Source: Nitratireductor soli
GTDB taxonomy: Bacteria > Pseudomonadota > Alphaproteobacteria > Rhizobiales > Rhizobiaceae
Reading direction: 5' to 3'
DNA: 64,000 nucleotides
NCBI RefSeq assembly: GCF_001050155.1
Contig: NZ_LFVY01000009.1
Location: 62,001-126,000 of the forward strand
Shown: positions 1 to 64,000 of the stretch, piece by piece
Numbering within the stretch: the stretch's first letter is position 1
Layout: the number at the start of each line of letters is the position of its first letter
Program-made: the position numbers and the translations under genes
Notes under the pieces: generated by a model
Seen by the model: only the letters and a program-made list of their open reading frames with translations
Told to the model about the DNA's origin: nothing
Database searches by the model: none

Positions 1-118
1 GTGGCCTGGCCGAAACAGATGGTACCCATCTGTTTCGACAAGTCAGCCCACAAGCTGTTGGTCTGGTGGGGCGATTTTTCCCAACAGATGGCACCATCTG
101 TTGGGATCGCACCACTGG
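1..118 (-). repeat. Two-hairpin interspersed repeat, copy 1
   Basis: Reverse-orientation copy of an element also found at 12241-12360 and 33541-33656. It holds two near-perfect hairpins (CGAAACAGATGG/CCATCTGTTTCG and CCAACAGATGG/CCATCTGTTGG) joined by a shared spacer containing a conserved stretch, AGCTTGTGGGCTGACTT on the opposite strand. This is the best-paired copy. It may extend left of base 1. Confidence 0.85.
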
Positions 119-373
119 TGTCCGAAACTGTGCTCGAGGCTGTCACACTGTCACTCCATCCGAATGGCATCCGCGGCGACAGCCGCATATCCGGTTACCT
201 GTTGTTCAAGCACGATCCCAACATGCGTTCCACGATGGTTCGCGCCCGGAGCGACGGTCTGTTCGACGAAACGCACAGACGACGCCCACGACTGCCTCAC
301 GACAAGAGCGCTATCTTGTCAACGCACAAGCCGTTGACAAGCCCAAAACTGCGGCGATTCGCCTAAATTGTGT
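119..373. other. Intergenic stretch downstream of hprK
   Basis: No convincing gene is seen. The region lies between hprK (leftward) and whatever lies left of the window; in rhizobia that is usually the mannose-type EIIA and HPr genes. Apart from the repeat at its left and the inverted repeat at 315-341 nothing recognisable is present. Confidence 0.5.
315..341. repeat. Perfect 10-bp inverted repeat after hprK
   Basis: CTTGTCAACG and CGTTGACAAG are separated by 7 nt, about 33 bp beyond the hprK stop codon. There is no T-run on the hprK side, so it could be an operator for the next leftward gene or a hairpin that stabilises the hprK transcript end. Confidence 0.5.
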
Positions 374-832
374 TCAGGGGGTGGCCTGTATGCCGCCGAA
401 AGGCGGCAAATCGAGACAGGCGGCGACCGCATGGACCGCCCCGCGCGCCGCCCTTGCGGGGAGATCGAGGCAGGGCAGGACAACGCCCTCGCAGGCGATC
501 GTCCGGTCGTCATGAACGCGCGGCGCGTGTTCGGCATCGACCAGCCGAATCACCAGGTCGACCACTGCCGCCGGCAAATGGTCGATCGGCGCCGGGCCGA
601 AGCCGCGCGCCTCGGCAAGCCCGCCGATCGTGGCGGGCGGGCGGGCCAGCAGGCGGCCATGATGCGCCGCGAGGAACAGCTGGTCGTCCGACACAAGCCG
701 CGCAAACACGCCCCGCGCCGAAAAGGCGGCGATCAGTTCGAGCGCCAGCGTCGTCTTGCCGGCGCCGGAGGCTCCTTCGATCACAATGCCCCGGTCGGCG
801 ATGACGAGGGCTGTCGCGTGGCGGTTCTGCAT
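374..832 (-). CDS. hprK: Truncated HPr kinase/phosphorylase (C-terminal domain type)
   Basis: A 152-residue protein of the short alphaproteobacterial HprK type. It has only the kinase domain and lacks the N-terminal domain of Firmicutes HprK. The P-loop GASGAGKTT is at residues 20-28. In this class the enzyme phosphorylates a serine of the nitrogen-type PTS protein HPr and links the PTS to carbon metabolism. It starts 6 bp after the chvG stop codon on the same strand, so chvI-chvG-hprK probably form one regulatory operon, as in Sinorhizobium, Agrobacterium and Brucella. The family assignment rests on motif, size and this conserved context. Confidence 0.9.
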   Translation of the reverse strand: MQNRHATALVIADRGIVIEGASGAGKTTLALELIAAFSARGVFARLVSDDQLFLAAHHGRLLARPPATIGGLAEARGFGPAPIDHLPAAVVDLVIRLVDAEHAPRVHDDRTIACEGVVLPCLDLPARAARGAVHAVAACLDLPPFGGIQATP

Positions 833-838
833 GGCCTG

Positions 839-2611
839 TCAGTCCTCGGCAGGCAAAGCGACGATGAAGCGGGCGCCCTTGATATCGCCAGATTTGGCAC
901 CGACGATGTTTTCCGCCGTCAGCGTGCCGCCATGCGCCTCGACGATCTGCCGGCTGATCGACAGGCCAAGGCCGGAATTCTGGCCGAAAGCCTCGCCGGC
1001 CGGCCGGTCGGTGTAGAAGCGCTCGAAAATGCGGTCGATGTTCTCGACGCGGATGCCGGGGCCGTTGTCCTCCACCGTGATGATGACCCGCCGGTCGGCG
1101 CGCGACAGGGCAACGACGATGCGCCCGGTTCCTTCGGGCACGAACGAGCGGGCGTTCTCGATCAGATTGGTGATCACCTGACCGAGGCGCAGATCGTGCC
1201 CCTGGATGAAGAAGCCGCGCCCGCCGCCCTGGGCGGCACGGGTCTCGAACGTGATCTCGGCCGGTTTTTTCGTCGTGCCGGCCTCCACGGTCGCGCTGAT
1301 GAGGTCGCTGACGAATTTTTCCAGATTGATCCGCTCGGCATCCTCGCGGGACAATTCCGCGTCGAGACGCGAGGCGTCGGAAATGTCGCTGATCAGCCGG
1401 TCGAGGCGGCGCACGTCGTGCTGGATGATCTCCAGCAGGCGGTCGCGCGAGCGCTGATCCTTGGCCAATGGCAGTGTTTCGACCGCGCTGCCCAGCGAGG
1501 TCAGCGGGTTTTTCAGTTCATGCGCCACATCGGCGGCAAAGCTCTCGATGGCGTCGATGCGCGCATAGAGCGCCTTCGTCATGTCGCGCAGGGCCGCTGA
1601 AAGATTGCCGATCTCATCCTGGCGGTGCGAGAAATCTGGAATCTCCTCGCGCGAGCGCGCGCCACGGCGCACCCGGACGGCCGCCGCCGAAAGCCGCCGC
1701 AGCGGATTGGCGATGGTCGAGGCGAGCAGCAGGGAGAGGATCGCCGTCACCAGCGACGCCACGACGAAGACCCGCAGGATCGCCTTGCGCTCGGCAGCGA
1801 CGATCTTGTCAATGTCGCCGCCCTGCGTCGACAGGAGCAGCACGCCGAGCACGGCGCGGAAGCGCTGGATCGGCACGGCAACGGAAACGATCTGCTCGCC
1901 CTGCTCGCTGAGGCGAACCACTTTGGTGGTGGTGCCGGTCAGCGCGGTCATCACCTCGGGATAGGCGATACCGTTGCCGCCCGGCTGCTCGCGGTAGATC
2001 GGCAGATCGCTGCGGCGGAACAGTCCGCGCGCCCGCTGCCAGAGGCGCTCGACCAGGTTCGATTGATCCTCGTCGACCGGTGGCAGCTGGTAACGCAGGA
2101 CCTGGCCGAGATACTGCGAATCGAGCAGCAGGTTGGCATCGGGATCATAGATGCGCGCACGCGTGCGCGTCTGCGGGATCAGCCGGCGCAAGAGCGGCGC
2201 GACGCGCTCGGGGTTGATCGGGAACTGCAGGCTTTCCAGCTGATCGGAGCGGGGCGGCAGGCTCTCGCCGGCCTGCAATTCGAGGAGCTTGTCGGGATCG
2301 ACAAGGATCGAATCGGTCTCCACCTCAGCCGAGCTGGCAATGGCGCCGGCGATGATCTCGCCCTGGGTCATCAGGCTTTCGACGCGGGCGTTGATCAGCT
2401 CCTCACGGAACTCGTTCAGATAGAGGACGCCGACCACCAGGACGCCGAGCGCTGCCAGATTGAGAAACAGGATGCGGCGCGTCAGGCTGGAAAACACATA
2501 ATGGCCGAACAGACGGCGCAGAGGGACGGCGAGCCGCCCGAAGGGCGCCTGTCCGGCCGGGCGCGCGGTCCTTGCCGGCCGTGCTTCCGTCTTGTCCCTG
2601 TCTGCCTTCAT
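839..2611 (-). CDS. chvG: Sensor histidine kinase ChvG (ExoS/BvrS family)
   Basis: Inner-membrane sensor kinase of about 590 residues. A basic N-terminus leads into a membrane segment near residues 47-65. A periplasmic sensor region of about 215 residues follows, then a second membrane helix at about 281-300, a HAMP linker, and a dimerisation domain with the phospho-acceptor histidine in HELKNPLTS (about residue 364). A C-terminal ATPase domain carries the N, G1 and G2 boxes (ENARS, VEDNGPGI, GLGLS). In rhizobia ChvG responds to acid and envelope signals, is restrained by periplasmic ExoR and phosphorylates ChvI. ATG at 2611 is chosen; an in-frame GTG at 2617 is possible. The chvI-chvG gap (2612-2741) holds no gene. 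Confidence 0.93.
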   Translation of the reverse strand: MKADRDKTEARPARTARPAGQAPFGRLAVPLRRLFGHYVFSSLTRRILFLNLAALGVLVVGVLYLNEFREELINARVESLMTQGEIIAGAIASSAEVETDSILVDPDKLLELQAGESLPPRSDQLESLQFPINPERVAPLLRRLIPQTRTRARIYDPDANLLLDSQYLGQVLRYQLPPVDEDQSNLVERLWQRARGLFRRSDLPIYREQPGGNGIAYPEVMTALTGTTTKVVRLSEQGEQIVSVAVPIQRFRAVLGVLLLSTQGGDIDKIVAAERKAILRVFVVASLVTAILSLLLASTIANPLRRLSAAAVRVRRGARSREEIPDFSHRQDEIGNLSAALRDMTKALYARIDAIESFAADVAHELKNPLTSLGSAVETLPLAKDQRSRDRLLEIIQHDVRRLDRLISDISDASRLDAELSREDAERINLEKFVSDLISATVEAGTTKKPAEITFETRAAQGGGRGFFIQGHDLRLGQVITNLIENARSFVPEGTGRIVVALSRADRRVIITVEDNGPGIRVENIDRIFERFYTDRPAGEAFGQNSGLGLSISRQIVEAHGGTLTAENIVGAKSGDIKGARFIVALPAED

Positions 2612-2741
2612 CACCACCGTCTTGTCGCGACCATCCGGCCGCGGGCATCACACGCCAATCCGGGCGGGCATTGGATCACGATGAGGCTTTATCCCGATCC
2701 AGCCTTTCGATTCTCGCACGATCCTTTTCCGGAACCATGCT

Positions 2742-3443
2742 CTAGATCTCGCGGAAGCGGTACCCCACGCCGTAGAGCGTTTCGATCATGTCGAACTCCA
2801 CGTCAACAGACTTGAACTTCTTGCGCAACCGCTTGATGTGGCTGTCGATGGTCCGGTCGTCGACGTAAACCTGCTCGTCATAGGCCGAATCCATCAGCGC
2901 ATCGCGGCTCTTGACCACGCCTGGCCGCTGCGCCAGAGAATGCAGGATCAGGAACTCGGTCACCGTCAGCGTCACCGGTTCGCCCTTCCAGGTGCAGGTG
3001 TGGCGCTCCTGGTCCATCACCAGCTGGCCGCGCTCGAGCGAACGGGTCTGCTTGCCCGGCGCCTTGACGATGGCGTCACGGGCGCTGGCGCGGCGCAGCA
3101 CGGCGCGCACGCGCTCGACCAGAAGGCGTTGCGAAAACGGTTTGCGGACGAAATCGTCGGCGCCCATCTTCAGGCCGAACAACTCGTCGATCTCGTCATC
3201 CTTGGACGTCAGGAAGATCACCGGCACGTCGCTCTTCTGGCGCAGGCGGCGCAGCAGCTCCATGCCATCCATGCGCGGCATCTTGATGTCGAGGATGGCC
3301 AGGTTGGGCGGCCGCGCACCGAGACCTTCCAGGGCCGAAACCCCGTCCGTATAGGTCTCTACCCGATATCCCTCAGCCTCCAAGGCGATGGAAACGGATG
3401 TCAGAATGTTGCGGTCGTCATCGACAAGCGCGATCGTTGCCAT
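2742..3443 (-). CDS. chvI: Response regulator ChvI (OmpR family)
   Basis: Cytoplasmic transcription factor of about 233 residues. The receiver domain has the acidic pocket DDD near residues 8-10 and the phospho-acceptor Asp at about 52 ([10 protein letters not shown]). The output domain is a winged helix of the OmpR/PhoB type. It forms a pair with ChvG just downstream and in rhizobia controls exopolysaccharide, motility and acid adaptation. The ATG at 3443 is preferred because GAGGGA lies about 10 nt upstream and homologues start at this methionine. An in-frame ATG at 3461 would add six residues. Confidence 0.95.
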
Positions 3444-3521
3444 GTCAAGCGGCTCCCTCATGGGCTTTTCGTCCCTCTCTGCGTCGAACGTGCGCAGTTG
3501 CAGGACAAATTAGGTACAAAA

Positions 3522-3549
3522 TGTGGCACAGAACACGGCGTGTGTCACA
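3522..3549. promoter_or_regulatory. Tandem TGTGNCACA operator-like motifs
   Basis: TGTGGCACA (3522-3530) and TGTGTCACA (3541-3549) are each 9-bp palindromes, with centres 19 bp apart (about two helical turns) and 80-105 bp upstream of the chvI start. The spacing suits cooperative binding of a dimeric regulator. No regulator is assigned. Confidence 0.35.
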
Positions 3550-3624
3550 CCACCGCAGGCGACGGAGCAAAACCGGTCAGCAAAGCGCTTCAAGATTGCC
3601 CACAGCTGTTCACCGGGATTTAAA

Positions 3625-3655
3625 CGATTTAGACGATTTTAAAATCTTTAAATCG
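3625..3655. promoter_or_regulatory. AT-rich palindrome upstream of pckA
   Basis: The inner palindrome GATTTTAAAATC (3635-3646) is flanked by CGATTTA and TAAATCG arms, in the only strongly AT-rich block of the region and about 190 bp before pckA. Rhizobial pckA is known to be controlled by gluconeogenic regulators, including a LacI-type protein. Assigning this site to any such protein is inference. Confidence 0.4.
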
Positions 3656-3728
3656 ATTAATGGTTTGAAATTTCTGGCCTTTTTGTGTTTTCACCATTAT
3701 CCGCCCGCGCAGACGGGCATCGTCAAAG

Positions 3729-3825
3729 GCGCCATGCGTCCATTCGGACGCATCAAGGACGCTTTATCTACTTGTTTTTCCGCATTTATGCGGACGTCAG
3801 GTGAGTCCGCCTGACTGCAAAATGC
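3729..3825 (+). repeat. Three-hairpin 97-nt interspersed repeat, copy 1
   Basis: Matches 41801-41897 over its whole length with about eight differences counted by eye. It contains three stem-loops: ATGCGTCC/GGACGCAT, TCCGCA/TGCGGA, and GTCAGG/CCTGAC near the right end. The right end stops 3 nt before the AGGGGA that serves pckA, so the element is probably transcribed in the pckA leader or separates promoter from gene. Confidence 0.8.
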
Positions 3826-3838
3826 TCAGGGGATTCTG

Positions 3839-5458
3839 GTGGTCAGTATGAACGAAACCGGCATGCGCAATCCGGATTGCGGGATTGAAACCTGCGGTCT
3901 GAAAACGACGGGCGCTGTCCGTTACAATCTTCAGGCCGCCGCCCTCTACGAGGAAGCGATCCGCCGCGGCGAAGCGCAGCTCTCGGCACATGGCGCGCTG
4001 GTGGCCGAGACGGGCCAGCACACCGGCCGGTCGGCGAAGGACAAGTTCATCGTCCGCGACACCGCCACCGAGGGCGTCGTCTGGTGGGACAACAACAAGC
4101 CGATGGCGCCGGAGCATTTTGCCGCGCTGCGTGCCGATTTCCTCAGCCACGCGGCCGACCGCGACCTGTTCGTCCAGGACCTGGTGGGCGGGGCGGACCC
4201 GGAAAACAGCCTGCCGGTGCGGGTCGTCACCGAGTATGCCTGGCACTCGCTGTTCATCCGCAACCTGCTTCTGCGGCCGGAGGCCGAGGCGCTCGCCTCC
4301 TTCATGCCGCGCATGACCATCATCGACCTGCCGTCCTTCCGTGCCGACCCGGCGCGCCATGGCTGCCGCACGGAAACGGTGATCGCCATCGACCTGACAC
4401 GCATGATCGTGCTGATCGGCGGCACCTCCTATGCCGGCGAAATGAAGAAATCGGTCTTTACCGCGCTTAATTATCTGCTGCCGGCGCGCGGCGTGATGCC
4501 GATGCATTGCTCGGCCAATGTCGGACCCGGTGGCGATGCCGCCGTGTTCTTCGGCCTGTCGGGGACCGGCAAGACGACGCTTTCGGCCGATCCGGCGCGC
4601 ACGTTGCTCGGCGATGACGAGCATGGCTGGGGCGAAACCGGCCTGTTCAATTTCGAGGGCGGCTGCTACGCCAAGACGATCCATCTTTCGCAGGAAGCCG
4701 AGCCGGAGATCTTCGCCACGACGCGCCGTTTCGGCACGATCATGGAGAACGTCGTGCTCGACGCGCACGGCAACCCGGATTTCGAGGATGGCAGCCTGAC
4801 GGAAAACACCCGCTGCGCCTATCCGCTGCACTTCATCCCCAACGCCAGCGCCACCGGGCAAAGCGGCCAGCCGAAGAACATCATCATGCTGACGGCCGAT
4901 GCCTTCGGCGTGCTGCCGCCGATCGCCAAGCTGACGCCGGCGCAGGCCATGTATCACTTCCTGTCCGGCTACACGGCCAAGGTGGCGGGCACGGAAAAGG
5001 GCGTCACTGAGCCGGAAGCGACCTTCTCGACCTGCTTCGGCGCTCCCTTCATGCCGCGCCATCCTGCCGAATACGGCAACCTCCTGCGCGACCTGATCGC
5101 CCAGCACGGGGTCGATTGCTGGCTGGTCAACACCGGCTGGACCGGCGGCGCCTACGGCACCGGCAGCCGCATGCCGATCAAGGTGACGCGCGGGCTGCTT
5201 AACGCGGCACTGCGCGGCGAGCTCAACGGCGCGGAATTCCGCACCGACCCGCATTTCGGCTTTGCCGTGCCGGTCGCCGTGCCGGGCATCGACGCCAATC
5301 TGCTCGACCCGCGCTCGACCTGGGCGGACAAGGCCGCCTATGACGCCCAGGCGCGCCGGCTGGTGGGCATGTTCATCGACAGTTTCGCCAAGTTCGAAAC
5401 CCATGTGGATGCCAGCGTGAGAGCTGCGGCGCCCGTTCGCGCGGAAGCTGCCGAATAG
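3839..5458 (+). CDS. pckA: Phosphoenolpyruvate carboxykinase (ATP)
   Basis: Cytoplasmic first enzyme of gluconeogenesis: oxaloacetate plus ATP gives phosphoenolpyruvate, CO2 and ADP. The product of about 539 residues matches the ATP-type family. It has the substrate loop TGRSAKDKF near residues 62-70, the kinase-1a P-loop GLSGTGKTT (about 239-247) followed by LSADP, and the metal-binding [13 protein letters not shown] at 3839 is chosen because AGGGGA (3828-3833) lies 5 nt upstream; an ATG at 3848 would shorten the protein by three residues but has no well-placed ribosome binding site. The gene ends in a strong terminator and is probably monocistronic, facing away from chvI as in other rhizobia. 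Confidence 0.96.
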
Positions 5459-5496
5459 GCAGAGCTTGCACATAACTCCATCCATGCGCATTTTCA

Positions 5497-5527
5497 GGGC
5501 CCGGCGGACACACCGGGCCCATTTTTT
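5497..5527 (+). terminator. Intrinsic terminator after pckA
   Basis: Perfect 8-bp stem GGGCCCGG/CCGGGCCC with an 8-nt loop, followed by a run of six T (5522-5527). It lies 39 bp after the pckA stop codon. Confidence 0.93.
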
Positions 5528-5542
5528 AGCTGAAAGCGTGCG

Positions 5543-5977
5543 ATGGCCGAAGGCGATCTGATCATCAAGGACGGCGTTCTCGTCCACGAGGACGAGCTGC
5601 AGGAGCAGTTCATCCGTTCCTCGGGGCCTGGCGGGCAGAACGTCAACAAGGTGGCGACGGCGGTGCAGTTGCGCTTCGACGTGATCAACGCGCGCGGCCT
5701 GCCTGAGCGTGTGCGCGAGCGGGCGCTGAAACTCGCCGGCAGCCGGGCCACCAAGGAAGGCCACATCATCATCGAGGCGAGCCGCTTCCGCACGCAGGAG
5801 CAGAATCGCGCCGATGCCCGCGACCGGCTGGCCGAACTGATCGGCCGCGCAGCGGAACCTCCGCCGAAGCCGCGCAAGAAAACGCGGCCGTCGCGCTCGT
5901 CCGTCGAGCGGCGCCTGAAGGCGAAGGCCGGGCGCTCGACGGTGAAGAAAATGCGCGGCAAGGTCTCGTCCGAATAG
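5543..5977 (+). CDS. arfB: Alternative ribosome-rescue factor ArfB (YaeJ), peptidyl-tRNA hydrolase
   Basis: A 144-residue codon-independent release factor. The catalytic GGQ sits at residues 30-32 inside SSGPGGQNVNKVATA. The basic C-terminal tail (about residues 110-144, rich in Lys and Arg) is the part that enters the empty mRNA channel of stalled ribosomes. The protein has only the RF domain 3-like hydrolase domain and no codon-recognition domain, and its length is that of ArfB rather than RF1/RF2. It starts 16 bp after the pckA terminator and so needs its own promoter or read-through. Confidence 0.93.
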   Translation: MAEGDLIIKDGVLVHEDELQEQFIRSSGPGGQNVNKVATAVQLRFDVINARGLPERVRERALKLAGSRATKEGHIIIEASRFRTQEQNRADARDRLAELIGRAAEPPPKPRKKTRPSRSSVERRLKAKAGRSTVKKMRGKVSSE

Positions 5978-6098
5978 GCAGGTGGCGCCGGCAGACTTCC
6001 GGTCCCGACCGCAAACTTATGCAGGCGCACTGTTTTACAGTTGAAATCTTGGTGCATTACCCGTCAAATGACGCGTATTTCAAAACCGGAGAGTTTCA

Positions 6099-6560
6099 AT
6101 GGGTATTTTCGATTTCGTCAAATCGGTGGGCAAGAAGCTGGGCGTGGTGGATGAAGAGGCCCCAGAGGCGGCCGAGCTGAAGAAGGAACTCGATTCCCAT
6201 AAGCTCGGCACCGACAAGGTCGACATCGTCGTCGAAGGCGACAAGGTGGTCCTGAAAGGCCAGGTCGCCGACCAGTCCGCCTTCGAAAAAGCGGTCATCG
6301 CCGTCGGCAACACGCTCGGCGTTTCCAAGGTGGAGGCCGGCGAGCTGACGGTTGCCGAAAGCGCAGGCAGCGCCAAGGAACCGGTGTTCTACACCGTCAA
6401 GAAGGGCGACAATCTCTGGAAGATCGCCGAGGCCCAATACGGCAAGGGCAAGGGCACCAAGCACACGGTCATCTTCGAGGCCAACAAGCCGATGCTGACC
6501 CACCCGGACAAGATCTATCCCGGCCAGGTGCTGCGCATTCCGGATCTCGCCGAGGCGTAA
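6099..6560 (+). CDS. kbp: BON-LysM protein (Kbp/YgaU family)
   Basis: A 153-residue protein opening with the family signature MGIFDFVKSVGKKLG. It has a BON domain (about residues 25-85) and a C-terminal LysM domain (about 95-150, ending in YPGQVLRIP). In Escherichia coli the homologue Kbp is a cytoplasmic potassium-binding protein despite its LysM domain. No signal peptide is visible here, consistent with that location. AACCGGAGAG precedes the ATG and a terminator follows, so the gene looks monocistronic. The gene symbol follows the E. coli homologue; function in this organism is inferred. Confidence 0.88.
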   Translation: MGIFDFVKSVGKKLGVVDEEAPEAAELKKELDSHKLGTDKVDIVVEGDKVVLKGQVADQSAFEKAVIAVGNTLGVSKVEAGELTVAESAGSAKEPVFYTVKKGDNLWKIAEAQYGKGKGTKHTVIFEANKPMLTHPDKIYPGQVLRIPDLAEA

Positions 6561-6583
6561 TCGCCGGGCGACCAGGAACCACG

Positions 6584-6615
6584 AACGGCGGCTTTCGGGT
6601 CGCCGTTTTTGTTTT
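6584..6615 (+). terminator. Intrinsic terminator after the BON-LysM gene
   Basis: Stem AACGGCG/CGCCGTT with a 10-nt loop, followed by a T-rich tract (TTTTTGTTTT). It lies 23 bp after the stop codon. Confidence 0.88.
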
Positions 6616-6657
6616 CGGCCTGCTATGTTCGGGCATGCGGAACGTGAGACCTCTACC

Positions 6658-7290
6658 ATGCCGATCCTGACCGAGGGTGTTCGCCATCTGCCCGGCCTGC
6701 TCGACCGAGCGGCGCAGGAGGCACTGGCGGAGGACATTCGCGCCGTGGTGCGCGACGCGCCGCTGTTCGTGCCCGCCATGCCGCGCACGGGCAAGGAGAT
6801 GAGCGTCCGCATGACCAATTGCGGGCCGCTCGGCTGGGTGACCGACAAGGAGCGCGGCTATCGCTACCAGGACACCCATCCCGTCACCGGCAAGCCTTGG
6901 CCACCGATTCCCGCACGTCTCATGTCATTGTGGGATGACGTGGCGGATTACGCCGCGCCGCCGGAGGCGTGCCTCGTCAATTTCTATGCGGAAACCGCCA
7001 GGATGGGCCTGCACCAGGATCGCGACGAGGAGGAATTTTCCGCGCCCGTCGTGTCGGTTTCACTGGGTGACGCGTGCCTGTTCCGTGTCGGCGGGCCGAA
7101 GCGCGGCGACAGAACCGTTTCGGTGAAGCTGCAGAGCGGCGATGTGGTGGTGCTGGGCGGCGCCGGCCGCCTCGCCTTTCATGGCGTCGACCGCATCTAT
7201 CCCGGCACCTCGACATTGTTCAATTCGTCGGGGCTCAACGCGCCGGGACGCATCAACCTCACCCTGCGCCGCGTGACGATGCCCGTTTGA
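6658..7290 (+). CDS. alkB: DNA oxidative demethylase AlkB
   Basis: Fe(II)/2-oxoglutarate dioxygenase that repairs 1-methyladenine and 3-methylcytosine in DNA by oxidative demethylation. All core residues are visible in the 210-residue product: the iron ligands His119-x-Asp121 (HQDRDE) and His175 (FHGVDR), and the 2-oxoglutarate arginines in RINLTLRR (Arg198, Arg204). ATG at 6658 is chosen (GTGAGA nearby upstream, usual family length). An in-frame ATG at 6625 would add eleven atypical residues and sits almost on the preceding terminator. The gene is convergent with coaA, with only 9 bp between stops. Confidence 0.94.
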   Translation: MPILTEGVRHLPGLLDRAAQEALAEDIRAVVRDAPLFVPAMPRTGKEMSVRMTNCGPLGWVTDKERGYRYQDTHPVTGKPWPPIPARLMSLWDDVADYAAPPEACLVNFYAETARMGLHQDRDEEEFSAPVVSVSLGDACLFRVGGPKRGDRTVSVKLQSGDVVVLGGAGRLAFHGVDRIYPGTSTLFNSSGLNAPGRINLTLRRVTMPV

Positions 7291-7299
7291 GAAAACCGC

Positions 7300-8298
7300 T
7301 CAGAGCTTCCTGAGCGCGACTTCTTCGGTCAGATGGTTGGCGCCCTTGCGCAGGATCAGGTCGGCGCGCGGGCGGGTCGGCAGGATGTTGTTGCGCAGGT
7401 TCTTCAGGTTGATGTTCTCCCAAAGCCCCTCGGCGATGGCCAGCGCCGCGTCGGGCTTCAGCGTGGCATAGCGATGGAAGAAGGATTCGGGGTTCTTGAA
7501 GGCCGTGTCGCGCAGCCGCATGAAGCGGTCGACATACCATTGATGGATCAGCTCTTCCGGCGCGTCGATATAGATCGAGAAATCGAAGAAGTCCGACACC
7601 ACCGGCACCGCCGTGCCGTCCTGCGGCAGGTCGCGCGTCTGCAACACGTTGATGCCTTCGAAGATGAGGATGTCCGGCCGGTCGATGGTGACGAATTCGC
7701 CGGGCAGGACGTCATAGGTCAGGTGCGAATACAGTGGCGCACGCACATTCGGCATGCCGGCCTTGATGCCGGAGAGAAAACGCAGCACGGCGCCGAGATC
7801 GTAGCTTTCGGGAAAGCCCTTGCGTTCCATCAGGTTTTCGCGGCGCAGAACCGCGTTGGGATGGAGAAACCCGTCGGTCGTCACCAGATCGACTTTCGGG
7901 CTCGACGGCCAGCGGGCAAGCAATTCCTGCAGCACGCGGGCAGTGGTGGATTTGCCGACGGCGACGGAGCCGGCGATGCCGATGATGAAGGGCGCCTTCA
8001 CCACGTCGTTGGAATTGAAGAACACCTGCCGCTGGCGAAACAGGAGCTGGCTCGCCTCGACATGCGCCGACAGGAGGCGGGACATGGAGAGGTAGATGCG
8101 GCGCACCTCTTCCAGATCGACCGGGTCGTTGAGGGAGCGCAGGCGGCGCACCTCGTCCTCGGTCAGGTTGAGCGGCGTGTCGGCGCGAAACTGCGCCCAT
8201 TTTTCCGCCGAGAAGATCCGGTAGGGAGAATACTTCTCCCCTGAGACAAGCTGGTCCATGAAATCCGCGGCCCCCTTCCTTGCCGCCATCGAAATCAT
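7300..8298 (-). CDS. coaA: Type I pantothenate kinase
   Basis: A 332-residue kinase that phosphorylates pantothenate, the first step of coenzyme A synthesis. The P-loop GSVAVGKST is at residues 110-118, followed by the type I signatures TTDGFLHPN and RKGFPESYD. It is the last gene of the histidine operon; its ATG overlaps the hisE stop as ATGA (8295-8298), which fixes the start and implies translational coupling. The hisE-coaA link is conserved in rhizobia. It converges with alkB. Confidence 0.96.
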
Positions 8299-8611
8299 TC
8301 CTTCCGCGCCGCTTTTTCCGCCACGCCGGATTGCGCGGTGCGGCTTTCAAGCTCCCGCATCACCTCATCGAGCGAAACGCCTTCCAGCGCCAGCACGACA
8401 AGCCAATGATAAAGGAGATCGGCGCTTTCGGAAATGAGACCCTGGCGGTCGTGCGAGACAGCGGCAATGACCGCCTCGACGGCTTCCTCACCGAGCTTTT
8501 GCGCGGCCTTTTCCGTACCCTTGGCAAACAGCTTCGCCGTCCAGGAACCGGTGGCGCCCGAGCGCGCGCGTTCGGCAACGATGGCTTCCAGCCGGGCAAG
8601 GTCGAATGCGC

Positions 8612-8615
<4 letters not shown>
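8295..8615 (-). CDS. hisE: Phosphoribosyl-ATP pyrophosphatase
   Basis: A 106-residue MazG-like hydrolase that converts phosphoribosyl-ATP to phosphoribosyl-AMP, the second step of histidine synthesis. The metal-binding EExxE-type motif is in [13 protein letters not shown], with a downstream ExxD in SESADLLYH. It is a stand-alone HisE, not fused to HisI. The start overlaps the hisF stop (ATGA at 8612-8615) and its stop overlaps the coaA start, so it sits in a chain of coupled genes. Confidence 0.95.
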
Positions 8616-9411
<796 letters not shown>

Positions 9412-9415
<4 letters not shown>

Positions 9416-10146
9416 GCGGCAGCTCCGCGCAGCATCTCGAGCGCCTGGGCAGGATCGATGCGGCCGTCGTAGAGCGCGCGGCCGGAGATGGCGCCTTCCA
9501 GCTTCTTCGCGTCGGGCATGGTCATGCGGACGATGTCGGCGATGGAGGCGAGGCCGCCGGAGGCGATGACCGGGATCGATACTGCCTCCGCCAGGTCGAT
9601 CGTCGCGTCCCAGTTGATGCCGGTCAGAACGCCGTCGCGATCGATGTCGGTGTAGATGATGGCGGCAACGCCCGCGCCTTCGAAGCGGCGGGCAAGCTCG
9701 ACCGCCGCCAGGTCGGAGGTTTCAGCCCAGCCCTCGACGGCCACCTTGCCGCCGCGCGCGTCGATGCCGACGGCGATCCTGCCCGGAAACGCCTTGCAGG
9801 CCTCGCGCACCAGATCGGGGTCGCGCACGGCGATTGTGCCGAGAATGACGCGCGCCAGACCCTTGTCCAGCCAGGCCTCGATATGCGCCAGCGTGCGAAT
9901 GCCGCCGCCGAGCTGCACCGGGTTCTTCGTCGCCTTGAGGATCGCCTCGACCGCCGCGCCGTTAACGCTTTCGCCGGCGAAGGCGCCGTTCAGATCGACC
10001 ACATGCAGCCATTCGAACCCCTGCTCCTCGAAGGCCCTGGCCTGGGCGGCGGGGTCCGGGTTGTAGACGGTCGCTTCGTCCATGTCGCCGAGCTTCAGCC
10101 GCACGCACTGGCCGTCCTTCAGGTCGATGGCTGGGAACAGGATCAT
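9412..10146 (-). CDS. hisA: ProFAR isomerase
   Basis: A 244-residue (beta-alpha)8 barrel isomerase that converts ProFAR to PRFAR by an Amadori rearrangement in histidine synthesis. The catalytic Asp of strand 1 is in FPAIDLKDG and that of strand 5 in YTDIDRDG; it is homologous to HisF, its neighbour. It follows the DUF1330 gene after 3 bp and its stop overlaps the hisF start. Confidence 0.97.
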
Positions 10147-10149
10147 GCG

Positions 10150-10464
10150 TCAGACGCCCTCGATGATGGTGAATTTCGCCGTCGAATTGGCAAGGCGGAT
10201 CTTCAGCGCTTCCTGGTATTCCGGCGAGTTGTAGCAGGCGATCGCCCGTTCGTATGAGCTGAATTCGATGATTACCTGCCGGTCACCGGCTGGCCCTTCC
10301 GGGTCAATGTGCTGGCCGCCGCGGGCAAGGAACTTCGCGCCGTATTTCTCGAAGGCTGTGGCATTGGCCTCGATATAGCCCTTGTAGGCTTCGGGGTCGG
10401 CGATATCGACCATCGCGATCCAGTAGCCCTTCTTCGTTTCAGTGCTCATGGTTCCGCTGCTCAT
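10150..10464 (-). CDS. DUF1330 protein in the his operon
   Basis: A 104-residue member of the DUF1330 family (ferredoxin-like dimeric alpha/beta barrel). Its signatures are [16 protein letters not shown] near the N-terminus and [19 protein letters not shown] in the second half. Biochemical function is unknown; similar folds act as small monooxygenases or stress proteins. The ATG at 10464 overlaps the hisH stop (ATGA) and has GAGGTG about 6 nt upstream, which fixes the start; an ATG at 10449 is an alternative. Its place between hisH and hisA is conserved in rhizobia, so it is co-translated with histidine enzymes without a known role there. Confidence 0.88.
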
Positions 10465-11111
10465 GGCGCCCACCTCAGGAAGTTGGCGATCAGGGCCAGG
10501 CCGAGCGCCTGGCTCTTTTCGGGATGAAACTGCGTGCCGGCAAGATTGTCGCGCGCCACCGCCGCGGTGATCGGCCCGCCATAGTCGGTGGTGGCCAGCA
10601 CCTCGGCATCGTTCGTCGCCGCCAGATGATAGGAATGGACGAAATAGGCGTGCAGACCATCCGGGCCGGTGGGGATGCCGGTGAACAGCGGATGCGAGTG
10701 TTTCACGTGAATCGTGTTCCAGCCGATCTGCGGAATCTTCAAGGCCGGATCCGTCGGCGTCATTTCCACCACATCGCCGGCGATCCAGCCGAGACCCCGG
10801 GTCACGGTCTTTTCCAGTCCGCGTTCGCTCATCAACTGCATGCCGACGCAGATGCCGAGAAAGGGGCGGCCCTTGCCAATCGCCGCTTCGGTGACCGCCT
10901 CCGTCATGCCGGGCACGGCATCGAGGCCCCGGCGGCAATCGGCATAGGCGCCAACACCGGGCAGCACGATACGGTCGGCCGAACGCACCCAGTCGGCGTC
11001 CGCCGTGACAGTGATGTCGGCGGCGATGCCGGTTTCGCGCGCGGCGCGCTCGAAGGCCTTGGCCGCCGAGCGCAGATTGCCGGAGCCATAGTCGATGATG
11101 GCAACCCGCAT
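10461..11111 (-). CDS. hisH: Imidazole glycerol phosphate synthase, glutaminase subunit
   Basis: A 216-residue class I glutamine amidotransferase that supplies ammonia to HisF. The triad is complete: Cys88 in FLGICVGMQ, and His196 and Glu198 in GTQFHPEKS. The start is the ATG at 11111 ([12 protein letters not shown]); the longer frame upstream is out of family. It begins just after the DUF2628 stop codon. The segment around 10699-10714 carries a parS-like sequence, described separately. Confidence 0.96.
10699..10714. other. Degenerate parS-like site inside hisH
   Basis: TGTTTCACGTGAATCG matches the parS consensus TGTTTCACGTGAAACA at 13 of 16 positions, with the CACGTG core intact. It lies 20 kb from the main cluster and inside a coding sequence, so it may be chance. 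Confidence 0.3.
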
Positions 11112-11112
11112 C

Positions 11113-11589
11113 TCAGCGCGCTCCCGGATAGGAAAACAGGCCGAGCGCCGGACCCGAATCGCGGCCGAAGCCCTTCGCAGGGGCATTCGGCAGGTTCGGC
11201 CGCGGTGGCGTCACGGCCAGCGCCTCCCCCGAGAACAGCTCGGCCATGTAGCGGGTTTCGGCGTCGGAGCGGCTGTCGGCCTCGACGACGCCCCATTGCC
11301 GCCAGCCGCGCCGGCGCAGCATGGCGATGCGCAAGCCGCGCGCCTCGAGGCCGAGGAACAGCGACACGCACAGCGACATCACGGTCGATGCGACCGACCA
11401 TCCCTCCAGCGTGCCCAGCGCGCCGAGCAGCAGCGCGGCGGCCAGAGCCGCCAACGCCTCCAGCCACATGCGATGCCACAGGAACCAGAGAAACGGCACG
11501 ACGAAAGCCAGAAAGGCAAATCCGTCACGCACGAGCACCGCATCCTCGGCTCCGGCCTGCGGCGGCTCCATCACCACATAGCTCGCCAT
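11113..11589 (-). CDS. DUF2628 membrane protein
   Basis: A 158-residue small membrane protein of the DUF2628 family. After a short N-terminus there are two or three hydrophobic stretches (about residues 26-60 and 65-85), then a soluble tail. Function is unknown. It lies between hisB (4 bp gap) and hisH, an arrangement usual in rhizobial his operons, and is probably co-transcribed with them. Confidence 0.82.
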
Positions 11590-11593
11590 CGTC

Positions 11594-12202
11594 CTATCCC
11601 TTCAGGCTGCCCTTGGTGGACGGAACCGCGTCGCGCTGGCGCGGGTCCGGCTCGCAGGCCGCGCGCAGCACGCGCGCCACGGCCTTGAAGCAGGTTTCGG
11701 CGATGTGGTGGCTGTTGACGCCATAATGGTTGGTCACATGCAGTGTGACGCCGGCATTCTGCACCAGAGCCTGGAAGAACTCGCGCACCAGCTCGGTGTC
11801 GAACGTGCCGATCTTCGGCGTCGGAAACACCACATCCCAGACGAGGAACGGCCGGCCCGAAACGTCGATGGCGGCCCGTGTCAGGCACTCATCCATGGCG
11901 AGGTCGAGCGACGCGTAGCGCGTGATGCCGCGCCGCTCGCCGAGCGCATCGGCAATGGCCTTGCCGATGGCGATGCCGCAATCCTCCACCGTGTGGTGGT
12001 CGTCGATGTGCAGGTCGCCCTCGGCTTTCAACGTCAGGTCGATCAGGGAATGGCGGGAAAGCTGCTCCAGCATATGGTCGAAGAAACCGACCCCGGTCGC
12101 CACCTCGTAGCGGCCCTCGCCGTCGAGATCGACGCGGACGGCAATCGCCGTCTCATTGGTCTTGCGGCTGATCTCGGCCGTGCGCGTCTTGCTGGAAACC
12201 AT
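11594..12202 (-). CDS. hisB: Imidazoleglycerol-phosphate dehydratase
   Basis: A 202-residue manganese enzyme that dehydrates imidazole glycerol phosphate to imidazole acetol phosphate. It carries the metal-ligand motifs [23 protein letters not shown] and the later HH in NSHHIAE. It is monofunctional, without the phosphatase domain of enterobacterial HisB. It is the first gene of the leftward operon; the promoter should lie in 12203-12520, where a structured repeat begins about 40 bp upstream. Confidence 0.97.
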
Positions 12203-12240
12203 GGCTCATTTTCCCTGGCGGTTCAGAAGGCTTGCCTTCT

Positions 12241-12360
12241 GGTGGTGCGATCCTAACAGATGGTGCCCATCTGTTAGGACAAATCGCCCCACCAAATCAA
12301 ACAGCTTGTGGGCTGACTTATCGAAACGGATGGGAACCATCAGTTTCGGTCAGACCACTA
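12241..12360 (+). repeat. Two-hairpin interspersed repeat, copy 2
   Basis: The first hairpin, CCTAACAGATGG/CCATCTGTTAGG, is perfect and differs from copy 1 by a compensated base pair (C-G to T-A). The second hairpin is weaker (CGAAACGGATGG/CCATCAGTTTCG, one mismatch). It lies about 40 bp upstream of hisB. Confidence 0.88.
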
Positions 12361-12426
12361 GCAGCATGTTTTCGCAGCGCCAAGCGCTCTCGTGGTTCGA
12401 CAAGCTCACCATGAGGGCGCCAGGGC

Positions 12427-12459
12427 CGGACGGGGCCGTTTGCAATCCGGCCCCGTCCG
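12427..12459. repeat. 11-bp inverted repeat upstream of hslV
   Basis: CGGACGGGGCC/GGCCCCGTCCG with an 11-nt loop, ending 62 bp before the hslV start. There is no T-run, so it is not a canonical terminator; it may block read-through or be part of the hslV leader. Confidence 0.5.
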
Positions 12460-12520
12460 CTTACATAATCGCTCTGACGGCGCCGCGCCTCTTCCCGGGC
12501 GGCGCGATAAGGAGTGTGCG

Positions 12521-13069
12521 ATGAGTGAAGACAGATCCATGCACGCCACGACGATCGTCACCGTGCGCAAGGGCGGCAGGGTGGTGATCGCCGGCGACGG
12601 GCAGGTGAGCCTCGGCAACACCGTGATGAAGGGCAATGCGCGGAAAGTCCGGCGCATCGGCAAGGGCAATGTGATCGCCGGCTTCGCCGGCGCGACCGCC
12701 GATGCCTTCACTCTTCTGGAGCGGCTGGAGGCGAAGCTCGAACAATATCCCGACCAGTTGATGCGCGCCTGTGTCGAGCTTGCCAAGGATTGGCGCACCG
12801 ACCGCTATCTGCGCCGGCTGGAAGCGATGATGCTGGTGGCCGACAAGAGCGTCACCCTGGCGCTGACCGGCAATGGCGACGTTCTGGAACCCGAGCAGGG
12901 GGTTATGGCCATCGGCTCCGGCGGCAATTATGCACTCGCGGCGGCGCGCGCGCTGATTGACACCGAGCGGGACGCCGAGGCCATCGCCCGCAAGGCGATG
13001 GAGATCGCCGCCTCGATCTGCATCTACACCAATGACAACGTCGTGGTGGAAACGCTCGATGCCGAGTGA
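12521..13069 (+). CDS. hslV: ATP-dependent protease subunit HslV (ClpQ)
   Basis: A 182-residue proteasome-type peptidase that assembles as two hexameric rings capped by HslU. A short propeptide precedes [10 protein letters not shown]; the first Thr (about residue 10) becomes the N-terminal nucleophile after processing. GDGQVS and the glycine-rich [14 protein letters not shown] are typical. AAGGAG lies 6 nt before the ATG at 12521, and the longer upstream frame is out of family. It is followed by a GNAT gene and hslU with overlaps, forming one operon. Confidence 0.97.
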
Positions 13070-13598
13070 GGCCGGCCGGATCACCTTCGCTCCGGTGACA
13101 GCCGCGCATTTCCCGCTGCTTCTCGACTGGCTCAACCGGGCGCATGTGCGCGAATGGTGGGGCGAAGCGGAAACCGAGCTCGGCCACATCCGCGACATGG
13201 TGGAGGGACGCGATACGACGCGGCCCTTCGTGATCGAATTCGACGGCCGGCCGATCGGCTACATCCAGTACTGGTTTCTCGCCGACAATCGCGACGAGAC
13301 CACAATGAAAGAGGCGCCGTGGCTTGCCGAACTGCTGGCCGATACCGTCGGCATCGACCTGACGATCGGCGAGGAAGACCTGCTTTCGAAGGGCATCGGC
13401 GCCGCCGCGGTAAAGCTGATGGTGCGCCACCTTCTGGAGGCGGGGCATACCAACATCATCATCGACCCGGATCCTGAAAACCGGCGCGCGGTGCGTGCCT
13501 ATGAAAAAGCCGGTTTCCGGCCTGTAGACCATCTCGAGGGACGCACCGAAGGCGCCCTGATCATGCAATACGACAGACAAAACGAGACGAACACATGA
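13059..13598 (+). CDS. GNAT acetyltransferase between hslV and hslU
   Basis: A 179-residue N-acetyltransferase resembling the aminoglycoside 6'-N-acetyltransferase/RimJ-like group. It has [16 protein letters not shown] in the central strands, an acetyl-CoA loop region near [15 protein letters not shown] and a C-terminal [16 protein letters not shown]. The substrate is unknown, and resistance should not be assumed. It overlaps the hslV end by 11 bp, and its stop overlaps the hslU ATG (ATGA at 13595-13598), so the three genes are translationally coupled. I believe the same insertion occurs in other rhizobia. Confidence 0.88.
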
Positions 13599-14905
13599 CC
13601 ACATTTTCCCCGCGCGAGATCGTCTCCGAGCTCGACCGCTACATCATCGGCCAGAAGGACGCCAAGCGCGCCGTGGCCATTGCCCTGCGCAACCGTTGGC
13701 GGCGCCAGCAGCTCGAAGCCGATCTGCGCGAGGAGGTGATGCCGAAGAACATCCTGATGATCGGCCCGACCGGTGTCGGCAAGACGGAAATCTCGCGCCG
13801 CCTGGCGAAGCTCGCCGGCGCGCCCTTCATCAAGGTCGAGGCGACGAAGTTCACCGAGGTCGGCTATGTCGGCCGCGATGTCGAGCAGATCATCCGCGAC
13901 CTGGTGGAAGCCGCCATCGGCCTGACGCGCGAAAAGATGCGCGAGAGCGTCAAGGCACGCGCCCACATGAACGCCGAGGAGCGCGTTCTTGAGGCGCTGG
14001 TCGGCAAGACGGCCAGCCCGGCCACCCGCGACAGTTTTCGCCAGAAGCTGCGCAATGGCGAGCTGGACGACAAGGAAATCGAGGTCGAGGTCTCGGATTC
14101 GGGCGGCGGCATGCCCGGTTTCGAGCTGCCCGGCATGCCGGGCGCCAATATCGGCGTGCTGAACATCAACGACATGCTGCAGAAGGCCATGGGCGGGCAG
14201 CAGACCAAGAAGCGCAAGACGAGCGTCAAGGAATCCTACGCGCTGCTGATCAACGACGAATCCGACAAGCTGCTCGACCAGGACGAGGTGGTGCACCGGG
14301 CGCTGGATTCGGCGCAGAATGACGGCATCGTCTTCCTCGACGAGATCGACAAGATCGCCAACCGCGAGGGCGGCATGGGCGCCGGCGTGTCGCGCGAGGG
14401 CGTGCAGCGCGACCTGTTGCCGCTGGTCGAGGGCACGACGGTGGCGACCAAATACGGGCCGGTGAAGACCGACCACATCCTGTTCATCGCCTCGGGCGCC
14501 TTCCATGTGTCGAAGCCGTCCGACCTGTTGCCGGAACTGCAGGGCCGCCTGCCGATCCGCGTCGAGCTGCGGGCGCTGGAGAAGGATGATTTCCGCCGCA
14601 TCCTGACGGAGACCGAGGCGAGCCTGATCAGGCAGTACATTGCGCTGATGGCGACGGAGGGCGTCGAGCTGGAGTTCACCGACGACGCCATCGACCGGCT
14701 GGCGGCGATCGCCGTCGACCTGAACGCCTCCGTCGAGAACATCGGCGCGCGGCGACTGCAGACGGTGATGGAGCGTGTGCTCGACGACATCTCCTTCCAC
14801 GCGCCGGACCGCTCCGACACGAAGCTCATCGTCGATGCCGATTACGTGGAAAAGAATGTCGGCGATCTGGCCAGGAACACGGATCTGTCGCGCTTCATCC
14901 TGTAA
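13595..14905 (+). CDS. hslU: ATPase subunit HslU (ClpY)
   Basis: A 436-residue AAA+ unfoldase that feeds proteins to HslV. The Walker A loop GPTGVGKT is at about residues 57-64, Walker B is in FLDEIDKI, the pore loop motif GYVGRD is present, the I-domain spans about 110-240, and the C-terminal RFIL tail docks into HslV. Start and coupling are set by the ATGA overlap with the GNAT gene. Confidence 0.98.
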
Positions 14906-15059
14906 AGCGCCATGCATCTGCAGCGGGCGGAGTGTGGCATCCGTGCCGCGGTTGGGCGGACGCTTGCGCCAATCCGAGAATCTCTCTCGACTTGATCGCA
15001 GCGTTTGCCTACCTTGCGCGCCATTCAAACACGATGAACCGGGGCGGAAGCAGCGCGAC

Positions 15060-16037
15060 ATGGCATCACGGGCTCAATTGGTTATCGGCTTGTGCCTTGG
15101 GCTTCTGGGCGCCGGCATTCTGTCCGCCAGCGCCGCCAAGCTGGTGCCGGAGGGCAACCGCAATGCCGAACAGCCCGCAGTGCCGGGCGGCTCGGCCAAG
15201 CGCACGAGATCGGCCAAGACGACCTATGATGCCAAATACGGCAAGGTCTACCAGCTGCTGAAGAATGACGGCATGCTGATCTCGAAGATCCGCGACGTTG
15301 CCGCGCACTACCAGATCGACCCGGTGCATATGGTCGGCGCCATCGTCGGCGAACACACCTATAATGTAGACGCCTATGACCGGTTGCAAACCTACTATAT
15401 CAAGGCGGTCTCGTACCTGAAGAGCGATTTCTCGTTCAGGCACAATGGCGAGACGGTCGGCCAGTTCGTCGCCCGGCCGGAATTCTCCGACTGCGCCAAG
15501 GAAGACGGCAGCAACGATTTGTGGACCTGCCGCGAAGACGTGTGGGACAAGGCCTTCCGCGGCAAGACCGTCGATGGCAAATCCTGGCCGAACAACCGGT
15601 TCGGCGCGGTGTTCTTCCAGCCCTTTTACGCCGGGCAGACCTTCGGCATCGGTCAGCTCAACCCGCTGACCGCGTTGCAGATGACCGATACGGTGCATGC
15701 CGTTTCGGGCTTCCGCAAGCTTGATGAGAACGATCCGCAGGAGGTCTACCGGACCATCATGGATCCGGACAAATCGTTGGCCTACATGGCGGCAACGGTG
15801 AAGGAATCCATAGCGGCCTATCGCAAGATCGCCGGTTTCGACATCTCGAAAAATCCCGGCATCACGGCGACGCTCTACAATCTGGGCAATCCAGAAGCGC
15901 GCGCCGCGCGGCTGGCGGCGGAAAACCGCCTGCGCAGCACGACGGGTCAACCGATTAAATGGCCCGAGGAAAACTACTATGGCTGGCTCGTCAACGAGAA
16001 GATCGACGAACTGAAGGCGCTGTTCCAGGATTCATGA
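15060..16037 (+). CDS. DUF1402 family secreted protein
   Basis: A 325-residue protein with a clear N-terminal signal peptide (hydrophobic core in VIGLCLGLLGAGILSASAA, cleavage near residue 26). The rest matches the DUF1402 family found in rhizobia, with conserved HMVGAIVGEHTYN and FGIGQLNPLTAL. The second motif recalls the active-site region of lytic transglycosylases, suggesting a periplasmic peptidoglycan role, but this is inference. It follows hslU by 154 bp and converges on the XRE gene. The start is the ATG at 15060, with GGCGGAAG upstream. Confidence 0.85.
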   Translation: MASRAQLVIGLCLGLLGAGILSASAAKLVPEGNRNAEQPAVPGGSAKRTRSAKTTYDAKYGKVYQLLKNDGMLISKIRDVAAHYQIDPVHMVGAIVGEHTYNVDAYDRLQTYYIKAVSYLKSDFSFRHNGETVGQFVARPEFSDCAKEDGSNDLWTCREDVWDKAFRGKTVDGKSWPNNRFGAVFFQPFYAGQTFGIGQLNPLTALQMTDTVHAVSGFRKLDENDPQEVYRTIMDPDKSLAYMAATVKESIAAYRKIAGFDISKNPGITATLYNLGNPEARAARLAAENRLRSTTGQPIKWPEENYYGWLVNEKIDELKALFQDS

Positions 16038-16063
16038 GCTTGCGGGCCACCCTGCCAGCAAGT

Positions 16064-16453
16064 TCAGATCCCCGATTTTCCACCGCCCGGCTTCCCGCCG
16101 GTTATTTCCTTCAACTGGTCGAGCAGCACTGCGATCTCCGCGTCCTTCATCTTGCCGATATGCGCGGCAAGCAGATTGGCAAGCTCCGTCGCCCTCGGCG
16201 AAAGGCGGGCAGTGTCGACCACGACACGCGGATGCGACAGTTCGGCGATGCGCTGCAATTCGTCCGCGTCGTCCCAGATGACGTTGAAATAGCCGATGAT
16301 CTTCTGCACCATCGCCCAATTGGGCGGGCTGGCGCGGCCATGCTCCAAGGCTGAGAGATAAGCCGGACTGACGCCGATGGCCGCCGCCATGTCCTTCTGG
16401 CTGAAACCGCGTTCGCGCCGCAGCTTGCGGACTTTCTCACCGAGCGGTGTCAC
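16064..16453 (-). CDS. XRE-family transcriptional regulator
   Basis: A 129-residue DNA-binding protein with a helix-turn-helix of the Cro/C1 type at about residues 4-60 (KLRRERGFSQKDMAAAIGVS, then YLSALEHGRASP). The remainder is a short alpha-helical region of unknown role. The start is the GTG at 16453, which overlaps the smr stop codon (GTGA). It is the last gene of the group Tim44-mltA-smr-xre, an order I recognise from rhizobia. Targets are unknown. Confidence 0.85.
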   Translation of the reverse strand: MTPLGEKVRKLRRERGFSQKDMAAAIGVSPAYLSALEHGRASPPNWAMVQKIIGYFNVIWDDADELQRIAELSHPRVVVDTARLSPRATELANLLAAHIGKMKDAEIAVLLDQLKEITGGKPGGGKSGI

Positions 16454-17016
16454 AGGCCTGGCCCGCCATGCCGCTTGAGGCGGATGTAGAAGGCGCCGCC
16501 GCCGCCATGCCGCCGGCTGGCCTCGTCCATGCCGCTGACCAGGCCGGAAAAGGGCGGTGTCGCCAGCCATTGCGGCAGCGCGCGCCGCAGCACACCGTCG
16601 CTGCCGAGCGAAGCACCCTTGCCAGTGATGACGAGCACATGCCGCAACCCGTTGGTATGGGCGCGGCTGAGAAACGACAGCAGCAATCCATGCGCTTCCG
16701 ATTGGGTCAATCCATGCAGATCGACGCGGCCGTCGATGGTCAGGCGTCCGCGGGCCAGCTTCGTGTGCGTCGGTCGATCGATCTTGCGCGCCGGATGGGG
16801 CTTGGCCGGCACGCCGACCACCGCCGGGGCCTGCCGAGCGGCAGCGCGCCCTTGCTCGGCAACCGCCACCAGCCGCGCCAGTTCGGCCATGGTGTCGTCG
16901 GCGGGCATGGGCGGCTCGTCCAGAACCTTGCCCTTCAGCGGTTCCGTCGTGCGCGCCACCTTGTTCCAGAGAATGCGGTCATCGAGGCTCAGCCGCTTCG
17001 GCGTGTGGCGGGTCAT
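16450..17016 (-). CDS. smrA: Smr-domain protein
   Basis: A 188-residue protein with a C-terminal Smr (MutS2-related endonuclease) domain from about residue 95. It shows DLHGLTQSEAHGLL, ITGKGASLGSDGVLRRALPQWL and the glycine-rich GGGGAFYIRLKR. Smr domains are nucleases acting on RNA or DNA, and in some bacteria on collided ribosomes. The N-terminal half is low-complexity and Ala/Pro-rich. The start overlaps the mltA stop (ATGA at 17013-17016). The gene symbol is tentative. Confidence 0.85.
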   Translation of the reverse strand: MTRHTPKRLSLDDRILWNKVARTTEPLKGKVLDEPPMPADDTMAELARLVAVAEQGRAAARQAPAVVGVPAKPHPARKIDRPTHTKLARGRLTIDGRVDLHGLTQSEAHGLLLSFLSRAHTNGLRHVLVITGKGASLGSDGVLRRALPQWLATPPFSGLVSGMDEASRRHGGGGAFYIRLKRHGGPGL

Positions 17017-18155
17017 CGCCCGGTCTCCACCAGGCTGCGCGGCACCAGCGCGTAGAAGTCGGCCGGATGGCGGATGCCGCCGGCGATCTGGCCTGCGGCG
17101 GCGCCAGTCCCCGCAAACAGGTCGCCGCGCGCCGGGCCGGTGATGGCCGAACCGGTGTCCTGGGCGATCATCAGGCGACGAAACGGCGCGCCGTCGAAAG
17201 CGGTGAGCGTCGGCGCATCGATGAAGAAGGGCGTGCCGAACGTGTGCAACAGGCGGTCGACGGCCACCGAGCGGCCGGGCTCCAGCTGGACCTTGGCGGC
17301 CGCCACAGGTCCTATGCCAGCGTCTCCCGGCTCCGTTTCACGGAAGAAAATGTAGGACCGGTTGCGCCAGAGAATCTCGTCGACGCGCCACGGATTGTCG
17401 CGGAACCAGGCCCGAATGGTCTGCATCGTGACAATCTGCGGGTCCAGCGCCCCCAGCGCGATAAGCACTTTTCCGGCGCCGGTGAAGGGATGGCCGCTCT
17501 TGGCTGCGTAGGTGATGCGCATCGTCGCACCATCGGTCAGCCTCAGCCGGGCGGCGCCCTGGACATGAATGAAATACGCGTCGACCTTGTCTTCCAGCCA
17601 GACCAACTCCAGTTTCCGACCTTCGAGCGCGCCGGAATCGATCGCCCGCCGGTCGAAATACGCGACCAGCCGGCCGTCATCCCGCCGGCAGGCGAAGGCA
17701 AAAGAGGGGTCCAGCCCTTCCGGCCGGTTGGCATCGTCCACATCGACGAGATCGGCGGGCCTGGCGTATAACGGGACGGTGAAGCGCTCCGTGCGCGTCC
17801 GCGACGCCTCGGCCTCCGGCTCGTAATAGCCGGTGACGAAGCCATGCCCGCCATCAGCCGGGGCAACCCGGCACGGGATGAAATGGCTTTCGAAGAAGGT
17901 CCGCGCTGTCGTCTCGTCAGGTACGCTCACGGCGCGCGCGGCGGCATGCGCCTCGGCAAAGGCGGACAGGGCAATGCCCAGGCTGCCGGTACGATAGGGC
18001 TTTTGCAGCACCTGATGCGCCGAGCGGGTGAAAGCCCGCAACGCCGGCAGAAACGTGTCCTCCCGCCAGCCGGGCAGAGCGTCGAAGGAAACAGGCGTCA
18101 GGAGGGACGAAAGCGCCGCGGGCACGGCGGCCGTGTGCGCTGCCGACCCGGGCAA
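17013..18155 (-). CDS. mltA: Lytic murein transglycosylase A
   Basis: A 380-residue MltA-family enzyme that cleaves peptidoglycan with 1,6-anhydro-muropeptide formation. It has the MltA barrel domain (about residues 90-270, with FVTGYYEPE and VQGAARLRL) and the 3D domain near the C-terminus (AQDTGSAITGPARGDLFAGTG) with its catalytic aspartates. A TTG at 18155 with GAGGA 7 nt upstream is chosen, 3 bp after the Tim44 gene. Odd point: no signal peptide or lipobox cysteine is visible at the N-terminus, although the enzyme should act in the periplasm. Confidence 0.88.
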   Translation of the reverse strand: MPGSAAHTAAVPAALSSLLTPVSFDALPGWREDTFLPALRAFTRSAHQVLQKPYRTGSLGIALSAFAEAHAAARAVSVPDETTARTFFESHFIPCRVAPADGGHGFVTGYYEPEAEASRTRTERFTVPLYARPADLVDVDDANRPEGLDPSFAFACRRDDGRLVAYFDRRAIDSGALEGRKLELVWLEDKVDAYFIHVQGAARLRLTDGATMRITYAAKSGHPFTGAGKVLIALGALDPQIVTMQTIRAWFRDNPWRVDEILWRNRSYIFFRETEPGDAGIGPVAAAKVQLEPGRSVAVDRLLHTFGTPFFIDAPTLTAFDGAPFRRLMIAQDTGSAITGPARGDLFAGTGAAAGQIAGGIRHPADFYALVPRSLVETGR

Positions 18156-18158
18156 GGA

Positions 18159-18866
18159 TCAATCCTCGGCTTCGGTGGCGACAAGCTTCCAGTTGGGGTC
18201 GCGGGCGCGGGTGTCGCGGGCGAAGGTCCAGACATCCTTGACTTCGGCGACGGTCTCGGGATCGCCGTCGATCACCTCGCCGGCGCTGTCGCGGGTGGCG
18301 GAGATCAGCTCGCTGACGACGCGCAGCGTGACATGGGCCTCCGTGCCCTTCATCTCGGCAGCGATGATGTCCATGCCGTCAATGCCGACGAAGGAGGATT
18401 CGATCTTCTCGTTGCGCTTCTCGCGTTCGTCTATCGCCGCCACGAAACCCTCATAGACCTCACGCGAAAGCAGGTTCTTCAGGGTGCGCCGATCGCCATC
18501 GGCGTAGGCCATGACGATCATCTCATAGGCCATCTTGGCGCCTTCGACGAAGCTCTTCGGCTCGAACGAGGCATCGGCGTCGCGGATGGCGCGCATGCCC
18601 TTGTTCAGCTCGGTGCCGGGCTTGGCCGCCTTGTCGATCTCGGCGTAGGTCGGGTCCGGCTCGGCGGCGCCCTTGCGGCGCGGCAGGGAAACGACGTTCT
18701 CGCGCTCCTCGGCGTCCTTCTTGGCGCCCGGCTTGCGGTTTGCCGAATAGGGATCGAAGGGCGGGCGTTCACTGCCCGTGCGACGGCCCAGAACGTTGCG
18801 CAGCTGGAAAAAGATCACCGCCGCGGCGATGAGAAAGAAAATCGTGCCGAAATCAAAGAATTCCAT
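18159..18866 (-). CDS. Tim44/TimA-like membrane protein
   Basis: A 235-residue protein with one N-terminal membrane helix (FFDFGTIFFLIAAAVIFFQL), a charged linker and a C-terminal Tim44-like domain (about residues 95-235). The domain is homologous to the mitochondrial import motor subunit Tim44. Alphaproteobacterial members are inner-membrane proteins of unclear function, possibly in protein quality control or assembly. It is the first gene of the leftward smr-mltA group and diverges from fxsA, consistent with rhizobial synteny near secB. Confidence 0.9.
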   Translation of the reverse strand: MEFFDFGTIFFLIAAAVIFFQLRNVLGRRTGSERPPFDPYSANRKPGAKKDAEERENVVSLPRRKGAAEPDPTYAEIDKAAKPGTELNKGMRAIRDADASFEPKSFVEGAKMAYEMIVMAYADGDRRTLKNLLSREVYEGFVAAIDEREKRNEKIESSFVGIDGMDIIAAEMKGTEAHVTLRVVSELISATRDSAGEVIDGDPETVAEVKDVWTFARDTRARDPNWKLVATEAED

Positions 18867-18991
18867 ATTGTCCAGCCAAACAAGCCACTTTGTTCCGCAA
18901 CGCCAACCGGCTCAAGGACAGGCGCATGGTCGACGGCACCCCGTCCTTACCGGAAATCATATAGAACGCGGGGAGCCATCATTCAAATTAT

Positions 18992-19042
18992 CGGTCAGAA
19001 TACCTATGTTTTCGTCACTGACCAGCATGCAACGGTCAGAAT
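18992..19042. repeat. Direct repeat in the Tim44-fxsA intergenic region
   Basis: CGGTCAGAAT occurs twice in the same orientation (18992-19001 and 19033-19042), 41 bp apart, in the comparatively AT-rich divergent promoter region of 18867-19076. It could be a pair of regulator half-sites. Confidence 0.3.
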
Positions 19043-19076
19043 CTCTCGCAAAACCGATCAACAAGGCTAATGCTTC

Positions 19077-19583
19077 GTGCGATTCTCCATCGTCCCCTTC
19101 CTTCTCCTGGCAATCCCGCTCGCCGAGATTGCCACATTCGTCATGGTCGGCAGCCAGATCGGCGTCTTTCCGACGCTCGGCCTTGTGCTCGCAACGGCAA
19201 TCGCCGGCTCGATCCTGCTGCGCATCCAGGGTTTTGGCGTCGTCCGGCGTATCCAGGAAACGATGAACCAGGGTGGTACGCCCGGTCGCGATCTGGTGCA
19301 TGGGGTGATGATTCTCGTCGCCGGCGTTCTGCTGCTCACGCCCGGCTTCATCACCGACACGCTGGGTTTTCTGCTTTTCGTGCCCGCCGTGCGCGATGCC
19401 GGCTGGTCGTTCCTGCGCAAACGGGTGGTGGTCATGGGCATGCCGGGCGGCCCTGCGGGTTCCGGTCACGACCCCGCGCGGGGTCCGCGCGACAACGGGC
19501 CGCGGACCATCGATCTGTCGAGCGACGACTATAACGAGACCGAAGCGAAAAAATCCCCGTGGCGGCGACCGGGGCAGGAATAG
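19077..19583 (+). CDS. fxsA: FxsA family membrane protein
   Basis: A 168-residue inner-membrane protein. The N-terminal FxsA domain has hydrophobic segments at about residues 2-22, 28-45 and 75-100, with the signature LRIQGFGVVRRIQE and LLLTPGFITDTLGFLL. It has a polar tail. In E. coli FxsA alleviates F-plasmid exclusion of phage T7; the cellular role is unknown. A GTG start at 19077 is used, with AAGG upstream. It lies directly before secB, as in other rhizobia. Confidence 0.9.
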   Translation: MRFSIVPFLLLAIPLAEIATFVMVGSQIGVFPTLGLVLATAIAGSILLRIQGFGVVRRIQETMNQGGTPGRDLVHGVMILVAGVLLLTPGFITDTLGFLLFVPAVRDAGWSFLRKRVVVMGMPGGPAGSGHDPARGPRDNGPRTIDLSSDDYNETEAKKSPWRRPGQE

Positions 19584-19630
19584 GCGGCATATCCGCCTCC
19601 TGCTCGCCGCCCGTTTGCCGCCCGGGTTGC

Positions 19631-19659
19631 CTTGTCATGCGGCGGTCCCCATGCTAGCG
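19631..19659 (+). promoter_or_regulatory. Possible promoter upstream of secB
   Basis: CTTGTC and CTAGCG are separated by 17 nt, resembling the alphaproteobacterial housekeeping consensus CTTGAC-N17-CTATAT. The -35 is good and the -10 weak. It lies 58 bp before the secB ATG. Confidence 0.35.
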
Positions 19660-19716
19660 AGCAGGCAACATCAGGGGAGCCGCGCGGCTGCCGAAACAGA
19701 CTGAGGAAGAACACGC

Positions 19717-20226
19717 ATGGCCAAGAAACCAGAAGAAAACGCCGAAGCCGCGAAGGAAGCAACGACCGCCGGCAATGGCGCGCAGCCGTCGCTGAACGTG
19801 CTGACCCAGTATGTCAAGGATCTCTCCTTCGAGAGCCCCGGCGCACCGCAGTCGCTGCGTGGCCGCTCGGAAGCGCCGGCCATCAACATCAATGTCAACG
19901 TCAATGCCAACCCGATGGGTGAAAACGACTACGACGTGGTGCTGACGCTGAACGCCAAGGCGGAAGCCGAGAAGACCGTCCTGTTCAACGTCGAGCTGGT
20001 CTATGGCGGCGTCTTCCGCATCGCAGGTTTCCCGCAGGAGCACATGCTGCCGGTGCTGTTCATCGAATGCCCACGGCTTCTGTTCCCGTTCGCCCGCCAG
20101 GTGATTGCCGAGGCGACGCGCGCCGGCGGTTTCCCGCCACTGATGATCGATCCGATCGATTTCGCCCGCATGTTCCAGCAGCGCGTCGCCGAGGAACAGG
20201 CCAAGAGCAAGGTCATGGCTTCCTGA
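19717..20226 (+). CDS. secB: Protein-export chaperone SecB
   Basis: A 169-residue tetrameric cytoplasmic chaperone that holds pre-secretory proteins unfolded and delivers them to SecA. The conserved core includes [11 protein letters not shown], the strand [10 protein letters not shown], the loop [11 protein letters not shown] and the SecA-binding/structural motif [11 protein letters not shown]. The C-terminal helix contains [20 protein letters not shown] lies upstream of the ATG. It is convergent with dnaQ. Confidence 0.97.
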
Positions 20227-20272
20227 CCATGATTTTCGTGCCGGTGGCCCTGTCCGCCCGGCTTCAGACCGC

Positions 20273-20974
20273 TCAGGCGCGCAGCGTGCGCCAGAGCGCC
20301 TTTTCTCCCAGCTTTTCCACCAGGGCTTCATGGGCGGCGCGTTCGGCGTCGCTTATCCTTGGTGCAAGCGGCACGGGACGCTGGGCGATGCTGACCGCTT
20401 CACCCGCCTGGTTGCCATTCTCCTGCGTTGCGCCGGCGACTGTTTCCAGCCCGAGTGCCGCCTGCTTGCCGCCGATCAGCTCGATATAGACCTCGGCCAG
20501 AAGTTCGGCATCGAGAAGCGCGCCATGCTTGGTGCGGCGGCTGTTGTCGATGCCATAGCGGCGGCACAGCGCATCGAGTGAATTCGGCCCCATGGGATGC
20601 TTGCGGCGGGCGATCGCCAACGTGTCGACGACGCGGCCCGGATCGACCGGCAATTGCCCCAGGCGGTCGAACTCGGCATTGATGAAGCCCATGTCGAAAC
20701 TGGCATTGTGTGCGACGAGCTTGGCACCGTCGATGAATTCCATGAACTCCTCGAGGATCGCGCCGAAGATCGGCTTGTCGGCCAGATCCGCATCGCTGAT
20801 GCCATGCACGGCCAGCGCCTCCGGATGGACCGAGCGGCCTTGCGCGTTGATGTAGCGATGCAGCGAGCGGCCGGTGGGAAAGCGGTTGACCAGCTCAACG
20901 CAGCCGAGTTCGATCACCCGGTCGAGGCGCGGGTCGAGGCCCGTGGTTTCGGTGTCGAAGATGATTTCCCGCAT
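20273..20974 (-). CDS. dnaQ: DNA polymerase III epsilon subunit (3'-5' proofreading exonuclease)
   Basis: A 233-residue DEDDh exonuclease that proofreads replication in the Pol III core. ExoI is at the N-terminus (FDTETTGLD, Asp7 and Glu9), ExoII is in HNASFDMGFIN, and ExoIII has the downstream H/D pair near RTKHGALLDAELL. The C-terminal tail for binding the alpha subunit is present. It is the last gene of the leftward group dnaQ-coaE-aroE-maf that leads away from the putative oriC, a hallmark of alphaproteobacterial origins. Confidence 0.96.
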   Translation of the reverse strand: MREIIFDTETTGLDPRLDRVIELGCVELVNRFPTGRSLHRYINAQGRSVHPEALAVHGISDADLADKPIFGAILEEFMEFIDGAKLVAHNASFDMGFINAEFDRLGQLPVDPGRVVDTLAIARRKHPMGPNSLDALCRRYGIDNSRRTKHGALLDAELLAEVYIELIGGKQAALGLETVAGATQENGNQAGEAVSIAQRPVPLAPRISDAERAAHEALVEKLGEKALWRTLRA

Positions 20975-21047
20975 TGATCCGCTCCAAATCGTGCCAGCAC
21001 AGCCTCAGCCAACATGCGCGCCGACACCCCGCCAGGCAAGGAAGCTG

Positions 21048-21647
21048 TCAGCCGCGACCACTTTCGCCTGGGGAAAGCTCGGCGATGATCGCCCTGACGG
21101 CGGCGCGCGCCGGCTCCATGCCGCGGCCCGTGTCGATGATGAAGTCGGCGCGGCGGCGCTTTTCGGCGTCGGGCACCTGGCGCGCCAGGATCGCGGCGAA
21201 TTTTTCCTCGGTCATGCCGGGGCGGCGCAACACGCGGGCGCGCTGTTCCTCGGCCGGCGCGGTGACGACGACGACCTTGTCGACGCGGTCCTTCCCCCCG
21301 GTCTCGAACAGGAGCGGGATGTCGAGAAGGACCAGTCGCGAGCCTCGCGCCCGGTTCTCGGCGACGAAATCGTCGGCATTCTTGCGCACCAGCGGATGGA
21401 CGATGGCTTCCAGCGCCTTCAGCGCTTCCGGGTCGCCGAGAACCGCCTGCGCCAGCCGGCCGCGATCAACGGCGCCATCGACCACCACGCCTGGAAAGCG
21501 GGCCTCGATGAGAGGAGCTGCGGCCCCCTTGTAGAGGCGGTGCACGGCGGCGTCGGAATCGTGCACGGGAACGCCTTCGTCGGCGAACATCTTTGCCGTG
21601 GTCGATTTGCCCATGCCGATGGACCCGGTCAGGCCAAGGATGATCAT
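21048..21647 (-). CDS. coaE: Dephospho-CoA kinase
   Basis: A 199-residue P-loop kinase for the last step of coenzyme A synthesis (phosphorylation of the 3'-hydroxyl of dephospho-CoA). The P-loop [12 protein letters not shown] is at residues 5-16, followed by [10 protein letters not shown] and the lid region [13 protein letters not shown]. The ATG overlaps the aroE stop (ATGA at 21644-21647). Confidence 0.97.
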
Positions 21648-22495
21648 GCGGTTGGCTCCAGATCGGCGAGCACATGTTTGCGCAGGGCTTCGGTGACGGC
21701 CGGGCGGACACCGAACCAGCGCTCGAAACCGGGCACCGCCTGGTGCAGCAGCATGCCCAGCCCATCGACCGTTGCCAGGCCGCGCGCCTCGGCAGCGGCC
21801 AGCAGATCGGTCTTCAGAGGCGCATAGACGATGTCGCTGACGATGGCGTGGTCCGGCAGGGGATCAAGCGCGATCTCCAGCGGTGGCTTGCCGGTCATGC
21901 CGAGCGCGCTCGTGTTGACGAGAAGGTCGGCCGTGCCGAGCAAGGCCGGCAGCGCCTGCCAGCCGTGGGCGCCGGCGCCGCCGATGAAACGCTGCGCGAG
22001 CTCCGCCGCGCGGTCCAGCGTCCGGTTGACGATGCGGATATCGTCATAGCCGGCTTCCTGGAGCGCGTGGACGATCGCCCGTGCCGCGCCGCCGGCGCCG
22101 AGCACCACCGCCACCGTGCCGTCCCGCCAGGCCGGCGCCGTCGCATCCAGATGCGCGGCATAGCCGTAGGCATCCGTGTTGCCGCCGCAGAGCATCGGAC
22201 CTTCGAACCACAGCGTGTTGACCGCGCCGATCATCTGGGCGGCCTTGTCGTGCTTATCGACCAGGCGAAAGGCCGCTTCCTTGTGCGGCAGGGTGACGTT
22301 GCCGCCGGCAAAGCCGGCTTTTTCAAGGCCGCGCAGGAACAGCTCGAAGTCGAGCGGCGCCACGTCGATCCGCTCGTAGCTGCCGGCGATACCGTGCACC
22401 GCCAGCCAATGACCATGGATCAGCGGCGAGCGCGAATGGGCGATGGGATGCCCGCAGACAAATGCGCGTGGGCCGGATGCGCGCGCCTCAGCCAT
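21644..22495 (-). CDS. aroE: Shikimate dehydrogenase
   Basis: A 283-residue NADP-dependent enzyme that reduces 3-dehydroshikimate to shikimate in aromatic amino acid synthesis. The substrate-site motif is [12 protein letters not shown], the catalytic Lys is in [11 protein letters not shown], and the nucleotide-binding glycine loop is [13 protein letters not shown], followed by NRTLDRA. The ATG at 22495 overlaps the end of maf by 8 bp; the much longer upstream reading is antisense-type sequence within maf and was not used. Confidence 0.96.
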
Positions 22496-23093
22496 CAATG
22501 GCCTCCAGAGCGCGCAGTTCGGCAAGCAGCGGCAGGAGCGGCAGACCGACAATGGTGAAATTGTCGCCGTCGATCTTTTCGAAAAGCTGGATTCCCTCGC
22601 CCTCGATCTGATACGTGCCGACGCTGCCCAGCGCCTTCTCGCCGACACGCGCCAGATGACGGCCGACAAAGCCCGGATCGAGCTTGCGCATGGTCAGCCG
22701 GGCGATGCCCACATGGCGCCATATCGCCGCGCCGTTGCGGGCCAGCACCACGGCGCTGTTGAGCTGGTGGGTGCGGCCGGACAGTTTCAGCAGATGACGG
22801 CGCGCGGCCTCCATGTCGGCCGGTTTGTGGAACACCTCGTCGCCCAGCGACAAGGTCTGGTCGGCGCCGATCACCAGCGCATCGGCAAACCGCTCGGAAA
22901 CCTCGACTGCCTTGGCCTCGGCCAGAACCTGCGCCACGGCTTCGGGATCGGCATGGCTGCCTTCAAGGGTTTCCTCGACGGCACGCTCGTCGATGGAAGA
23001 CCGTTCGACGCGGAACCGGAGGCCGGCGTTTTCCAGCAACATCCGGCGGAAAGGGCTGCCAGAGGCGAGGATGATCTGCGGCGTATCGGACAT
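22488..23093 (-). CDS. maf: Maf-like nucleotide pyrophosphatase
   Basis: A 201-residue Maf/Ham1-fold hydrolase of non-canonical nucleoside triphosphates. It opens with [17 protein letters not shown], the family signature, and continues with [12 protein letters not shown] and the late [27 protein letters not shown] lies a few bases before the ATG at 23093, which decides against an in-frame start at 23126. It sits between ppsR and aroE in the conserved block beside the origin. Confidence 0.93.
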
Positions 23094-23094
23094 G

Positions 23095-23931
23095 TCAGGC
23101 CTCCCTGTTTTCACGCGATTTCGCATGCAGCGCCAGGATGGCGGCTGCCGTCTCCTCGATCGAGCGGCGTGTCACGTCGATCACCGGCCAGCCATGCCGG
23201 GCGCAGATCTGCCGCGCATAGGCGATTTCACGGGCGATGGTGCCACGGTCCGTATAGGGATTGAAGTCGTCCTCGTTGACCGTGCCGAGAATGCGGTTCT
23301 GGCGAATCTGCGAAATGCGTTCCGCCGAGGCAACGAGACCGACGATGAGCGGCTTCTTCGCCAAGGCCAGGTCTTCCGGCAACACCATGTCGAGAACGAT
23401 CGGCACATTGGCCGTCTTCACGCCGCGATTGGCCAGGTAGATGCTGGTCGGCGTCTTGGAGGTGCGTGAAATGCCGACGAGGATGATATCGGCTTCCTCC
23501 ATGTCGAGCGGCAGTTGGCCGTCATCATGCTCCATGGTGAAGTTGAGCGCCTCGATGCGGCGAAAATACTGCGCGTCGAGGACGTGCTGCGCACCGACCC
23601 GGCGGCCGGCGGGTGTTCCCAGATAGGATTGAAACACCATCAGCACCGGTTCAAGCACCGAAACGCAGGGCAGGCCGAGCGCGGCGCAGCTTTCATCGAC
23701 CCGGCGGGCCAGCTTCTGATCGACCACCGTGTAGAGCACGATGCCGGGCTCTTCCTCGATTTCCTCGAGCACCCGGGCGAGCTGTTTCTCGTTTCGAATC
23801 AGCGGGTAGATATGCTCGATGGCGCGTGCATCCTTGTATTGCGCGGCGGCGGCGCGGCCGGCGGCCAGCAGCGTCTCGCCGGTCGCATCAGAAATCATGT
23901 GAAGATGGAAGAAGCGTTGCGATTGCTGCAC
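23095..23931 (-). CDS. ppsR: Pyruvate phosphate dikinase regulatory protein (DUF299)
   Basis: A 278-residue bifunctional kinase/phosphorylase of the PDRP family that switches pyruvate phosphate dikinase (or PEP synthase) off and on by phosphorylating a threonine near its catalytic histidine. Family motifs visible are [13 protein letters not shown] at the N-terminus and the P-loop-like [18 protein letters not shown]. Which dikinase it regulates cannot be told from this window. It is the first leftward gene beside the putative oriC and starts at its left boundary. Confidence 0.93.
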
Positions 23932-24329
23932 GGATTTCTACCTGCCCATGTGGATGGCTGTTGATAACGCCCGGCGCGGCGCTTGGCGAGGCTCGACCGT
24001 TTGAAAACTCGACGATTCATCCACAACAAGGGGTGCTGTGAAATGCGCATCGGCGGTGTGGAGAACTACAGGCGATGCAAATATGGCCCTGCGCCATCCA
24101 CTGCGGCTTCAAAGGACAGGATCACGCAAGCCACTGATCAGGCTATCGGAATCCCGGCAATCCCCGATGTTTTCAAGATGGGTATATCCGGCGGGCGCGG
24201 CAATTCGACCAGCGAGATGCGGCGGCTTTCCGTGGACAGAATTGAATCCACGTTACAAACAGACTCATAGAATCAGAAGATTCCTAATAAAGAATTATCT
24301 TTTTGACTCCTGACTGTGGAGCGGGCCTG
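23932..24329. other. Putative chromosomal origin of replication (oriC)
   Basis: 398 bp without a gene between divergent ppsR and hemE. DnaA-box-like 9-mers against TTATCCACA: TTATCAACA (complement of 23959-23967), CCATCCACA (complement of 23949-23957), TCATCCACA (24017-24025) and TTCTCCACA (complement of 24057-24065). Seven GANTC methylation sites occur, five of them in 24244-24309. The right end (about 24241-24312) is AT-rich and could be the unwinding element. Origins next to hemE are established in Caulobacter and Sinorhizobium meliloti. Most neighbouring genes run away from this region on both sides. Confidence 0.82.
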
Positions 24330-25355
24330 ATGGGGCAACGAAGAATCCTCGACGTGCTGAGAGGCGAGACTGTGTTCCCGCCGCCCGTATGGATGATGCG
24401 GCAGGCAGGACGCTATCTGCCGGAATACAGGGAAACGAGGAAGCAGGCGGGGAGCTTTCTCGATCTTTGCTACAACCCCGATCTGGCGGTCGAGGTAACG
24501 CTGCAGCCGATCAGGCGCTTCGGGTTCGATGCATCGATCCTGTTTTCCGATATTCTCGTCGTGCCGCATGCGCTTGGCCGCGACCTGCGTTTCGAGGAAG
24601 GCCGGGGGCCACTGATGACGCCGATCGATGCGGCGGGCATCGCCAAGCTCGACGATGCCGGTGTTCGGGATCATCTGGCGCCGGTCTACGAGACGGTGCG
24701 GCGTCTGCGGAAGGCGCTTCCGGAAGAGACAACCCTGCTCGGCTTCTGCGGGGCGCCATGGACGGTGGCGACCTACATGATCGCCGGGCATGGAACGCCG
24801 GACCAAGCGCCGGCACGGCTTTTCGCCCATCGGCAGCCGGAGGCCTTTGCCGCGCTGATCGACCTTCTGGCCGATTGCTCGGCCGACCATCTGGTGCGCC
24901 AGATCGATGCGGGCGCCGATGCGGTGCAGATCTTCGATTCGTGGGCCGGGGTTCTGGACGAGCTTTCCTTCGAACGCTGGTGCGTCGAGCCGGTGGCGCG
25001 GATGGTGGCGCGGGTGCGCGAGAAACACCCCGGCGTGCCGATCATCGGCTTTCCGAAGGGCGCAGGCGCGCTTTATGCGGGGTATCGCCGGCAGACCGGC
25101 GTGACGGCGCTCGGGCTCGACTGGACGGTGTCGATGGGTACGGCACGGCGCCTGCAGGCCGAGGGCGCGGTGCAGGGCAATCTGGACCCGCTTCGGCTGG
25201 TGGCGGGCGGGGACGCGCTCCTGGAAGGCGTGGACGCCATTGTCGCGGCGCTGAAGGACGGCCCCTTCGTGTTCAATCTGGGCCACGGGATCACGCCGGA
25301 CACACCGGTCGCCCATGTGGAAGCAATGCTCAAACGGGTCAGGGAGGCCGGATGA
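24330..25355 (+). CDS. hemE: Uroporphyrinogen decarboxylase
   Basis: A 341-residue TIM-barrel enzyme that decarboxylates uroporphyrinogen III to coproporphyrinogen III in haem synthesis. The N-terminal signature is [16 protein letters not shown], with [12 protein letters not shown] and the later [12 protein letters not shown]. The ATG at 24330 with GGAG upstream is chosen; a TTG at 24303 would extend the protein into the putative origin. The stop overlaps the hemJ start, so both haem genes are coupled. Its position beside oriC is conserved in alphaproteobacteria. Confidence 0.96.
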
Positions 25356-25888
25356 TGGCGACAGGGCAGGATACGGGCGGGAAGAAGGCCGCGCTCAGGG
25401 CCGCCGTTGCGCTGGCCATCTTTGCCGCTTTGGCGGCGTTGCTGTTCTTTTTCGATCCGGACGGGTTCTATCTCTGGGCGAAAGCGATCCATGTGATCGC
25501 CGTCATCTCATGGATGGCCGGCATGCTCTATCTGCCGCGCCTGTTCGTCTACCACGCGGAAGCCGAGCCCGGTTCGCCGCAGTCGGAGACCTTCAAGGTG
25601 ATGGAGGGCCGGCTTTTGCGGCTGATCATCAATCCGGCCATGATGGTGACCTGGGTGCTCGGCCTATGGCTGGCCTGGAAGGGATTCGGCTTTCATGGCG
25701 GCTGGCTGCATGCGAAAATCGCGCTCGTCGTCGCCATGTCCGGCGTTCATGGCTACTTCTCGGGCGCCGTTCGCCGTTTTGCAGCGGACGCCAACACCAA
25801 GCCGGCGCGTCATTGGCGTATAATGAACGAGGTGCCGACGGTGCTGATGGTTCTCATCGTCATCCTTGTTATCGTCAAGCCCTTCTGA
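25352..25888 (+). CDS. hemJ: Protoporphyrinogen oxidase HemJ
   Basis: A 178-residue integral membrane protein of the HemJ (UPF0093) family, which oxidises protoporphyrinogen IX in bacteria lacking HemG/HemY. It has four or five predicted helices. The conserved histidine of the first core helix is about residue 47 ([20 protein letters not shown]), and the following RLFVYH and NPAMMVTW motifs are typical. The start is taken at 25352, overlapping the hemE stop (ATGA), with GGGAGG upstream; an ATG at 25355 is equally in frame. Confidence 0.93.
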
Positions 25889-26076
25889 TACTGGAAGTCA
25901 AAGCCGCCTTGAATACGGAACCGCTGAAGCTATCTTGCCCTTTGGCCGGGACAGCGATAAAAGACGGTTCCTTCCTTTTTGTCCGGTTCCCCGATCTCTC
26001 CCGTTTCGAGTGAAGCCGGCCGGCCCCATATCCGCCGATTCCCCATCATTCCATTGCCTTTTCCAGAGTCCGCCAC

Positions 26077-27342
<1,266 letters not shown>

Positions 27343-27397
27343 TGCGTGGCCCGGCGCGTTAAGCATTGGGTAACCATGTTTTTCGCGCAATCGCGGG

Positions 27398-29437
27398 CTA
27401 TTGGGAACGCAATGTGCGTTCCAGCACAGCCGGATCCGTTATCGGCGGCAGGCATGTCTGGCCCTGGCAAAGATAAGCCGCCGGGCGCGTCGTGTCGATC
27501 ACCACGCCACCCGGCAAGGTTTCCGCCTTGCCGCCCAGCGGAAGAACAGCGTCGAAACGGCGCGGATCGGAATTTCGATTCGCTACCGGAACGAACAGCG
27601 GGCGATCCTCTGGTTCAACCATCACAAGCTTGAGCGGGGATGCAACCAGCGCGGCCGCATAAACGATGCCGGCCTGGCCGTAGAGCTGTGCCGTGGCGCG
27701 GCCGAGGGCTGTCTGAGCGGTATCAGGCAGCATCCGTTCCAGACGGGCCTCGCCGGTCAGCATGGTGACGCCGAGAAGCGCCTCGATGATCTGGCTGGTT
27801 GCCGAGGGAACCGCCTCATCCACATCACCACGGATGCGCATCGGCACGTCGGTGGCGTCCGACGCGGTCAGATAGAAGCCTGTTTGCGCCGCGTCCGCGT
27901 GCCACTTTTCAAGATCGGCCAGCCATCTTTGTGCCTGAAGAAGCAACTCCGCGTCGGGCGTTGCCTGAAACAGAGCAATGGCGGCCGATATCATGGCCGC
28001 GTGATCGCTTGCCAATGCGGGGAAAAGCCGTTTGCCGCCACGTATGCTGTGAGGCAGCCGCCCGTCCGCCATCGATTCGCATACGAAACGATAGGCGGTT
28101 TGCGCCGCTTCGATCCAATCGGCTCGATCCAGCAACCTGCCTGCCGTAGCAATCGCGGCTATCGTCATGCCGTTCCAGTCGACCAGAACCTTGTCGTCGC
28201 GGCCGGGCTGCGGGCGCAGATTCCGCGCGACGAGCAGCTTGTCGAGCAGAACTCGCATGCGGGCTTCGGTTTCCGCATCGATGAATACCGGACGGTTCAG
28301 GCGGTGCAGGATCGGATCCCCGTGCCAGTCGGCGGGCTTGGTGATATCAAACACGCTCAGGAAGGCGGCGGTGTCGTCGCCGAGTATGGTGGACAATTCG
28401 CCATGCGACCACAGGTAGGATTTCCCCTCCTCGCCTTCACTGTCCGCATCGAGGCTGGAGGCGAATGCGCCGCCATCGACGCGCATGTCGCGCAACAGCC
28501 ATGCGACGGTTTCTTCGATTCGGATGCGGAACAATTCATCCCGGGTGTACCCATAGGCCCAGCACATCTGCTGCAGCAATTGGGCATTGTCGTACAACAT
28601 CTTCTCGAAATGCGGCACGAGCCAGCGATCGTCCGTGGCGTAGCGGGCAAGACCGCCGCCGACATGGTCGTATATGCCGCCGGACAGCATATGCCGAAGG
28701 CTGTCGACAACCGCGTCCAGATGCGCCCGATCGCCACTTTGCAGACCGTTCAGCCAAAGTGCCTTCGTGAACGGTGCGTTGGGAAACTTCGGCGCGCCGC
28801 GCAGTCCACCGGAGACCGGATCGATCATGCCATGGATGCGCGCCGCGAGATCGTTCAGCGCATCGCCGGGTTCGCCCGCTTTGCCGGGCGGTGGGGCCAG
28901 GCGCGCCTGGACATGGGCTTTCAGGTCGCCCGCGCTCTTTGTCAGCTCGGCACGCTTATCCCGCCAGGCGGCATGGACCGCCTCGAGAACCTGGATGAAG
29001 CCAGGCCGGCCAAAGCGCGGCTCCGGGGGAAAATAGGTTCCGCCCCAGAATGGGCTGCCATCCGGGCTCAAGAACATGGTCAGCGGCCAGCCGCCTTGCT
29101 CGCCGGTGGCCGCCAGCGCCGCCATATAGATCTGGTCGATCTCGGGGCGTTCCTCCCGATCGACCTTGATATTGATGAAAAGTCGGTTCATGACGGCGGC
29201 GACCGCGTCGTTCTCGAAGGATTCATGGGCCATGACGTGGCACCAATGGCAGGCGGCATAGCCGACGGAAAGCAGTATCGGGCGGTCGAGCGTCTGCGCT
29301 TCAGCCAGGGCAGCGGGAGACCAGGCCCGCCAATGCACGGGATTGTCCCTGTGTTGCAGCAGGTAGGGACTGGTTTCATCGGCGAGAAGGTTCTTGGCGG
29401 GCAGCACGCAGGGGCCTCGTAACATATGTTCGGTCAT
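27398..29437 (-). CDS. Thioredoxin-domain DUF255 protein (YyaL/spermatogenesis-associated protein 20 family)
   Basis: A protein of about 679 residues. The N-terminal thioredoxin-like domain has the CHWC pair (Cys63, Cys66 in GYAACHWCHVM) and the family signature NPVHWRAWSPAALAEA. It is followed by an alpha/alpha-barrel region resembling glycoside-hydrolase or epimerase toroids (GGIYDHVGGGLARYATD, WLVPHFEKMLYDN). Function is unknown. The ATG at 29437 is preferred, with one at 29425 also possible. The frame stays open further upstream, antisense to mnmE, but only this part matches the family. It is divergent from mnmE with about 33 bp between starts. Confidence 0.88.
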   Translation of the reverse strand: MTEHMLRGPCVLPAKNLLADETSPYLLQHRDNPVHWRAWSPAALAEAQTLDRPILLSVGYAACHWCHVMAHESFENDAVAAVMNRLFINIKVDREERPEIDQIYMAALAATGEQGGWPLTMFLSPDGSPFWGGTYFPPEPRFGRPGFIQVLEAVHAAWRDKRAELTKSAGDLKAHVQARLAPPPGKAGEPGDALNDLAARIHGMIDPVSGGLRGAPKFPNAPFTKALWLNGLQSGDRAHLDAVVDSLRHMLSGGIYDHVGGGLARYATDDRWLVPHFEKMLYDNAQLLQQMCWAYGYTRDELFRIRIEETVAWLLRDMRVDGGAFASSLDADSEGEEGKSYLWSHGELSTILGDDTAAFLSVFDITKPADWHGDPILHRLNRPVFIDAETEARMRVLLDKLLVARNLRPQPGRDDKVLVDWNGMTIAAIATAGRLLDRADWIEAAQTAYRFVCESMADGRLPHSIRGGKRLFPALASDHAAMISAAIALFQATPDAELLLQAQRWLADLEKWHADAAQTGFYLTASDATDVPMRIRGDVDEAVPSATSQIIEALLGVTMLTGEARLERMLPDTAQTALGRATAQLYGQAGIVYAAALVASPLKLVMVEPEDRPLFVPVANRNSDPRRFDAVLPLGGKAETLPGGVVIDTTRPAAYLCQGQTCLPPITDPAVLERTLRSQ

Positions 29438-29470
29438 ACGGATCACGACCGGGACGGTAGGGTGCTTTTG

Positions 29471-30802
29471 ATGACAGGGCAAATGCAGATGCGCGAAACG
29501 ATCTTTGCCCTGTCGAGCGGTGGGTTGCCCGCCGGCGTGGCGATCGTCCGGCTGTCGGGCCCGCGCGTTGCCGAGGCGCTCGAAGCTCTGACGGGTGCGG
29601 TTCCGCAAGCGCGTATGGCGCGACTGACGGCCATTCGCGACCAACAGGGCACGTTGCTTGACCGGGGTCTGGTTCTTTTCTTTCCGGCGCCGCACAGTTT
29701 TACCGGCGAGGATTGCGCCGAACTGCATCTGCATGGCGGCCGCGCCGTGGTGCGGGCGGTGCTGAATGCGCTCGGGCGACGCCCGACATTTCGCCCGGCA
29801 GAGGCCGGGGAGTTCACAAAACGTGCCTTCCTGAATGGCAAGATCGACCTGACGGGGGCCGAGGCCCTGGCGGACCTGATTGCTGCCGAGACCGAGGCGC
29901 AGCGGCGGTTCGCGCTGGCGAGCGGCGATGCCAGGCACCAGAAACTCTATGCCGACTGGCGGCAGACGCTTCTCCGCGCTCGCGCGATGATCGAGGCAGA
30001 GCTGGATTTTGCCGATGAAGAGGACGTGCCGGGATCGATCGCGGCAACGGTTTGGCGCGAGGTCGAAGCCCTGTGCGCGCTGATGGACCATCATGCGGAC
30101 GGCTATCGCGATGCGGAGATCATCCGCGACGGTTTTCGTGTGGTGATACTCGGCGCGCCGAACGCCGGTAAGTCGAGCCTGCTGAATGCCATGGCGCGGC
30201 GCGACATCGCCATTGTCACCGAAGAACCCGGCACGACACGCGACGTTCTGGAAGCGGCGCTGGATATCGGCGGGGCCAAGGTCATCGTCACCGACACAGC
30301 CGGCATCCGCGCCGATCCCGGCCGCATCGAGGCGCTGGGCATGGATCGGGCGATGGATCGTGCACGCGAGGCGGATTTGATCATCCTGCTTGAGGACGCC
30401 GATAATCCGCAGAGCGTCGCGCTGCCCGAGGGCACCGCCCATATCCGCGTCGCCAACAAGATCGACCTGGCACATGACGCTCGATTGCTGGCCGCGTACG
30501 ATTGTGCTGTTTCGGCGAAAACAGGGGTGGGGCTGGAGGAGCTTCTCACCAGGCTCGGCGGCATCTGCGCCGACAGCACACGCCGCGCCGCGGAGCTGTT
30601 GCCGTTTCGCGAGCGGCATGTTCATTTGATACGACTGGCGGCGCGTCATGCCCGCCAGGCCGTGGCGATGGATCATCTGGGACTGGAGCTTCGTGCCGAA
30701 GAACTCCGCCTGGCCGCCGACGCGCTCGGCCGCATCGCCGGCGCCATTGACGTGGAAGATCTGCTCGACACGATCTTTTCGCAATTCTGCATCGGCAAAT
30801 GA
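29471..30802 (+). CDS. mnmE: tRNA-modification GTPase MnmE
   Basis: A protein of about 443 residues. With MnmG it adds the 5-carboxymethylaminomethyl group to wobble uridine 34 of certain tRNAs. It has the N-terminal folate-binding domain (ETIFALSSGGLPAGVAIVRLSGP), a helical domain, and an inserted G domain with G1 GAPNAGKSS (about residue 228), G3 DTAGIR and G4 NKID. The C-terminal catalytic motif FCIGK has the essential cysteine. Starts at 29471, 29483 and 29489 are all possible; 29471 has GGTAGGGTG upstream. Its partner mnmG follows after 236 bp. Confidence 0.96.
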   Translation: MTGQMQMRETIFALSSGGLPAGVAIVRLSGPRVAEALEALTGAVPQARMARLTAIRDQQGTLLDRGLVLFFPAPHSFTGEDCAELHLHGGRAVVRAVLNALGRRPTFRPAEAGEFTKRAFLNGKIDLTGAEALADLIAAETEAQRRFALASGDARHQKLYADWRQTLLRARAMIEAELDFADEEDVPGSIAATVWREVEALCALMDHHADGYRDAEIIRDGFRVVILGAPNAGKSSLLNAMARRDIAIVTEEPGTTRDVLEAALDIGGAKVIVTDTAGIRADPGRIEALGMDRAMDRAREADLIILLEDADNPQSVALPEGTAHIRVANKIDLAHDARLLAAYDCAVSAKTGVGLEELLTRLGGICADSTRRAAELLPFRERHVHLIRLAARHARQAVAMDHLGLELRAEELRLAADALGRIAGAIDVEDLLDTIFSQFCIGK

Positions 30803-30815
30803 CTCACGTGAAACA
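30800..30815. other. parS: parS-like ParB binding site 1
   Basis: TGACTCACGTGAAACA matches the parS consensus TGTTTCACGTGAAACA at 14 of 16 positions with the CACGTG core intact. It overlaps the mnmE stop codon. Confidence 0.65.
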
Positions 30816-30845
30816 CCTTTCAGGTCCGCCATTGAGACGGACATG

Positions 30846-30861
30846 TGACTCACGTGAAACA
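30846..30861. other. parS: parS-like ParB binding site 2
   Basis: TGACTCACGTGAAACA, identical to site 1 (14 of 16 matches), 46 bp further on in the mnmE-mnmG gap. The exact repetition argues against chance. Confidence 0.65.
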
Positions 30862-30893
30862 ACGGCCTGCTGATGGAGACAATGGCGAAAGAT

Positions 30894-30909
30894 TGTTTCA
30901 CGTGAAACC
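30894..30909. other. parS: parS-like ParB binding site 3
   Basis: TGTTTCACGTGAAACC matches the parS consensus at 15 of 16 positions. It is the strongest site in the mnmE-mnmG gap and lies about 2.8 kb from parA. Confidence 0.85.
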
Positions 30910-31038
30910 TATTCTTGCGAGGCTCCCTTGACGGGAGAGCTGTAAGGGGACATGTCTCGGCCATTCCGATTGTAGGCGACGCGCCTGTTCGCGTGGACGT
31001 TCGCAGACAGCGCAGGGGTGCGCGGGCAGGGACAGACA

Positions 31039-32907
31039 ATGATTGAACACTATGACGTTGCAGTGATTGGCGGTGGCCATGCGGGTTGCGAAGCCGCTGC
31101 TGCGGCAGCGCGCGCCGGCGCCAGGACCGCGCTGATCACGCTGCGCTCCGATACGATCGGCGTGATGTCCTGCAATCCGGCGATTGGCGGGCTCGGCAAG
31201 GGGCATCTGGTTCGCGAGGTCGATGCACTCGACGGCATTATGGGCCGGGCGGCGGATGCCGCAGGGATCCAGTTTCGCCTGCTGAATCGACGCAAGGGTC
31301 CGGCCGTGCGCGGTCCGCGCACCCAGGCGGACCGCAAGCTGTACCGACTTGCGGTGCAGGAAGCGGTTCATCAGCAAGCCGGTCTCGAGATCATCGAAGG
31401 TGAAGCGCTCGAACTGCTGATCGAGAAGGAGCAGGTTGCCGGCGTGGTCATCTCCGGTGAACGGGAGTTGCGGTGCGGTGCGGTCGTCCTGACAACCGGG
31501 ACGTTTCTGCGCGGTCTCATTCATATCGGCGAAAAGAAGATCCCGGCCGGCCGCATGAACGAACAGGCGGCGGAGCGGCTTTCCCGGTCGATGGAGAAGG
31601 CGGGTTTTCGGCTCGGCCGTTTGAAAACCGGAACGCCGCCGCGGCTGGATGGCCGCAGCATCGACTGGTCGGGCCTGGATATGCAGCCGGCCGATGATGA
31701 CCCGACGCCGTTCTCGTTGCTGACCGATCGCATCGTCAATCGCCAGATCGAATGCGGCATCACACGGACGAACGCTGAAACGCATGCGGTCATCCGCGCC
31801 AATCTGCATCGCTCGGCCATGTATTCCGGGGCGATCGACGGCATCGGGCCGCGTTACTGCCCCTCTATCGAAGACAAGATCGTCAAGTTCGGCGACCGGG
31901 AAGGGCACCAGATCTTTCTCGAACCGGAAGGGCTGGATGACGATACGGTCTATCCGAACGGCATTTCGACGTCACTGCCGCAGGACGCGCAGGAAGCGCT
32001 GCTGAAAACGATCCCGGGGCTTGAACGGGCGGTCATCCTGCAGCCGGGCTATGCGATCGAGTATGACCATATCGATCCGCGCGAGCTGGAGCCATCGCTG
32101 GAGACCCGCAAGGTGCACGGCTTGTTCCTGGCCGGGCAGATCAATGGCACGACGGGTTATGAGGAAGCCGCGGCGCAGGGAATTCTCGCCGGCATCAACG
32201 CTGCGCGCCGCGCATCAGGCGCCGATGCGGTGGTTCTCAGCCGCGCCGACGCCTATATCGGCGTGTTGGTGGATGATCTGGTTACGCGCGGGGTCAGCGA
32301 GCCGTATCGCATGTTCACGTCACGGGCCGAGTATCGCCTGTCGCTGCGCGCCGACAATGCGGATGCGCGCCTGACGCCGCTGGCGATCCGGCTCGGCATT
32401 GCCGGTGGAGAGCGCATGCGGCGGTTCTCGGAGCAGGAGACGGCACTCGCTGCCGCGCGGGAATCGATTCGGAACCGTTCCATTAGCCCGAATGAAGCCG
32501 CGCAGCATGGTATCGTGCTGAACCGGGATGGCGTGCGGCGCAGCGGCTATGATCTCCTGTCGTATCCGGATGTCGATATGCGCCGTCTCACCGGCATCTG
32601 GCCGGAACTATCTGAAATTCCTCCGCTTTTATCGGAGAAACTGGAAACCGAAGCGCGCTATGCCGTCTATCTGGAACGGCAGAGCAACGATGCGGCCATG
32701 CTGCGCCGCGAGGAAGCCCGCGAAATTCCGGGCGATCTGGATTTTTCAGCGGTGCCCGGTCTGTCGAACGAACTAAAGCAGAAATTGGCGCTACGCCGGC
32801 CGCGCAACATCGCCGATGCACAGAAGATCGACGGCATGACGCCAGCCGCGCTGGCCCTGATCATAGCGACATTGCGACACGTGGAATTCGAACTGGGTGC
32901 CGCGTGA
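31039..32907 (+). CDS. mnmG: tRNA uridine-5-carboxymethylaminomethyl modification enzyme MnmG (GidA)
   Basis: A 622-residue FAD- and NADH-dependent partner of MnmE in wobble-uridine modification. The dinucleotide fold [10 protein letters not shown] is at about residues 10-19. Further motifs are [21 protein letters not shown], the catalytic-cysteine region [11 protein letters not shown] and GYEEAAAQG, and the C-terminal helical domain binds MnmE and tRNA. The ATG at 31039 with AGGGAC upstream matches the family start; a GTG at 31018 would add seven residues. The stop overlaps the rsmG start (GTGA at 32904-32907). Confidence 0.97.
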
Positions 32908-33554
32908 GCGCCGAGCGGTTCAATCAGCTGCAGACAATCGCCGGGCCGGTTTCACGTGAAACATTCGATCGATTGGTGGCGTTTGAGGCGGTGTTTCAGC
33001 GCTGGGCAAAGCGCATCAACCTGGTGGCACCCTCGACGCTCGGCACGCTTTGGGAGCGGCATATTCTCGACAGCGCGCAATTGCTGCGCCTGGCGCCGCA
33101 GGCGCGCCACTGGGTGGATGTGGGTTCCGGGGGTGGATTCCCCGGGGCGATCATGGCGATTCTGCTCGGCGGAAGGCCCGAATCCACGGTTCAGCTGGTC
33201 GAAAGCAACCGCAAGAAGGCGGCGTTTCTCGTCGCGGCGCTGAATGAGGTCGGTGTCGCGCCACGCATCCACGCACGGCGCATCGAAGAGTGCTACACAG
33301 CAGTGGGAAGCCCGGAAATCGTCACTGCGCGCGCCTTGGCGCCGTTGCCGTTGCTGCTGGAACTGACGGCACCGTGGCTCAGCAATGGCGCGCGTGGCTT
33401 GTTTCATAAAGGCCGGGATTACCGCCGCGAGGTGGAAGAAAGCGTTAACGTGTGGCGATTCGATCTGGTAGAACATGCTGACAAGGTTGATGCGGATGCT
33501 GTTATTCTGGATGTGAGTAACCCAAGTCGGGTTTCGCCAGCGGTGCGATTCTAA
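32904..33554 (+). CDS. rsmG: 16S rRNA (guanine-527-N7)-methyltransferase RsmG (GidB)
   Basis: A 216-residue SAM-dependent enzyme that methylates G527 of 16S rRNA; loss gives low-level streptomycin resistance in other bacteria. SAM-binding motif I is [15 protein letters not shown], followed by [12 protein letters not shown] and the conserved [14 protein letters not shown]. The GTG start overlaps the mnmG stop. Near the start a parS-like site is embedded and encodes VSRET. Odd point: the last residues AVRF and the stop codon come from the left end of an interspersed repeat, so the native C-terminus seems to have been replaced beyond the core fold. Confidence 0.95.
32948..32963. other. parS: parS-like ParB binding site inside rsmG
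   Basis: GGTTTCACGTGAAACA matches the parS consensus at 15 of 16 positions. It lies in the rsmG coding sequence (Val-Ser-Arg-Glu-Thr), about 750 bp before parA. parS sites inside or near gidB are known in other bacteria. Confidence 0.85.
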
Positions 33555-33656
33555 CAGATGTACCCATCTGTTGGGAAAAATCGCCCCACCAGATCAATAG
33601 CTTGTGGGCTGACTTACCGAAACGGATGGATACCTCTGTTTCGGTCAGACCACCAG
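33541..33656 (+). repeat. Two-hairpin interspersed repeat, copy 3
   Basis: The most diverged copy: the first hairpin is CTAACAGATG...CATCTGTTGG with a U-G pair where copy 2 has U-A and copy 1 C-G. The second is CCGAAACGGATGG...CTCTGTTTCGG. Its first 14 bases overlap the 3' end of rsmG and provide its stop codon. It sits 54 bp upstream of parA. Confidence 0.85.
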
Positions 33657-33709
33657 GGGCGGCGTCGCGCAAACCTTCTGTATTGGGTTAATCCGGGGTA
33701 GCAGCAGCG

Positions 33710-34498
33710 ATGAACAGCGGCACGCGAATCATCACAGTGGCAAACCAGAAAGGCGGGGTCGGCAAGACCACGACGGCGATCAATCTCGCCACGGCATTGG
33801 CGGCGATCGGCGAGAATGTTCTGGTCGTCGATCTGGATCCGCAGGGCAATGCGAGCACCGGCCTGGGCATCGACCGCAAAGACCGGCACGTTTCGTCCTA
33901 TGACGTGCTGACCGGGCGCGCCGGTCTCATCGAAGCGGCGATGGAAACCGCGGTGCCGGGCTTGTCCGTGGTCGCATCGACGCTCGACCTTCTGGGCATC
34001 GAAATGGAAATCTCCAGCGCGCCGGACCGCGTCCTGAAGCTGCGCAACGCGCTGCGGGACGAGGCCTATCCTTACTCTTACGTGTTGGTCGATTGTCCGC
34101 CATCGCTCAATCTGTTGACGCTGAACGCCATGGCTGCGGCGGATTCCGTCCTGGTGCCGCTGCAGTGCGAGTTCTTCGCCCTGGAAGGCCTGAGCCAGCT
34201 TCTCGAGACCGTCGAGCAGGTGCGCGGGTCGATCAATCCGAAGCTTGGCATCCAGGGCATCGTCCTGACCATGTTCGATCGACGCAACAATCTGGCCAAC
34301 CAGGTGGTCGAGGATGTGCGCGCGCATATGGGCGAAACGGTCTATGAGACGGTCATTCCGCGCAATGTGCGGGTTTCCGAGGCGCCGTCCTATGGCAAGC
34401 CGGCGATCCTGTACGATCTGAAGTGCTCGGGCAGCCAGGCGTATCTGCAGCTCGCTTCGGAAGTGATTCGCCGCGAGCGGCGCTTGCGGGCCGCATAG
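33710..34498 (+). CDS. parA: Chromosome-partitioning ATPase ParA (Soj)
   Basis: A 262-residue deviant-Walker ATPase that moves ParB-parS complexes over the nucleoid after origin replication. Walker A is KGGVGKTTT (residues 14-22) with the signature lysine; Walker A' is VVDLDPQGN, and Walker B lies in VLVDCPPSL. Length and lack of an N-terminal helix-turn-helix identify it as the chromosomal type rather than a plasmid ParA or RepA. parB follows after 60 bp. Confidence 0.97.
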   Translation: MNSGTRIITVANQKGGVGKTTTAINLATALAAIGENVLVVDLDPQGNASTGLGIDRKDRHVSSYDVLTGRAGLIEAAMETAVPGLSVVASTLDLLGIEMEISSAPDRVLKLRNALRDEAYPYSYVLVDCPPSLNLLTLNAMAAADSVLVPLQCEFFALEGLSQLLETVEQVRGSINPKLGIQGIVLTMFDRRNNLANQVVEDVRAHMGETVYETVIPRNVRVSEAPSYGKPAILYDLKCSGSQAYLQLASEVIRRERRLRAA

Positions 34499-34558
34499 CA
34501 TGGCGGCGGGAGCGGCCGTCACGGAATATGTCAGTTTGGTGCTTGGTGGTGTTGTAAC

Positions 34559-35431
34559 ATGAACGAAGATCCCTCACGCAAACGCCTGGGCCGCGGCCTG
34601 GCCGCCCTGATCGGCGAGATGGACAAACCGGAGGCCGCTCGGCAAGAGACCGTGCGCGCCGATCGTGCCGTGCCGATCGAGTTCATTTCCCCCAATCCGC
34701 GCAATCCGCGTCGCCAGTTCATCGAGGCCGAACTGAGCGATCTGGCGCAATCCATCCGCGAGCATGGCATCGTCCAGCCGGTGGTGGTGCGTTCCGGCTC
34801 GGCGCCCGGCCGTTTCGAAATCATTGCCGGCGAGCGCCGTTGGCGTGCGGCGCAAAAGGCCGGACTGAACGAAATTCCGGTTATCCTGCGCGAGGTGGAT
34901 GACAAAGCGGCGCTGGAACTGGCTATCATCGAGAATGTTCAGCGGGCTGACCTGAATCCGCTGGAAGAGGCGCGCGGTTACCAGCAGTTGATCGACGATC
35001 ACAGCTACACCCAGGCGGATTTGGGCCAGGTGATCGGCAAGAGCCGCAGCCATGTGGCGAATACGCTGCGCCTCTTGAAGCTGCCGGACGTGATTGGCGA
35101 TCTGATCATTGACGGGTCGTTGTCGGCCGGCCATGCGCGCACATTGGTGACGGCGGAAGACCCGCTTGGGCTCGCCCGGCGCATTGTCGAAGACGGGCTT
35201 TCCGTGCGGCAGGCCGAGGCTCTGGCCAGTGCCCCATCGGCGACGGAAGCTGCCGAAGGCGGCAAGACGCGCAAGGAAAAGGACGCCGACACGCTGGCGC
35301 TGCAGAAATTGCTGAGCGATCAGACCGGCCTGAAAGTGGTTATCAACCATAAGGAACGCGGTGGCGAAATGCGCATTGCCTATCGCAGCCTGGAGCAGCT
35401 CGACGAGCTGTGCCGCCTGCTGAAGCAATAG
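34559..35431 (+). CDS. parB: Chromosome-partitioning protein ParB (Spo0J)
   Basis: A 290-residue CTP-dependent DNA clamp that loads at parS and spreads. The N-terminal ParA-activating stretch KRLGRGLAALIGE is followed by the CTP-binding motifs (IVQPVVVR and GERRWRAAQKAG), a central helix-turn-helix (YTQADLGQVIGKSRSHVAN) and a C-terminal dimer domain ending in DELCRLLKQ. Four good parS-like sites lie 1.6-3.8 kb upstream. Convergent with holA. Confidence 0.97.
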   Translation: MNEDPSRKRLGRGLAALIGEMDKPEAARQETVRADRAVPIEFISPNPRNPRRQFIEAELSDLAQSIREHGIVQPVVVRSGSAPGRFEIIAGERRWRAAQKAGLNEIPVILREVDDKAALELAIIENVQRADLNPLEEARGYQQLIDDHSYTQADLGQVIGKSRSHVANTLRLLKLPDVIGDLIIDGSLSAGHARTLVTAEDPLGLARRIVEDGLSVRQAEALASAPSATEAAEGGKTRKEKDADTLALQKLLSDQTGLKVVINHKERGGEMRIAYRSLEQLDELCRLLKQ

Positions 35432-35470
35432 CCTCGGCCATCGCTGCCGTCATTTATGGTTAGCCAAGCG

Positions 35471-36511
35471 TTAACGCCGGCCGCGCGCGCCCTCGATGGC
35501 GAGTGCCATCAGGGCCTGGCGGGCGATCGGGACGGCGAGGGCCGGTCTTTGCCTTGTGCGCAGAATGGCTGCCTGCAGGCGTTCTCCAGCGCTTTGCAAT
35601 GCGCTGCCGCTCCAGCGGCTCAGCGCGGTTTCCACGGTTTTGCGGCGCGAGAAGAAAACCGGCGGGCGGGCCGAGGCAACCGCCGCGCTGGCCGATTGGC
35701 CGCTGGCGTCCATGGCCCGGCGCAGGGTCTGCAGCGTGTGGATCTGCCGCAAAGTGGCCGACAGGACAAGGAAGGGCGGGTTGCCGGCCGACAGGAAGCG
35801 GCGAAACGCGCCATCGAATTCCTTGAACTGGCCGATGATGATGGCATCGACGGCTTCGTCGGCGCTCAGGCCGGAGACATCGCCCGTCAACCGGCGGATA
35901 TCGTCGGCGGTCACCTGGCCGTTGCCGGCGCAATAGAGCGCCAGCTTCTCCAACTCGCCGCGCGTCGCCAGGCGGTCGCCGCCGAGATTGGATTTCAGAA
36001 CCTGTCGCGCGTCCAGCGCGATGCTGAGGCCGGCGGCGCCGAGCGCTTCATCGATGACCGCGTCGATCCCGCGCCCGTCATCGGCATAGCAAGGCAGCGC
36101 CATGCCGCTGTTGCCGCGTTCGACGGCCGAGCGCAATGATGCACCCTTGCGCAGGTCGCCAGCCTCGACCAGGACGACGCAATCGGCCGGCGGCGTTTCC
36201 AACAGGGCCGTGATGTCGGCGACCAGCGCCTTCTGATTGGCCGCTCCCTTGACCCAGATCAGGCGTTGCGGCGAAAACATCGGCACGGTCAGCGCCTCGT
36301 CGGCCAGCCTGCCCGGTTGCTGCTCCACCTCTGCCGCATCGAGGCGGACAACGGTGAAGGGATCGTCGAGAGGCAATTTCGTGCCTTCGGCGAAACGACG
36401 GGCACGCTCGCTGACCAGGCCGCGGTCCGGCCCGTAGATCAGGACGATGCGGACTGCCGTTTCGGGCCGGGCCAGCCAGCGGTCGACTTCATGTGCTTTC
36501 TTCTGCGCCAT
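35471..36511 (-). CDS. holA: DNA polymerase III delta subunit
   Basis: A 346-residue clamp-loader subunit that opens the beta clamp. The sequence is weakly conserved but shows the typical N-terminal IVLIYGPDRGLVSERARRF, the central LEKLALYC and the C-terminal RQIHTLQTLRRAM. Its place facing parB is the usual rhizobial arrangement. There the next genes upstream are normally lptE and leuS; here an ABC transporter operon takes that place, which marks a synteny break. Confidence 0.92.
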   Translation of the reverse strand: MAQKKAHEVDRWLARPETAVRIVLIYGPDRGLVSERARRFAEGTKLPLDDPFTVVRLDAAEVEQQPGRLADEALTVPMFSPQRLIWVKGAANQKALVADITALLETPPADCVVLVEAGDLRKGASLRSAVERGNSGMALPCYADDGRGIDAVIDEALGAAGLSIALDARQVLKSNLGGDRLATRGELEKLALYCAGNGQVTADDIRRLTGDVSGLSADEAVDAIIIGQFKEFDGAFRRFLSAGNPPFLVLSATLRQIHTLQTLRRAMDASGQSASAAVASARPPVFFSRRKTVETALSRWSGSALQSAGERLQAAILRTRQRPALAVPIARQALMALAIEGARGRR

Positions 36512-36574
36512 GCTCGCTCAATATCACGGGAAACCGGCTTGGGCATCCCGCTTGCGCAGCCGGTCGTGAAAACT

Positions 36575-37387
36575 TCAGCGCGTCAGCCAGTCATCATCGA
36601 TTTCCGGTAGCGGGATGGCGGCAATCAGCTCGCGCGTATAGGTCTCGCGCGGCGCGGCGAACAGCGCATCGGTCGGCCCCGCCTCGACGATGCGGCCGGC
36701 CCGCATGACGATGGTGTTCCGGCACAGGCGGCGAATCACCGAGAGGTCGTGGCTGATGAAGGCGATCGTCAGTCCCATCTCGCTGGCGAGCTGGTCGAGC
36801 AGGGTCAGGATCTGCGCCTGGGTGGAGACATCGAGGCCCGAGACGATCTCGTCGGCAAGGACGAATTTCGGTTCCAGCGCCAGGGCGCGGGCGATGCCGA
36901 CCCGCTGCCTCTGCCCGCCGGAAAGCTGGTGCCGGTAGCGGGCGGCGAAATTTTCCGGCAGACCGACGCGGGTCAGCGCCGCCGCTACACGCTCGTCGAT
37001 GCGGTCGGCCAGGCCGTGATGGCGCATCGGCGCGGCGATGATCGCACCGATGGTGCGCCGCGGGTTGAGCGACGACATGGGGTCCTGGAAAATCATCTGC
37101 AGGTCGCGGCGCAACGGTTTCAGCGCCGGTTCCGGCAGATGCGCGATGTCGTGACCATCGAAGACGACGCTGCCGGCGCTTGGCTCCAGCAGGCGGACCA
37201 GAGCGCGGCCGAGCGTCGATTTGCCGGAGCCGGATTCGCCGACAATGCCGGTGATGCAATTGCGCTCAAGGGTGAAATCCAGCCCGTGCAGGATGTCCAG
37301 CATCGGCGCCGGGCCAAGCAGCGGCTTGCGGGCCATGTCGGGCAGGGAAACCTTCAGCCCCTCGACAGTGAACAGGCGGTCAGCCAT
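36575..37387 (-). CDS. Dipeptide/oligopeptide ABC transporter ATP-binding protein (DppF/OppF type)
   Basis: A 270-residue ATPase with Walker A GESGSGKST (about residues 50-58), Q-loop FQDPMSSLNPR, signature LSGGQRQRVGIARAL and Walker B FVLADEIVSGLD (Glu present, with Ile replacing the usual Pro). LNPRRT and the absence of a C-terminal Cys-rich extension fit the peptide/nickel class. It is the last gene of a five-gene leftward operon and overlaps the previous gene by 8 bp. The transported substrate is not known. Confidence 0.92.
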   Translation of the reverse strand: MADRLFTVEGLKVSLPDMARKPLLGPAPMLDILHGLDFTLERNCITGIVGESGSGKSTLGRALVRLLEPSAGSVVFDGHDIAHLPEPALKPLRRDLQMIFQDPMSSLNPRRTIGAIIAAPMRHHGLADRIDERVAAALTRVGLPENFAARYRHQLSGGQRQRVGIARALALEPKFVLADEIVSGLDVSTQAQILTLLDQLASEMGLTIAFISHDLSVIRRLCRNTIVMRAGRIVEAGPTDALFAAPRETYTRELIAAIPLPEIDDDWLTR

Positions 37388-38267
37388 GCGCGCGCTTCCA
37401 TTCGGTGTCGGCGGCCCGCACCTCCAGCGCCAGTTCGGCCAGAACCGCGCTGTTCACCGGCTGCAGGCTGGAGGCGGGGTGGGTGTAGCGCGGTGTGGCG
37501 GCCATCAGCGCCTTTGTGTAGGCATGCCTGGGTGTCGCGAAGAGTTCCGGCGCCGGCGCCCGCTCCACCACCATGCCGGCATACAGGACCGAAACGCTCT
37601 GGCTGATCTTGGCGACGACACCAAGGTCGTGCGTGACAAACAGGATGGCGGTGCCATGCCGGCGCTGCAGATCGGCGATGAGCCGGAGAATCTGCTTCTG
37701 CACCGTGACGTCGAGCGCCGTGGTCGGTTCGTCGGCGACGATCAGGCGCGGTTCGGCGGCGAAGGCCGCGGCGATCAGCACGCGCTGGCGCATGCCGCCG
37801 GAAAGCTCGTGCGGATAGGCGGCGATGACGCGGTCCGGTTCGCGGATATGCACCTCCGCCAGCATTTCGCGAATGCGGGCGCGGGCGCTTGCCGCCGGCC
37901 AGCCCAGTATGTGGGTCAGCCGGTCGGTCATCTGCGGGCCGATGCGGCGCGACGGGTTGAGCGCCGTCAGCGGGTCCTGCGGGATCAGCGCGGTACGGGC
38001 GCCGATCAGCCGCCGCCGCGCCGCTGGGGCCAGCGTTTCCAGCCGGGTTCCCTCGAGCGTGATCGACCCTTCCACCTGGCGCACGCCGGGCGGCAGGACA
38101 CCGAGCAGGGCCTTGCCGATCATGCTCTTGCCGGCGCCGCTTTCGCCGACCAGCGCGTGCACCTCGCCGGCGGCGACATCGAGCGAGACGGAGCGCAGCA
38201 CGCGGTCGCCATTCGGCAGGGTGGCGCTGAGCGCGCCGATGGAGAGGCAGAGAGGCTGGGCGGTCAT
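37380..38267 (-). CDS. Dipeptide/oligopeptide ABC transporter ATP-binding protein (DppD/OppD type)
   Basis: A 295-residue ATPase with Walker A GESGAGKSM, the Q-loop IPQDPLTALNPSRR, signature LSGGMRQRVLIAAA and Walker B LIVADEPTTALD. The LSGGMRQRV variant is typical of DppD/OppD. The start overlaps the upstream permease stop (ATGA at 38264-38267). With its partner ATPase it powers the two permeases encoded upstream. Confidence 0.93.
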   Translation of the reverse strand: MTAQPLCLSIGALSATLPNGDRVLRSVSLDVAAGEVHALVGESGAGKSMIGKALLGVLPPGVRQVEGSITLEGTRLETLAPAARRRLIGARTALIPQDPLTALNPSRRIGPQMTDRLTHILGWPAASARARIREMLAEVHIREPDRVIAAYPHELSGGMRQRVLIAAAFAAEPRLIVADEPTTALDVTVQKQILRLIADLQRRHGTAILFVTHDLGVVAKISQSVSVLYAGMVVERAPAPELFATPRHAYTKALMAATPRYTHPASSLQPVNSAVLAELALEVRAADTEWKRAHG

Positions 38268-39109
38268 CTGAGCACCGGGTCGAAGCGGCTCTTCAATCCC
38301 TCGCCGAACTGGCTGAAGGAGAGCACGGTGAGGAACAGGGTGATCAGCGGGAATACGAGGATCCACCAGGCCTGATGGATCGACAGGCGGCCCTCGGCGA
38401 TGATGCCGCCCCAGGTCGGATCGTCGGTGGAGATCGACAGGTTGACGAAGGACAGGATGGCCTCGACGATGACGGCGATGCCCATCTCCAGGGATAGAAG
38501 CGCGATAATGGGCGGCAGTACGTTCGGCAGCACCTCGCTCAGCATGATGCGCCAGCGGCCGAAGCCGACGATCCGCGCATTCTCGATATAGTCCATGCGC
38601 GCCTGGACCATGGTTTCGGCGCGCACGACCCGGCAGAAGCGGGTCCAATCGATCACGGCGATGGCGATGATGACCGAATGAAGGCCGGTGCCGAGCACGG
38701 CCACGAGCAGAATCGCGAAGAGGACCGGCGGAAAGGCCATCCAGATATCGACGAGGCGCGAGATGATGCGATCCGCCCACCCACCGAAGTAGCCGGCTAT
38801 CAAACCAAGGGCCGAACCGAGCAGGCAGGCGGCGAAAGCGGCCACCAGCGCAACGATGACGGCGATGCGGGCGCCGTAGATCAGACGCGAGAGCAGGTCG
38901 CGGCCGAGGCTGTCCGTGCCCAATGGATAGCCGGATTCGGAACCTGCCATCCAGAAGGGGGGCAGACGCTCGTAAAGCAGATCCTGGGCCAGCGGGTCTT
39001 GCGGGGCGAGAAGGGGCGCGGCGATCGCGGCGATGAAGACCAGCGCCAGCCACAGGCCGGCGAGCCACAGCCGCGCGCTCGGGCGGCGCGTCGCGCGGGC
39101 GCTATCCAT
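38264..39109 (-). CDS. Dipeptide/oligopeptide ABC transporter permease (DppC type)
   Basis: A 281-residue inner-membrane permease with an N-terminal helix (LWLAGLWLALVFIAAIAAPLL), the DppC-specific LGTDSLGRDLLSRLIYGAR, and about five further helices. The EAA loop that contacts the ATPases is around ENARIVGFGRWRIMLSEVLPN. The ATG at 39109 overlaps the preceding permease by 8 bp; an ATG at 39136 would be in frame but adds an atypical start. Confidence 0.93.
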   Translation of the reverse strand: MDSARATRRPSARLWLAGLWLALVFIAAIAAPLLAPQDPLAQDLLYERLPPFWMAGSESGYPLGTDSLGRDLLSRLIYGARIAVIVALVAAFAACLLGSALGLIAGYFGGWADRIISRLVDIWMAFPPVLFAILLVAVLGTGLHSVIIAIAVIDWTRFCRVVRAETMVQARMDYIENARIVGFGRWRIMLSEVLPNVLPPIIALLSLEMGIAVIVEAILSFVNLSISTDDPTWGGIIAEGRLSIHQAWWILVFPLITLFLTVLSFSQFGEGLKSRFDPVLR

Positions 39110-40109
39110 GACGCAGCCTCGGATTGAGCAGCGCATAGGAGAGATCGACGGCCAGATTGATGAGCACGAAGATCAGCGCGAAAACGAGGACGATGCCCTG
39201 GATCAGCGGCAGGTCGCGGTTGATGACCGCATCGATCGCCATGTTGCCAAGCCCCTCATAGGAAAACAGGCGTTCGACGATCACCGTGCCGCCGATGAGG
39301 AAGGTGAATTGCACGCCGATCAGCGTCAGGGTCGGCAGGGCGGCGTTCTTCAGCGCCTCGCGCAGGATGACCTGGGTTTCGGAAAAGCCCTTCACGCGCG
39401 CCAGCACGACGTAGTCCAGGTCCATCACCTCTTTCAGCGATTGCTTCAGGAGCAGGGTGATGATGGCGGCAAGCGGCAGCGCCAGCGCCAATGCCGGTAT
39501 GAACATGTGCGCCAGGAGGTCGGCGGTCAGGTCGAAGCGCAGCCGGAGAATGCTCTCGACCAGATAGAACTGCGTGGCAAACGGCAGGTCGAGGCTGGGC
39601 GAGACGCGGCCGGAAATCTCGAAGATCGGCGCCAGCACGCCGAAGACGAGGATCAGCAACAGGCCCCAGAGGAAATCGGGGATCGACAAGGCGGCCCCAC
39701 CGGCGACATCGATGCCGGCCTCCACCGCCGTGCCACGCTCGCGGGCGCCGAGAATGGCCAGCGGGCCGCCGATGGCCAGGGCCATCAACAGGGCCAGGGT
39801 GGCAAGCTCCAGCGTTGCCGGCAGCCGGCCAAGCACCAGGGACAACACATCCTGGCGCAGCGAGATGGAGGTGCCGAAATCGCCTTGCAGGACGCCGCCA
39901 AGCCAGATGACGAATTGCTGCGGCAGGCTCTTGTCGAGGCCGTAGAGCGCGCGCAGGCGCTCGATGTCTTCGGGGCCGGCGCCGGGCGGCAGCATCATGG
40001 CGATGGGGTCGCCGGGTGCCACGCGAATGACGACGAAGACCACGACGGCGACGCCGAACAGCGTCACGGCCATGGTCATCAGGCGCAACAGGAATTTTTG
40101 CAGAATCAC
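39102..40109 (-). CDS. Dipeptide/oligopeptide ABC transporter permease (DppB type)
   Basis: A 335-residue inner-membrane permease with the family N-terminus (first helix near residues 10-30, then RVAPGDPIAMM), the segment YGLDKSLPQQFVIWL and the EAA loop ARVKGFSETQVILREALKNAALP. About six helices are seen. A GTG start at 40109 is used. The 76-bp gap to the binding-protein gene contains a CGGGG/CCCCG hairpin, a common device for lowering permease expression relative to the binding protein. Confidence 0.93.
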   Translation of the reverse strand: MILQKFLLRLMTMAVTLFGVAVVVFVVIRVAPGDPIAMMLPPGAGPEDIERLRALYGLDKSLPQQFVIWLGGVLQGDFGTSISLRQDVLSLVLGRLPATLELATLALLMALAIGGPLAILGARERGTAVEAGIDVAGGAALSIPDFLWGLLLILVFGVLAPIFEISGRVSPSLDLPFATQFYLVESILRLRFDLTADLLAHMFIPALALALPLAAIITLLLKQSLKEVMDLDYVVLARVKGFSETQVILREALKNAALPTLTLIGVQFTFLIGGTVIVERLFSYEGLGNMAIDAVINRDLPLIQGIVLVFALIFVLINLAVDLSYALLNPRLRHG

Positions 40110-40185
40110 ATGCCAATCCAGATTTCAAAGCCATGCCAGCGGGGATATCCGAGGCCCCGCCGGCTTGTATCTTTCAGCACGAAGG

Positions 40186-41721
40186 TCAGGCGGGCGTCAT
40201 CAACGCCGGCAGCAGGGCGCCGGAGATGTGCGGCACGATGTTGACGTTCTTTGCGTGGACAACCGGCTGCACATACTGGATCAGCGGGATGACATAGGCT
40301 TCCTCGGCGATGTGCTTCGATACGGCTTTCCAGCCGGCGATGCGCTTCTCCTCGTCCGGCTCGCCCCAAAGCGGGTTGATCATGTCGATCAGGTCCTGCC
40401 CGTCCCAGACCGAATGGGGGCTGGGGCCATACATGGCGAAGCCGGTCGAGGTGGTCGGATCGCCGATCGCATTGCCCCAGTTGTAGAAGGCGGCGGGCGC
40501 AAGCTGGTCGGCGGCGCGCAGTTCGAAATGCTTGGCGATCTCGTAGACCTCGATCTCCGCCTCGATGCCGACCTTGCGCCACATGCCGACAATGGCCTGG
40601 ATCATCTCGTAATCCTTCGGCTTGAAGCCGCGCGTCGTCTGGATCTTGAATTTCACCGGGTTGTCGGTCGAGTAGCCGGACGCCTTGAGGAGCTCGCGCG
40701 CCTTGTCGGGATCGTAGGGCGTCTTGATGCTGTCGTCGAAGGCGGCGTATTCGGGCGCTTCCAGCGTGTCGATCGGCTTGCCGTAGCCGCGCAACAGGCG
40801 GTCGACCAGCAGCGTCTTGTCGATCGACATGACGGCGGCCTGGCGCACATTGCGGTCGGTCATCACCTCGATGTCGTTCAGGAAGATCATGCCGATGTCG
40901 GAAATGGGCGTGGCGGCGCCGGCCAGCCCGTCCTTGGCGATCAGCCGGTCATACTCCTCGTAGGGGATTTCCAGCGTTACCTGCGAACGGCCCGATTCGA
41001 CCTCGGCAACGCGGCTCGCCGCATCGGTGACGAATTTGATGGTGACGTTCTCGAACGCCGGCTTGCCGCCCCAATAGTTGGGGTTGGCCTTCAGCCGCAG
41101 GAAGGCGTTGCGCTCGAACTTGTCGACCATATAGGGGCCGGTGCCGATGGGGGCGGCTTCGAAGCCCTCCGCGCCGACCTTCTCGTAATAGGCCTTCGGC
41201 ATCACATAGCCGGTGAGAAACGACATCCACTTGAACAGGGTCGGCTCGAACGACAGGACGTCGGCGGTGATCTTGCTGCCGTCGATGGAGAAGTTGCCGA
41301 TTTTCGACCAGACGAACTGGATCGGATTGCCGGTCTCCGGCTTGGCGGCGCGCTCCAGCGACCAGACGACGTCTTCCGCGGTGAAGGGCGACCCGTCATG
41401 CCAGGTGACGCCTTCGCGAACGGTCATGTGGATCTTGCTGCGGTCGTCGTTCCAGCCCCACTCGGTGATCAGGCCCGGCGCGAAGGCAAGGTCCGGCTTC
41501 TGGGCGATGAACTGGTCGAAGACCGATTGATAGAAGCCCTGCACGGTGGGATTGACCGCCGAGGGCCCGGTGGTCGGATCCCAGGAGGGCAGGTTGACGT
41601 TGTAGGCGATGGTCAGCTCGTCGCCGGCGGCGCGCGCCGAGACCGGCAGGCCGAAAGCGGCGGCGCCAAAGGCGGCGGCGCCATAGCCCAAAAGGTGTCG
41701 TCTGTTTGGTGTCCAGCTCAT
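40186..41721 (-). CDS. Extracellular solute-binding protein family 5
   Basis: A 511-residue periplasmic binding protein of the DppA/OppA class. Its N-terminal signal has a twin-arginine look (NRRHLLGYGAAAFG, cleavage near ARAA). Family motifs are FTAEDVVWSLER, GTGPYMVDKFERNAFLRLKANPNYW and a typical C-terminal half with WGEPDEEKR. AAGGGGAA lies 8 nt upstream of the ATG at 41721. It is the first gene of the transporter operon. The ligand could be a peptide or another amine-containing compound; its place beside the catabolic locus may mean shared substrates. Confidence 0.92.
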   Translation of the reverse strand: MSWTPNRRHLLGYGAAAFGAAAFGLPVSARAAGDELTIAYNVNLPSWDPTTGPSAVNPTVQGFYQSVFDQFIAQKPDLAFAPGLITEWGWNDDRSKIHMTVREGVTWHDGSPFTAEDVVWSLERAAKPETGNPIQFVWSKIGNFSIDGSKITADVLSFEPTLFKWMSFLTGYVMPKAYYEKVGAEGFEAAPIGTGPYMVDKFERNAFLRLKANPNYWGGKPAFENVTIKFVTDAASRVAEVESGRSQVTLEIPYEEYDRLIAKDGLAGAATPISDIGMIFLNDIEVMTDRNVRQAAVMSIDKTLLVDRLLRGYGKPIDTLEAPEYAAFDDSIKTPYDPDKARELLKASGYSTDNPVKFKIQTTRGFKPKDYEMIQAIVGMWRKVGIEAEIEVYEIAKHFELRAADQLAPAAFYNWGNAIGDPTTSTGFAMYGPSPHSVWDGQDLIDMINPLWGEPDEEKRIAGWKAVSKHIAEEAYVIPLIQYVQPVVHAKNVNIVPHISGALLPALMTPA

Positions 41722-41800
41722 GATGGTTCCCCTTGTGTTTGCCCGGCTGGCCATCTGTGTTGATTTCGTGCGGCTTGCGGGCGTCATTGTGATCGCTAGA

Positions 41801-41897
41801 GCGCCATGCGTCCATTCGGACGCATAAAGGACGCTCTATCACTTTGCTTTTCCGCATTTATGCGGACGTCAGGTGATTCCACCTGACTGCAAAATGC
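41801..41897 (+). repeat. Three-hairpin 97-nt interspersed repeat, copy 2
   Basis: Same length and hairpin order as 3729-3825. The third stem, GTCAGGTG/CACCTGAC, is fully paired in this copy. It lies between the divergently arranged ends of the transporter operon (start at 41721) and the FAD oxidoreductase gene (stop at 41922). Confidence 0.85.
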
Positions 41898-41921
41898 CGG
41901 TGTCAGGAAGAAGGTTCGGTT

Positions 41922-43496
41922 TCAGCGTCCTCCCAATTGCTGGGCGAGCATGAAGCCCGAGGCGGCGCCGACGCCGGCGCCCGGCCAGGTGGCCGCGCCA
42001 GCCAGGTGGAGATGAGCGACCGGTGTGTTCCAGCCGGCAAAACCCGGCACCGGACGGAAGAGAAAATTCTGCGACAAATGATGGCTGCCGCAGATCTGGT
42101 CGCCGCCGACGAGATTCGGATTCGCCCGTTCGAGGTCGAGCGGCGAGAAGACGGCGCGGCCGAGAATCTTCTTCGACAGGCCGGGCGCATAGCGCTCGAT
42201 GATCGCCAGCGCGCGGTCGGCATAGGCGTCCTTGACCACGTCCCAGGTATCGGGGGCGATCCGGCTCGCCGCATCCGATCTGATCTCGGCCGGCAGCACG
42301 CGCACCTGGACCCACAGGACGTGTTTACCATCGGGAGCGCGCGTTGGATCGATCGCGGTGGGCTGACCGACGACAAGCACCGGCTCGTCGGGCAAGGCGC
42401 CGGCAATGGCCTGTTGATAGGTGCGCGCCATCATGTCGAGCGAGGGCGCCAGATGCACATAGGCGAAGCGTTGCAGTTCCGCGCCGGCGCTCCAGTCGGG
42501 CAGGCCGTCCAGCGCCAGATGGATCATCATGGTGCCGGGCGCATGGCGGAAGTCGCGCGCCGCCTTGTCGAACGCGGCATCGCCGGACCCGTTCGGCAAA
42601 AGGCCGGCGGCCAGCGCCCGTGGGGCCACCGTCGCCACCACGGCGCGGCGGGCCTGAAGCGTTTCGCCACCGGCGAGCCGCACACCCGTGGCGCGGCCGT
42701 TCTCGACGATGATTTGTTCGACCCGAGCGTCGGTGCGAATGACGCCGCCATCGGCTTGCAGCATGCCCTCCATGGCGCGGATCATCGTGTCTGCGCCGCC
42801 CTTGCCGATGACAAGGCCGAACGCCTGGCCGGCCATGGATTCCAGATAGGGAAACACCGCGCCGCCGGCGATGTCCGGCGCGAAGTCGAGATGCATGCCC
42901 CAGGCGGCCAATGTCGCCTTCACGGCATCGTTCTCGAACTGCTGGTCGAGCCAGGCGCGCGGCGAGGAGAGAAGCAGCCGGACAAGTTTCAGCGCACCGC
43001 CGACACCGGCCGAGCGCCAGGCCTTCCAGGCAAGTCCGGCCAGCGCGCGCGCCGTCATCGGGGAGCCAAGAACGGCGAAGATCAATGCCGCTTCACCGGG
43101 GAACGCTGCAACCAGCCGCCGCCAGGCCTCGGCGTCGCGCTCGGACAGGCGGGCGAGCCGCGCAACGGTCTTTTCCAGGTCGGTGCTGACGCCGAACCAG
43201 CGCCCGTCGGGAAACACGCTGGCAAAGCAATCGCTGGCGGGGGCCAGGGCGAAGCCGTGCAATTTCAATTCATCTGCATATAGTTTATGAAATGCGGAGC
43301 CGGCAAAAAGACTGAGATTCATCGCGCCGAAATCGTGCCGGTATCCCGGCAGCGTGAACGGTTCCGTGCGGACGGCGCCGCCAATGGCTGAACTCTGCTC
43401 CAGAACGCAAGTTGTCCAGCCCTTTCGAGCCAGATGCGCGGCGCAGGCCAATCCGTTGTGCCCGGCGCCTACAATGATCGCGTCGTAAATCTTCAC
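41922..43496 (-). CDS. FAD-dependent oxidoreductase of the phytoene-desaturase/PYROXD2 type (first copy)
   Basis: A 524-residue flavoprotein. The N-terminal FAD fold has GAGHNGLACAAHLARKG and the adjoining VLEQSSAIGGAVRTE; the C-terminal FAD motif is HLHLAGAATWPGAGVGAASG. The family includes carotenoid desaturases and many uncharacterised amine or alcohol oxidases. There are no other carotenoid genes here, so a carotenoid role is unlikely. It is read away from the cyclase gene, with a 123-bp shared promoter region carrying a palindrome, and is a distant paralogue of the flavoprotein at 44426-45994. The substrate is unknown. Confidence 0.88.
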   Translation of the reverse strand: MKIYDAIIVGAGHNGLACAAHLARKGWTTCVLEQSSAIGGAVRTEPFTLPGYRHDFGAMNLSLFAGSAFHKLYADELKLHGFALAPASDCFASVFPDGRWFGVSTDLEKTVARLARLSERDAEAWRRLVAAFPGEAALIFAVLGSPMTARALAGLAWKAWRSAGVGGALKLVRLLLSSPRAWLDQQFENDAVKATLAAWGMHLDFAPDIAGGAVFPYLESMAGQAFGLVIGKGGADTMIRAMEGMLQADGGVIRTDARVEQIIVENGRATGVRLAGGETLQARRAVVATVAPRALAAGLLPNGSGDAAFDKAARDFRHAPGTMMIHLALDGLPDWSAGAELQRFAYVHLAPSLDMMARTYQQAIAGALPDEPVLVVGQPTAIDPTRAPDGKHVLWVQVRVLPAEIRSDAASRIAPDTWDVVKDAYADRALAIIERYAPGLSKKILGRAVFSPLDLERANPNLVGGDQICGSHHLSQNFLFRPVPGFAGWNTPVAHLHLAGAATWPGAGVGAASGFMLAQQLGGR

Positions 43497-43530
43497 GTCG
43501 GCCGGAACTCCCCTCCCAGAAGCAAAGATA

Positions 43531-43544
43531 ATTGCATATGCATT
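43531..43544. promoter_or_regulatory. Putative MarR-type operator
   Basis: ATTGCATATGCATT contains the perfect 10-bp palindrome TGCATATGCA (43533-43542) and sits 35 bp upstream of the flavoprotein start and 76 bp upstream of the cyclase start. MarR proteins typically bind AT-rich palindromes of this size, and a marR gene lies in the rightward operon. The assignment is inference. Confidence 0.5.
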
Positions 43545-43619
43545 CTTTTTCGTCTAGATCATCGTAACGCTCATGCGGCGCGCCGCCGCGGATTCTTGAC
43601 GCTCTTTGGGAGGAGAAAC

Positions 43620-44408
43620 ATGACTCAGTCCGTTCTTGGCGAATTCGCCGGCCAGCTTCTTGCCGGCAAGATCGAGGTGGTGGATCTGTCGGCCGTGCTC
43701 GGTCCCGACACGCCGCTCCTCAAGCTGCCGCCCGAGCTGGCGGTGGACACACCGAAGATCGAGGTCCACAAGATCTCCGAGTATGACGACAAGGGACCGT
43801 TCTGGGCTTGGAACTGGCTCAAGGTGGGCGAGCATTCCGGCACCCATTTCGACGCGCCGATCCACTGGATCACCGGCCGCGATTTTCCCGACGGCTCGAC
43901 CGACACGATCGCGCCGAAGAATTTCGTCGCGCCGGTCAATGTCATCGATTGCTCGAAGGAAGTGGCCGAGAACAACGATTTCCTGCTGACCGTTGATCAC
44001 ATCAAGGCATGGGAAGCCAAGCATGGCGCGATCCAGGCCGGCGAATGGGTGGTGCTGCGCAGCGACTGGTACAAGCGCAACGGATCGGAAGCCGACTTCC
44101 TCAACGCCGACGAGACCGGCCCGCATTCGCCCGGACCGACACCCGAGGCGATCAGCTATCTGATCGACAAGGGCGTGATCGGCTGGGGCAGCGAGACCAT
44201 CGGCACCGATGCCGGCCAGGCCGGCGGCATGGAGCCGCCCTTCCCGGCGCATAATCTGATGCACAAGGCCAATCGCTATGGTCTGGCAAGCCTGGCCAAT
44301 CTCGACAAGCTGCCGCCGAAGGGAGCGATCCTGATCGCCGCGCCGCTGAAGATCGAGCATGGCACGGGCAGCCCCTGCCGCGCGCTGGCCCTGGTTCCCA
44401 AGGGCTGA
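43620..44408 (+). CDS. Cyclase-family metal-dependent hydrolase (isatin hydrolase/kynurenine formamidase type)
   Basis: A 262-residue PF04199 enzyme with the metal-binding signature HSGTHFDAPIHW (from about residue 64). Members hydrolyse amide or lactam bonds, for example N-formylkynurenine (KynB) or isatin (isatin hydrolase). The stretch NADETGPHSPGPTPE and the late ETIGTDAGQAGGMEPPFPAH look, from memory, closer to isatin hydrolases than to KynB; this is not verified. GGAGGAG lies just before the ATG at 43620. It is the first gene of a rightward operon with a flavoprotein, MarR regulator and IorAB. Confidence 0.87.
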   Translation: MTQSVLGEFAGQLLAGKIEVVDLSAVLGPDTPLLKLPPELAVDTPKIEVHKISEYDDKGPFWAWNWLKVGEHSGTHFDAPIHWITGRDFPDGSTDTIAPKNFVAPVNVIDCSKEVAENNDFLLTVDHIKAWEAKHGAIQAGEWVVLRSDWYKRNGSEADFLNADETGPHSPGPTPEAISYLIDKGVIGWGSETIGTDAGQAGGMEPPFPAHNLMHKANRYGLASLANLDKLPPKGAILIAAPLKIEHGTGSPCRALALVPKG

Positions 44409-44425
44409 ACGGCCGGGATACCGCC

Positions 44426-45994
44426 ATGTCCGCCCCCGATACGATTATCGTCGGCAGCGGCATCAACGCGCTGGTCGCCGCCGCCCTTCTGGGCGGCAAG
44501 GGCCGGCGTGTCCTGGTGCTGGAGCGCAATGAGCGCATCGGCGGCTGCATCCGCACCGAGGCGGTCACCGCGCCGGGCTTCGTGCATGATGTGATGGCCA
44601 CCACCTTCGTGCTGTTCGTCACCTCGCCGGCCTATGCGGCGCTGGCGGGCGATCTGGCGCGGCACGGGCTGGAGTTCTGCAACAGCGATACGCCGACCGG
44701 CGTGTTGCGGCCGAACGGCGATTTCCTCATTCACGGCCGCGACCGGACGGCGAATGTGGCGGCATTCGATGCAGTCGAAGCCGGTGATGGCGTGCAGTAC
44801 CTGGCGGACATTGCCTCGGTCGAACGGAATGCCGGGTTGATCTTCGGCCTGCTTGGCGGGCGGGTGTGGAGTTTTGCCACGGCACGTCTCCTGGCGGGCG
44901 AGGCCTGGCGGCGCGGCCCGCGGGCGCTGGCGAGCTTCTTCGGCGAAGCGCTGACGCCGGCGCGCGGCTGGCTGGAAAGCAGTTACGGTTCCGAAACGAC
45001 ACGGGCATTGTGGGCACCATGGGCGCTGCATGCGGGGCTCGGGCCGGAAGATGCCTTCTCCGGCCAGATCAGCAAGGTGATCGCGTTTGCCCTGGAGGCC
45101 GCCGGTGCGCCGGTGGTCAAGGGCGGGGCGCAGAATCTGCTCGACGCCTTTCAAGGATTGATCGAGGAGCGCGGCGGGGAAATCCGCACCGGGGCCGATG
45201 TGGCCGAGATTCTCACGACGAACGGCAAGGCGCGCGGCGTGCGGCTGGCTTCCGGCGAGGAGATCGCCGCCTCGACCATTGCCTGCTCGGTGACGCCGGA
45301 TCAGCTCTACGGGCGTCTTCTGGCGGCGACGCCGCAGCCGGAAGCCGGCGAAGCAACGCGCCGCTATCGCTATGGAAAAGGCAATTTCCAGCTTCACTAC
45401 GCGCTTGACCGCCCGCCCGCATGGCGCAGCAAGGGGTTGAGCGACGTGGCGCTGCTGCATCTGACGCCGGGGCTCGACGGTGTGTCGAAAGCCTGCAACG
45501 AGGCGCTGCGCGGCATGCTGCCCGAGGAGCCGACCATCTGCGTCGGCCAGCCGCACGCGCTCGACCCGTCGCGCTGTCCGCCGGGAAAGGCTGTCTTGTG
45601 GCTGCAGCTTCCCGAAGCGCCGCGCCACGTGCGCGGCGATGCCGCCGGAAAGCTGGAGATACCGGCCGATGGGCGCTGGACGCCGGCGCTGCGCGAGGCC
45701 TATGCGGACCGGGCGGAAGCGGTTCTCAGCCGCCATATCGACGGGTTTGCCGGCACCATCATCGCGCGGCGGGCCTATTCGCCGGCGGATCTGGAAGCGA
45801 TGAACGTCAATCTGGTCGGGGGCGATCCCTATGGCGGGTCATCGACGGTTGACCAGTCCTTCCTGTGGCGGCCGTTCAAGAACAGCATGAATCATACTAC
45901 GGCGGTCGACGGGCTTTATCATATCGGCGCATCGACCCACCCCGGGGCTGGTCTCGGCGGTGGCTCGGGCTATTTACTGGCGGAGAGGCTGTGA
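44426..45994 (+). CDS. FAD-dependent oxidoreductase of the phytoene-desaturase/PYROXD2 type (second copy)
   Basis: A 522-residue flavoprotein with FAD-fold motifs IIVGSGINALVAAALLGGKG (the third glycine of GxGxxG is Ala) and VLERNERIGGCIRTE, and the C-terminal LYHIGASTHPGAGLGGGSG. It is related along its length to the product of 41922-43496, for example in NVNLVGGDPYGGS versus NPNLVGGDQICGS. It starts 17 bp after the cyclase gene, and its stop overlaps the marR start. The two flavoproteins may form a heteromer or act on successive intermediates. The reaction is unknown. Confidence 0.87.
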   Translation: MSAPDTIIVGSGINALVAAALLGGKGRRVLVLERNERIGGCIRTEAVTAPGFVHDVMATTFVLFVTSPAYAALAGDLARHGLEFCNSDTPTGVLRPNGDFLIHGRDRTANVAAFDAVEAGDGVQYLADIASVERNAGLIFGLLGGRVWSFATARLLAGEAWRRGPRALASFFGEALTPARGWLESSYGSETTRALWAPWALHAGLGPEDAFSGQISKVIAFALEAAGAPVVKGGAQNLLDAFQGLIEERGGEIRTGADVAEILTTNGKARGVRLASGEEIAASTIACSVTPDQLYGRLLAATPQPEAGEATRRYRYGKGNFQLHYALDRPPAWRSKGLSDVALLHLTPGLDGVSKACNEALRGMLPEEPTICVGQPHALDPSRCPPGKAVLWLQLPEAPRHVRGDAAGKLEIPADGRWTPALREAYADRAEAVLSRHIDGFAGTIIARRAYSPADLEAMNVNLVGGDPYGGSSTVDQSFLWRPFKNSMNHTTAVDGLYHIGASTHPGAGLGGGSGYLLAERL

Positions 45995-46476
45995 TGGACG
46001 AGCGTGTCGACGGCAGGAATCCACGGGTCACGACGCTGGGGCAGATCGGCCTGCAGCAATTCGCCCCGTATCTGATGAACCGCATCATGGGCCGCTACAA
46101 TGCCAGCCTGCGGCTCGACCTTCGGCGCCAGGGGCTGACCGTGCCGCAGGTGCGGGCGCTGGCCGTGCTGGCGGTCGGCGACGGCATGTCGATCAATGAG
46201 CTCTCCGTCTTCACGGTGATCGAGCAATCGACCATGAGCCGCACGCTCGATGCGCTGGAGGCGCAGGGACTGGTGCGGCGCGAAGCCTGCCAGGACGACA
46301 GCCGCACGCGCAAGATCTTTCTGACCGAGAGCGGACGCGAGGAGTTCAACCGTGCCTGGCCGGCCATGCATGAAGCGTTCGAGCACATGTTCGCCGGCAT
46401 AGACGACGCGGAGTACACGGCCTTCATCGGCACGTTGCAAAAGCTCCTCGGCAACATCCGCAAACACGATTTTTAA
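45994..46476 (+). CDS. MarR-family transcriptional regulator
   Basis: A 160-residue winged-helix regulator. Recognition-helix motifs are MSINELSVFTVIEQSTMSRTLDALE, and the wing contains CQDDSRTRKIFLTESGRE. MarR proteins usually repress catabolic operons and release DNA when an aromatic or phenolic ligand binds. The ATG at 45994 overlaps the flavoprotein stop (TGATG), with GGAGAG 6 nt upstream; the longer frame is out of family. Likely targets are the divergent promoter at 43497-43619 and its own operon. Confidence 0.92.
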   Translation: MDERVDGRNPRVTTLGQIGLQQFAPYLMNRIMGRYNASLRLDLRRQGLTVPQVRALAVLAVGDGMSINELSVFTVIEQSTMSRTLDALEAQGLVRREACQDDSRTRKIFLTESGREEFNRAWPAMHEAFEHMFAGIDDAEYTAFIGTLQKLLGNIRKHDF

Positions 46477-46535
46477 GCATCCGTTTCGCGCGCCCCTCCC
46501 CCAGGGGCGCGGATCCGGCGACGGGAGACTGAACC

Positions 46536-48689
46536 ATGGCTGAACGTTCCTTCGTCAAGGAAGTGGAAAAACTTCGCCTTGGAGCGGGCGAGACGTTTCA
46601 CGGCGAGGGCATCCTCGCCATCACCAAGGCGCTGCTGCAGAGCGGTGTCGGCTATGTGGGCGGCTATCAGGGCGCGCCGATCAGCCATCTGATGGATGTG
46701 CTGGCCGACGCGCAGGACATTCTGGGCGAACTGGGCGTGCATTACGAGGCGAGCGCCTCGGAGGCGACGGCGACGGCCATGCTGGCTGCCTCCGTGCACT
46801 ATCCCATTCGTGGCGCCTGCGCCTTCAAATCGGCCGTCGGCCTGAATGTCGCATCGGACGCGCTGGCCAATCTGGCCTCCGGCGGTGTTACCGGCGGGGC
46901 GCTGATCATCGTCGGCGAGGACTATGGCGAGGGCTCCTCGATCATGCAGGAGCGCAGCCATCCCTTCGCCATGAAGAGCCAGGTCTGGCTGCTCGACCCG
47001 CGCGCCAATCTGCCGTCCATCGTTCAGGCGGTCGAGGACGGGTTCGAGCTCTCGGAAGTGTCCAACACGCCGGTCATGCTGATGGTGCGCATCCGCAGCT
47101 GCCATGTGTCCGGCAGCTTCGAGACCAAGGACAACCGCCGCCCGACGATGACGGTCGCCGAGGCGTTGGAAACGCCGCGCCGCGACACCAACCGCATCGT
47201 CCTGCCGCCCGCCTCCTTCCTGCATGAGAAGGAGAAGGTGGAAAAGCGCATGCCGCAAGCGGTGGAGTTCATCCGCTCGCGCAAGATCAACGAGTTCTTC
47301 GGGCCGCAAGGCGGAAAATCCGGCATCATCCTGCAAGGCGGCATGTACAACGCCGTCATCCGCGCCCTGCAGCGGCTGGGCCTGGCCGACGTCTATGGCG
47401 AGACGGATGTGCCGCTTTATGTGCTCAACGCCGTCTATCCACTGATCGACGACGAGGTGATCGCCTTTTGCGAGGACAAGGAAACGGTCCTGATCGTCGA
47501 GGAAGGCCAGCCCAACTATCTCGAGCAGGCCATCGCCTCGATGATGCACAAGGCGGCGCTGGACACGCGCATCCTCGGCAAGGAAATGCTGCCGATGGCC
47601 GGCGAATACACCGGCCAGGTGATGCTCGACGGGATCAGCGCCTATCTGCGCGCGCATGCGCCGCAGATGCTTGCCGCGCAATTCCTGGCGCCGAATGCTT
47701 CGGGCGAAAACGCGCTGGCGGCCGACCTTGCCAAGGTGGTGCCGGGGCGTCCGCCGGGGTTCTGCACCGGTTGCCCGGAGCGGCCGATCTTTGCCGCCAC
47801 CAAGCTGATCGAGCAGGAGCTCGGGCCGCACCACATCGCCTCCGACATCGGCTGCCATCTGTTTTCCATCATGCCGCCGTTCGAGCTGGGGGCGACGACG
47901 ATGGGCTATGGCCTCGGGCCGGCCTCGGCCTCGGCCTTCAATGCGCCCGACGCCAAGCGGCGGTCGATCTCCTTCGTCGGCGATGGCGGGTTCTGGCACA
48001 ATGGCCTGACCTCCTCCATCGGCAATGCCGTGTTCAACCAGAATGACGGCGTCATCGTCATCGTCGACAATTATTACTCGGCGGCCACGGGCGGGCAGGA
48101 CATCCTGTCGTCGCGCGCCGACAACCGCTCCAAATCAACCCAGCATCCGATCACCGATGCGGTGAAGGGGATGGGGGTCAAATGGATACGGCACATCGAC
48201 CGCACCTATGACGTCAACAAGGTGCGCGCCGCGTTGCGCGAGGCGCTGACGACCGAGGAGAAGGGCCCGAAGGTCATCGTCGCCTCGTCGGAATGCATGC
48301 TCAACCGGCAGCGCCGCGAGAAACCGCTGGCCGCCAAGGCCATCGCCGGCGGCGAACGCGTCGTGAAGCCGCGCTTCGGCGTTGACGAGGATGTGTGCAC
48401 GGGCGATCACGCCTGCATGCGGCTGTCGGGCTGTCCGTCGCTTTCGGTGAAGACGCTGGACGATCCGCTGCGCGACGACCCCGTGGCCTCCATCGACCAC
48501 ACCTGCGTCGGTTGCGGCAATTGCGGTGAGGTGGCGGAGGCCGCCGTGCTGTGCCCGTCCTTCTACCGCGCCGATGTGGTGCACAATCCCGGCCGTTGGG
48601 ACCGGTTCATGGATGGCGTCCGGCGCGGCGTTACCCACTTCCTGCAGAGCCGGCGCGAAAAACGTCGCCTGACCTTCATCGAGGCTTGA
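46536..48689 (+). CDS. iorA: Indolepyruvate ferredoxin oxidoreductase alpha-type subunit (thiamine diphosphate and Fe-S)
   Basis: A 717-residue 2-oxoacid:ferredoxin oxidoreductase subunit. Its class oxidises and decarboxylates an aryl- or branched-chain 2-oxoacid to the acyl-CoA while reducing ferredoxin. The N-terminal half has pyruvate-oxidoreductase domains I and II (GYVGGYQGAPISHLMDVL). The thiamine-binding domain has GDGGFWHNGL and VIVDNYYSA. A C-terminal ferredoxin-like domain has a canonical second cluster, C657-x2-C660-x2-C663-x9-C673-P, but a non-canonical first one, C621-x5-C627-x5-C633-P. The actual 2-oxoacid is unknown; the symbol only reflects family. Confidence 0.88.
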   Translation: MAERSFVKEVEKLRLGAGETFHGEGILAITKALLQSGVGYVGGYQGAPISHLMDVLADAQDILGELGVHYEASASEATATAMLAASVHYPIRGACAFKSAVGLNVASDALANLASGGVTGGALIIVGEDYGEGSSIMQERSHPFAMKSQVWLLDPRANLPSIVQAVEDGFELSEVSNTPVMLMVRIRSCHVSGSFETKDNRRPTMTVAEALETPRRDTNRIVLPPASFLHEKEKVEKRMPQAVEFIRSRKINEFFGPQGGKSGIILQGGMYNAVIRALQRLGLADVYGETDVPLYVLNAVYPLIDDEVIAFCEDKETVLIVEEGQPNYLEQAIASMMHKAALDTRILGKEMLPMAGEYTGQVMLDGISAYLRAHAPQMLAAQFLAPNASGENALAADLAKVVPGRPPGFCTGCPERPIFAATKLIEQELGPHHIASDIGCHLFSIMPPFELGATTMGYGLGPASASAFNAPDAKRRSISFVGDGGFWHNGLTSSIGNAVFNQNDGVIVIVDNYYSAATGGQDILSSRADNRSKSTQHPITDAVKGMGVKWIRHIDRTYDVNKVRAALREALTTEEKGPKVIVASSECMLNRQRREKPLAAKAIAGGERVVKPRFGVDEDVCTGDHACMRLSGCPSLSVKTLDDPLRDDPVASIDHTCVGCGNCGEVAEAAVLCPSFYRADVVHNPGRWDRFMDGVRRGVTHFLQSRREKRRLTFIEA

Positions 48690-48699
48690 GGATAGCGGC

Positions 48700-50241
48700 A
48701 TGGCCACGCGCAGCAAGAAACAAAGCGATCAGAAGATCACCAAGCTCGCCGTCCTGGCGGTCGGCGGCCAGGGTGGCGGCGTGCTCACCAACTGGATCAC
48801 CGATGTCGCCGAGCGTAATGGCTATCTGGCGCAGTCGACCTCGGTCGCCGGCGTGGCGCAGCGCACCGGCGCGACGATCTACTATGTGGAGATGTGCCCG
48901 GATACCGGCCGGCGGCCGGTTTTCGCCCTGTCGCCGGCGCAGGGCGACGTGGACATCCTGATCGCCGCCGAGCTGATGGAGGCGGGCCGCGCGGTGATGC
49001 GCGGCTTCGTGACGCCCGACCGCACCACGCTGATCGCCTCGGCGCACCGGATCGCCGCCGTGTCGGAAAAGATCGAGCCGGGTGACGGCCGCGCCGACGG
49101 GCCGACCGTGCATGAGAATGCGCGGCAGGCGGCCAGCCGCTATGTCGCCTTCGACATGGAAAAGATCGCCGTCGAGGCGGGGTCGATGATCTCCGCCAGC
49201 CTGTTCGGCGCGCTGGCGGGATCGGGCGCCCTGCCCTTCGCGCGCGAAAGCTATGAAGAAACCATCCGCGCATCGGGTCGCGGCGTGAAGGCCAGTCTGG
49301 CCGCCTTCGGCATGGCCTATGACCGCGCGACGGGCGTTGCTGCGCCGGACGCAGCCGAACCTGCAGCCGGCTCGGCTGGCAAGGACGTTTCCGTGCGCGG
49401 CCCCGACCGTCTCGTGGCGGAGTGGCGCCGGCTTGCCGGTCGCGCCGGGGCCTATCCCGAACCGGTTGCCGCGATGGCGCTGGCCGGCCTGCGCAAGGTG
49501 GTCGACTATCAGGATCTGGCCTATGGCGCCGACTATCTCGATCGCGTTGATGAGGCGCTGGCGCTGGACGATGCCGGGCGGGGGCATGCATTGTCGACCG
49601 CCGCGGCCAAGCACGTGGCCAATGCCATGTGCTATGACGACATTCTGCGCGTCGCCGATCTGAAGACACGCACGGCGCGCGAGGCGCGCATCCGCCGCGA
49701 GATGAGTGTCGGCGACAGCAACGTCCTGCAGGTGACGGAGTATTTTCACCCGCGCATCGAAGAGGTGTGCGGCACGCTGCCCGCCGGTCTCGGCCGCTTC
49801 ATCGAAAGCCGGCCGGGCCTGGCCAAATGGATCGACCGGCGCATCAATCGCGGCCGGCGTATCCGCACAGACAGCCTGACGGGTTTTGGCGCGCTGTGGG
49901 TGATCGGTACGCTGCGACCCTGGCGGCGCGGCCTGCTGCGCCATCAGGTGGAGACGGCGCATCTGCAGCGCTGGTACGCGCTGGCGCTCGACACGGCGCG
50001 TCGCGACTACGCACTGGGCGTCGAGATCCTCAACTGCCGCCGGCTGATCAAGGGGTATAGCGACACGCATATGCGGGCGCATTCCAAGTTCGACCGGGTG
50101 TTGTCGGGCCTGCCCTTGCTCGAGGGCCGGGCGGACGCCGCCGACTGGCTGCGCCGGCTGCGCGAGGCGGCGCTGAAGGACGAGAAGGGCGATATGCTCG
50201 ACGGGGCGCTGAAGACGGTGGCGACGCTCGAGGCGGCTTGA
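48700..50241 (+). CDS. iorB: Indolepyruvate oxidoreductase beta-type subunit with DUF6537-like C-terminal extension
   Basis: A 513-residue partner of the preceding subunit. The N-terminal gamma-type domain (about residues 15-200) has the signature GGQGGGVLTNWITDVAERNG and VAGVAQRTGATIYYVEM. The C-terminal 300 residues are a helical extension of the DUF6537 type found in long IorB proteins of aerobic proteobacteria; its role is unknown. GAGGATA precedes the ATG, 10 bp after the alpha gene. The pair needs an external ferredoxin, and no ferredoxin gene is seen nearby. Confidence 0.86.
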   Translation: MATRSKKQSDQKITKLAVLAVGGQGGGVLTNWITDVAERNGYLAQSTSVAGVAQRTGATIYYVEMCPDTGRRPVFALSPAQGDVDILIAAELMEAGRAVMRGFVTPDRTTLIASAHRIAAVSEKIEPGDGRADGPTVHENARQAASRYVAFDMEKIAVEAGSMISASLFGALAGSGALPFARESYEETIRASGRGVKASLAAFGMAYDRATGVAAPDAAEPAAGSAGKDVSVRGPDRLVAEWRRLAGRAGAYPEPVAAMALAGLRKVVDYQDLAYGADYLDRVDEALALDDAGRGHALSTAAAKHVANAMCYDDILRVADLKTRTAREARIRREMSVGDSNVLQVTEYFHPRIEEVCGTLPAGLGRFIESRPGLAKWIDRRINRGRRIRTDSLTGFGALWVIGTLRPWRRGLLRHQVETAHLQRWYALALDTARRDYALGVEILNCRRLIKGYSDTHMRAHSKFDRVLSGLPLLEGRADAADWLRRLREAALKDEKGDMLDGALKTVATLEAA

Positions 50242-50289
50242 TATGCCGGCTTAGGGAAGTTTCGCTGCGTCGCTTATCATAGCAGTCCA

Positions 50290-50433
50290 GGCTTTTGTCG
50301 GCGCTCGCCCCTCATCCCCCTGCCGGGACCTTCTCCCCGTTCACGGGGAGAAGGACGTTGGCCGCAACGCTGACGCACCCTCTCCCCGCATGCGGGGAGA
50401 GGGTAAGGATGAGGGCGGACACCGACAAAAGCC
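50290..50433. repeat. Nested inverted-repeat element between convergent genes
   Basis: Outer arms GGCTTTTGTCGG (50290-50301) and CCGACAAAAGCC (50422-50433), then CCCTCATCC (50309-50317) and GGATGAGGG (50407-50415). Inside are two strong hairpins, CCTTCTCCCCG/CGGGGAGAAGG (50329-50354) and the 26-bp palindrome CCCTCTCCCCGCA/TGCGGGGAGAGGG (50378-50403). The CTCTCCCCG/CGGGGAGAG motif is a common alphaproteobacterial intergenic repeat. It may act as a bidirectional terminator. Confidence 0.85.
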
Positions 50434-50469
50434 GAAAACGATCAACCTCGCAGTCCGTCAGCACTGCGC

Positions 50470-51945
50470 TCAGTCGATAACCGCCTCGGCCTCGATCTCG
50501 ACCAGATAGTCGCCGACGAGATTGCCGGCTTCGATCAGCGTATTGGCCGGGCGCATGGCGGCGAAGGCGCGGCCATGGGCCCGCGACACCGGCTCCCAAT
50601 GCGTCACATCGCGCAGATAGATGCGCGTGCGGACCACATCTTCCATGGTGCCGCCGAGGGCGCGGATGGCGGCGGCGATCTTGTCGAGAATGTAGGTGGC
50701 CTGGGCACCGGGATCGCCCGGCGCGACGCAGCGGTCGGCGCCATGGGTCGCAGTCGTGCCGGAAACACGGATCGTATCCTTGACACGTATGGCGCGACTA
50801 TAGCCGGCTAACTCTTCCCATACGCTGCCCGATGAAACGCGCGTCCGATCGGGTCGGCCGGGCATCGGTTCCGGCTTGTGGATGGAAGGGATGGCCTGCA
50901 GGTGGTGGCTAAGATCGCCGGAGGCCGTGAGGTAGGGCGGGCGGCGGTATTCGTCGCCGCAGTCGCCGGGCACTGGCCGCGTCGCCGTGAAGGCGGCGTT
51001 GAGCCGGTCGCGGTCTTCCGCATCGAGCGAGAAGCCGAAAACCTGCAGATTGTCCGTGCGGTGCTCGTTCTCGCCGAGCCGGGCGCCGATGATCGCCGCA
51101 GCGACGGCTTCGTGCTCCAGCACCCAGCGTGTGGCGACGTTGGAGATCGACACGTTATGCTTGCGGGCAATGTCTCCCGCGGCCGCAAGAATCCCCTGAA
51201 AGGCCACCCAGCCGCCGGTGGTCTCGATGAAGCGCTTGTATTTCTGCCGGCTCCAGTCGGCGATCTCGGCCGGCTCCTTCTGCCCCAGCCATTTGTCGGA
51301 AAGGAAGCCGCCGCACAATGTGCCATAGGCGAGGAGCTTGACGCCGGTTCTGCCGCATAGCGCTGCGAGATCGCCTGCCGCGCGCCGGTCGACCAGCGAG
51401 AAGGACACCTGGTTGCTGACGATGGGCACGCCATCGGCCAGCGCCACGGCCAGATGCGCGGCGTCGAAATTGGTCACGCCGATCTCACCGATCAGCCCTT
51501 CCCGGCGCAGCTCCGCCATTTCGTGCAACGCATCCAGCCAGGCGGGATGCTCGAAGGTCCACCAGTGAAACTGCAACAGGTCGACCTTGTCGACGCCGAG
51601 GCGCTCAAGCCGCTCCGCAACGCCCCGGCGTACCGCGTCGGCTGTCATCGGGCCGGGCTCGGGGCACCATTTGGTGAAGGCCAGCGGCCGTTTCGCGCCG
51701 GTCGGATAGCGGGCCAGAAGCCGGCCGGCAATCAATTCGGCACTGCCATAGTGATCGGCCATGTCGAATGTGTCGAAACCGGCATCGGCATAGGCTTGCA
51801 ACGCATCCGCGGCGCTGTCGAGATCGAGCGTGCCGCCGTCCTTTTCCAGGTCGGCCACCTGCCAGAGGCCGCAGACAAGCCGCCGGACCACCAATGTTTC
51901 GGATAATCGGCTCGTCTCCGGTTCAGATGCGGGGCGGTCGGTCAT
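50470..51945 (-). CDS. Aldo/keto reductase-RidA fusion protein
   Basis: A 491-residue two-domain protein. Residues about 20-330 form an aldo/keto reductase barrel with the tetrad Asp61, Tyr66, Lys92 and His127 (in LLQFHWW). Residues about 367-491 form a RidA (YjgF) domain with EDVVRTRIYL and VEIEAEA. In RidA enzymes that deaminate enamines/imines, a conserved Arg follows PA; here the motif reads RPANTLIE with Asn468, so imine deaminase activity is doubtful. The ATG at 51945 is chosen; the stop of livM lies 5 bp away, so this is the last gene of the leftward liv operon. Its reductase domain resembles the product of 56756-57805. Confidence 0.88.
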   Translation of the reverse strand: MTDRPASEPETSRLSETLVVRRLVCGLWQVADLEKDGGTLDLDSAADALQAYADAGFDTFDMADHYGSAELIAGRLLARYPTGAKRPLAFTKWCPEPGPMTADAVRRGVAERLERLGVDKVDLLQFHWWTFEHPAWLDALHEMAELRREGLIGEIGVTNFDAAHLAVALADGVPIVSNQVSFSLVDRRAAGDLAALCGRTGVKLLAYGTLCGGFLSDKWLGQKEPAEIADWSRQKYKRFIETTGGWVAFQGILAAAGDIARKHNVSISNVATRWVLEHEAVAAAIIGARLGENEHRTDNLQVFGFSLDAEDRDRLNAAFTATRPVPGDCGDEYRRPPYLTASGDLSHHLQAIPSIHKPEPMPGRPDRTRVSSGSVWEELAGYSRAIRVKDTIRVSGTTATHGADRCVAPGDPGAQATYILDKIAAAIRALGGTMEDVVRTRIYLRDVTHWEPVSRAHGRAFAAMRPANTLIEAGNLVGDYLVEIEAEAVID

Positions 51946-51949
51946 GATC

Positions 51950-52939
51950 TTACTCCGGCCTTTTTTCGGCGGGTTGCGTTCTTTTTGCGAGCGTTCCCAG
52001 ATGGCGCGAAACCGTGCGCATCTCGCCCAATATGCCTTGCGGGCGCAAAAGCAGCACTGCACATATTGCAACGCCGATGAGAGCAATTTGCAACGAGGCG
52101 GCGCGGGCTTGCTGGCCGGGATCGAAAACCGCGGCGATCAGCGCCGCTGAAACAGCCCAGATTCCCCAGACGAGGACGGCGCCGAGAATGGCGCCGCGAT
52201 TGTTGCCGGAACCGCCAACGATGAGCATCGCCCAGACCTGGAAGGTCAGCATCGGCAGGTAGTTCTCAGGGGCGATGAAGCCGATGAAATGGGCCTGTGC
52301 CGCGCCGGCCAGTCCCATGATGCCGCCGCCGATGGCGAAAGCCTGCAGGCGAAAGCGCGTGGCGCTCTTGCCCAGCGCCAGGGCCGCTGTCTCATCCTCG
52401 CGAATGGCGCGCAGGACGCGGCCCCAGGGGCTGCGCACCAGCCGCTCGAGGGCGAAGTACAGGAGCAGGACGACGGTGATGAGGAGCGCCAGATTGAACA
52501 GGCTGAACAGCAGCGGATTGCCGGCCTGGGCGGCAAAGGGGCGCGGGATGAAGCCGATGCCGAACGGCCCGCCGGTGATCGGCTCCAGGTTGAGCGCGCA
52601 AAGCTGGACGGCAGCAGCGATACCGAATGTGGCAATGGCCAGATAGTCGGCACGCAGGCGTATGGTCAGCCGGCCGACCAGATAGGAGACCAGGGCGGCG
52701 GCCAGTGCGCCGCCCAGCCAGCCGACAGCCATGGGCAGGCCGAAACCCCCCAGCCGGCCGGCCGTGTCCGGCGTTGTCAGAATGGCGGAGACATAAGCGC
52801 CGATGGCGACGAAGCCGGCGATGCCGACGTTGAACAGCCCGGTCTGCCCCCATTGCAGGTTGAGGCCGAGGCACATGATGGCGTAGGTCAGCGCGACGGT
52901 CAGGAAGAAGCAGCCATAGGCGATCAGTTCGACGCTCAT
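51950..52939 (-). CDS. livM: Branched-chain amino acid-type ABC transporter permease LivM
   Basis: A 329-residue inner-membrane permease of the LivM class with eight to ten hydrophobic segments. Family motifs are LNLQWGQTGLFNVGIAGFVAIGAY, the EAA-like loop RAIREDETAALALGKS and the C-terminal LLRPQGILG. The start overlaps the livH stop (ATGA at 52936-52939). LivHM-type channels carry amino acids but also urea, amides and aromatic acids; the substrate here is unknown. Confidence 0.92.
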   Translation of the reverse strand: MSVELIAYGCFFLTVALTYAIMCLGLNLQWGQTGLFNVGIAGFVAIGAYVSAILTTPDTAGRLGGFGLPMAVGWLGGALAAALVSYLVGRLTIRLRADYLAIATFGIAAAVQLCALNLEPITGGPFGIGFIPRPFAAQAGNPLLFSLFNLALLITVVLLLYFALERLVRSPWGRVLRAIREDETAALALGKSATRFRLQAFAIGGGIMGLAGAAQAHFIGFIAPENYLPMLTFQVWAMLIVGGSGNNRGAILGAVLVWGIWAVSAALIAAVFDPGQQARAASLQIALIGVAICAVLLLRPQGILGEMRTVSRHLGTLAKRTQPAEKRPE

Positions 52940-53850
52940 GCCTGCGGCCTCCCCAACAGGCCTTGCGGGCGCAGGAGCAGCACCAGGACGAGGATGACGA
53001 AGGCGACGGCCGTTCTCCACTCGGCGCCGATCAACTGAACCGTGCCGGCCTCGGCCAGCCCGACGATCAGCCCGGCCAGCATGGCGCCCGGCACGCTGCC
53101 GATGCCGCCGAGGATCGCCGCGGCGAACAGCGGCAGAAGCAGGTCGAAGCCCATATAGGGACGCAGCTGGACGAGAAGGCCGGCCATGATGCCGGCGACA
53201 CAGGCAAGGGCGGCACCGAGCAGCCAGACCACGCGGATGACCTTGCGCACATCGACGCCGACGACGCCGGCCAGCGCCTGGTTCTCGCTGACGGCGCGCA
53301 TGGAGCGGCCGATGGCCGTGCGCGTCAGAAGCAGGTGCACGGCGACGACCAGCAGCACCGCGACGGCCAGGGCGAGAAGCTGGTCCGGCGTGGCACGCAT
53401 GCCGCCGCCGAGCGGCAGGGCGATCTGCAGTTCGCGGGTAAAGTAAGCCGGCTTGGACGTGAAGACGAATTCGAGCAGGCTGCGCAGGGTGAGCGCCGCG
53501 CCGAAGCTGGCCATGACCATGACGATGATGGAGCTGCGCCGGACGCGCAACCGGCCGAACAGAACGGCGTCGACGGCGAGCGCCAGAAGGCCGGTCAGGG
53601 CCATGGCGGCGATGGCGGCGAGCGGCAGGGACCAGCCGAAGGAGAAAGGCCCGATCGGCGCGAGAAGCCCGGCCGACAACACGCCGAGCGCCGAGCTCAG
53701 CGCCAGCGCGGCGTATGCGCCGAAGGTCAGGAGCTCGCTATGGGCGAAATTGGCGAAACGCAGGATCGAATAGGTCAGCGTCACGCCAATGGCGCCGAGG
53801 CCGTACATGGCTCCGGCGATCAGTCCGTCGACCAGCACTTGCGGGTTCAT
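52936..53850 (-). CDS. livH: Branched-chain amino acid-type ABC transporter permease LivH
   Basis: A 304-residue inner-membrane permease with the LivH start VLVDGLIAGAMYGLGAIGVTL, the loop IGRSMRAVSENQALAGVVGVDV that contacts the ATPases, and the C-terminal LLRPQGLLG. It has about eight hydrophobic helices. It pairs with LivM encoded downstream and overlaps livF by ATGA (53847-53850). Confidence 0.93.
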   Translation of the reverse strand: MNPQVLVDGLIAGAMYGLGAIGVTLTYSILRFANFAHSELLTFGAYAALALSSALGVLSAGLLAPIGPFSFGWSLPLAAIAAMALTGLLALAVDAVLFGRLRVRRSSIIVMVMASFGAALTLRSLLEFVFTSKPAYFTRELQIALPLGGGMRATPDQLLALAVAVLLVVAVHLLLTRTAIGRSMRAVSENQALAGVVGVDVRKVIRVVWLLGAALACVAGIMAGLLVQLRPYMGFDLLLPLFAAAILGGIGSVPGAMLAGLIVGLAEAGTVQLIGAEWRTAVAFVILVLVLLLRPQGLLGRPQA

Positions 53851-54602
53851 CGCCCTTCCTCCTGTCCGGCAGGCGCCGCGCCGAGGTAGAGCTGGGCGAC
53901 GATCGGGTCTTCAGCCAGCGTCGCCGCCGGTCCCTCGTGGCGCAATTCCCCCTCCACCAGGATCACGGCGCGGTGGGCGATGGCCAGCGCCGCCTTCACG
54001 TTCTGCTCGACCAGGACGATGGTGATGCCGGCGGCGTTGATGTCCTTCAGCCGGGCGAAAACCTCGCCGACGATCTTTGGCGACAGGCCGGCGGAGGGCT
54101 CGTCGAGGATCAGTACGGATGGCTTGACGATCAGCGCGCGGGCGACGGCGAGCATCTGCCTCTGCCCGCCGGAGAGATTGCCGGCGCGGGCCGAGCGGCG
54201 GGCAGCGAGATCCGGGAAGAGGTCGCAGACCTCGGCGATGCGTTCCGCCTGCACGCGCCGGGGCAGGATGTCGGCGGCGAGCTGCAGGTTCTCCTGGATC
54301 GACAGGGTGGCGAAGATGTTTTCCGTTTGCGGGACGAAGGCGAGGCCATGGCGCACTTTTTCCTGCACCGGTGAGCGGGTGATGTCCGCCCCGGCGAGAA
54401 AGGCATGGCCGGAGTGGATCGGTACCAGCCCGGCGATGGCCTTGACCAGCGTCGATTTGCCGGCGCCGTTCGGTCCCAGGATGACCACCAGTTCACCCGC
54501 AGCCACCTGGAAATCCACGCCGCGGACGATCGGCAGGTCGCGCTCGTAGCCGGCGACCAGCGCTTGCGTGGCCAGCGCGGGCGGTGGTGCCACGGTGCTC
54601 AT
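53847..54602 (-). CDS. livF: ABC transporter ATP-binding protein LivF
   Basis: A 251-residue ATPase with Walker A GPNGAGKST, Q-loop FVPQTENIF, signature LSGGQRQML and Walker B VLILDEPSAGLSP. FVPQTENIF and the compact length identify LivF rather than LivG. It is encoded between livG (7-bp gap) and livH in the usual cluster. Confidence 0.94.
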   Translation of the reverse strand: MSTVAPPPALATQALVAGYERDLPIVRGVDFQVAAGELVVILGPNGAGKSTLVKAIAGLVPIHSGHAFLAGADITRSPVQEKVRHGLAFVPQTENIFATLSIQENLQLAADILPRRVQAERIAEVCDLFPDLAARRSARAGNLSGGQRQMLAVARALIVKPSVLILDEPSAGLSPKIVGEVFARLKDINAAGITIVLVEQNVKAALAIAHRAVILVEGELRHEGPAATLAEDPIVAQLYLGAAPAGQEEGR

Positions 54603-54609
54603 GGGGCGC

Positions 54610-55431
<822 letters not shown>

Positions 55432-55461
55432 AGGATCGCTTGCCAAATCGTGATCTATGAT

Positions 55462-55473
55462 GTTTGATCAAAC
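55462..55473. promoter_or_regulatory. Putative GntR-type operator
   Basis: GTTTGATCAAAC is a perfect 12-bp palindrome in the livG-gntR divergent region, 31 bp upstream of livG. FadR/FCD-class GntR proteins bind short palindromes of this kind, and the adjacent rightward gene is such a regulator. Confidence 0.5.
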
Positions 55474-55697
55474 TTGACATTGCTGCGGAAAGCAACCGGA
55501 AAGTTTGCGTGCCTGCCGAAGCCTTTCTCAAGGCGGCTCCGGCGGGCTGGTCCGGACAGAACCGTCCGGCCCGGCGCAAGGGAAGCGAGGTGGCGTATGA
55601 CGGCGGATCGAAACAGGCCCGGGCCAGCGTGGTTTCGCGATGGGGCCGAACGGGTTGTGCGCCTTGCCGCACCGCTGCGGGCGCGAGGCGACCACTG

Positions 55698-56405
55698 ATG
55701 GTGAGCCGCGCGCCTCTCTCGCCGGTTGGCCGGGAAACCCTGCAGGACCGGGTCTATGCCGAGCTTCGCCGGTCGTTGATGCACGGCATGTTCGACGCGG
55801 GTGCCATGCTGCGCATCCAGGATGTCGCGGCCAAGCTCGACACCAGCACCATGCCGGTGCGCGAGGCGCTCGGGCGGCTGGTGTCCGAACAGGCGCTCGA
55901 GGCCTTGCCGAACCGCTCGGTGCGCGTGCCGCTCATCACCCGTGAACGGCTCGACGATCTTGCGCGGGCGCGCTGCCTGGTCGAGGGTGCGCTCACCGCC
56001 CTGGCCAGCGCAACGCTGTCGAAGCAGGATTTCGATGCGCTGCGCGTGCTGACCCGCCGCTGCGACGCGGCCTTCGGCGGCGACGATCCCGACAAGGCGC
56101 ACACAACCTCCGAACTGAACCACAGTTTCCACTTCCATATCTACCGTGCGGCCGGTTCGGCGGTGCTGATCCCCGTGGTGGAAAGCCTGTGGCTGCAATC
56201 AGGGCCTTATGTGCGCGCGGCGGCGCAGATCCATGACGAGGACCGCGACATTCGCGCCACGCATTTCCACTGGGCACTGATCGAGGCGCTCGAGCGCCGT
56301 GATGCGGAGGCCTCGATCAAGGCGCTGACCCAGGACATCACCCGTTCGTTCGACTTGATCCGCAGCAGTCTCGACGCCAAGGAGAAGGTGGCGCGCTATG
56401 GTTGA
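55698..56405 (+). CDS. GntR-family regulator, FCD (FadR) subfamily
   Basis: A 235-residue repressor. The N-terminal winged helix (about residues 8-75) has MLRIQDVAAKLDTSTMPVREALGRL. The C-terminal all-helical FCD ligand domain carries the metal-site residues in SELNHSFHFHIYRAAG and later His positions in THFHWALIEAL. FCD members sense small organic acids. ATG at 55698 with GAGGCG upstream is chosen; the longer upstream frame is not family-like. It likely controls the divergent liv operon and its own operon with TIGR04076, reductase and livK. Confidence 0.9.
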   Translation: MVSRAPLSPVGRETLQDRVYAELRRSLMHGMFDAGAMLRIQDVAAKLDTSTMPVREALGRLVSEQALEALPNRSVRVPLITRERLDDLARARCLVEGALTALASATLSKQDFDALRVLTRRCDAAFGGDDPDKAHTTSELNHSFHFHIYRAAGSAVLIPVVESLWLQSGPYVRAAAQIHDEDRDIRATHFHWALIEALERRDAEASIKALTQDITRSFDLIRSSLDAKEKVARYG

Positions 56406-56769
56406 ATCCAGGGATGACGGTTTTGATCTCTACGATCTGCGCGTCGAGGTGGTGGTGCCGGAGGGCGCGCCGATCTATTGCGGCGCCAAGCCCGGCGATC
56501 ATTTCGAGCTGCGCGGCGAGATGCTGCATCTGCCGCCGGGCCAGGGCTTTTCCATCTATTCTTTGGCGGCCGTGCTGCCGTTGCTGGCCGCCAAGCAGCG
56601 CCCGGCTCACGCGAACGACTGGATGACCACCGACGCGGAGGTGGCCTGTCCAGACCCGAACTGCGGATCCCGTCTGCGCATCACCCGGCTCGGCAAGCGC
56701 CGTTTCAGCCATGCCGAAACCACCGCAGTGCCCCTGACGAAGGACCAGACAGACGATGCAGCGCATTGA
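56398..56769 (+). CDS. TIGR04076 family protein
   Basis: A 123-residue protein of the TIGR04076 family, of unknown function. Conserved features visible are YCGAKPGDHFEL with Cys28, LPPGQGFSIYSLAAVLPLL in the middle, NDWMTTDAEVACPDPNC with Cys84 and Cys89, and a short basic end. The cysteines could bind a metal. It overlaps the gntR end by 8 bp and the next aldo/keto reductase start by 14 bp, so it is co-translated with catabolic genes. Confidence 0.82.
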   Translation: MVESRDDGFDLYDLRVEVVVPEGAPIYCGAKPGDHFELRGEMLHLPPGQGFSIYSLAAVLPLLAAKQRPAHANDWMTTDAEVACPDPNCGSRLRITRLGKRRFSHAETTAVPLTKDQTDDAAH

Positions 56770-57805
56770 ACTCGCCGCCGGCTACGAGATTTCCCGCGTC
56801 ATTCGCGGCGGCTGGCAATTGTCGAGCGGCCACAGCGCGGCGCAGAGCGAGGACCCGGTCGCCGATATGGTCGCCTTCGCCGATGCGGGCATCACCACGT
56901 TTGATTGCGCCGATATCTATACGGGTGTCGAGGAGCTGATCGGCCGCTTCCGCAAGCGCTATGCGGATCTGCGCGGCGCGGCGGCGCTGGCCGCCGTCAA
57001 GGTGCACACCAAATGCGTGCCAGACCTGAACCTGCTGCCACGCCTGACCCGGGCCAATGTGGCGGGCATCGTCGATGAATCGCTGCGCCGGCTGGGGCAG
57101 GAGCGGCTCGACCTGGTGCAGTTTCACTGGTGGGACTACGCCGTGCCGGGATGGCTGGAGGCGGCGCACTGGCTGGACGAGCTGCGCCGCGAGGGCAAGA
57201 TCGACAGGCTCGGCGGGACCAATTTCGACACGGCGCACATGCTGGCGATCGCCGAGAGCGGCGTGCCGCTGACCTCCATGCAGGTGCAGTATTCGCTTCT
57301 CGACGGGCGCCCGGCGAAGGAGATGACTGATGCCGCCGCCGCCCATGGCGTCTCGTTGCTGTGCTACGGCACCGTTGCCGGCGGCTTCCTGAGCGAGCGC
57401 TGGCTGGGCGTGGCCGAACCGGCCGCGCAGCTCGAAAACCGTTCGCTGACCAAGTACAAGCTGATCATCGATGATTTCGGCGGCTGGGCGCTTTTCCAGG
57501 CGCTGTTGCGTGCGCTCGATGCCGTTGCCCGGCGGCATGGCAGCACCGTCGCCACCGTGGCGAGCGCCGCCATGCTGCGGCGGCCATCGGTCGCCGGCGT
57601 CATCGTCGGTGCGCGCAACCGTTCGCATCTCAGCGCGAATCTGGCCATTTCGGATCTCGCCCTGATGGCTGGCGACATGGCGGAAATCGATGCGGTGCTG
57701 GCTAAGGCCAACGCCATTGAAGGCGATGTCTTCGACCTGGAGCGGGACCGTGAAGGCCGGCACGGCTCGATCATGAAATACAACCTCAACAAGGGCGCTG
57801 CCTGA
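56756..57805 (+). CDS. Aldo/keto reductase
   Basis: A 349-residue NADPH-dependent oxidoreductase barrel with the catalytic tetrad Asp50, Tyr55, Lys86 and His124 (QFHWWDY). It closely resembles the reductase domain of the fusion protein at 50470-51945 (both have QFHWW, ELRREG, TNFD-AH). Its C-terminus is typical (VIVGARNRSHLSANLAI). It lacks the RidA domain of its paralogue. The substrate is unknown; the context suggests reduction of a carbonyl intermediate in the same pathway. It overlaps TIGR04076 by 14 bp and precedes livK. Confidence 0.9.
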   Translation: MQRIELAAGYEISRVIRGGWQLSSGHSAAQSEDPVADMVAFADAGITTFDCADIYTGVEELIGRFRKRYADLRGAAALAAVKVHTKCVPDLNLLPRLTRANVAGIVDESLRRLGQERLDLVQFHWWDYAVPGWLEAAHWLDELRREGKIDRLGGTNFDTAHMLAIAESGVPLTSMQVQYSLLDGRPAKEMTDAAAAHGVSLLCYGTVAGGFLSERWLGVAEPAAQLENRSLTKYKLIIDDFGGWALFQALLRALDAVARRHGSTVATVASAAMLRRPSVAGVIVGARNRSHLSANLAISDLALMAGDMAEIDAVLAKANAIEGDVFDLERDREGRHGSIMKYNLNKGAA

Positions 57806-57923
57806 CACGGGGCAAGGAATGCCGCGCGGGATGGCGCGGTGAAAAACGGAAGACCGGAAGGGCCCCCGGCATGTGGGCCAGAAACCAAAACCAAACCTGC
57901 AAACCAGACAGGGGAACACAGTC

Positions 57924-59192
57924 ATGAAAAAGATACTTCTTGCCACAACGGTTTTCGCTGGGGTTTTCGCCGGGCTTGCAATGCCGGCGGCGGCCCAGAA
58001 TTGCGACATCACCATCGGCCTGGTGATGGAGTTGACCGGGCCCGCCGGCCAGTACGGCCAGGCCGGCGCCAAGTCCGTCGAAATGGCCTTTCGCGACTTC
58101 AATGAGGCCGGCGGCGTCGACGGCTGCAAGCTGGTGACCGACACGCGCGACAGCCAGAGCCAGGGCACGGTGGCCGTCGACCAGGCGACACAGCTCGTCA
58201 ACGTCAAGAAGGTGCCGGTCATCATCGGCGGCATCATATCGTCCGTGTCGATCCCGATCCTCACTTCCGTCACGGCAGCAGCCGGCGTGGTGCAGGTGTC
58301 TCCGGCGTCGTCCTCGCCGACGCTGACGGCGCTCGGCCGCGACGGCAAGACCAACGGCGTTTTCTTCCGCACCATCACGTCGGATGCGCTGCAGGGCACG
58401 GCGGCGGCGAAATATGCGCTGGACCAGGGGCTGAAGAAGCTCGCCATCGTCCACGTCAACAATGATTTCGGCGTCAACATGGTGCGCGAATTCCAGGCGG
58501 CCTACGAGAAACTGGGCGGCACGGTAACTTCGGTGACGCCCTATAACGAGCGCCAGGCGAACTATGCGTCGGAGGCGAGCGCCGCCATGGCCGGTGAGCC
58601 TGAGGCGCTCTACCTGGTCAGCTATCCCGTCGACGGCGCGACCATCGCGCGGGCCTGGATTTCCGGCGGAGGCCCGCAGAAATTCCTGCTCAATGACGGC
58701 ATGAACTCCGAAGACTTCATCGAGGCCGTCGGGGCAAAATATCTCAACGAAGCCTATGGCACCTCCTCGGGCACGAGCCCGACCGCCTCGACGGAGTATT
58801 TCTACGGCAGTTACGAAGCGTTCTCCGGCGGCATCAAACCGGACGCGCCGGCGGCCGACCGTTCCTACGACGCCGGGGCCATCGTCGCGCTGGCGGTGGC
58901 CAAGGCCGGCAAGGGCGATGCGGCGGCCATCAAGGCGGCGATCCCGGAAGTGGTCGCGTCGGGCGGCGAGGTCATCCATGCCGGCGAGCAAGAATTCGCC
59001 AAAGCGCTGGCGTTGATCAAGGAAGGCAAGCCGGTCAAGTATGAAGGCGTCATCGGCCCGGTCAGCTTCGACCAGTATGGCGACATCACCGGTCCGTTCC
59101 GTCTGTGGCAGATCAAGGACGGCACCGTTACCACGGTCGGCGAGATGAGCGCCGACGAGGTGGCCAAGGTCAAGGCAGGGATCGCCAACTAG
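57924..59192 (+). CDS. livK: Branched-chain amino acid-type ABC transporter substrate-binding protein LivK
   Basis: A 422-residue periplasmic type I binding protein with a signal peptide (MKKILLATTVFAGVFAGLA, cleavage after PAAAQ). Family motifs are ITIGLVMELTGPAGQYG, FNEAGGVDGCKL, the serine-rich QVSPASSSPTLT that contacts the carboxylate of amino-acid ligands, and the hinge region GTSSGTSPT. It completes the LivFGHM transporter encoded divergently 2 kb upstream. GGGGA lies upstream of the ATG at 57924. Ligand not known. Confidence 0.94.
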   Translation: MKKILLATTVFAGVFAGLAMPAAAQNCDITIGLVMELTGPAGQYGQAGAKSVEMAFRDFNEAGGVDGCKLVTDTRDSQSQGTVAVDQATQLVNVKKVPVIIGGIISSVSIPILTSVTAAAGVVQVSPASSSPTLTALGRDGKTNGVFFRTITSDALQGTAAAKYALDQGLKKLAIVHVNNDFGVNMVREFQAAYEKLGGTVTSVTPYNERQANYASEASAAMAGEPEALYLVSYPVDGATIARAWISGGGPQKFLLNDGMNSEDFIEAVGAKYLNEAYGTSSGTSPTASTEYFYGSYEAFSGGIKPDAPAADRSYDAGAIVALAVAKAGKGDAAAIKAAIPEVVASGGEVIHAGEQEFAKALALIKEGKPVKYEGVIGPVSFDQYGDITGPFRLWQIKDGTVTTVGEMSADEVAKVKAGIAN

Positions 59193-59214
59193 CCATAAGG
59201 CGCATTCGGGGGCA

Positions 59215-59252
59215 AAAGGGGTCGCGTCGTTTCGGCGTGGCCCCTTTCATTT
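59215..59252 (+). terminator. Probable terminator after livK
   Basis: AAAGGGG/CCCCTTT arms (59215-59221 and 59241-59247) with a 19-nt interior, followed by a short T-rich stretch CATTT. It lies 22 bp after the livK stop and closes the accessory region before argG. The weak T-run lowers confidence. Confidence 0.6.
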
Positions 59253-59369
59253 CGGCGGGCTGGCCTTGCCCGTGCGACCATTCCTGATAATAGTCGGCGC
59301 AATCTGTGGGGCGCTGTTTCGCCGGCCCTCCACGAATTGTGCCGAGATTCTCGAAGACCGGAAGAAATC

Positions 59370-60593
59370 ATGACGAAACCCAAAGACGTGAAAAAGGTCG
59401 TGCTCGCCTATTCGGGCGGCCTCGACACCTCGATCATCCTGAAATGGCTGCAGACGGAGCTTGGCGCGGAGGTGGTGACCTTCACCGCCGATCTCGGCCA
59501 GGGCGACGAGCTGGAGCCGGCGCGCAAGAAGGCCGAGATGCTCGGCATCCAGGAGATCTACATCGAGGATGTGCGCGAGGAGTTCGTCCGCGATTTCGTC
59601 TTCCCGATGTTCCGCGCCAATGCGCTTTACGAAGGCACCTACCTGCTCGGCACCTCGATCGCCCGGCCGCTGATCTCCAAGCGCCTGGTCGAGATCGCCG
59701 CCGAGACGGGCGCCGACGCCATAGCCCATGGCGCGACGGGCAAGGGCAACGACCAGGTGCGTTTCGAGCTTTCGGCCTATGCGCTGAACCCGGACATCAA
59801 GATCATCGCGCCATGGCGCGACTGGGCCTTCAAGTCGCGCACCGACCTCATCAATTTCGCCGAGGCGCACCAGATTCCCGTGCCGAAGGACAAGCAGGGC
59901 GAGGCGCCCTTCTCGGTCGACGCCAACCTCCTGCACTCCTCGTCCGAGGGCAAGGTGCTGGAAGACCCGTGGAACGAGCCGCCGGAATATGTGCACCAGC
60001 GTTCCGTTTCGCCGATGGACGCGCCCGACCAGCCGACCGAAATCACCGTTTCGTTCAAGGCCGGCGATGCCGTGGCCATCAATGGCAAGGCGATGTCGCC
60101 GGCGACGCTGCTGCAGACACTCAACGATCTTGGCCGCGACAACGGCATAGGCCGTATCGACCTGGTCGAGAACCGGTTCGTCGGCATGAAGTCGCGCGGC
60201 ATTTACGAGACGCCCGGTGGGACGATCCTGCTGGCGGCGCACCGGGCGATGGAATCGCTCACGCTCGACCGGGGTGCTGCGCATCTGAAGGATGAGCTGA
60301 TGCCGCGTTATGCGGAGCTGATCTATAATGGTTTCTGGTTCTCGCCCGAGCGAGAAATGCTGCAAGCGGCGATCGACAAGAGCCAGGAGGATGTCGAAGG
60401 CGAAGTGCGGCTGAAGCTCTACAAGGGCAACGTCATCGTCACCGGCCGCAAGTCCGACAAGTCGCTTTATTCGGATGCGCTGGTCACCTTCGAGGACGAC
60501 CAGGGCGCTTATGACCAGAAGGACGCGGCGGGTTTCATCAAGCTCAACGCATTGCGGCTGCGGACGCTGGCGGCGAGGAAGCGCGGCCGGTAG
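59370..60593 (+). CDS. argG: Argininosuccinate synthase
   Basis: A 407-residue enzyme joining citrulline and aspartate to argininosuccinate with ATP, in arginine synthesis. The nucleotide loop AYSGGLDTS is at residues 13-21, followed by the citrulline/aspartate motifs [15 protein letters not shown] and APWRDWAF, and the C-terminal tail region [18 protein letters not shown] lies 6 nt before the ATG at 59370, which is preferred over a longer frame. It is followed by a terminator and appears monocistronic. Confidence 0.98.
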
Positions 60594-60634
60594 GGAGGCG
60601 CTTCCTCGCTCAGGAGGGCGAAGACGCAGAAGAA

Positions 60635-60667
60635 AAAAGGGGCCGAGCGCGAGCTTGGTCCCTTTTG
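60635..60667 (+). terminator. Terminator after argG
   Basis: A long stem (14 pairs including G-U) from AAAAGGG to CCCTTTT around a GCGA loop, ending in CCTTTTGTGTT. It lies about 42 bp after the argG stop codon. Confidence 0.8.
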
Positions 60668-60742
60668 TGTTAGTGGAGAGGAAAGAAAGCGCTTCCTTGA
60701 ACGCCTCCCGGCCCTTCGCTATGGCTCCGGGCGTTCGTCGCT

Positions 60743-60768
60743 TCAATCGACAAATCGTTGTCGATTGA
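60743..60768. repeat. 10-bp inverted repeat between argG and the transglycosylase gene
   Basis: TCAATCGACA/TGTCGATTGA with a 6-nt loop, 23 bp beyond the leftward transglycosylase stop. It has no T-run, but its position fits a transcript-end hairpin for that gene. Confidence 0.5.
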
Positions 60769-60790
60769 TCGGCCTATGGCCGACCGCGCC

Positions 60791-61606
60791 TCACCCATCG
60801 ATCTCCTTGCCTATGATGGCAATGGCCTGCTGGTAGACGCTTGCCGCGTTCCAGCCCTGGATGGCGCGGAAATTGGCTTGGCCGGGCTGATAGCCCGCGC
60901 CGGCACGCCAGCCATGGGCGCGCAGGAAATTGGCCGTCGAGGCGAGCGCGTCGGCCGATGAGCGGATCATGTCGACGCGGCCGTCGCCGTCGCCATCGAC
61001 CGCATATTTCAATGCGTTGCCGGGCAGGAACTGCGTCTGGCCGATCTCGCCATGCGCCGCGCCCTTGGTGCTGGGATGCAGCATGCCACGATCGACCATC
61101 TGCAGGGCGCCATAGAGGTGACCGGTGAAGAACTCCGAACGCCGGCAGTCATAGGCCAGCGTCGCCACGGCCGACATGGTGTGCTGGTTACCGAGAAAGC
61201 CGCCGAAGCCGGTCTCCATGCCCCAGATGGCGATAAGCGGGCCGGCGGGCACGCCATAGCGCTTCTCGAGGTTGGCGAACAATTGTGCGTGCTTCTTCTT
61301 CATGCCCTTGCCGCGCGAGATGATGGCGTTGGCGCCGCGCTTCTGCATGAACGAGTTGAGCGACAGCTTGAAGCTCTTCTGGCCGCGATCGGCGGCGATG
61401 GTCTTGCTGGCATAGCTGGTGCTGGCCAGCGCATCGAGGCCGCGCTTGCCGATGCCGCGCGACGCGGCTTCGCGGCTGAACTGCGCCTTCCAGTTCTCAA
61501 AGCCGCCCGCATTGCTTCCACACTGGGCGGCCGATGCGGCGCCCGCGGCAAAAACTGATGCACACACAGTTGCGGCTATGATCGCCGCCCTGCCCCCGAA
61601 AGCCAT
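60791..61606 (-). CDS. MltB-type lytic murein transglycosylase
   Basis: A 271-residue periplasmic enzyme with a signal peptide ending AAGAASAA. It has an SLT_2 (MltB) catalytic domain with the active-site glutamate in IAIWGMETGFGG (about Glu131), then YDCRRSEFFTGHLYGALQM and EIGQTQFLPGNALKYAVDGDGDG. It lacks the C-terminal peptidoglycan-binding domain of some homologues and has no lipobox. GGAGA lies before the ATG at 61606. It cleaves peptidoglycan glycans non-hydrolytically. Divergent from the SH3 gene. Confidence 0.93.
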   Translation of the reverse strand: MAFGGRAAIIAATVCASVFAAGAASAAQCGSNAGGFENWKAQFSREAASRGIGKRGLDALASTSYASKTIAADRGQKSFKLSLNSFMQKRGANAIISRGKGMKKKHAQLFANLEKRYGVPAGPLIAIWGMETGFGGFLGNQHTMSAVATLAYDCRRSEFFTGHLYGALQMVDRGMLHPSTKGAAHGEIGQTQFLPGNALKYAVDGDGDGRVDMIRSSADALASTANFLRAHGWRAGAGYQPGQANFRAIQGWNAASVYQQAIAIIGKEIDG

Positions 61607-61820
61607 GTCGCTCTCCTTAAGAAAATAATGGCCATAAAATTTGATCCTGCCAGCGTTTGCACGCACTGTCACCCGCCGCAAGGCCTTTTGCGGGTTAGCA
61701 TAATGGTGATTACCGATCCGTTTCAGCGTTCACTCTCCGTTTCCAGCGGGTCCTGGACGAGGAACCAATACCGCTCCCCTGCCGTTTATTGCTCCAGTCG
61801 GGTCTGACAGGAGAACGATA

Positions 61821-62441
61821 ATGAACAGGATGCTTCTCAAGAGTGCAGTTGCCGCAACGGCGCTCTTTGCCTTTGCCGGCGTCGCCGCCGCCGACGTGGT
61901 GGCCGTGGCGACGACCGATCTCAATATCCGCTCGGGCCCTGGCCCGCATTACCCGGTCGTCGGTGCGATCGGCGCCAATCAGGAAGCCGTCATCGGCGGT
62001 TGCCAGGAGGGCAGCAAATGGTGCGTCGTCACCGCCAACGGCGTCGATGGGTGGGCCTATTCCGACTACCTGATCGCGCCATTCGGCGGCGAGGAACGCA
62101 TCGTCGTCACCGAGCGCCCGGCCGAGGCCTTGCCGCCCGTGTCGTTCGAAGCAACGTCGAGCGTCGATACCGGTGTGGTGCGCGGCGAGCTGATCGGCCG
62201 CAAGACCGCGCTCGGCACGATCGAGCCGATCCCGGCGCCGCCGACCGAAGTGCGCACTTACATAGAGTCGAACACACTCGACCCGGTCTATCTGGACGGT
62301 GAAGTGGTGGTAGGGGCGGCCTTGCCCGAGACGGTCGAGGTGCGCGAGATTCCCGACTACCAATATCGCTATGTCTATGTGAACCAGCAGCCGGTTCTCG
62401 TCGAGCCTGAGACGCGACGCATCGTCTACGTGCTGCGCTAA
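61821..62441 (+). CDS. Secreted bacterial SH3-DUF1236 protein
   Basis: A 206-residue exported protein. The signal peptide (LLKSAVAATALFAFAGVAAA) is cleaved near residue 24. A bacterial SH3 domain (about 28-85, with TTDLNIRSGPGPHYPVVG and GWAYSDYL) is followed by a linker and a DUF1236 domain at the C-terminus (YLDGEVVVGAALPETVEVRE, then QPVLVEPETRRIVYVL). Both domains suggest binding to cell-wall or envelope components. Function is unknown. GGAGAACG precedes the ATG. A terminator follows. Confidence 0.88.
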   Translation: MNRMLLKSAVAATALFAFAGVAAADVVAVATTDLNIRSGPGPHYPVVGAIGANQEAVIGGCQEGSKWCVVTANGVDGWAYSDYLIAPFGGEERIVVTERPAEALPPVSFEATSSVDTGVVRGELIGRKTALGTIEPIPAPPTEVRTYIESNTLDPVYLDGEVVVGAALPETVEVREIPDYQYRYVYVNQQPVLVEPETRRIVYVLR

Positions 62442-62459
62442 CGGGCGTTCCCTGCCCAG

Positions 62460-62500
62460 AGAAGAGTGTCGCCGACCCACGGTCGCGGCACTCTTCTTGA
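62460..62500 (+). terminator. Terminator after the SH3-DUF1236 gene
   Basis: Outer 9-bp stem AGAAGAGTG/CACTCTTCT plus an inner short stem, ending in TTCTTGACT. It lies 18 bp after the stop codon. The T-tract is weak. Confidence 0.7.
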
Positions 62501-62727
62501 CTCAAGGCCGGATTTCCTGTCTACAGGCGCGGAAATTCAGCGACGAGTGACAACTCCGAGCAGCCGACCAGGGCACCTTTTCACGAAGGAGGCGATCCTG
62601 GAGGTCAACACCCGGCAGCGCGATGCGCCCCCGGGTGCTTTTCGGCTTTGCAACGGGTTTGAAGGCGTGGCGTGGATGCATTACCTCTCGCAACACATGC
62701 GGATGATGCGAGATATGAGGAACGCGG

Positions 62728-64000
62728 ATGTTTGAATCGCTCCAGGAACGCCTTGGTTCCATCCTGAACGGCCTGACGGGCCGTGGCGCGCTGTCGGAGG
62801 CCGATGTCTCGGCGGCGCTGCGCGAGGTGCGCCGGGCGCTGATCGAGGCGGACGTGGCGCTCGATGTGGTGCGTTCCTTCACCGACCGCGTGCGCGCCAA
62901 GGCCGTCGGCGCGGAAGTGCTGAAATCGATCAAGCCCGGCCAGATGGTCGTCAAGATCGTCCATGACGAGCTGGTCGAGATGCTCGGCGCCGAGGGCGAG
63001 ACGATCGATCTCAATGCGCCGGCTCCGGTCGTCGTCATGATGGTCGGCCTGCAGGGTTCGGGCAAGACCACCACCACCGGCAAGATCGCCAAGCGGATGA
63101 CCGAGCGCCAGGGCAAAAAGGTCCTGATGGCCTCGCTCGACACGCGCCGGCCCGCCGCCCAGGAGCAGCTCAAGCAGATCGGCGAGCAGATCGGCGTCGC
63201 CACGCTGCCCATCGTGCCCGACCAGTCGCCGGTCGACATCGCCAAGCGCGCCGTCCAGGCCGCGCGTCTCGGCGGCCACGACGTGGTGATCCTCGACACG
63301 GCCGGCCGCACGCATATCGACGAGCCGCTGATGGTCGAGATGGCCGACATCAAGCGCATTTCGTCGCCGCACGAGATCCTGCTGGTGGCGGATTCGCTGA
63401 CCGGCCAGGACGCCGTCAACCTGGCCAACAATTTCAACGACCGCGTCGGCATTACCGGCCTTGTGCTGACCCGCATGGATGGCGACGGGCGCGGTGGCGC
63501 CGCCTTGTCGATGCGCGCCGTCACCGGCAAGCCGATCAAGCTGATCGGCGTCGGCGAGAAGATGGACGCGCTGGAGGAGTTTCACCCCAAGCGCATTGCC
63601 GACCGTATCCTCGGCATGGGCGACATCGTCAGCCTCGTGGAAAAGGCCGCCGAAACCATCGACGCGGACAAGGCCGCGGCGATGGCGAAGAAGATGCAGG
63701 AGGGGAAGTTCGACCTGAACGACCTGGCCGAGCAGCTTCGCCAGATGCAGAACATGGGCGGAATGGGCGGCATCATGGGCATGATGCCCGGCATGGGCAA
63801 GATGAAGGACCAGATGGCCAATGCCGGCATGGACGACAAGATGTTCGGCCGGCAGATCGCCATCATCCAGTCGATGACGGCCAGGGAGCGATCCAATCCG
63901 GACCTGCTCAAGCACAGCCGCAAGAAGCGCATCGCCGCCGGCTCCGGCACGGACGCGGCGCAGATCAACAAGCTCTTGAAAATGCATCGCCAGATGGCCG
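62728..64000 (+). CDS. ffh: Signal recognition particle protein Ffh (3' end beyond window)
   Basis: The first 424 codons of the SRP GTPase, which binds signal sequences and 4.5S RNA and targets nascent inner-membrane proteins. The N domain begins MFESLQERLGSILNGL; G1 is GLQGSGKTTTTGKIA, G3 is DTAGRTH and G4 is TRMDGDGRGG. The methionine-rich M domain starts near IMGMMPGMGKM. GAGGAA lies before the ATG at 62728. The gene runs off the right edge with no stop. The 226 bp before it (62502-62727) hold no recognisable gene or SRP RNA. Confidence 0.97.
   Translation, partial: MFESLQERLGSILNGLTGRGALSEADVSAALREVRRALIEADVALDVVRSFTDRVRAKAVGAEVLKSIKPGQMVVKIVHDELVEMLGAEGETIDLNAPAPVVVMMVGLQGSGKTTTTGKIAKRMTERQGKKVLMASLDTRRPAAQEQLKQIGEQIGVATLPIVPDQSPVDIAKRAVQAARLGGHDVVILDTAGRTHIDEPLMVEMADIKRISSPHEILLVADSLTGQDAVNLANNFNDRVGITGLVLTRMDGDGRGGAALSMRAVTGKPIKLIGVGEKMDALEEFHPKRIADRILGMGDIVSLVEKAAETIDADKAAAMAKKMQEGKFDLNDLAEQLRQMQNMGGMGGIMGMMPGMGKMKDQMANAGMDDKMFGRQIAIIQSMTARERSNPDLLKHSRKKRIAAGSGTDAAQINKLLKMHRQMA

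What the first reader, a model, noticed from the sequence alone, without database searches (positions are those of the whole stretch)
41922..59192. Uncharacterised MarR/GntR-controlled catabolic locus combining IorAB, paired flavoproteins, a cyclase-type hydrolase and a Liv transporter
Seen: three tightly packed operons with overlapping genes encode two related phytoene-desaturase-type flavoproteins, an isatin-hydrolase/KynB-type hydrolase, MarR, IorA, long IorB, an aldo/keto reductase-RidA fusion, LivFGHM-K, GntR, a TIGR04076 protein and a second aldo/keto reductase. Known: IorAB makes acyl-CoA from aryl or branched 2-oxoacids, PF04199 enzymes open lactams or formamides, MarR proteins often sense aromatics, and Liv systems import amino acids and aromatic acids. 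Inference: a complete import and oxidation route for an amino-acid-like or indolic compound. No Rieske dioxygenase of the known auxin-degradation type is present, so the route would differ from those.
Basis: partly seen in the sequence, partly recalled or inferred. Interest (0 to 1): 0.75.

Follow-up and report, generated by a model that had tools for sequence, protein, structure and literature searches.

The report
Isatin-to-anthraniloyl-CoA indole breakdown operon
This bacterium carries a gene set that very probably opens isatin, a breakdown product of indole and of the plant hormone auxin, and then turns it into an activated form of anthranilate; if so, it gives a job to two "indolepyruvate" enzyme genes that mark auxin-degrading bacteria but have no assigned reaction there.

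Summary
The genes are as described, but they form two separable units. The right one (AKR-RidA, LivFGHM, GntR, TIGR04076, AKR, LivK; 50470-59192) occurs whole and alone on a Rhizobium plasmid and rarely accompanies the left one. The "cyclase" is a close relative of crystallised isatin hydrolase B with the checked catalytic residues kept. Its product, isatinate, is an aryl 2-oxoacid, and its gene shares an operon with the 2-oxoacid oxidoreductase IorAB. Of 199 genomes of the order, the 22 with strong isatin hydrolase all have this IorA and an ABM-type (2-aminobenzoyl-CoA monooxygenase/reductase) gene. Where ABM is linked to these genes, the usual neighbouring CoA ligase is mostly missing (present in 1 of 8; 44 of 53 elsewhere). 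IorAB's reaction and the FAD reactions are inferred. New variant of a known kind.

The parts
36575..41787 (-). Dpp/Opp-type ABC importer, five genes: ATPases 36575-37387 and 37380 to about 38264 (start inferred), permeases 38264-39136 and 39102-40109, binding protein 40186-41787
   Evidence: Pfam; binding protein near IorA in 31 of 70 loci
41922..43496 (-). FAD1, CrtI/CrtO-like flavoprotein, divergent from isatin hydrolase
   Evidence: 33 of 70 loci; model pLDDT 85.7, best PDB fold 4rep
43497..43619 (.). divergent promoter region; palindrome TGCATATGCA at 43533-43542, a candidate MarR operator (speculative)
   Evidence: only match of this pattern in the window; a match in 10 of 63 upstream regions of relatives, mostly same-genus
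43620..44408 (+). isatin hydrolase (type B), isatin -> isatinate
   Evidence: PDB 4J0N isatin hydrolase B, E 3.9e-131; residues
44426..45994 (+). FAD2, flavoprotein; proposed dioxindole -> isatin (inferred)
45994..46476 (+). MarR-family regulator, presumed effector-sensing repressor
46536..48689 (+). IorA (IadA-type) TPP subunit of a 2-oxoacid oxidoreductase; proposed isatinate oxidoreductase
48700..50241 (+). IorB (IadB-type) subunit with DUF6537
50470..55446 (-). separate unit, not part of the isatin module: AKR-RidA (50470-51945), LivM, LivH, LivF, LivG
55464..59192 (+). separate unit, continued: GntR, TIGR04076 protein, second AKR, LivK

Best explanation
The core operon (isatin hydrolase, FAD2, MarR, IorA, IorB) is the lower half of an aerobic indolic pathway. 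Isatin hydrolase opens isatin to isatinate (2-aminophenylglyoxylate, an aryl 2-oxoacid). IorAB then decarboxylates isatinate oxidatively with CoA, giving anthraniloyl-CoA (2-aminobenzoyl-CoA), CO2 and reduced ferredoxin, so that no ATP-dependent ligase is needed, and the ABM monooxygenase/reductase pathway takes over. Isatin comes from one of two interchangeable upstream modules: the Rieske iad pathway from indole-3-acetate, or the FAD1/FAD2 module, in which FAD2 most likely oxidises dioxindole (3-hydroxyindolin-2-one) to isatin. Shown by sequence: identity and key residues of isatin hydrolase, gene order, co-occurrence, and ligase displacement. Inferred: IorAB's substrate and product, FAD2's reaction, any role of FAD1 and Dpp, and the MarR ligand.
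For: Hydrolase matches isatin hydrolase B at E 3.9e-131 with metal ligands and catalytic residues kept. cyc-marR-iorA-iorB is an operon in 8 of 9 same-genus genomes and on Sulfitobacter and Paracoccus plasmids. In 199 genomes of the order: 22 of 22 with strong isatin hydrolase have IorA, 0 of 163 without IorA have it (Fisher 4e-20); ABM in 35 of 36 IorA+ and 26 of 163 IorA- genomes; 22 of 22 with isatin hydrolase have ABM. ABM within 35 kb of IorA or isatin hydrolase has a ligase within 15 kb in 1 of 8, the other ABM genes in 44 of 53. G140, G120 and G218 have isatin hydrolase, IorA and ABM and no ligase match at E <= 1e-120. Isatin-hydrolase genomes split into 13 FAD only, 6 iad only, 2 both, 1 neither. 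FAD2 and isatin hydrolase lie beside indole/styrene monooxygenase on two plasmids and in L044. The window genome has ABM with tryptophan 2,3-dioxygenase and a benzoate-CoA-ligase-family gene in one gene run.
Against: 14 of 36 IorA+ genomes lack strong isatin hydrolase, so IorAB may have other substrates. On plasmids, 10 of 50 IorA records have no isatin hydrolase and 17 of 57 isatin hydrolase records have no IorA (other replicons not searched). In Variovorax the iadC-K2 region, apparently without iadAB, makes anthranilate (PMC12633357), so IadAB is not needed for free anthranilate. A ligase stays near ABM or ABM-pathway genes in G106, L068, L084, L094, L095 and on the Alloyangia and Tsukamurella plasmids, and beside ABM in the window genome; 18 of 20 genomes have some ligase match. 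Three of the eight linked cases are one genus, and several unlinked distances are cut by contig ends. Same-genus genomes mostly lack the FADs at this place (FAD2 in 2 of 9, FAD1 in 1 of 9). No indole monooxygenase was found in the window. No enzyme was assayed.
Confidence: 0.55

Rival explanations
1. IorAB acts on isatinate but releases free anthranilate, which is then ligated to CoA or oxidised; the ABM association only reflects how these bacteria use anthranilate.
For: iad loci end in anthranilate (PMC9613470, PMC12633357 passages); the window genome has a ligase about 5 kb from ABM.
Against: CoA esters are the usual products of this enzyme class (established knowledge); the ligase is absent beside ABM in 7 of 8 linked cases and from three whole genomes at the threshold used.
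Confidence: 0.15
2. IorAB works on another aryl 2-oxoacid (indolepyruvate or phenylpyruvate) and is only co-regulated with isatin hydrolase, as part of a broad aromatic amino-acid regulon.
For: Family name; 14 of 36 IorA+ genomes lack strong isatin hydrolase; in IorA+ genomes without it, ABM was not found linked to IorA.
Against: 0 of 163 IorA- genomes have isatin hydrolase; the two genes form a minimal operon in several genera and are near each other in an actinobacterial plasmid.
Confidence: 0.2
3. The whole stated interval, including the AKR-RidA/Liv/GntR/LivK unit, is one pathway.
For: Adjacency in the window and in two same-genus genomes, G007 and G009.
Against: The right unit is whole and alone on a Rhizobium plasmid, and absent from this place in 7 of 9 same-genus genomes and from 69 of 70 loci.
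Confidence: 0.05

Closest known systems
iad loci (indole-3-acetate -> isatin -> anthranilate; Variovorax, Bradyrhizobium, Achromobacter)
   Same: MarR beside IorA/IorB (iadR, iadA, iadB); an isatin-hydrolase-family gene; isatin and isatinic acid as intermediates (PMC9613470 passages). A Bradyrhizobium locus (L104) has IorAB at 72%/54% with iadCDEF, iadG, iadH and an IHA-type hydrolase
   Different: No Rieske, CoA ligase or thiolase genes in the window locus; FAD pair and Dpp instead; type B rather than type A hydrolase
Isatin hydrolase B of Labrenzia aggregata (PDB 4J0N)
   Same: Aligned over 260 residues; metal, catalytic and most pocket residues kept
   Different: Pocket position F63 is a tryptophan; the gene context of 4J0N was not seen
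iif indole-degradation clusters (AraC, SDR, SMO-type oxygenase, flavin reductase, IifA)
   Same: The Alloyangia and Azospirillum relatives have AraC, SDR, oxygenase and reductase beside FAD2 and isatin hydrolase
   Different: No oxygenase in the window locus; FAD2 plus isatin hydrolase would stand in for IifA (inference)
Aerobic 2-aminobenzoyl-CoA (ABM) pathway
   Same: ABM-type fusion with SDR, hydratase, dehydrogenase and RidA genes in relatives and in this genome
   Different: Proposed entry by IorAB instead of the ATP-dependent ligase; the ABM operon is 35 kb beyond the window
Phenylglyoxylate oxidoreductase (benzoyl-CoA-forming; recalled, from no call)
   Same: Same proposed chemistry: an arylglyoxylate to an aroyl-CoA
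   Different: Different enzyme subfamily (recalled); IorAB here is a two-subunit DUF6537-type enzyme

Membership tests
Isatin hydrolase (Mn-dependent, PF04199) | close sequence match to verified enzymes | tested here: met
   4J0N E 3.9e-131, 5NMP 4e-92, 5NNB 5e-90
Isatin hydrolase (Mn-dependent, PF04199) | metal ligands H73, H77, D79 and catalytic H83, D198, H212 (type B numbering) | tested here: met
   alignment and invariant columns; roles from PMC6117287 passages
Isatin hydrolase (Mn-dependent, PF04199) | activity on isatin | not testable with these tools
   no assay
Kynurenine formamidase (KynB) | NCBIfam equivalog TIGR03035 cut-off | tested here: not met
   28.9 bits against 223.05
Indolepyruvate ferredoxin oxidoreductase alpha (TIGR03336 equivalog) | curated cut-off | tested here: not met
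   295.3 bits against 650.9; a relative, not an equivalog by this test
Indolepyruvate oxidoreductase beta family (NF006179) | curated cut-off | tested here: met
   697.3 bits against 348
iad auxin-degradation locus | IorA/IorB (iadAB) beside a MarR gene | tested here: met
   gene order; marker status from PMC9613470
iad auxin-degradation locus | Rieske oxygenase iadDE in the locus | tested here: not met
   not in the window locus; on another contig of the same genome
iad auxin-degradation locus | IAA-binding residues of IadR in the MarR | not tested
   only whole-sequence PDB hits seen
Carotenoid desaturase / ketolase (CrtI, CrtO) | NCBIfam cut-offs | tested here: not met
   FAD1 and FAD2 229 and 145 bits against CrtO cut-off 1000; 137 and 108 against crtI_fam 238; the fold is similar
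2-aminobenzoyl-CoA monooxygenase/reductase (NF006101, named salicylyl-CoA 5-hydroxylase/oxidoreductase) | curated cut-off, gene in the window genome | tested here: met
   1291.5 bits against 1078 at C58:161321-163600; substrate inferred from the neighbouring tryptophan dioxygenase and ligase-family genes

The most novel reading that the evidence does not exclude
IorAB/IadAB of isatin-forming pathways is an isatinate:ferredoxin oxidoreductase that makes anthraniloyl-CoA without ATP, a reaction I found no description of in the papers I could search, and the CrtI-like FAD proteins carry out a flavin-based oxidation of dioxindole to isatin that lets indole, auxin and perhaps an imported indolic compound share one lower pathway, found on plasmids of Alpha- and Betaproteobacteria and of an actinobacterium.
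Probability: 0.45. Interest if true: 0.75.

Novelty: new variant of a known kind. Interest (0 to 1): 0.6.

Why it matters
Bacteria with iad loci shape root growth by degrading auxin, and iadA/iadB mark those loci without an assigned reaction in the papers I could read. A role as isatinate oxidoreductase would fill that gap, explain the fate of isatinate, show an ATP-saving entry into the ABM pathway, and join indole, auxin and isatin catabolism through one portable operon. It gives a simple enzyme test.

Tried and rejected
Kynurenine formamidase for the cyclase: 28.9 bits against a cut-off of 223, while isatin hydrolase B matches at 3.9e-131. Carotenoid biosynthesis for the FADs: below the curated cut-offs shown; Foldseek lists carotenoid desaturases, nicotine oxidoreductase and amine oxidases, which does not fix the reaction. 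LivK as an auxin binder: only Leu/Ile/Val-type and other extracellular ligand-binding PDB entries, and the Liv unit is separate. A VOC/glyoxalase-like protein as a missing module enzyme: at 62% identity or more it is in 8 of the 15 FAD2+ genomes and no other of the 199, but the window genome has no match at E <= 1e-30. A PDB sequence search with IorA found nothing at E <= 0.001. Literature: seven searches gave no paper that I could see assigning isatinate to IorAB (listings only, apart from the papers named). In one search the one paper with both terms is PMC9613470, of which I read passages. The library holds open-licence papers only; the JBC 2014 isatin hydrolase paper is not held. For PMC12633357 I read the outline, part 1 of 3 of the Results and passages; for PMC9613470, PMC11630574, PMC6117287, PMC6221969, PMC10470551 and PMC12538310 passages only.

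Rows dropped before counts: one search listed 37 genomes; 15 with only weak cyclase matches (under 124 bits) were left out and 22 (best match 299 bits or more) kept. In one search, 10 of 80 loci under 14 kb were left out; one search kept the best 80 of at least 594 confirmed relatives, so the 70 are the closest ones, not a random sample. Contig breaks cut the distances. FAD1 is a second match of 37-41% to FAD2, not a search of its own. The AKR/Liv unit was not searched for elsewhere in the same-genus genomes.
Full report
What is there. In the window the locus lies between parA, parB and a DNA-polymerase-delta-like gene (33710-36511) and argG (59337-60593). By IorA the nearest named relatives are Nitratireductor (91-93%).

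Two units, not one. Among nine same-genus genomes, isatin hydrolase was found beside MarR-IorA-IorB in 8, FAD2 in 2, FAD1 in 1, and the AKR/Liv/GntR/LivK unit in 2 (G007, G009). In 70 loci of at least 14 kb around IorA from named genomes (the closest relatives, not a random sample), isatin hydrolase is in 50, FAD2 in 35, FAD1 in 33, the Dpp binding protein in 31, and AKR-RidA in 1. The AKR/Liv unit, all nine genes at 65-78% identity, stands alone on a Rhizobium sp. BG4 plasmid. I treat it as a separate unit of unknown substrate.

The hydrolase. The PF04199 protein aligns over 260 residues with isatin hydrolase B of Labrenzia aggregata (PDB 4J0N, E 3.9e-131). Counting along the printed alignment, metal ligands H73, H77 and D79, catalytic H83, D198 and H212, and pocket residues W65, W84 and F209, as well as A224 and S225, are kept; F63 is a tryptophan. 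Roles come from PMC6117287 passages, some of them given there for the type A enzyme and carried over by alignment.

Why IorAB. Isatinate is 2-aminophenylglyoxylate, an aryl 2-oxoacid (established chemistry). IorA has a TPP domain and conserved C-terminal cysteines, as in 2-oxoacid oxidoreductases. The two steps share a minimal operon, cyclase-MarR-IorA-IorB, in most of the same-genus genomes and on Sulfitobacter and Paracoccus plasmids. In 199 genomes of the order IorA occurs in 36 and strong isatin hydrolase in 22; all 22 are IorA+, 0 of 163 IorA- genomes have it (Fisher 4e-20), and the 22 span 14 genera of 10 families. Isatin hydrolase is within 10 kb of IorA in 13 of 22. Against exclusivity, 14 of 36 IorA+ genomes lack strong isatin hydrolase. 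On plasmids 40 records carry both, of 50 with IorA and 57 with isatin hydrolase, 32 of the 40 within 6 kb; 19 of each set are Sulfitobacter, so these are not independent.

The CoA outlet. Three relatives have in the same cluster a gene of NF006101 (L044 1358, L036 1373, L032 1002 bits, the last below the cut-off of 1078). This family is named salicylyl-CoA 5-hydroxylase/oxidoreductase and holds the 2-aminobenzoyl-CoA monooxygenase/reductase, ABM (recalled). The window genome has one over the cut-off at C58:161321-163600, 35 kb past the window, in a gene run with a tryptophan 2,3-dioxygenase (413 bits, over cut-off), a benzoate-CoA-ligase-family protein, and RidA. ABM occurs in 35 of 36 IorA+ and 26 of 163 IorA- genomes, and in 22 of 22 with isatin hydrolase, 20 of these over the cut-off.

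Ligase displacement. If IorAB delivers the CoA ester, ABM needs no ligase beside it. In the eight genomes where ABM is within 35 kb of IorA or isatin hydrolase, a ligase is within 15 kb in one (G106); in the other 53 it is in 44 (Fisher 1.8e-4). Three of the eight are one genus. With a 55 kb limit, which takes in the window genome, it is 2 of 9 against 43 of 52. By genome, 13 of 22 with isatin hydrolase lack an adjacent ligase against 3 of 39 without; several on both sides end at contig edges. The clean cases are G085, G171, G103 and G141 (same contig, ligase 33 kb or more away) and G140, G120 and G218 (no ligase match at E <= 1e-120). In G140 the run is RidA, acyl-CoA dehydrogenase, enoyl-CoA hydratase, SDR, ABM, a VOC protein and Dpp, with fad1, cyclase, fad2 and IorA next to it on the same contig. 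Counter-examples keep a ligase near ABM or its pathway genes: G106, L068, L084, L094, L095, and the Alloyangia and Tsukamurella plasmids. In one search, 18 of 20 genomes have some ligase match, two of them only 32-40% identical.

Two ways to isatin. IadD is in 8 of 199 genomes and FAD2, each time with a second FAD1-like match, in 15; all are isatin-hydrolase genomes. Of the 22, 13 have only the FADs, 6 only IadD, 2 both (the window genome and G216) and 1 neither (G052). In a tree of 70 isatin hydrolases, a five-row clade holds the 4 iad-linked rows and the other 65 rows hold all 45 FAD-linked ones (100/100 on the branch between them; the program warns of long branches). One exception outside the tree is an Azospirillum plasmid with FAD2 beside a type-A-like hydrolase, and a Paracoccus plasmid has an iad operon next to cyclase-MarR-IorAB without FADs in the stretch searched. 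The window genome's own iad operon lies on C57: reductase, Rieske alpha and beta, CoA ligase, thiolase, SDR and a type A hydrolase matching PDB 5NNA at 6e-149. The crystallised isatin hydrolase A is nearly identical to the protein of such an operon on an R. aggregatum plasmid, which suggests that IadI, described as annotated kynurenine formamidase and possibly a broad amidase in PMC12633357, is an isatin hydrolase.

What feeds the FADs. On the Azospirillum thermophilum and Alloyangia pacifica plasmids FAD2 and the hydrolase share a region with AraC, SDR, styrene/indole monooxygenase and flavin reductase (Smoa_sbd). L044 also has the monooxygenase, L112 the AraC gene and L135 the reductase. A Tsukamurella plasmid has an FMO-like protein, a FAD2 homologue (43%), SDR and AraC with isatin hydrolase, IorAB, ABM and a ligase. 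Known iif clusters take indole through indole-2,3-dihydrodiol and 3-hydroxyindolin-2-one (dioxindole) to anthranilate (PMC12538310 and PMC6221969 passages). FAD2 plus isatin hydrolase could replace the last iif step, so dioxindole -> isatin is the simplest role for FAD2. This is inference; FAD1 and Dpp remain unassigned.

Comparison and novelty. iorA and iorB are exclusive markers of iad-like loci, and IadR binds between iadR and iadA (PMC9613470 passages). In Variovorax the iadC-K2 region, apparently without iadAB, restores anthranilate, and C8H7NO3, the formula of isatinic acid, strongly accumulates only in the strain overexpressing it (PMC12633357). This fits isatinate waiting for IadAB, but it also shows that IadAB is not needed for free anthranilate. 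I found no paper that assigns isatinate to IorAB, in an open-licence library only. I rate the module a new variant of a known kind, with the IorAB reaction as the new claim.

Noticed in passing
window 50470-59192; L159: A nine-gene unit (LivK, AKR, TIGR04076, GntR, LivGFHM, AKR-RidA) is portable on its own and its substrate is unknown; AKR-RidA matches 18 plasmid records at E <= 1e-80.
   Followed up: partly
L057:4134-11848 (G000 contig C57): Complete-looking iadC-H operon with a type A isatin hydrolase and a TRAP-like transporter region downstream; suggests IadI is isatin hydrolase.
   Followed up: yes
L056 (G000 C58:150000-169900): ABM gene run with tryptophan 2,3-dioxygenase, a benzoate-CoA-ligase-family gene, a Liv-type binding protein and RidA, suggesting a tryptophan-to-anthraniloyl-CoA route.
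   Followed up: partly
L142:13703-14326, L041:18377-18973 and others: VOC/glyoxalase-superfamily protein, in some relatives with a signal-peptide-like N-terminus, near the FAD/isatin hydrolase module in 14 fetched loci but not in the window genome.
   Followed up: partly
window 43533-43542: Palindrome TGCATATGCA in the fad1/cyclase divergent promoter, kept in same-genus relatives and a few others.
   Followed up: partly
L040 (G004): IorA of one same-genus genome is in two pieces, one with a TGA inside: a decayed gene or an assembly error.
   Followed up: no
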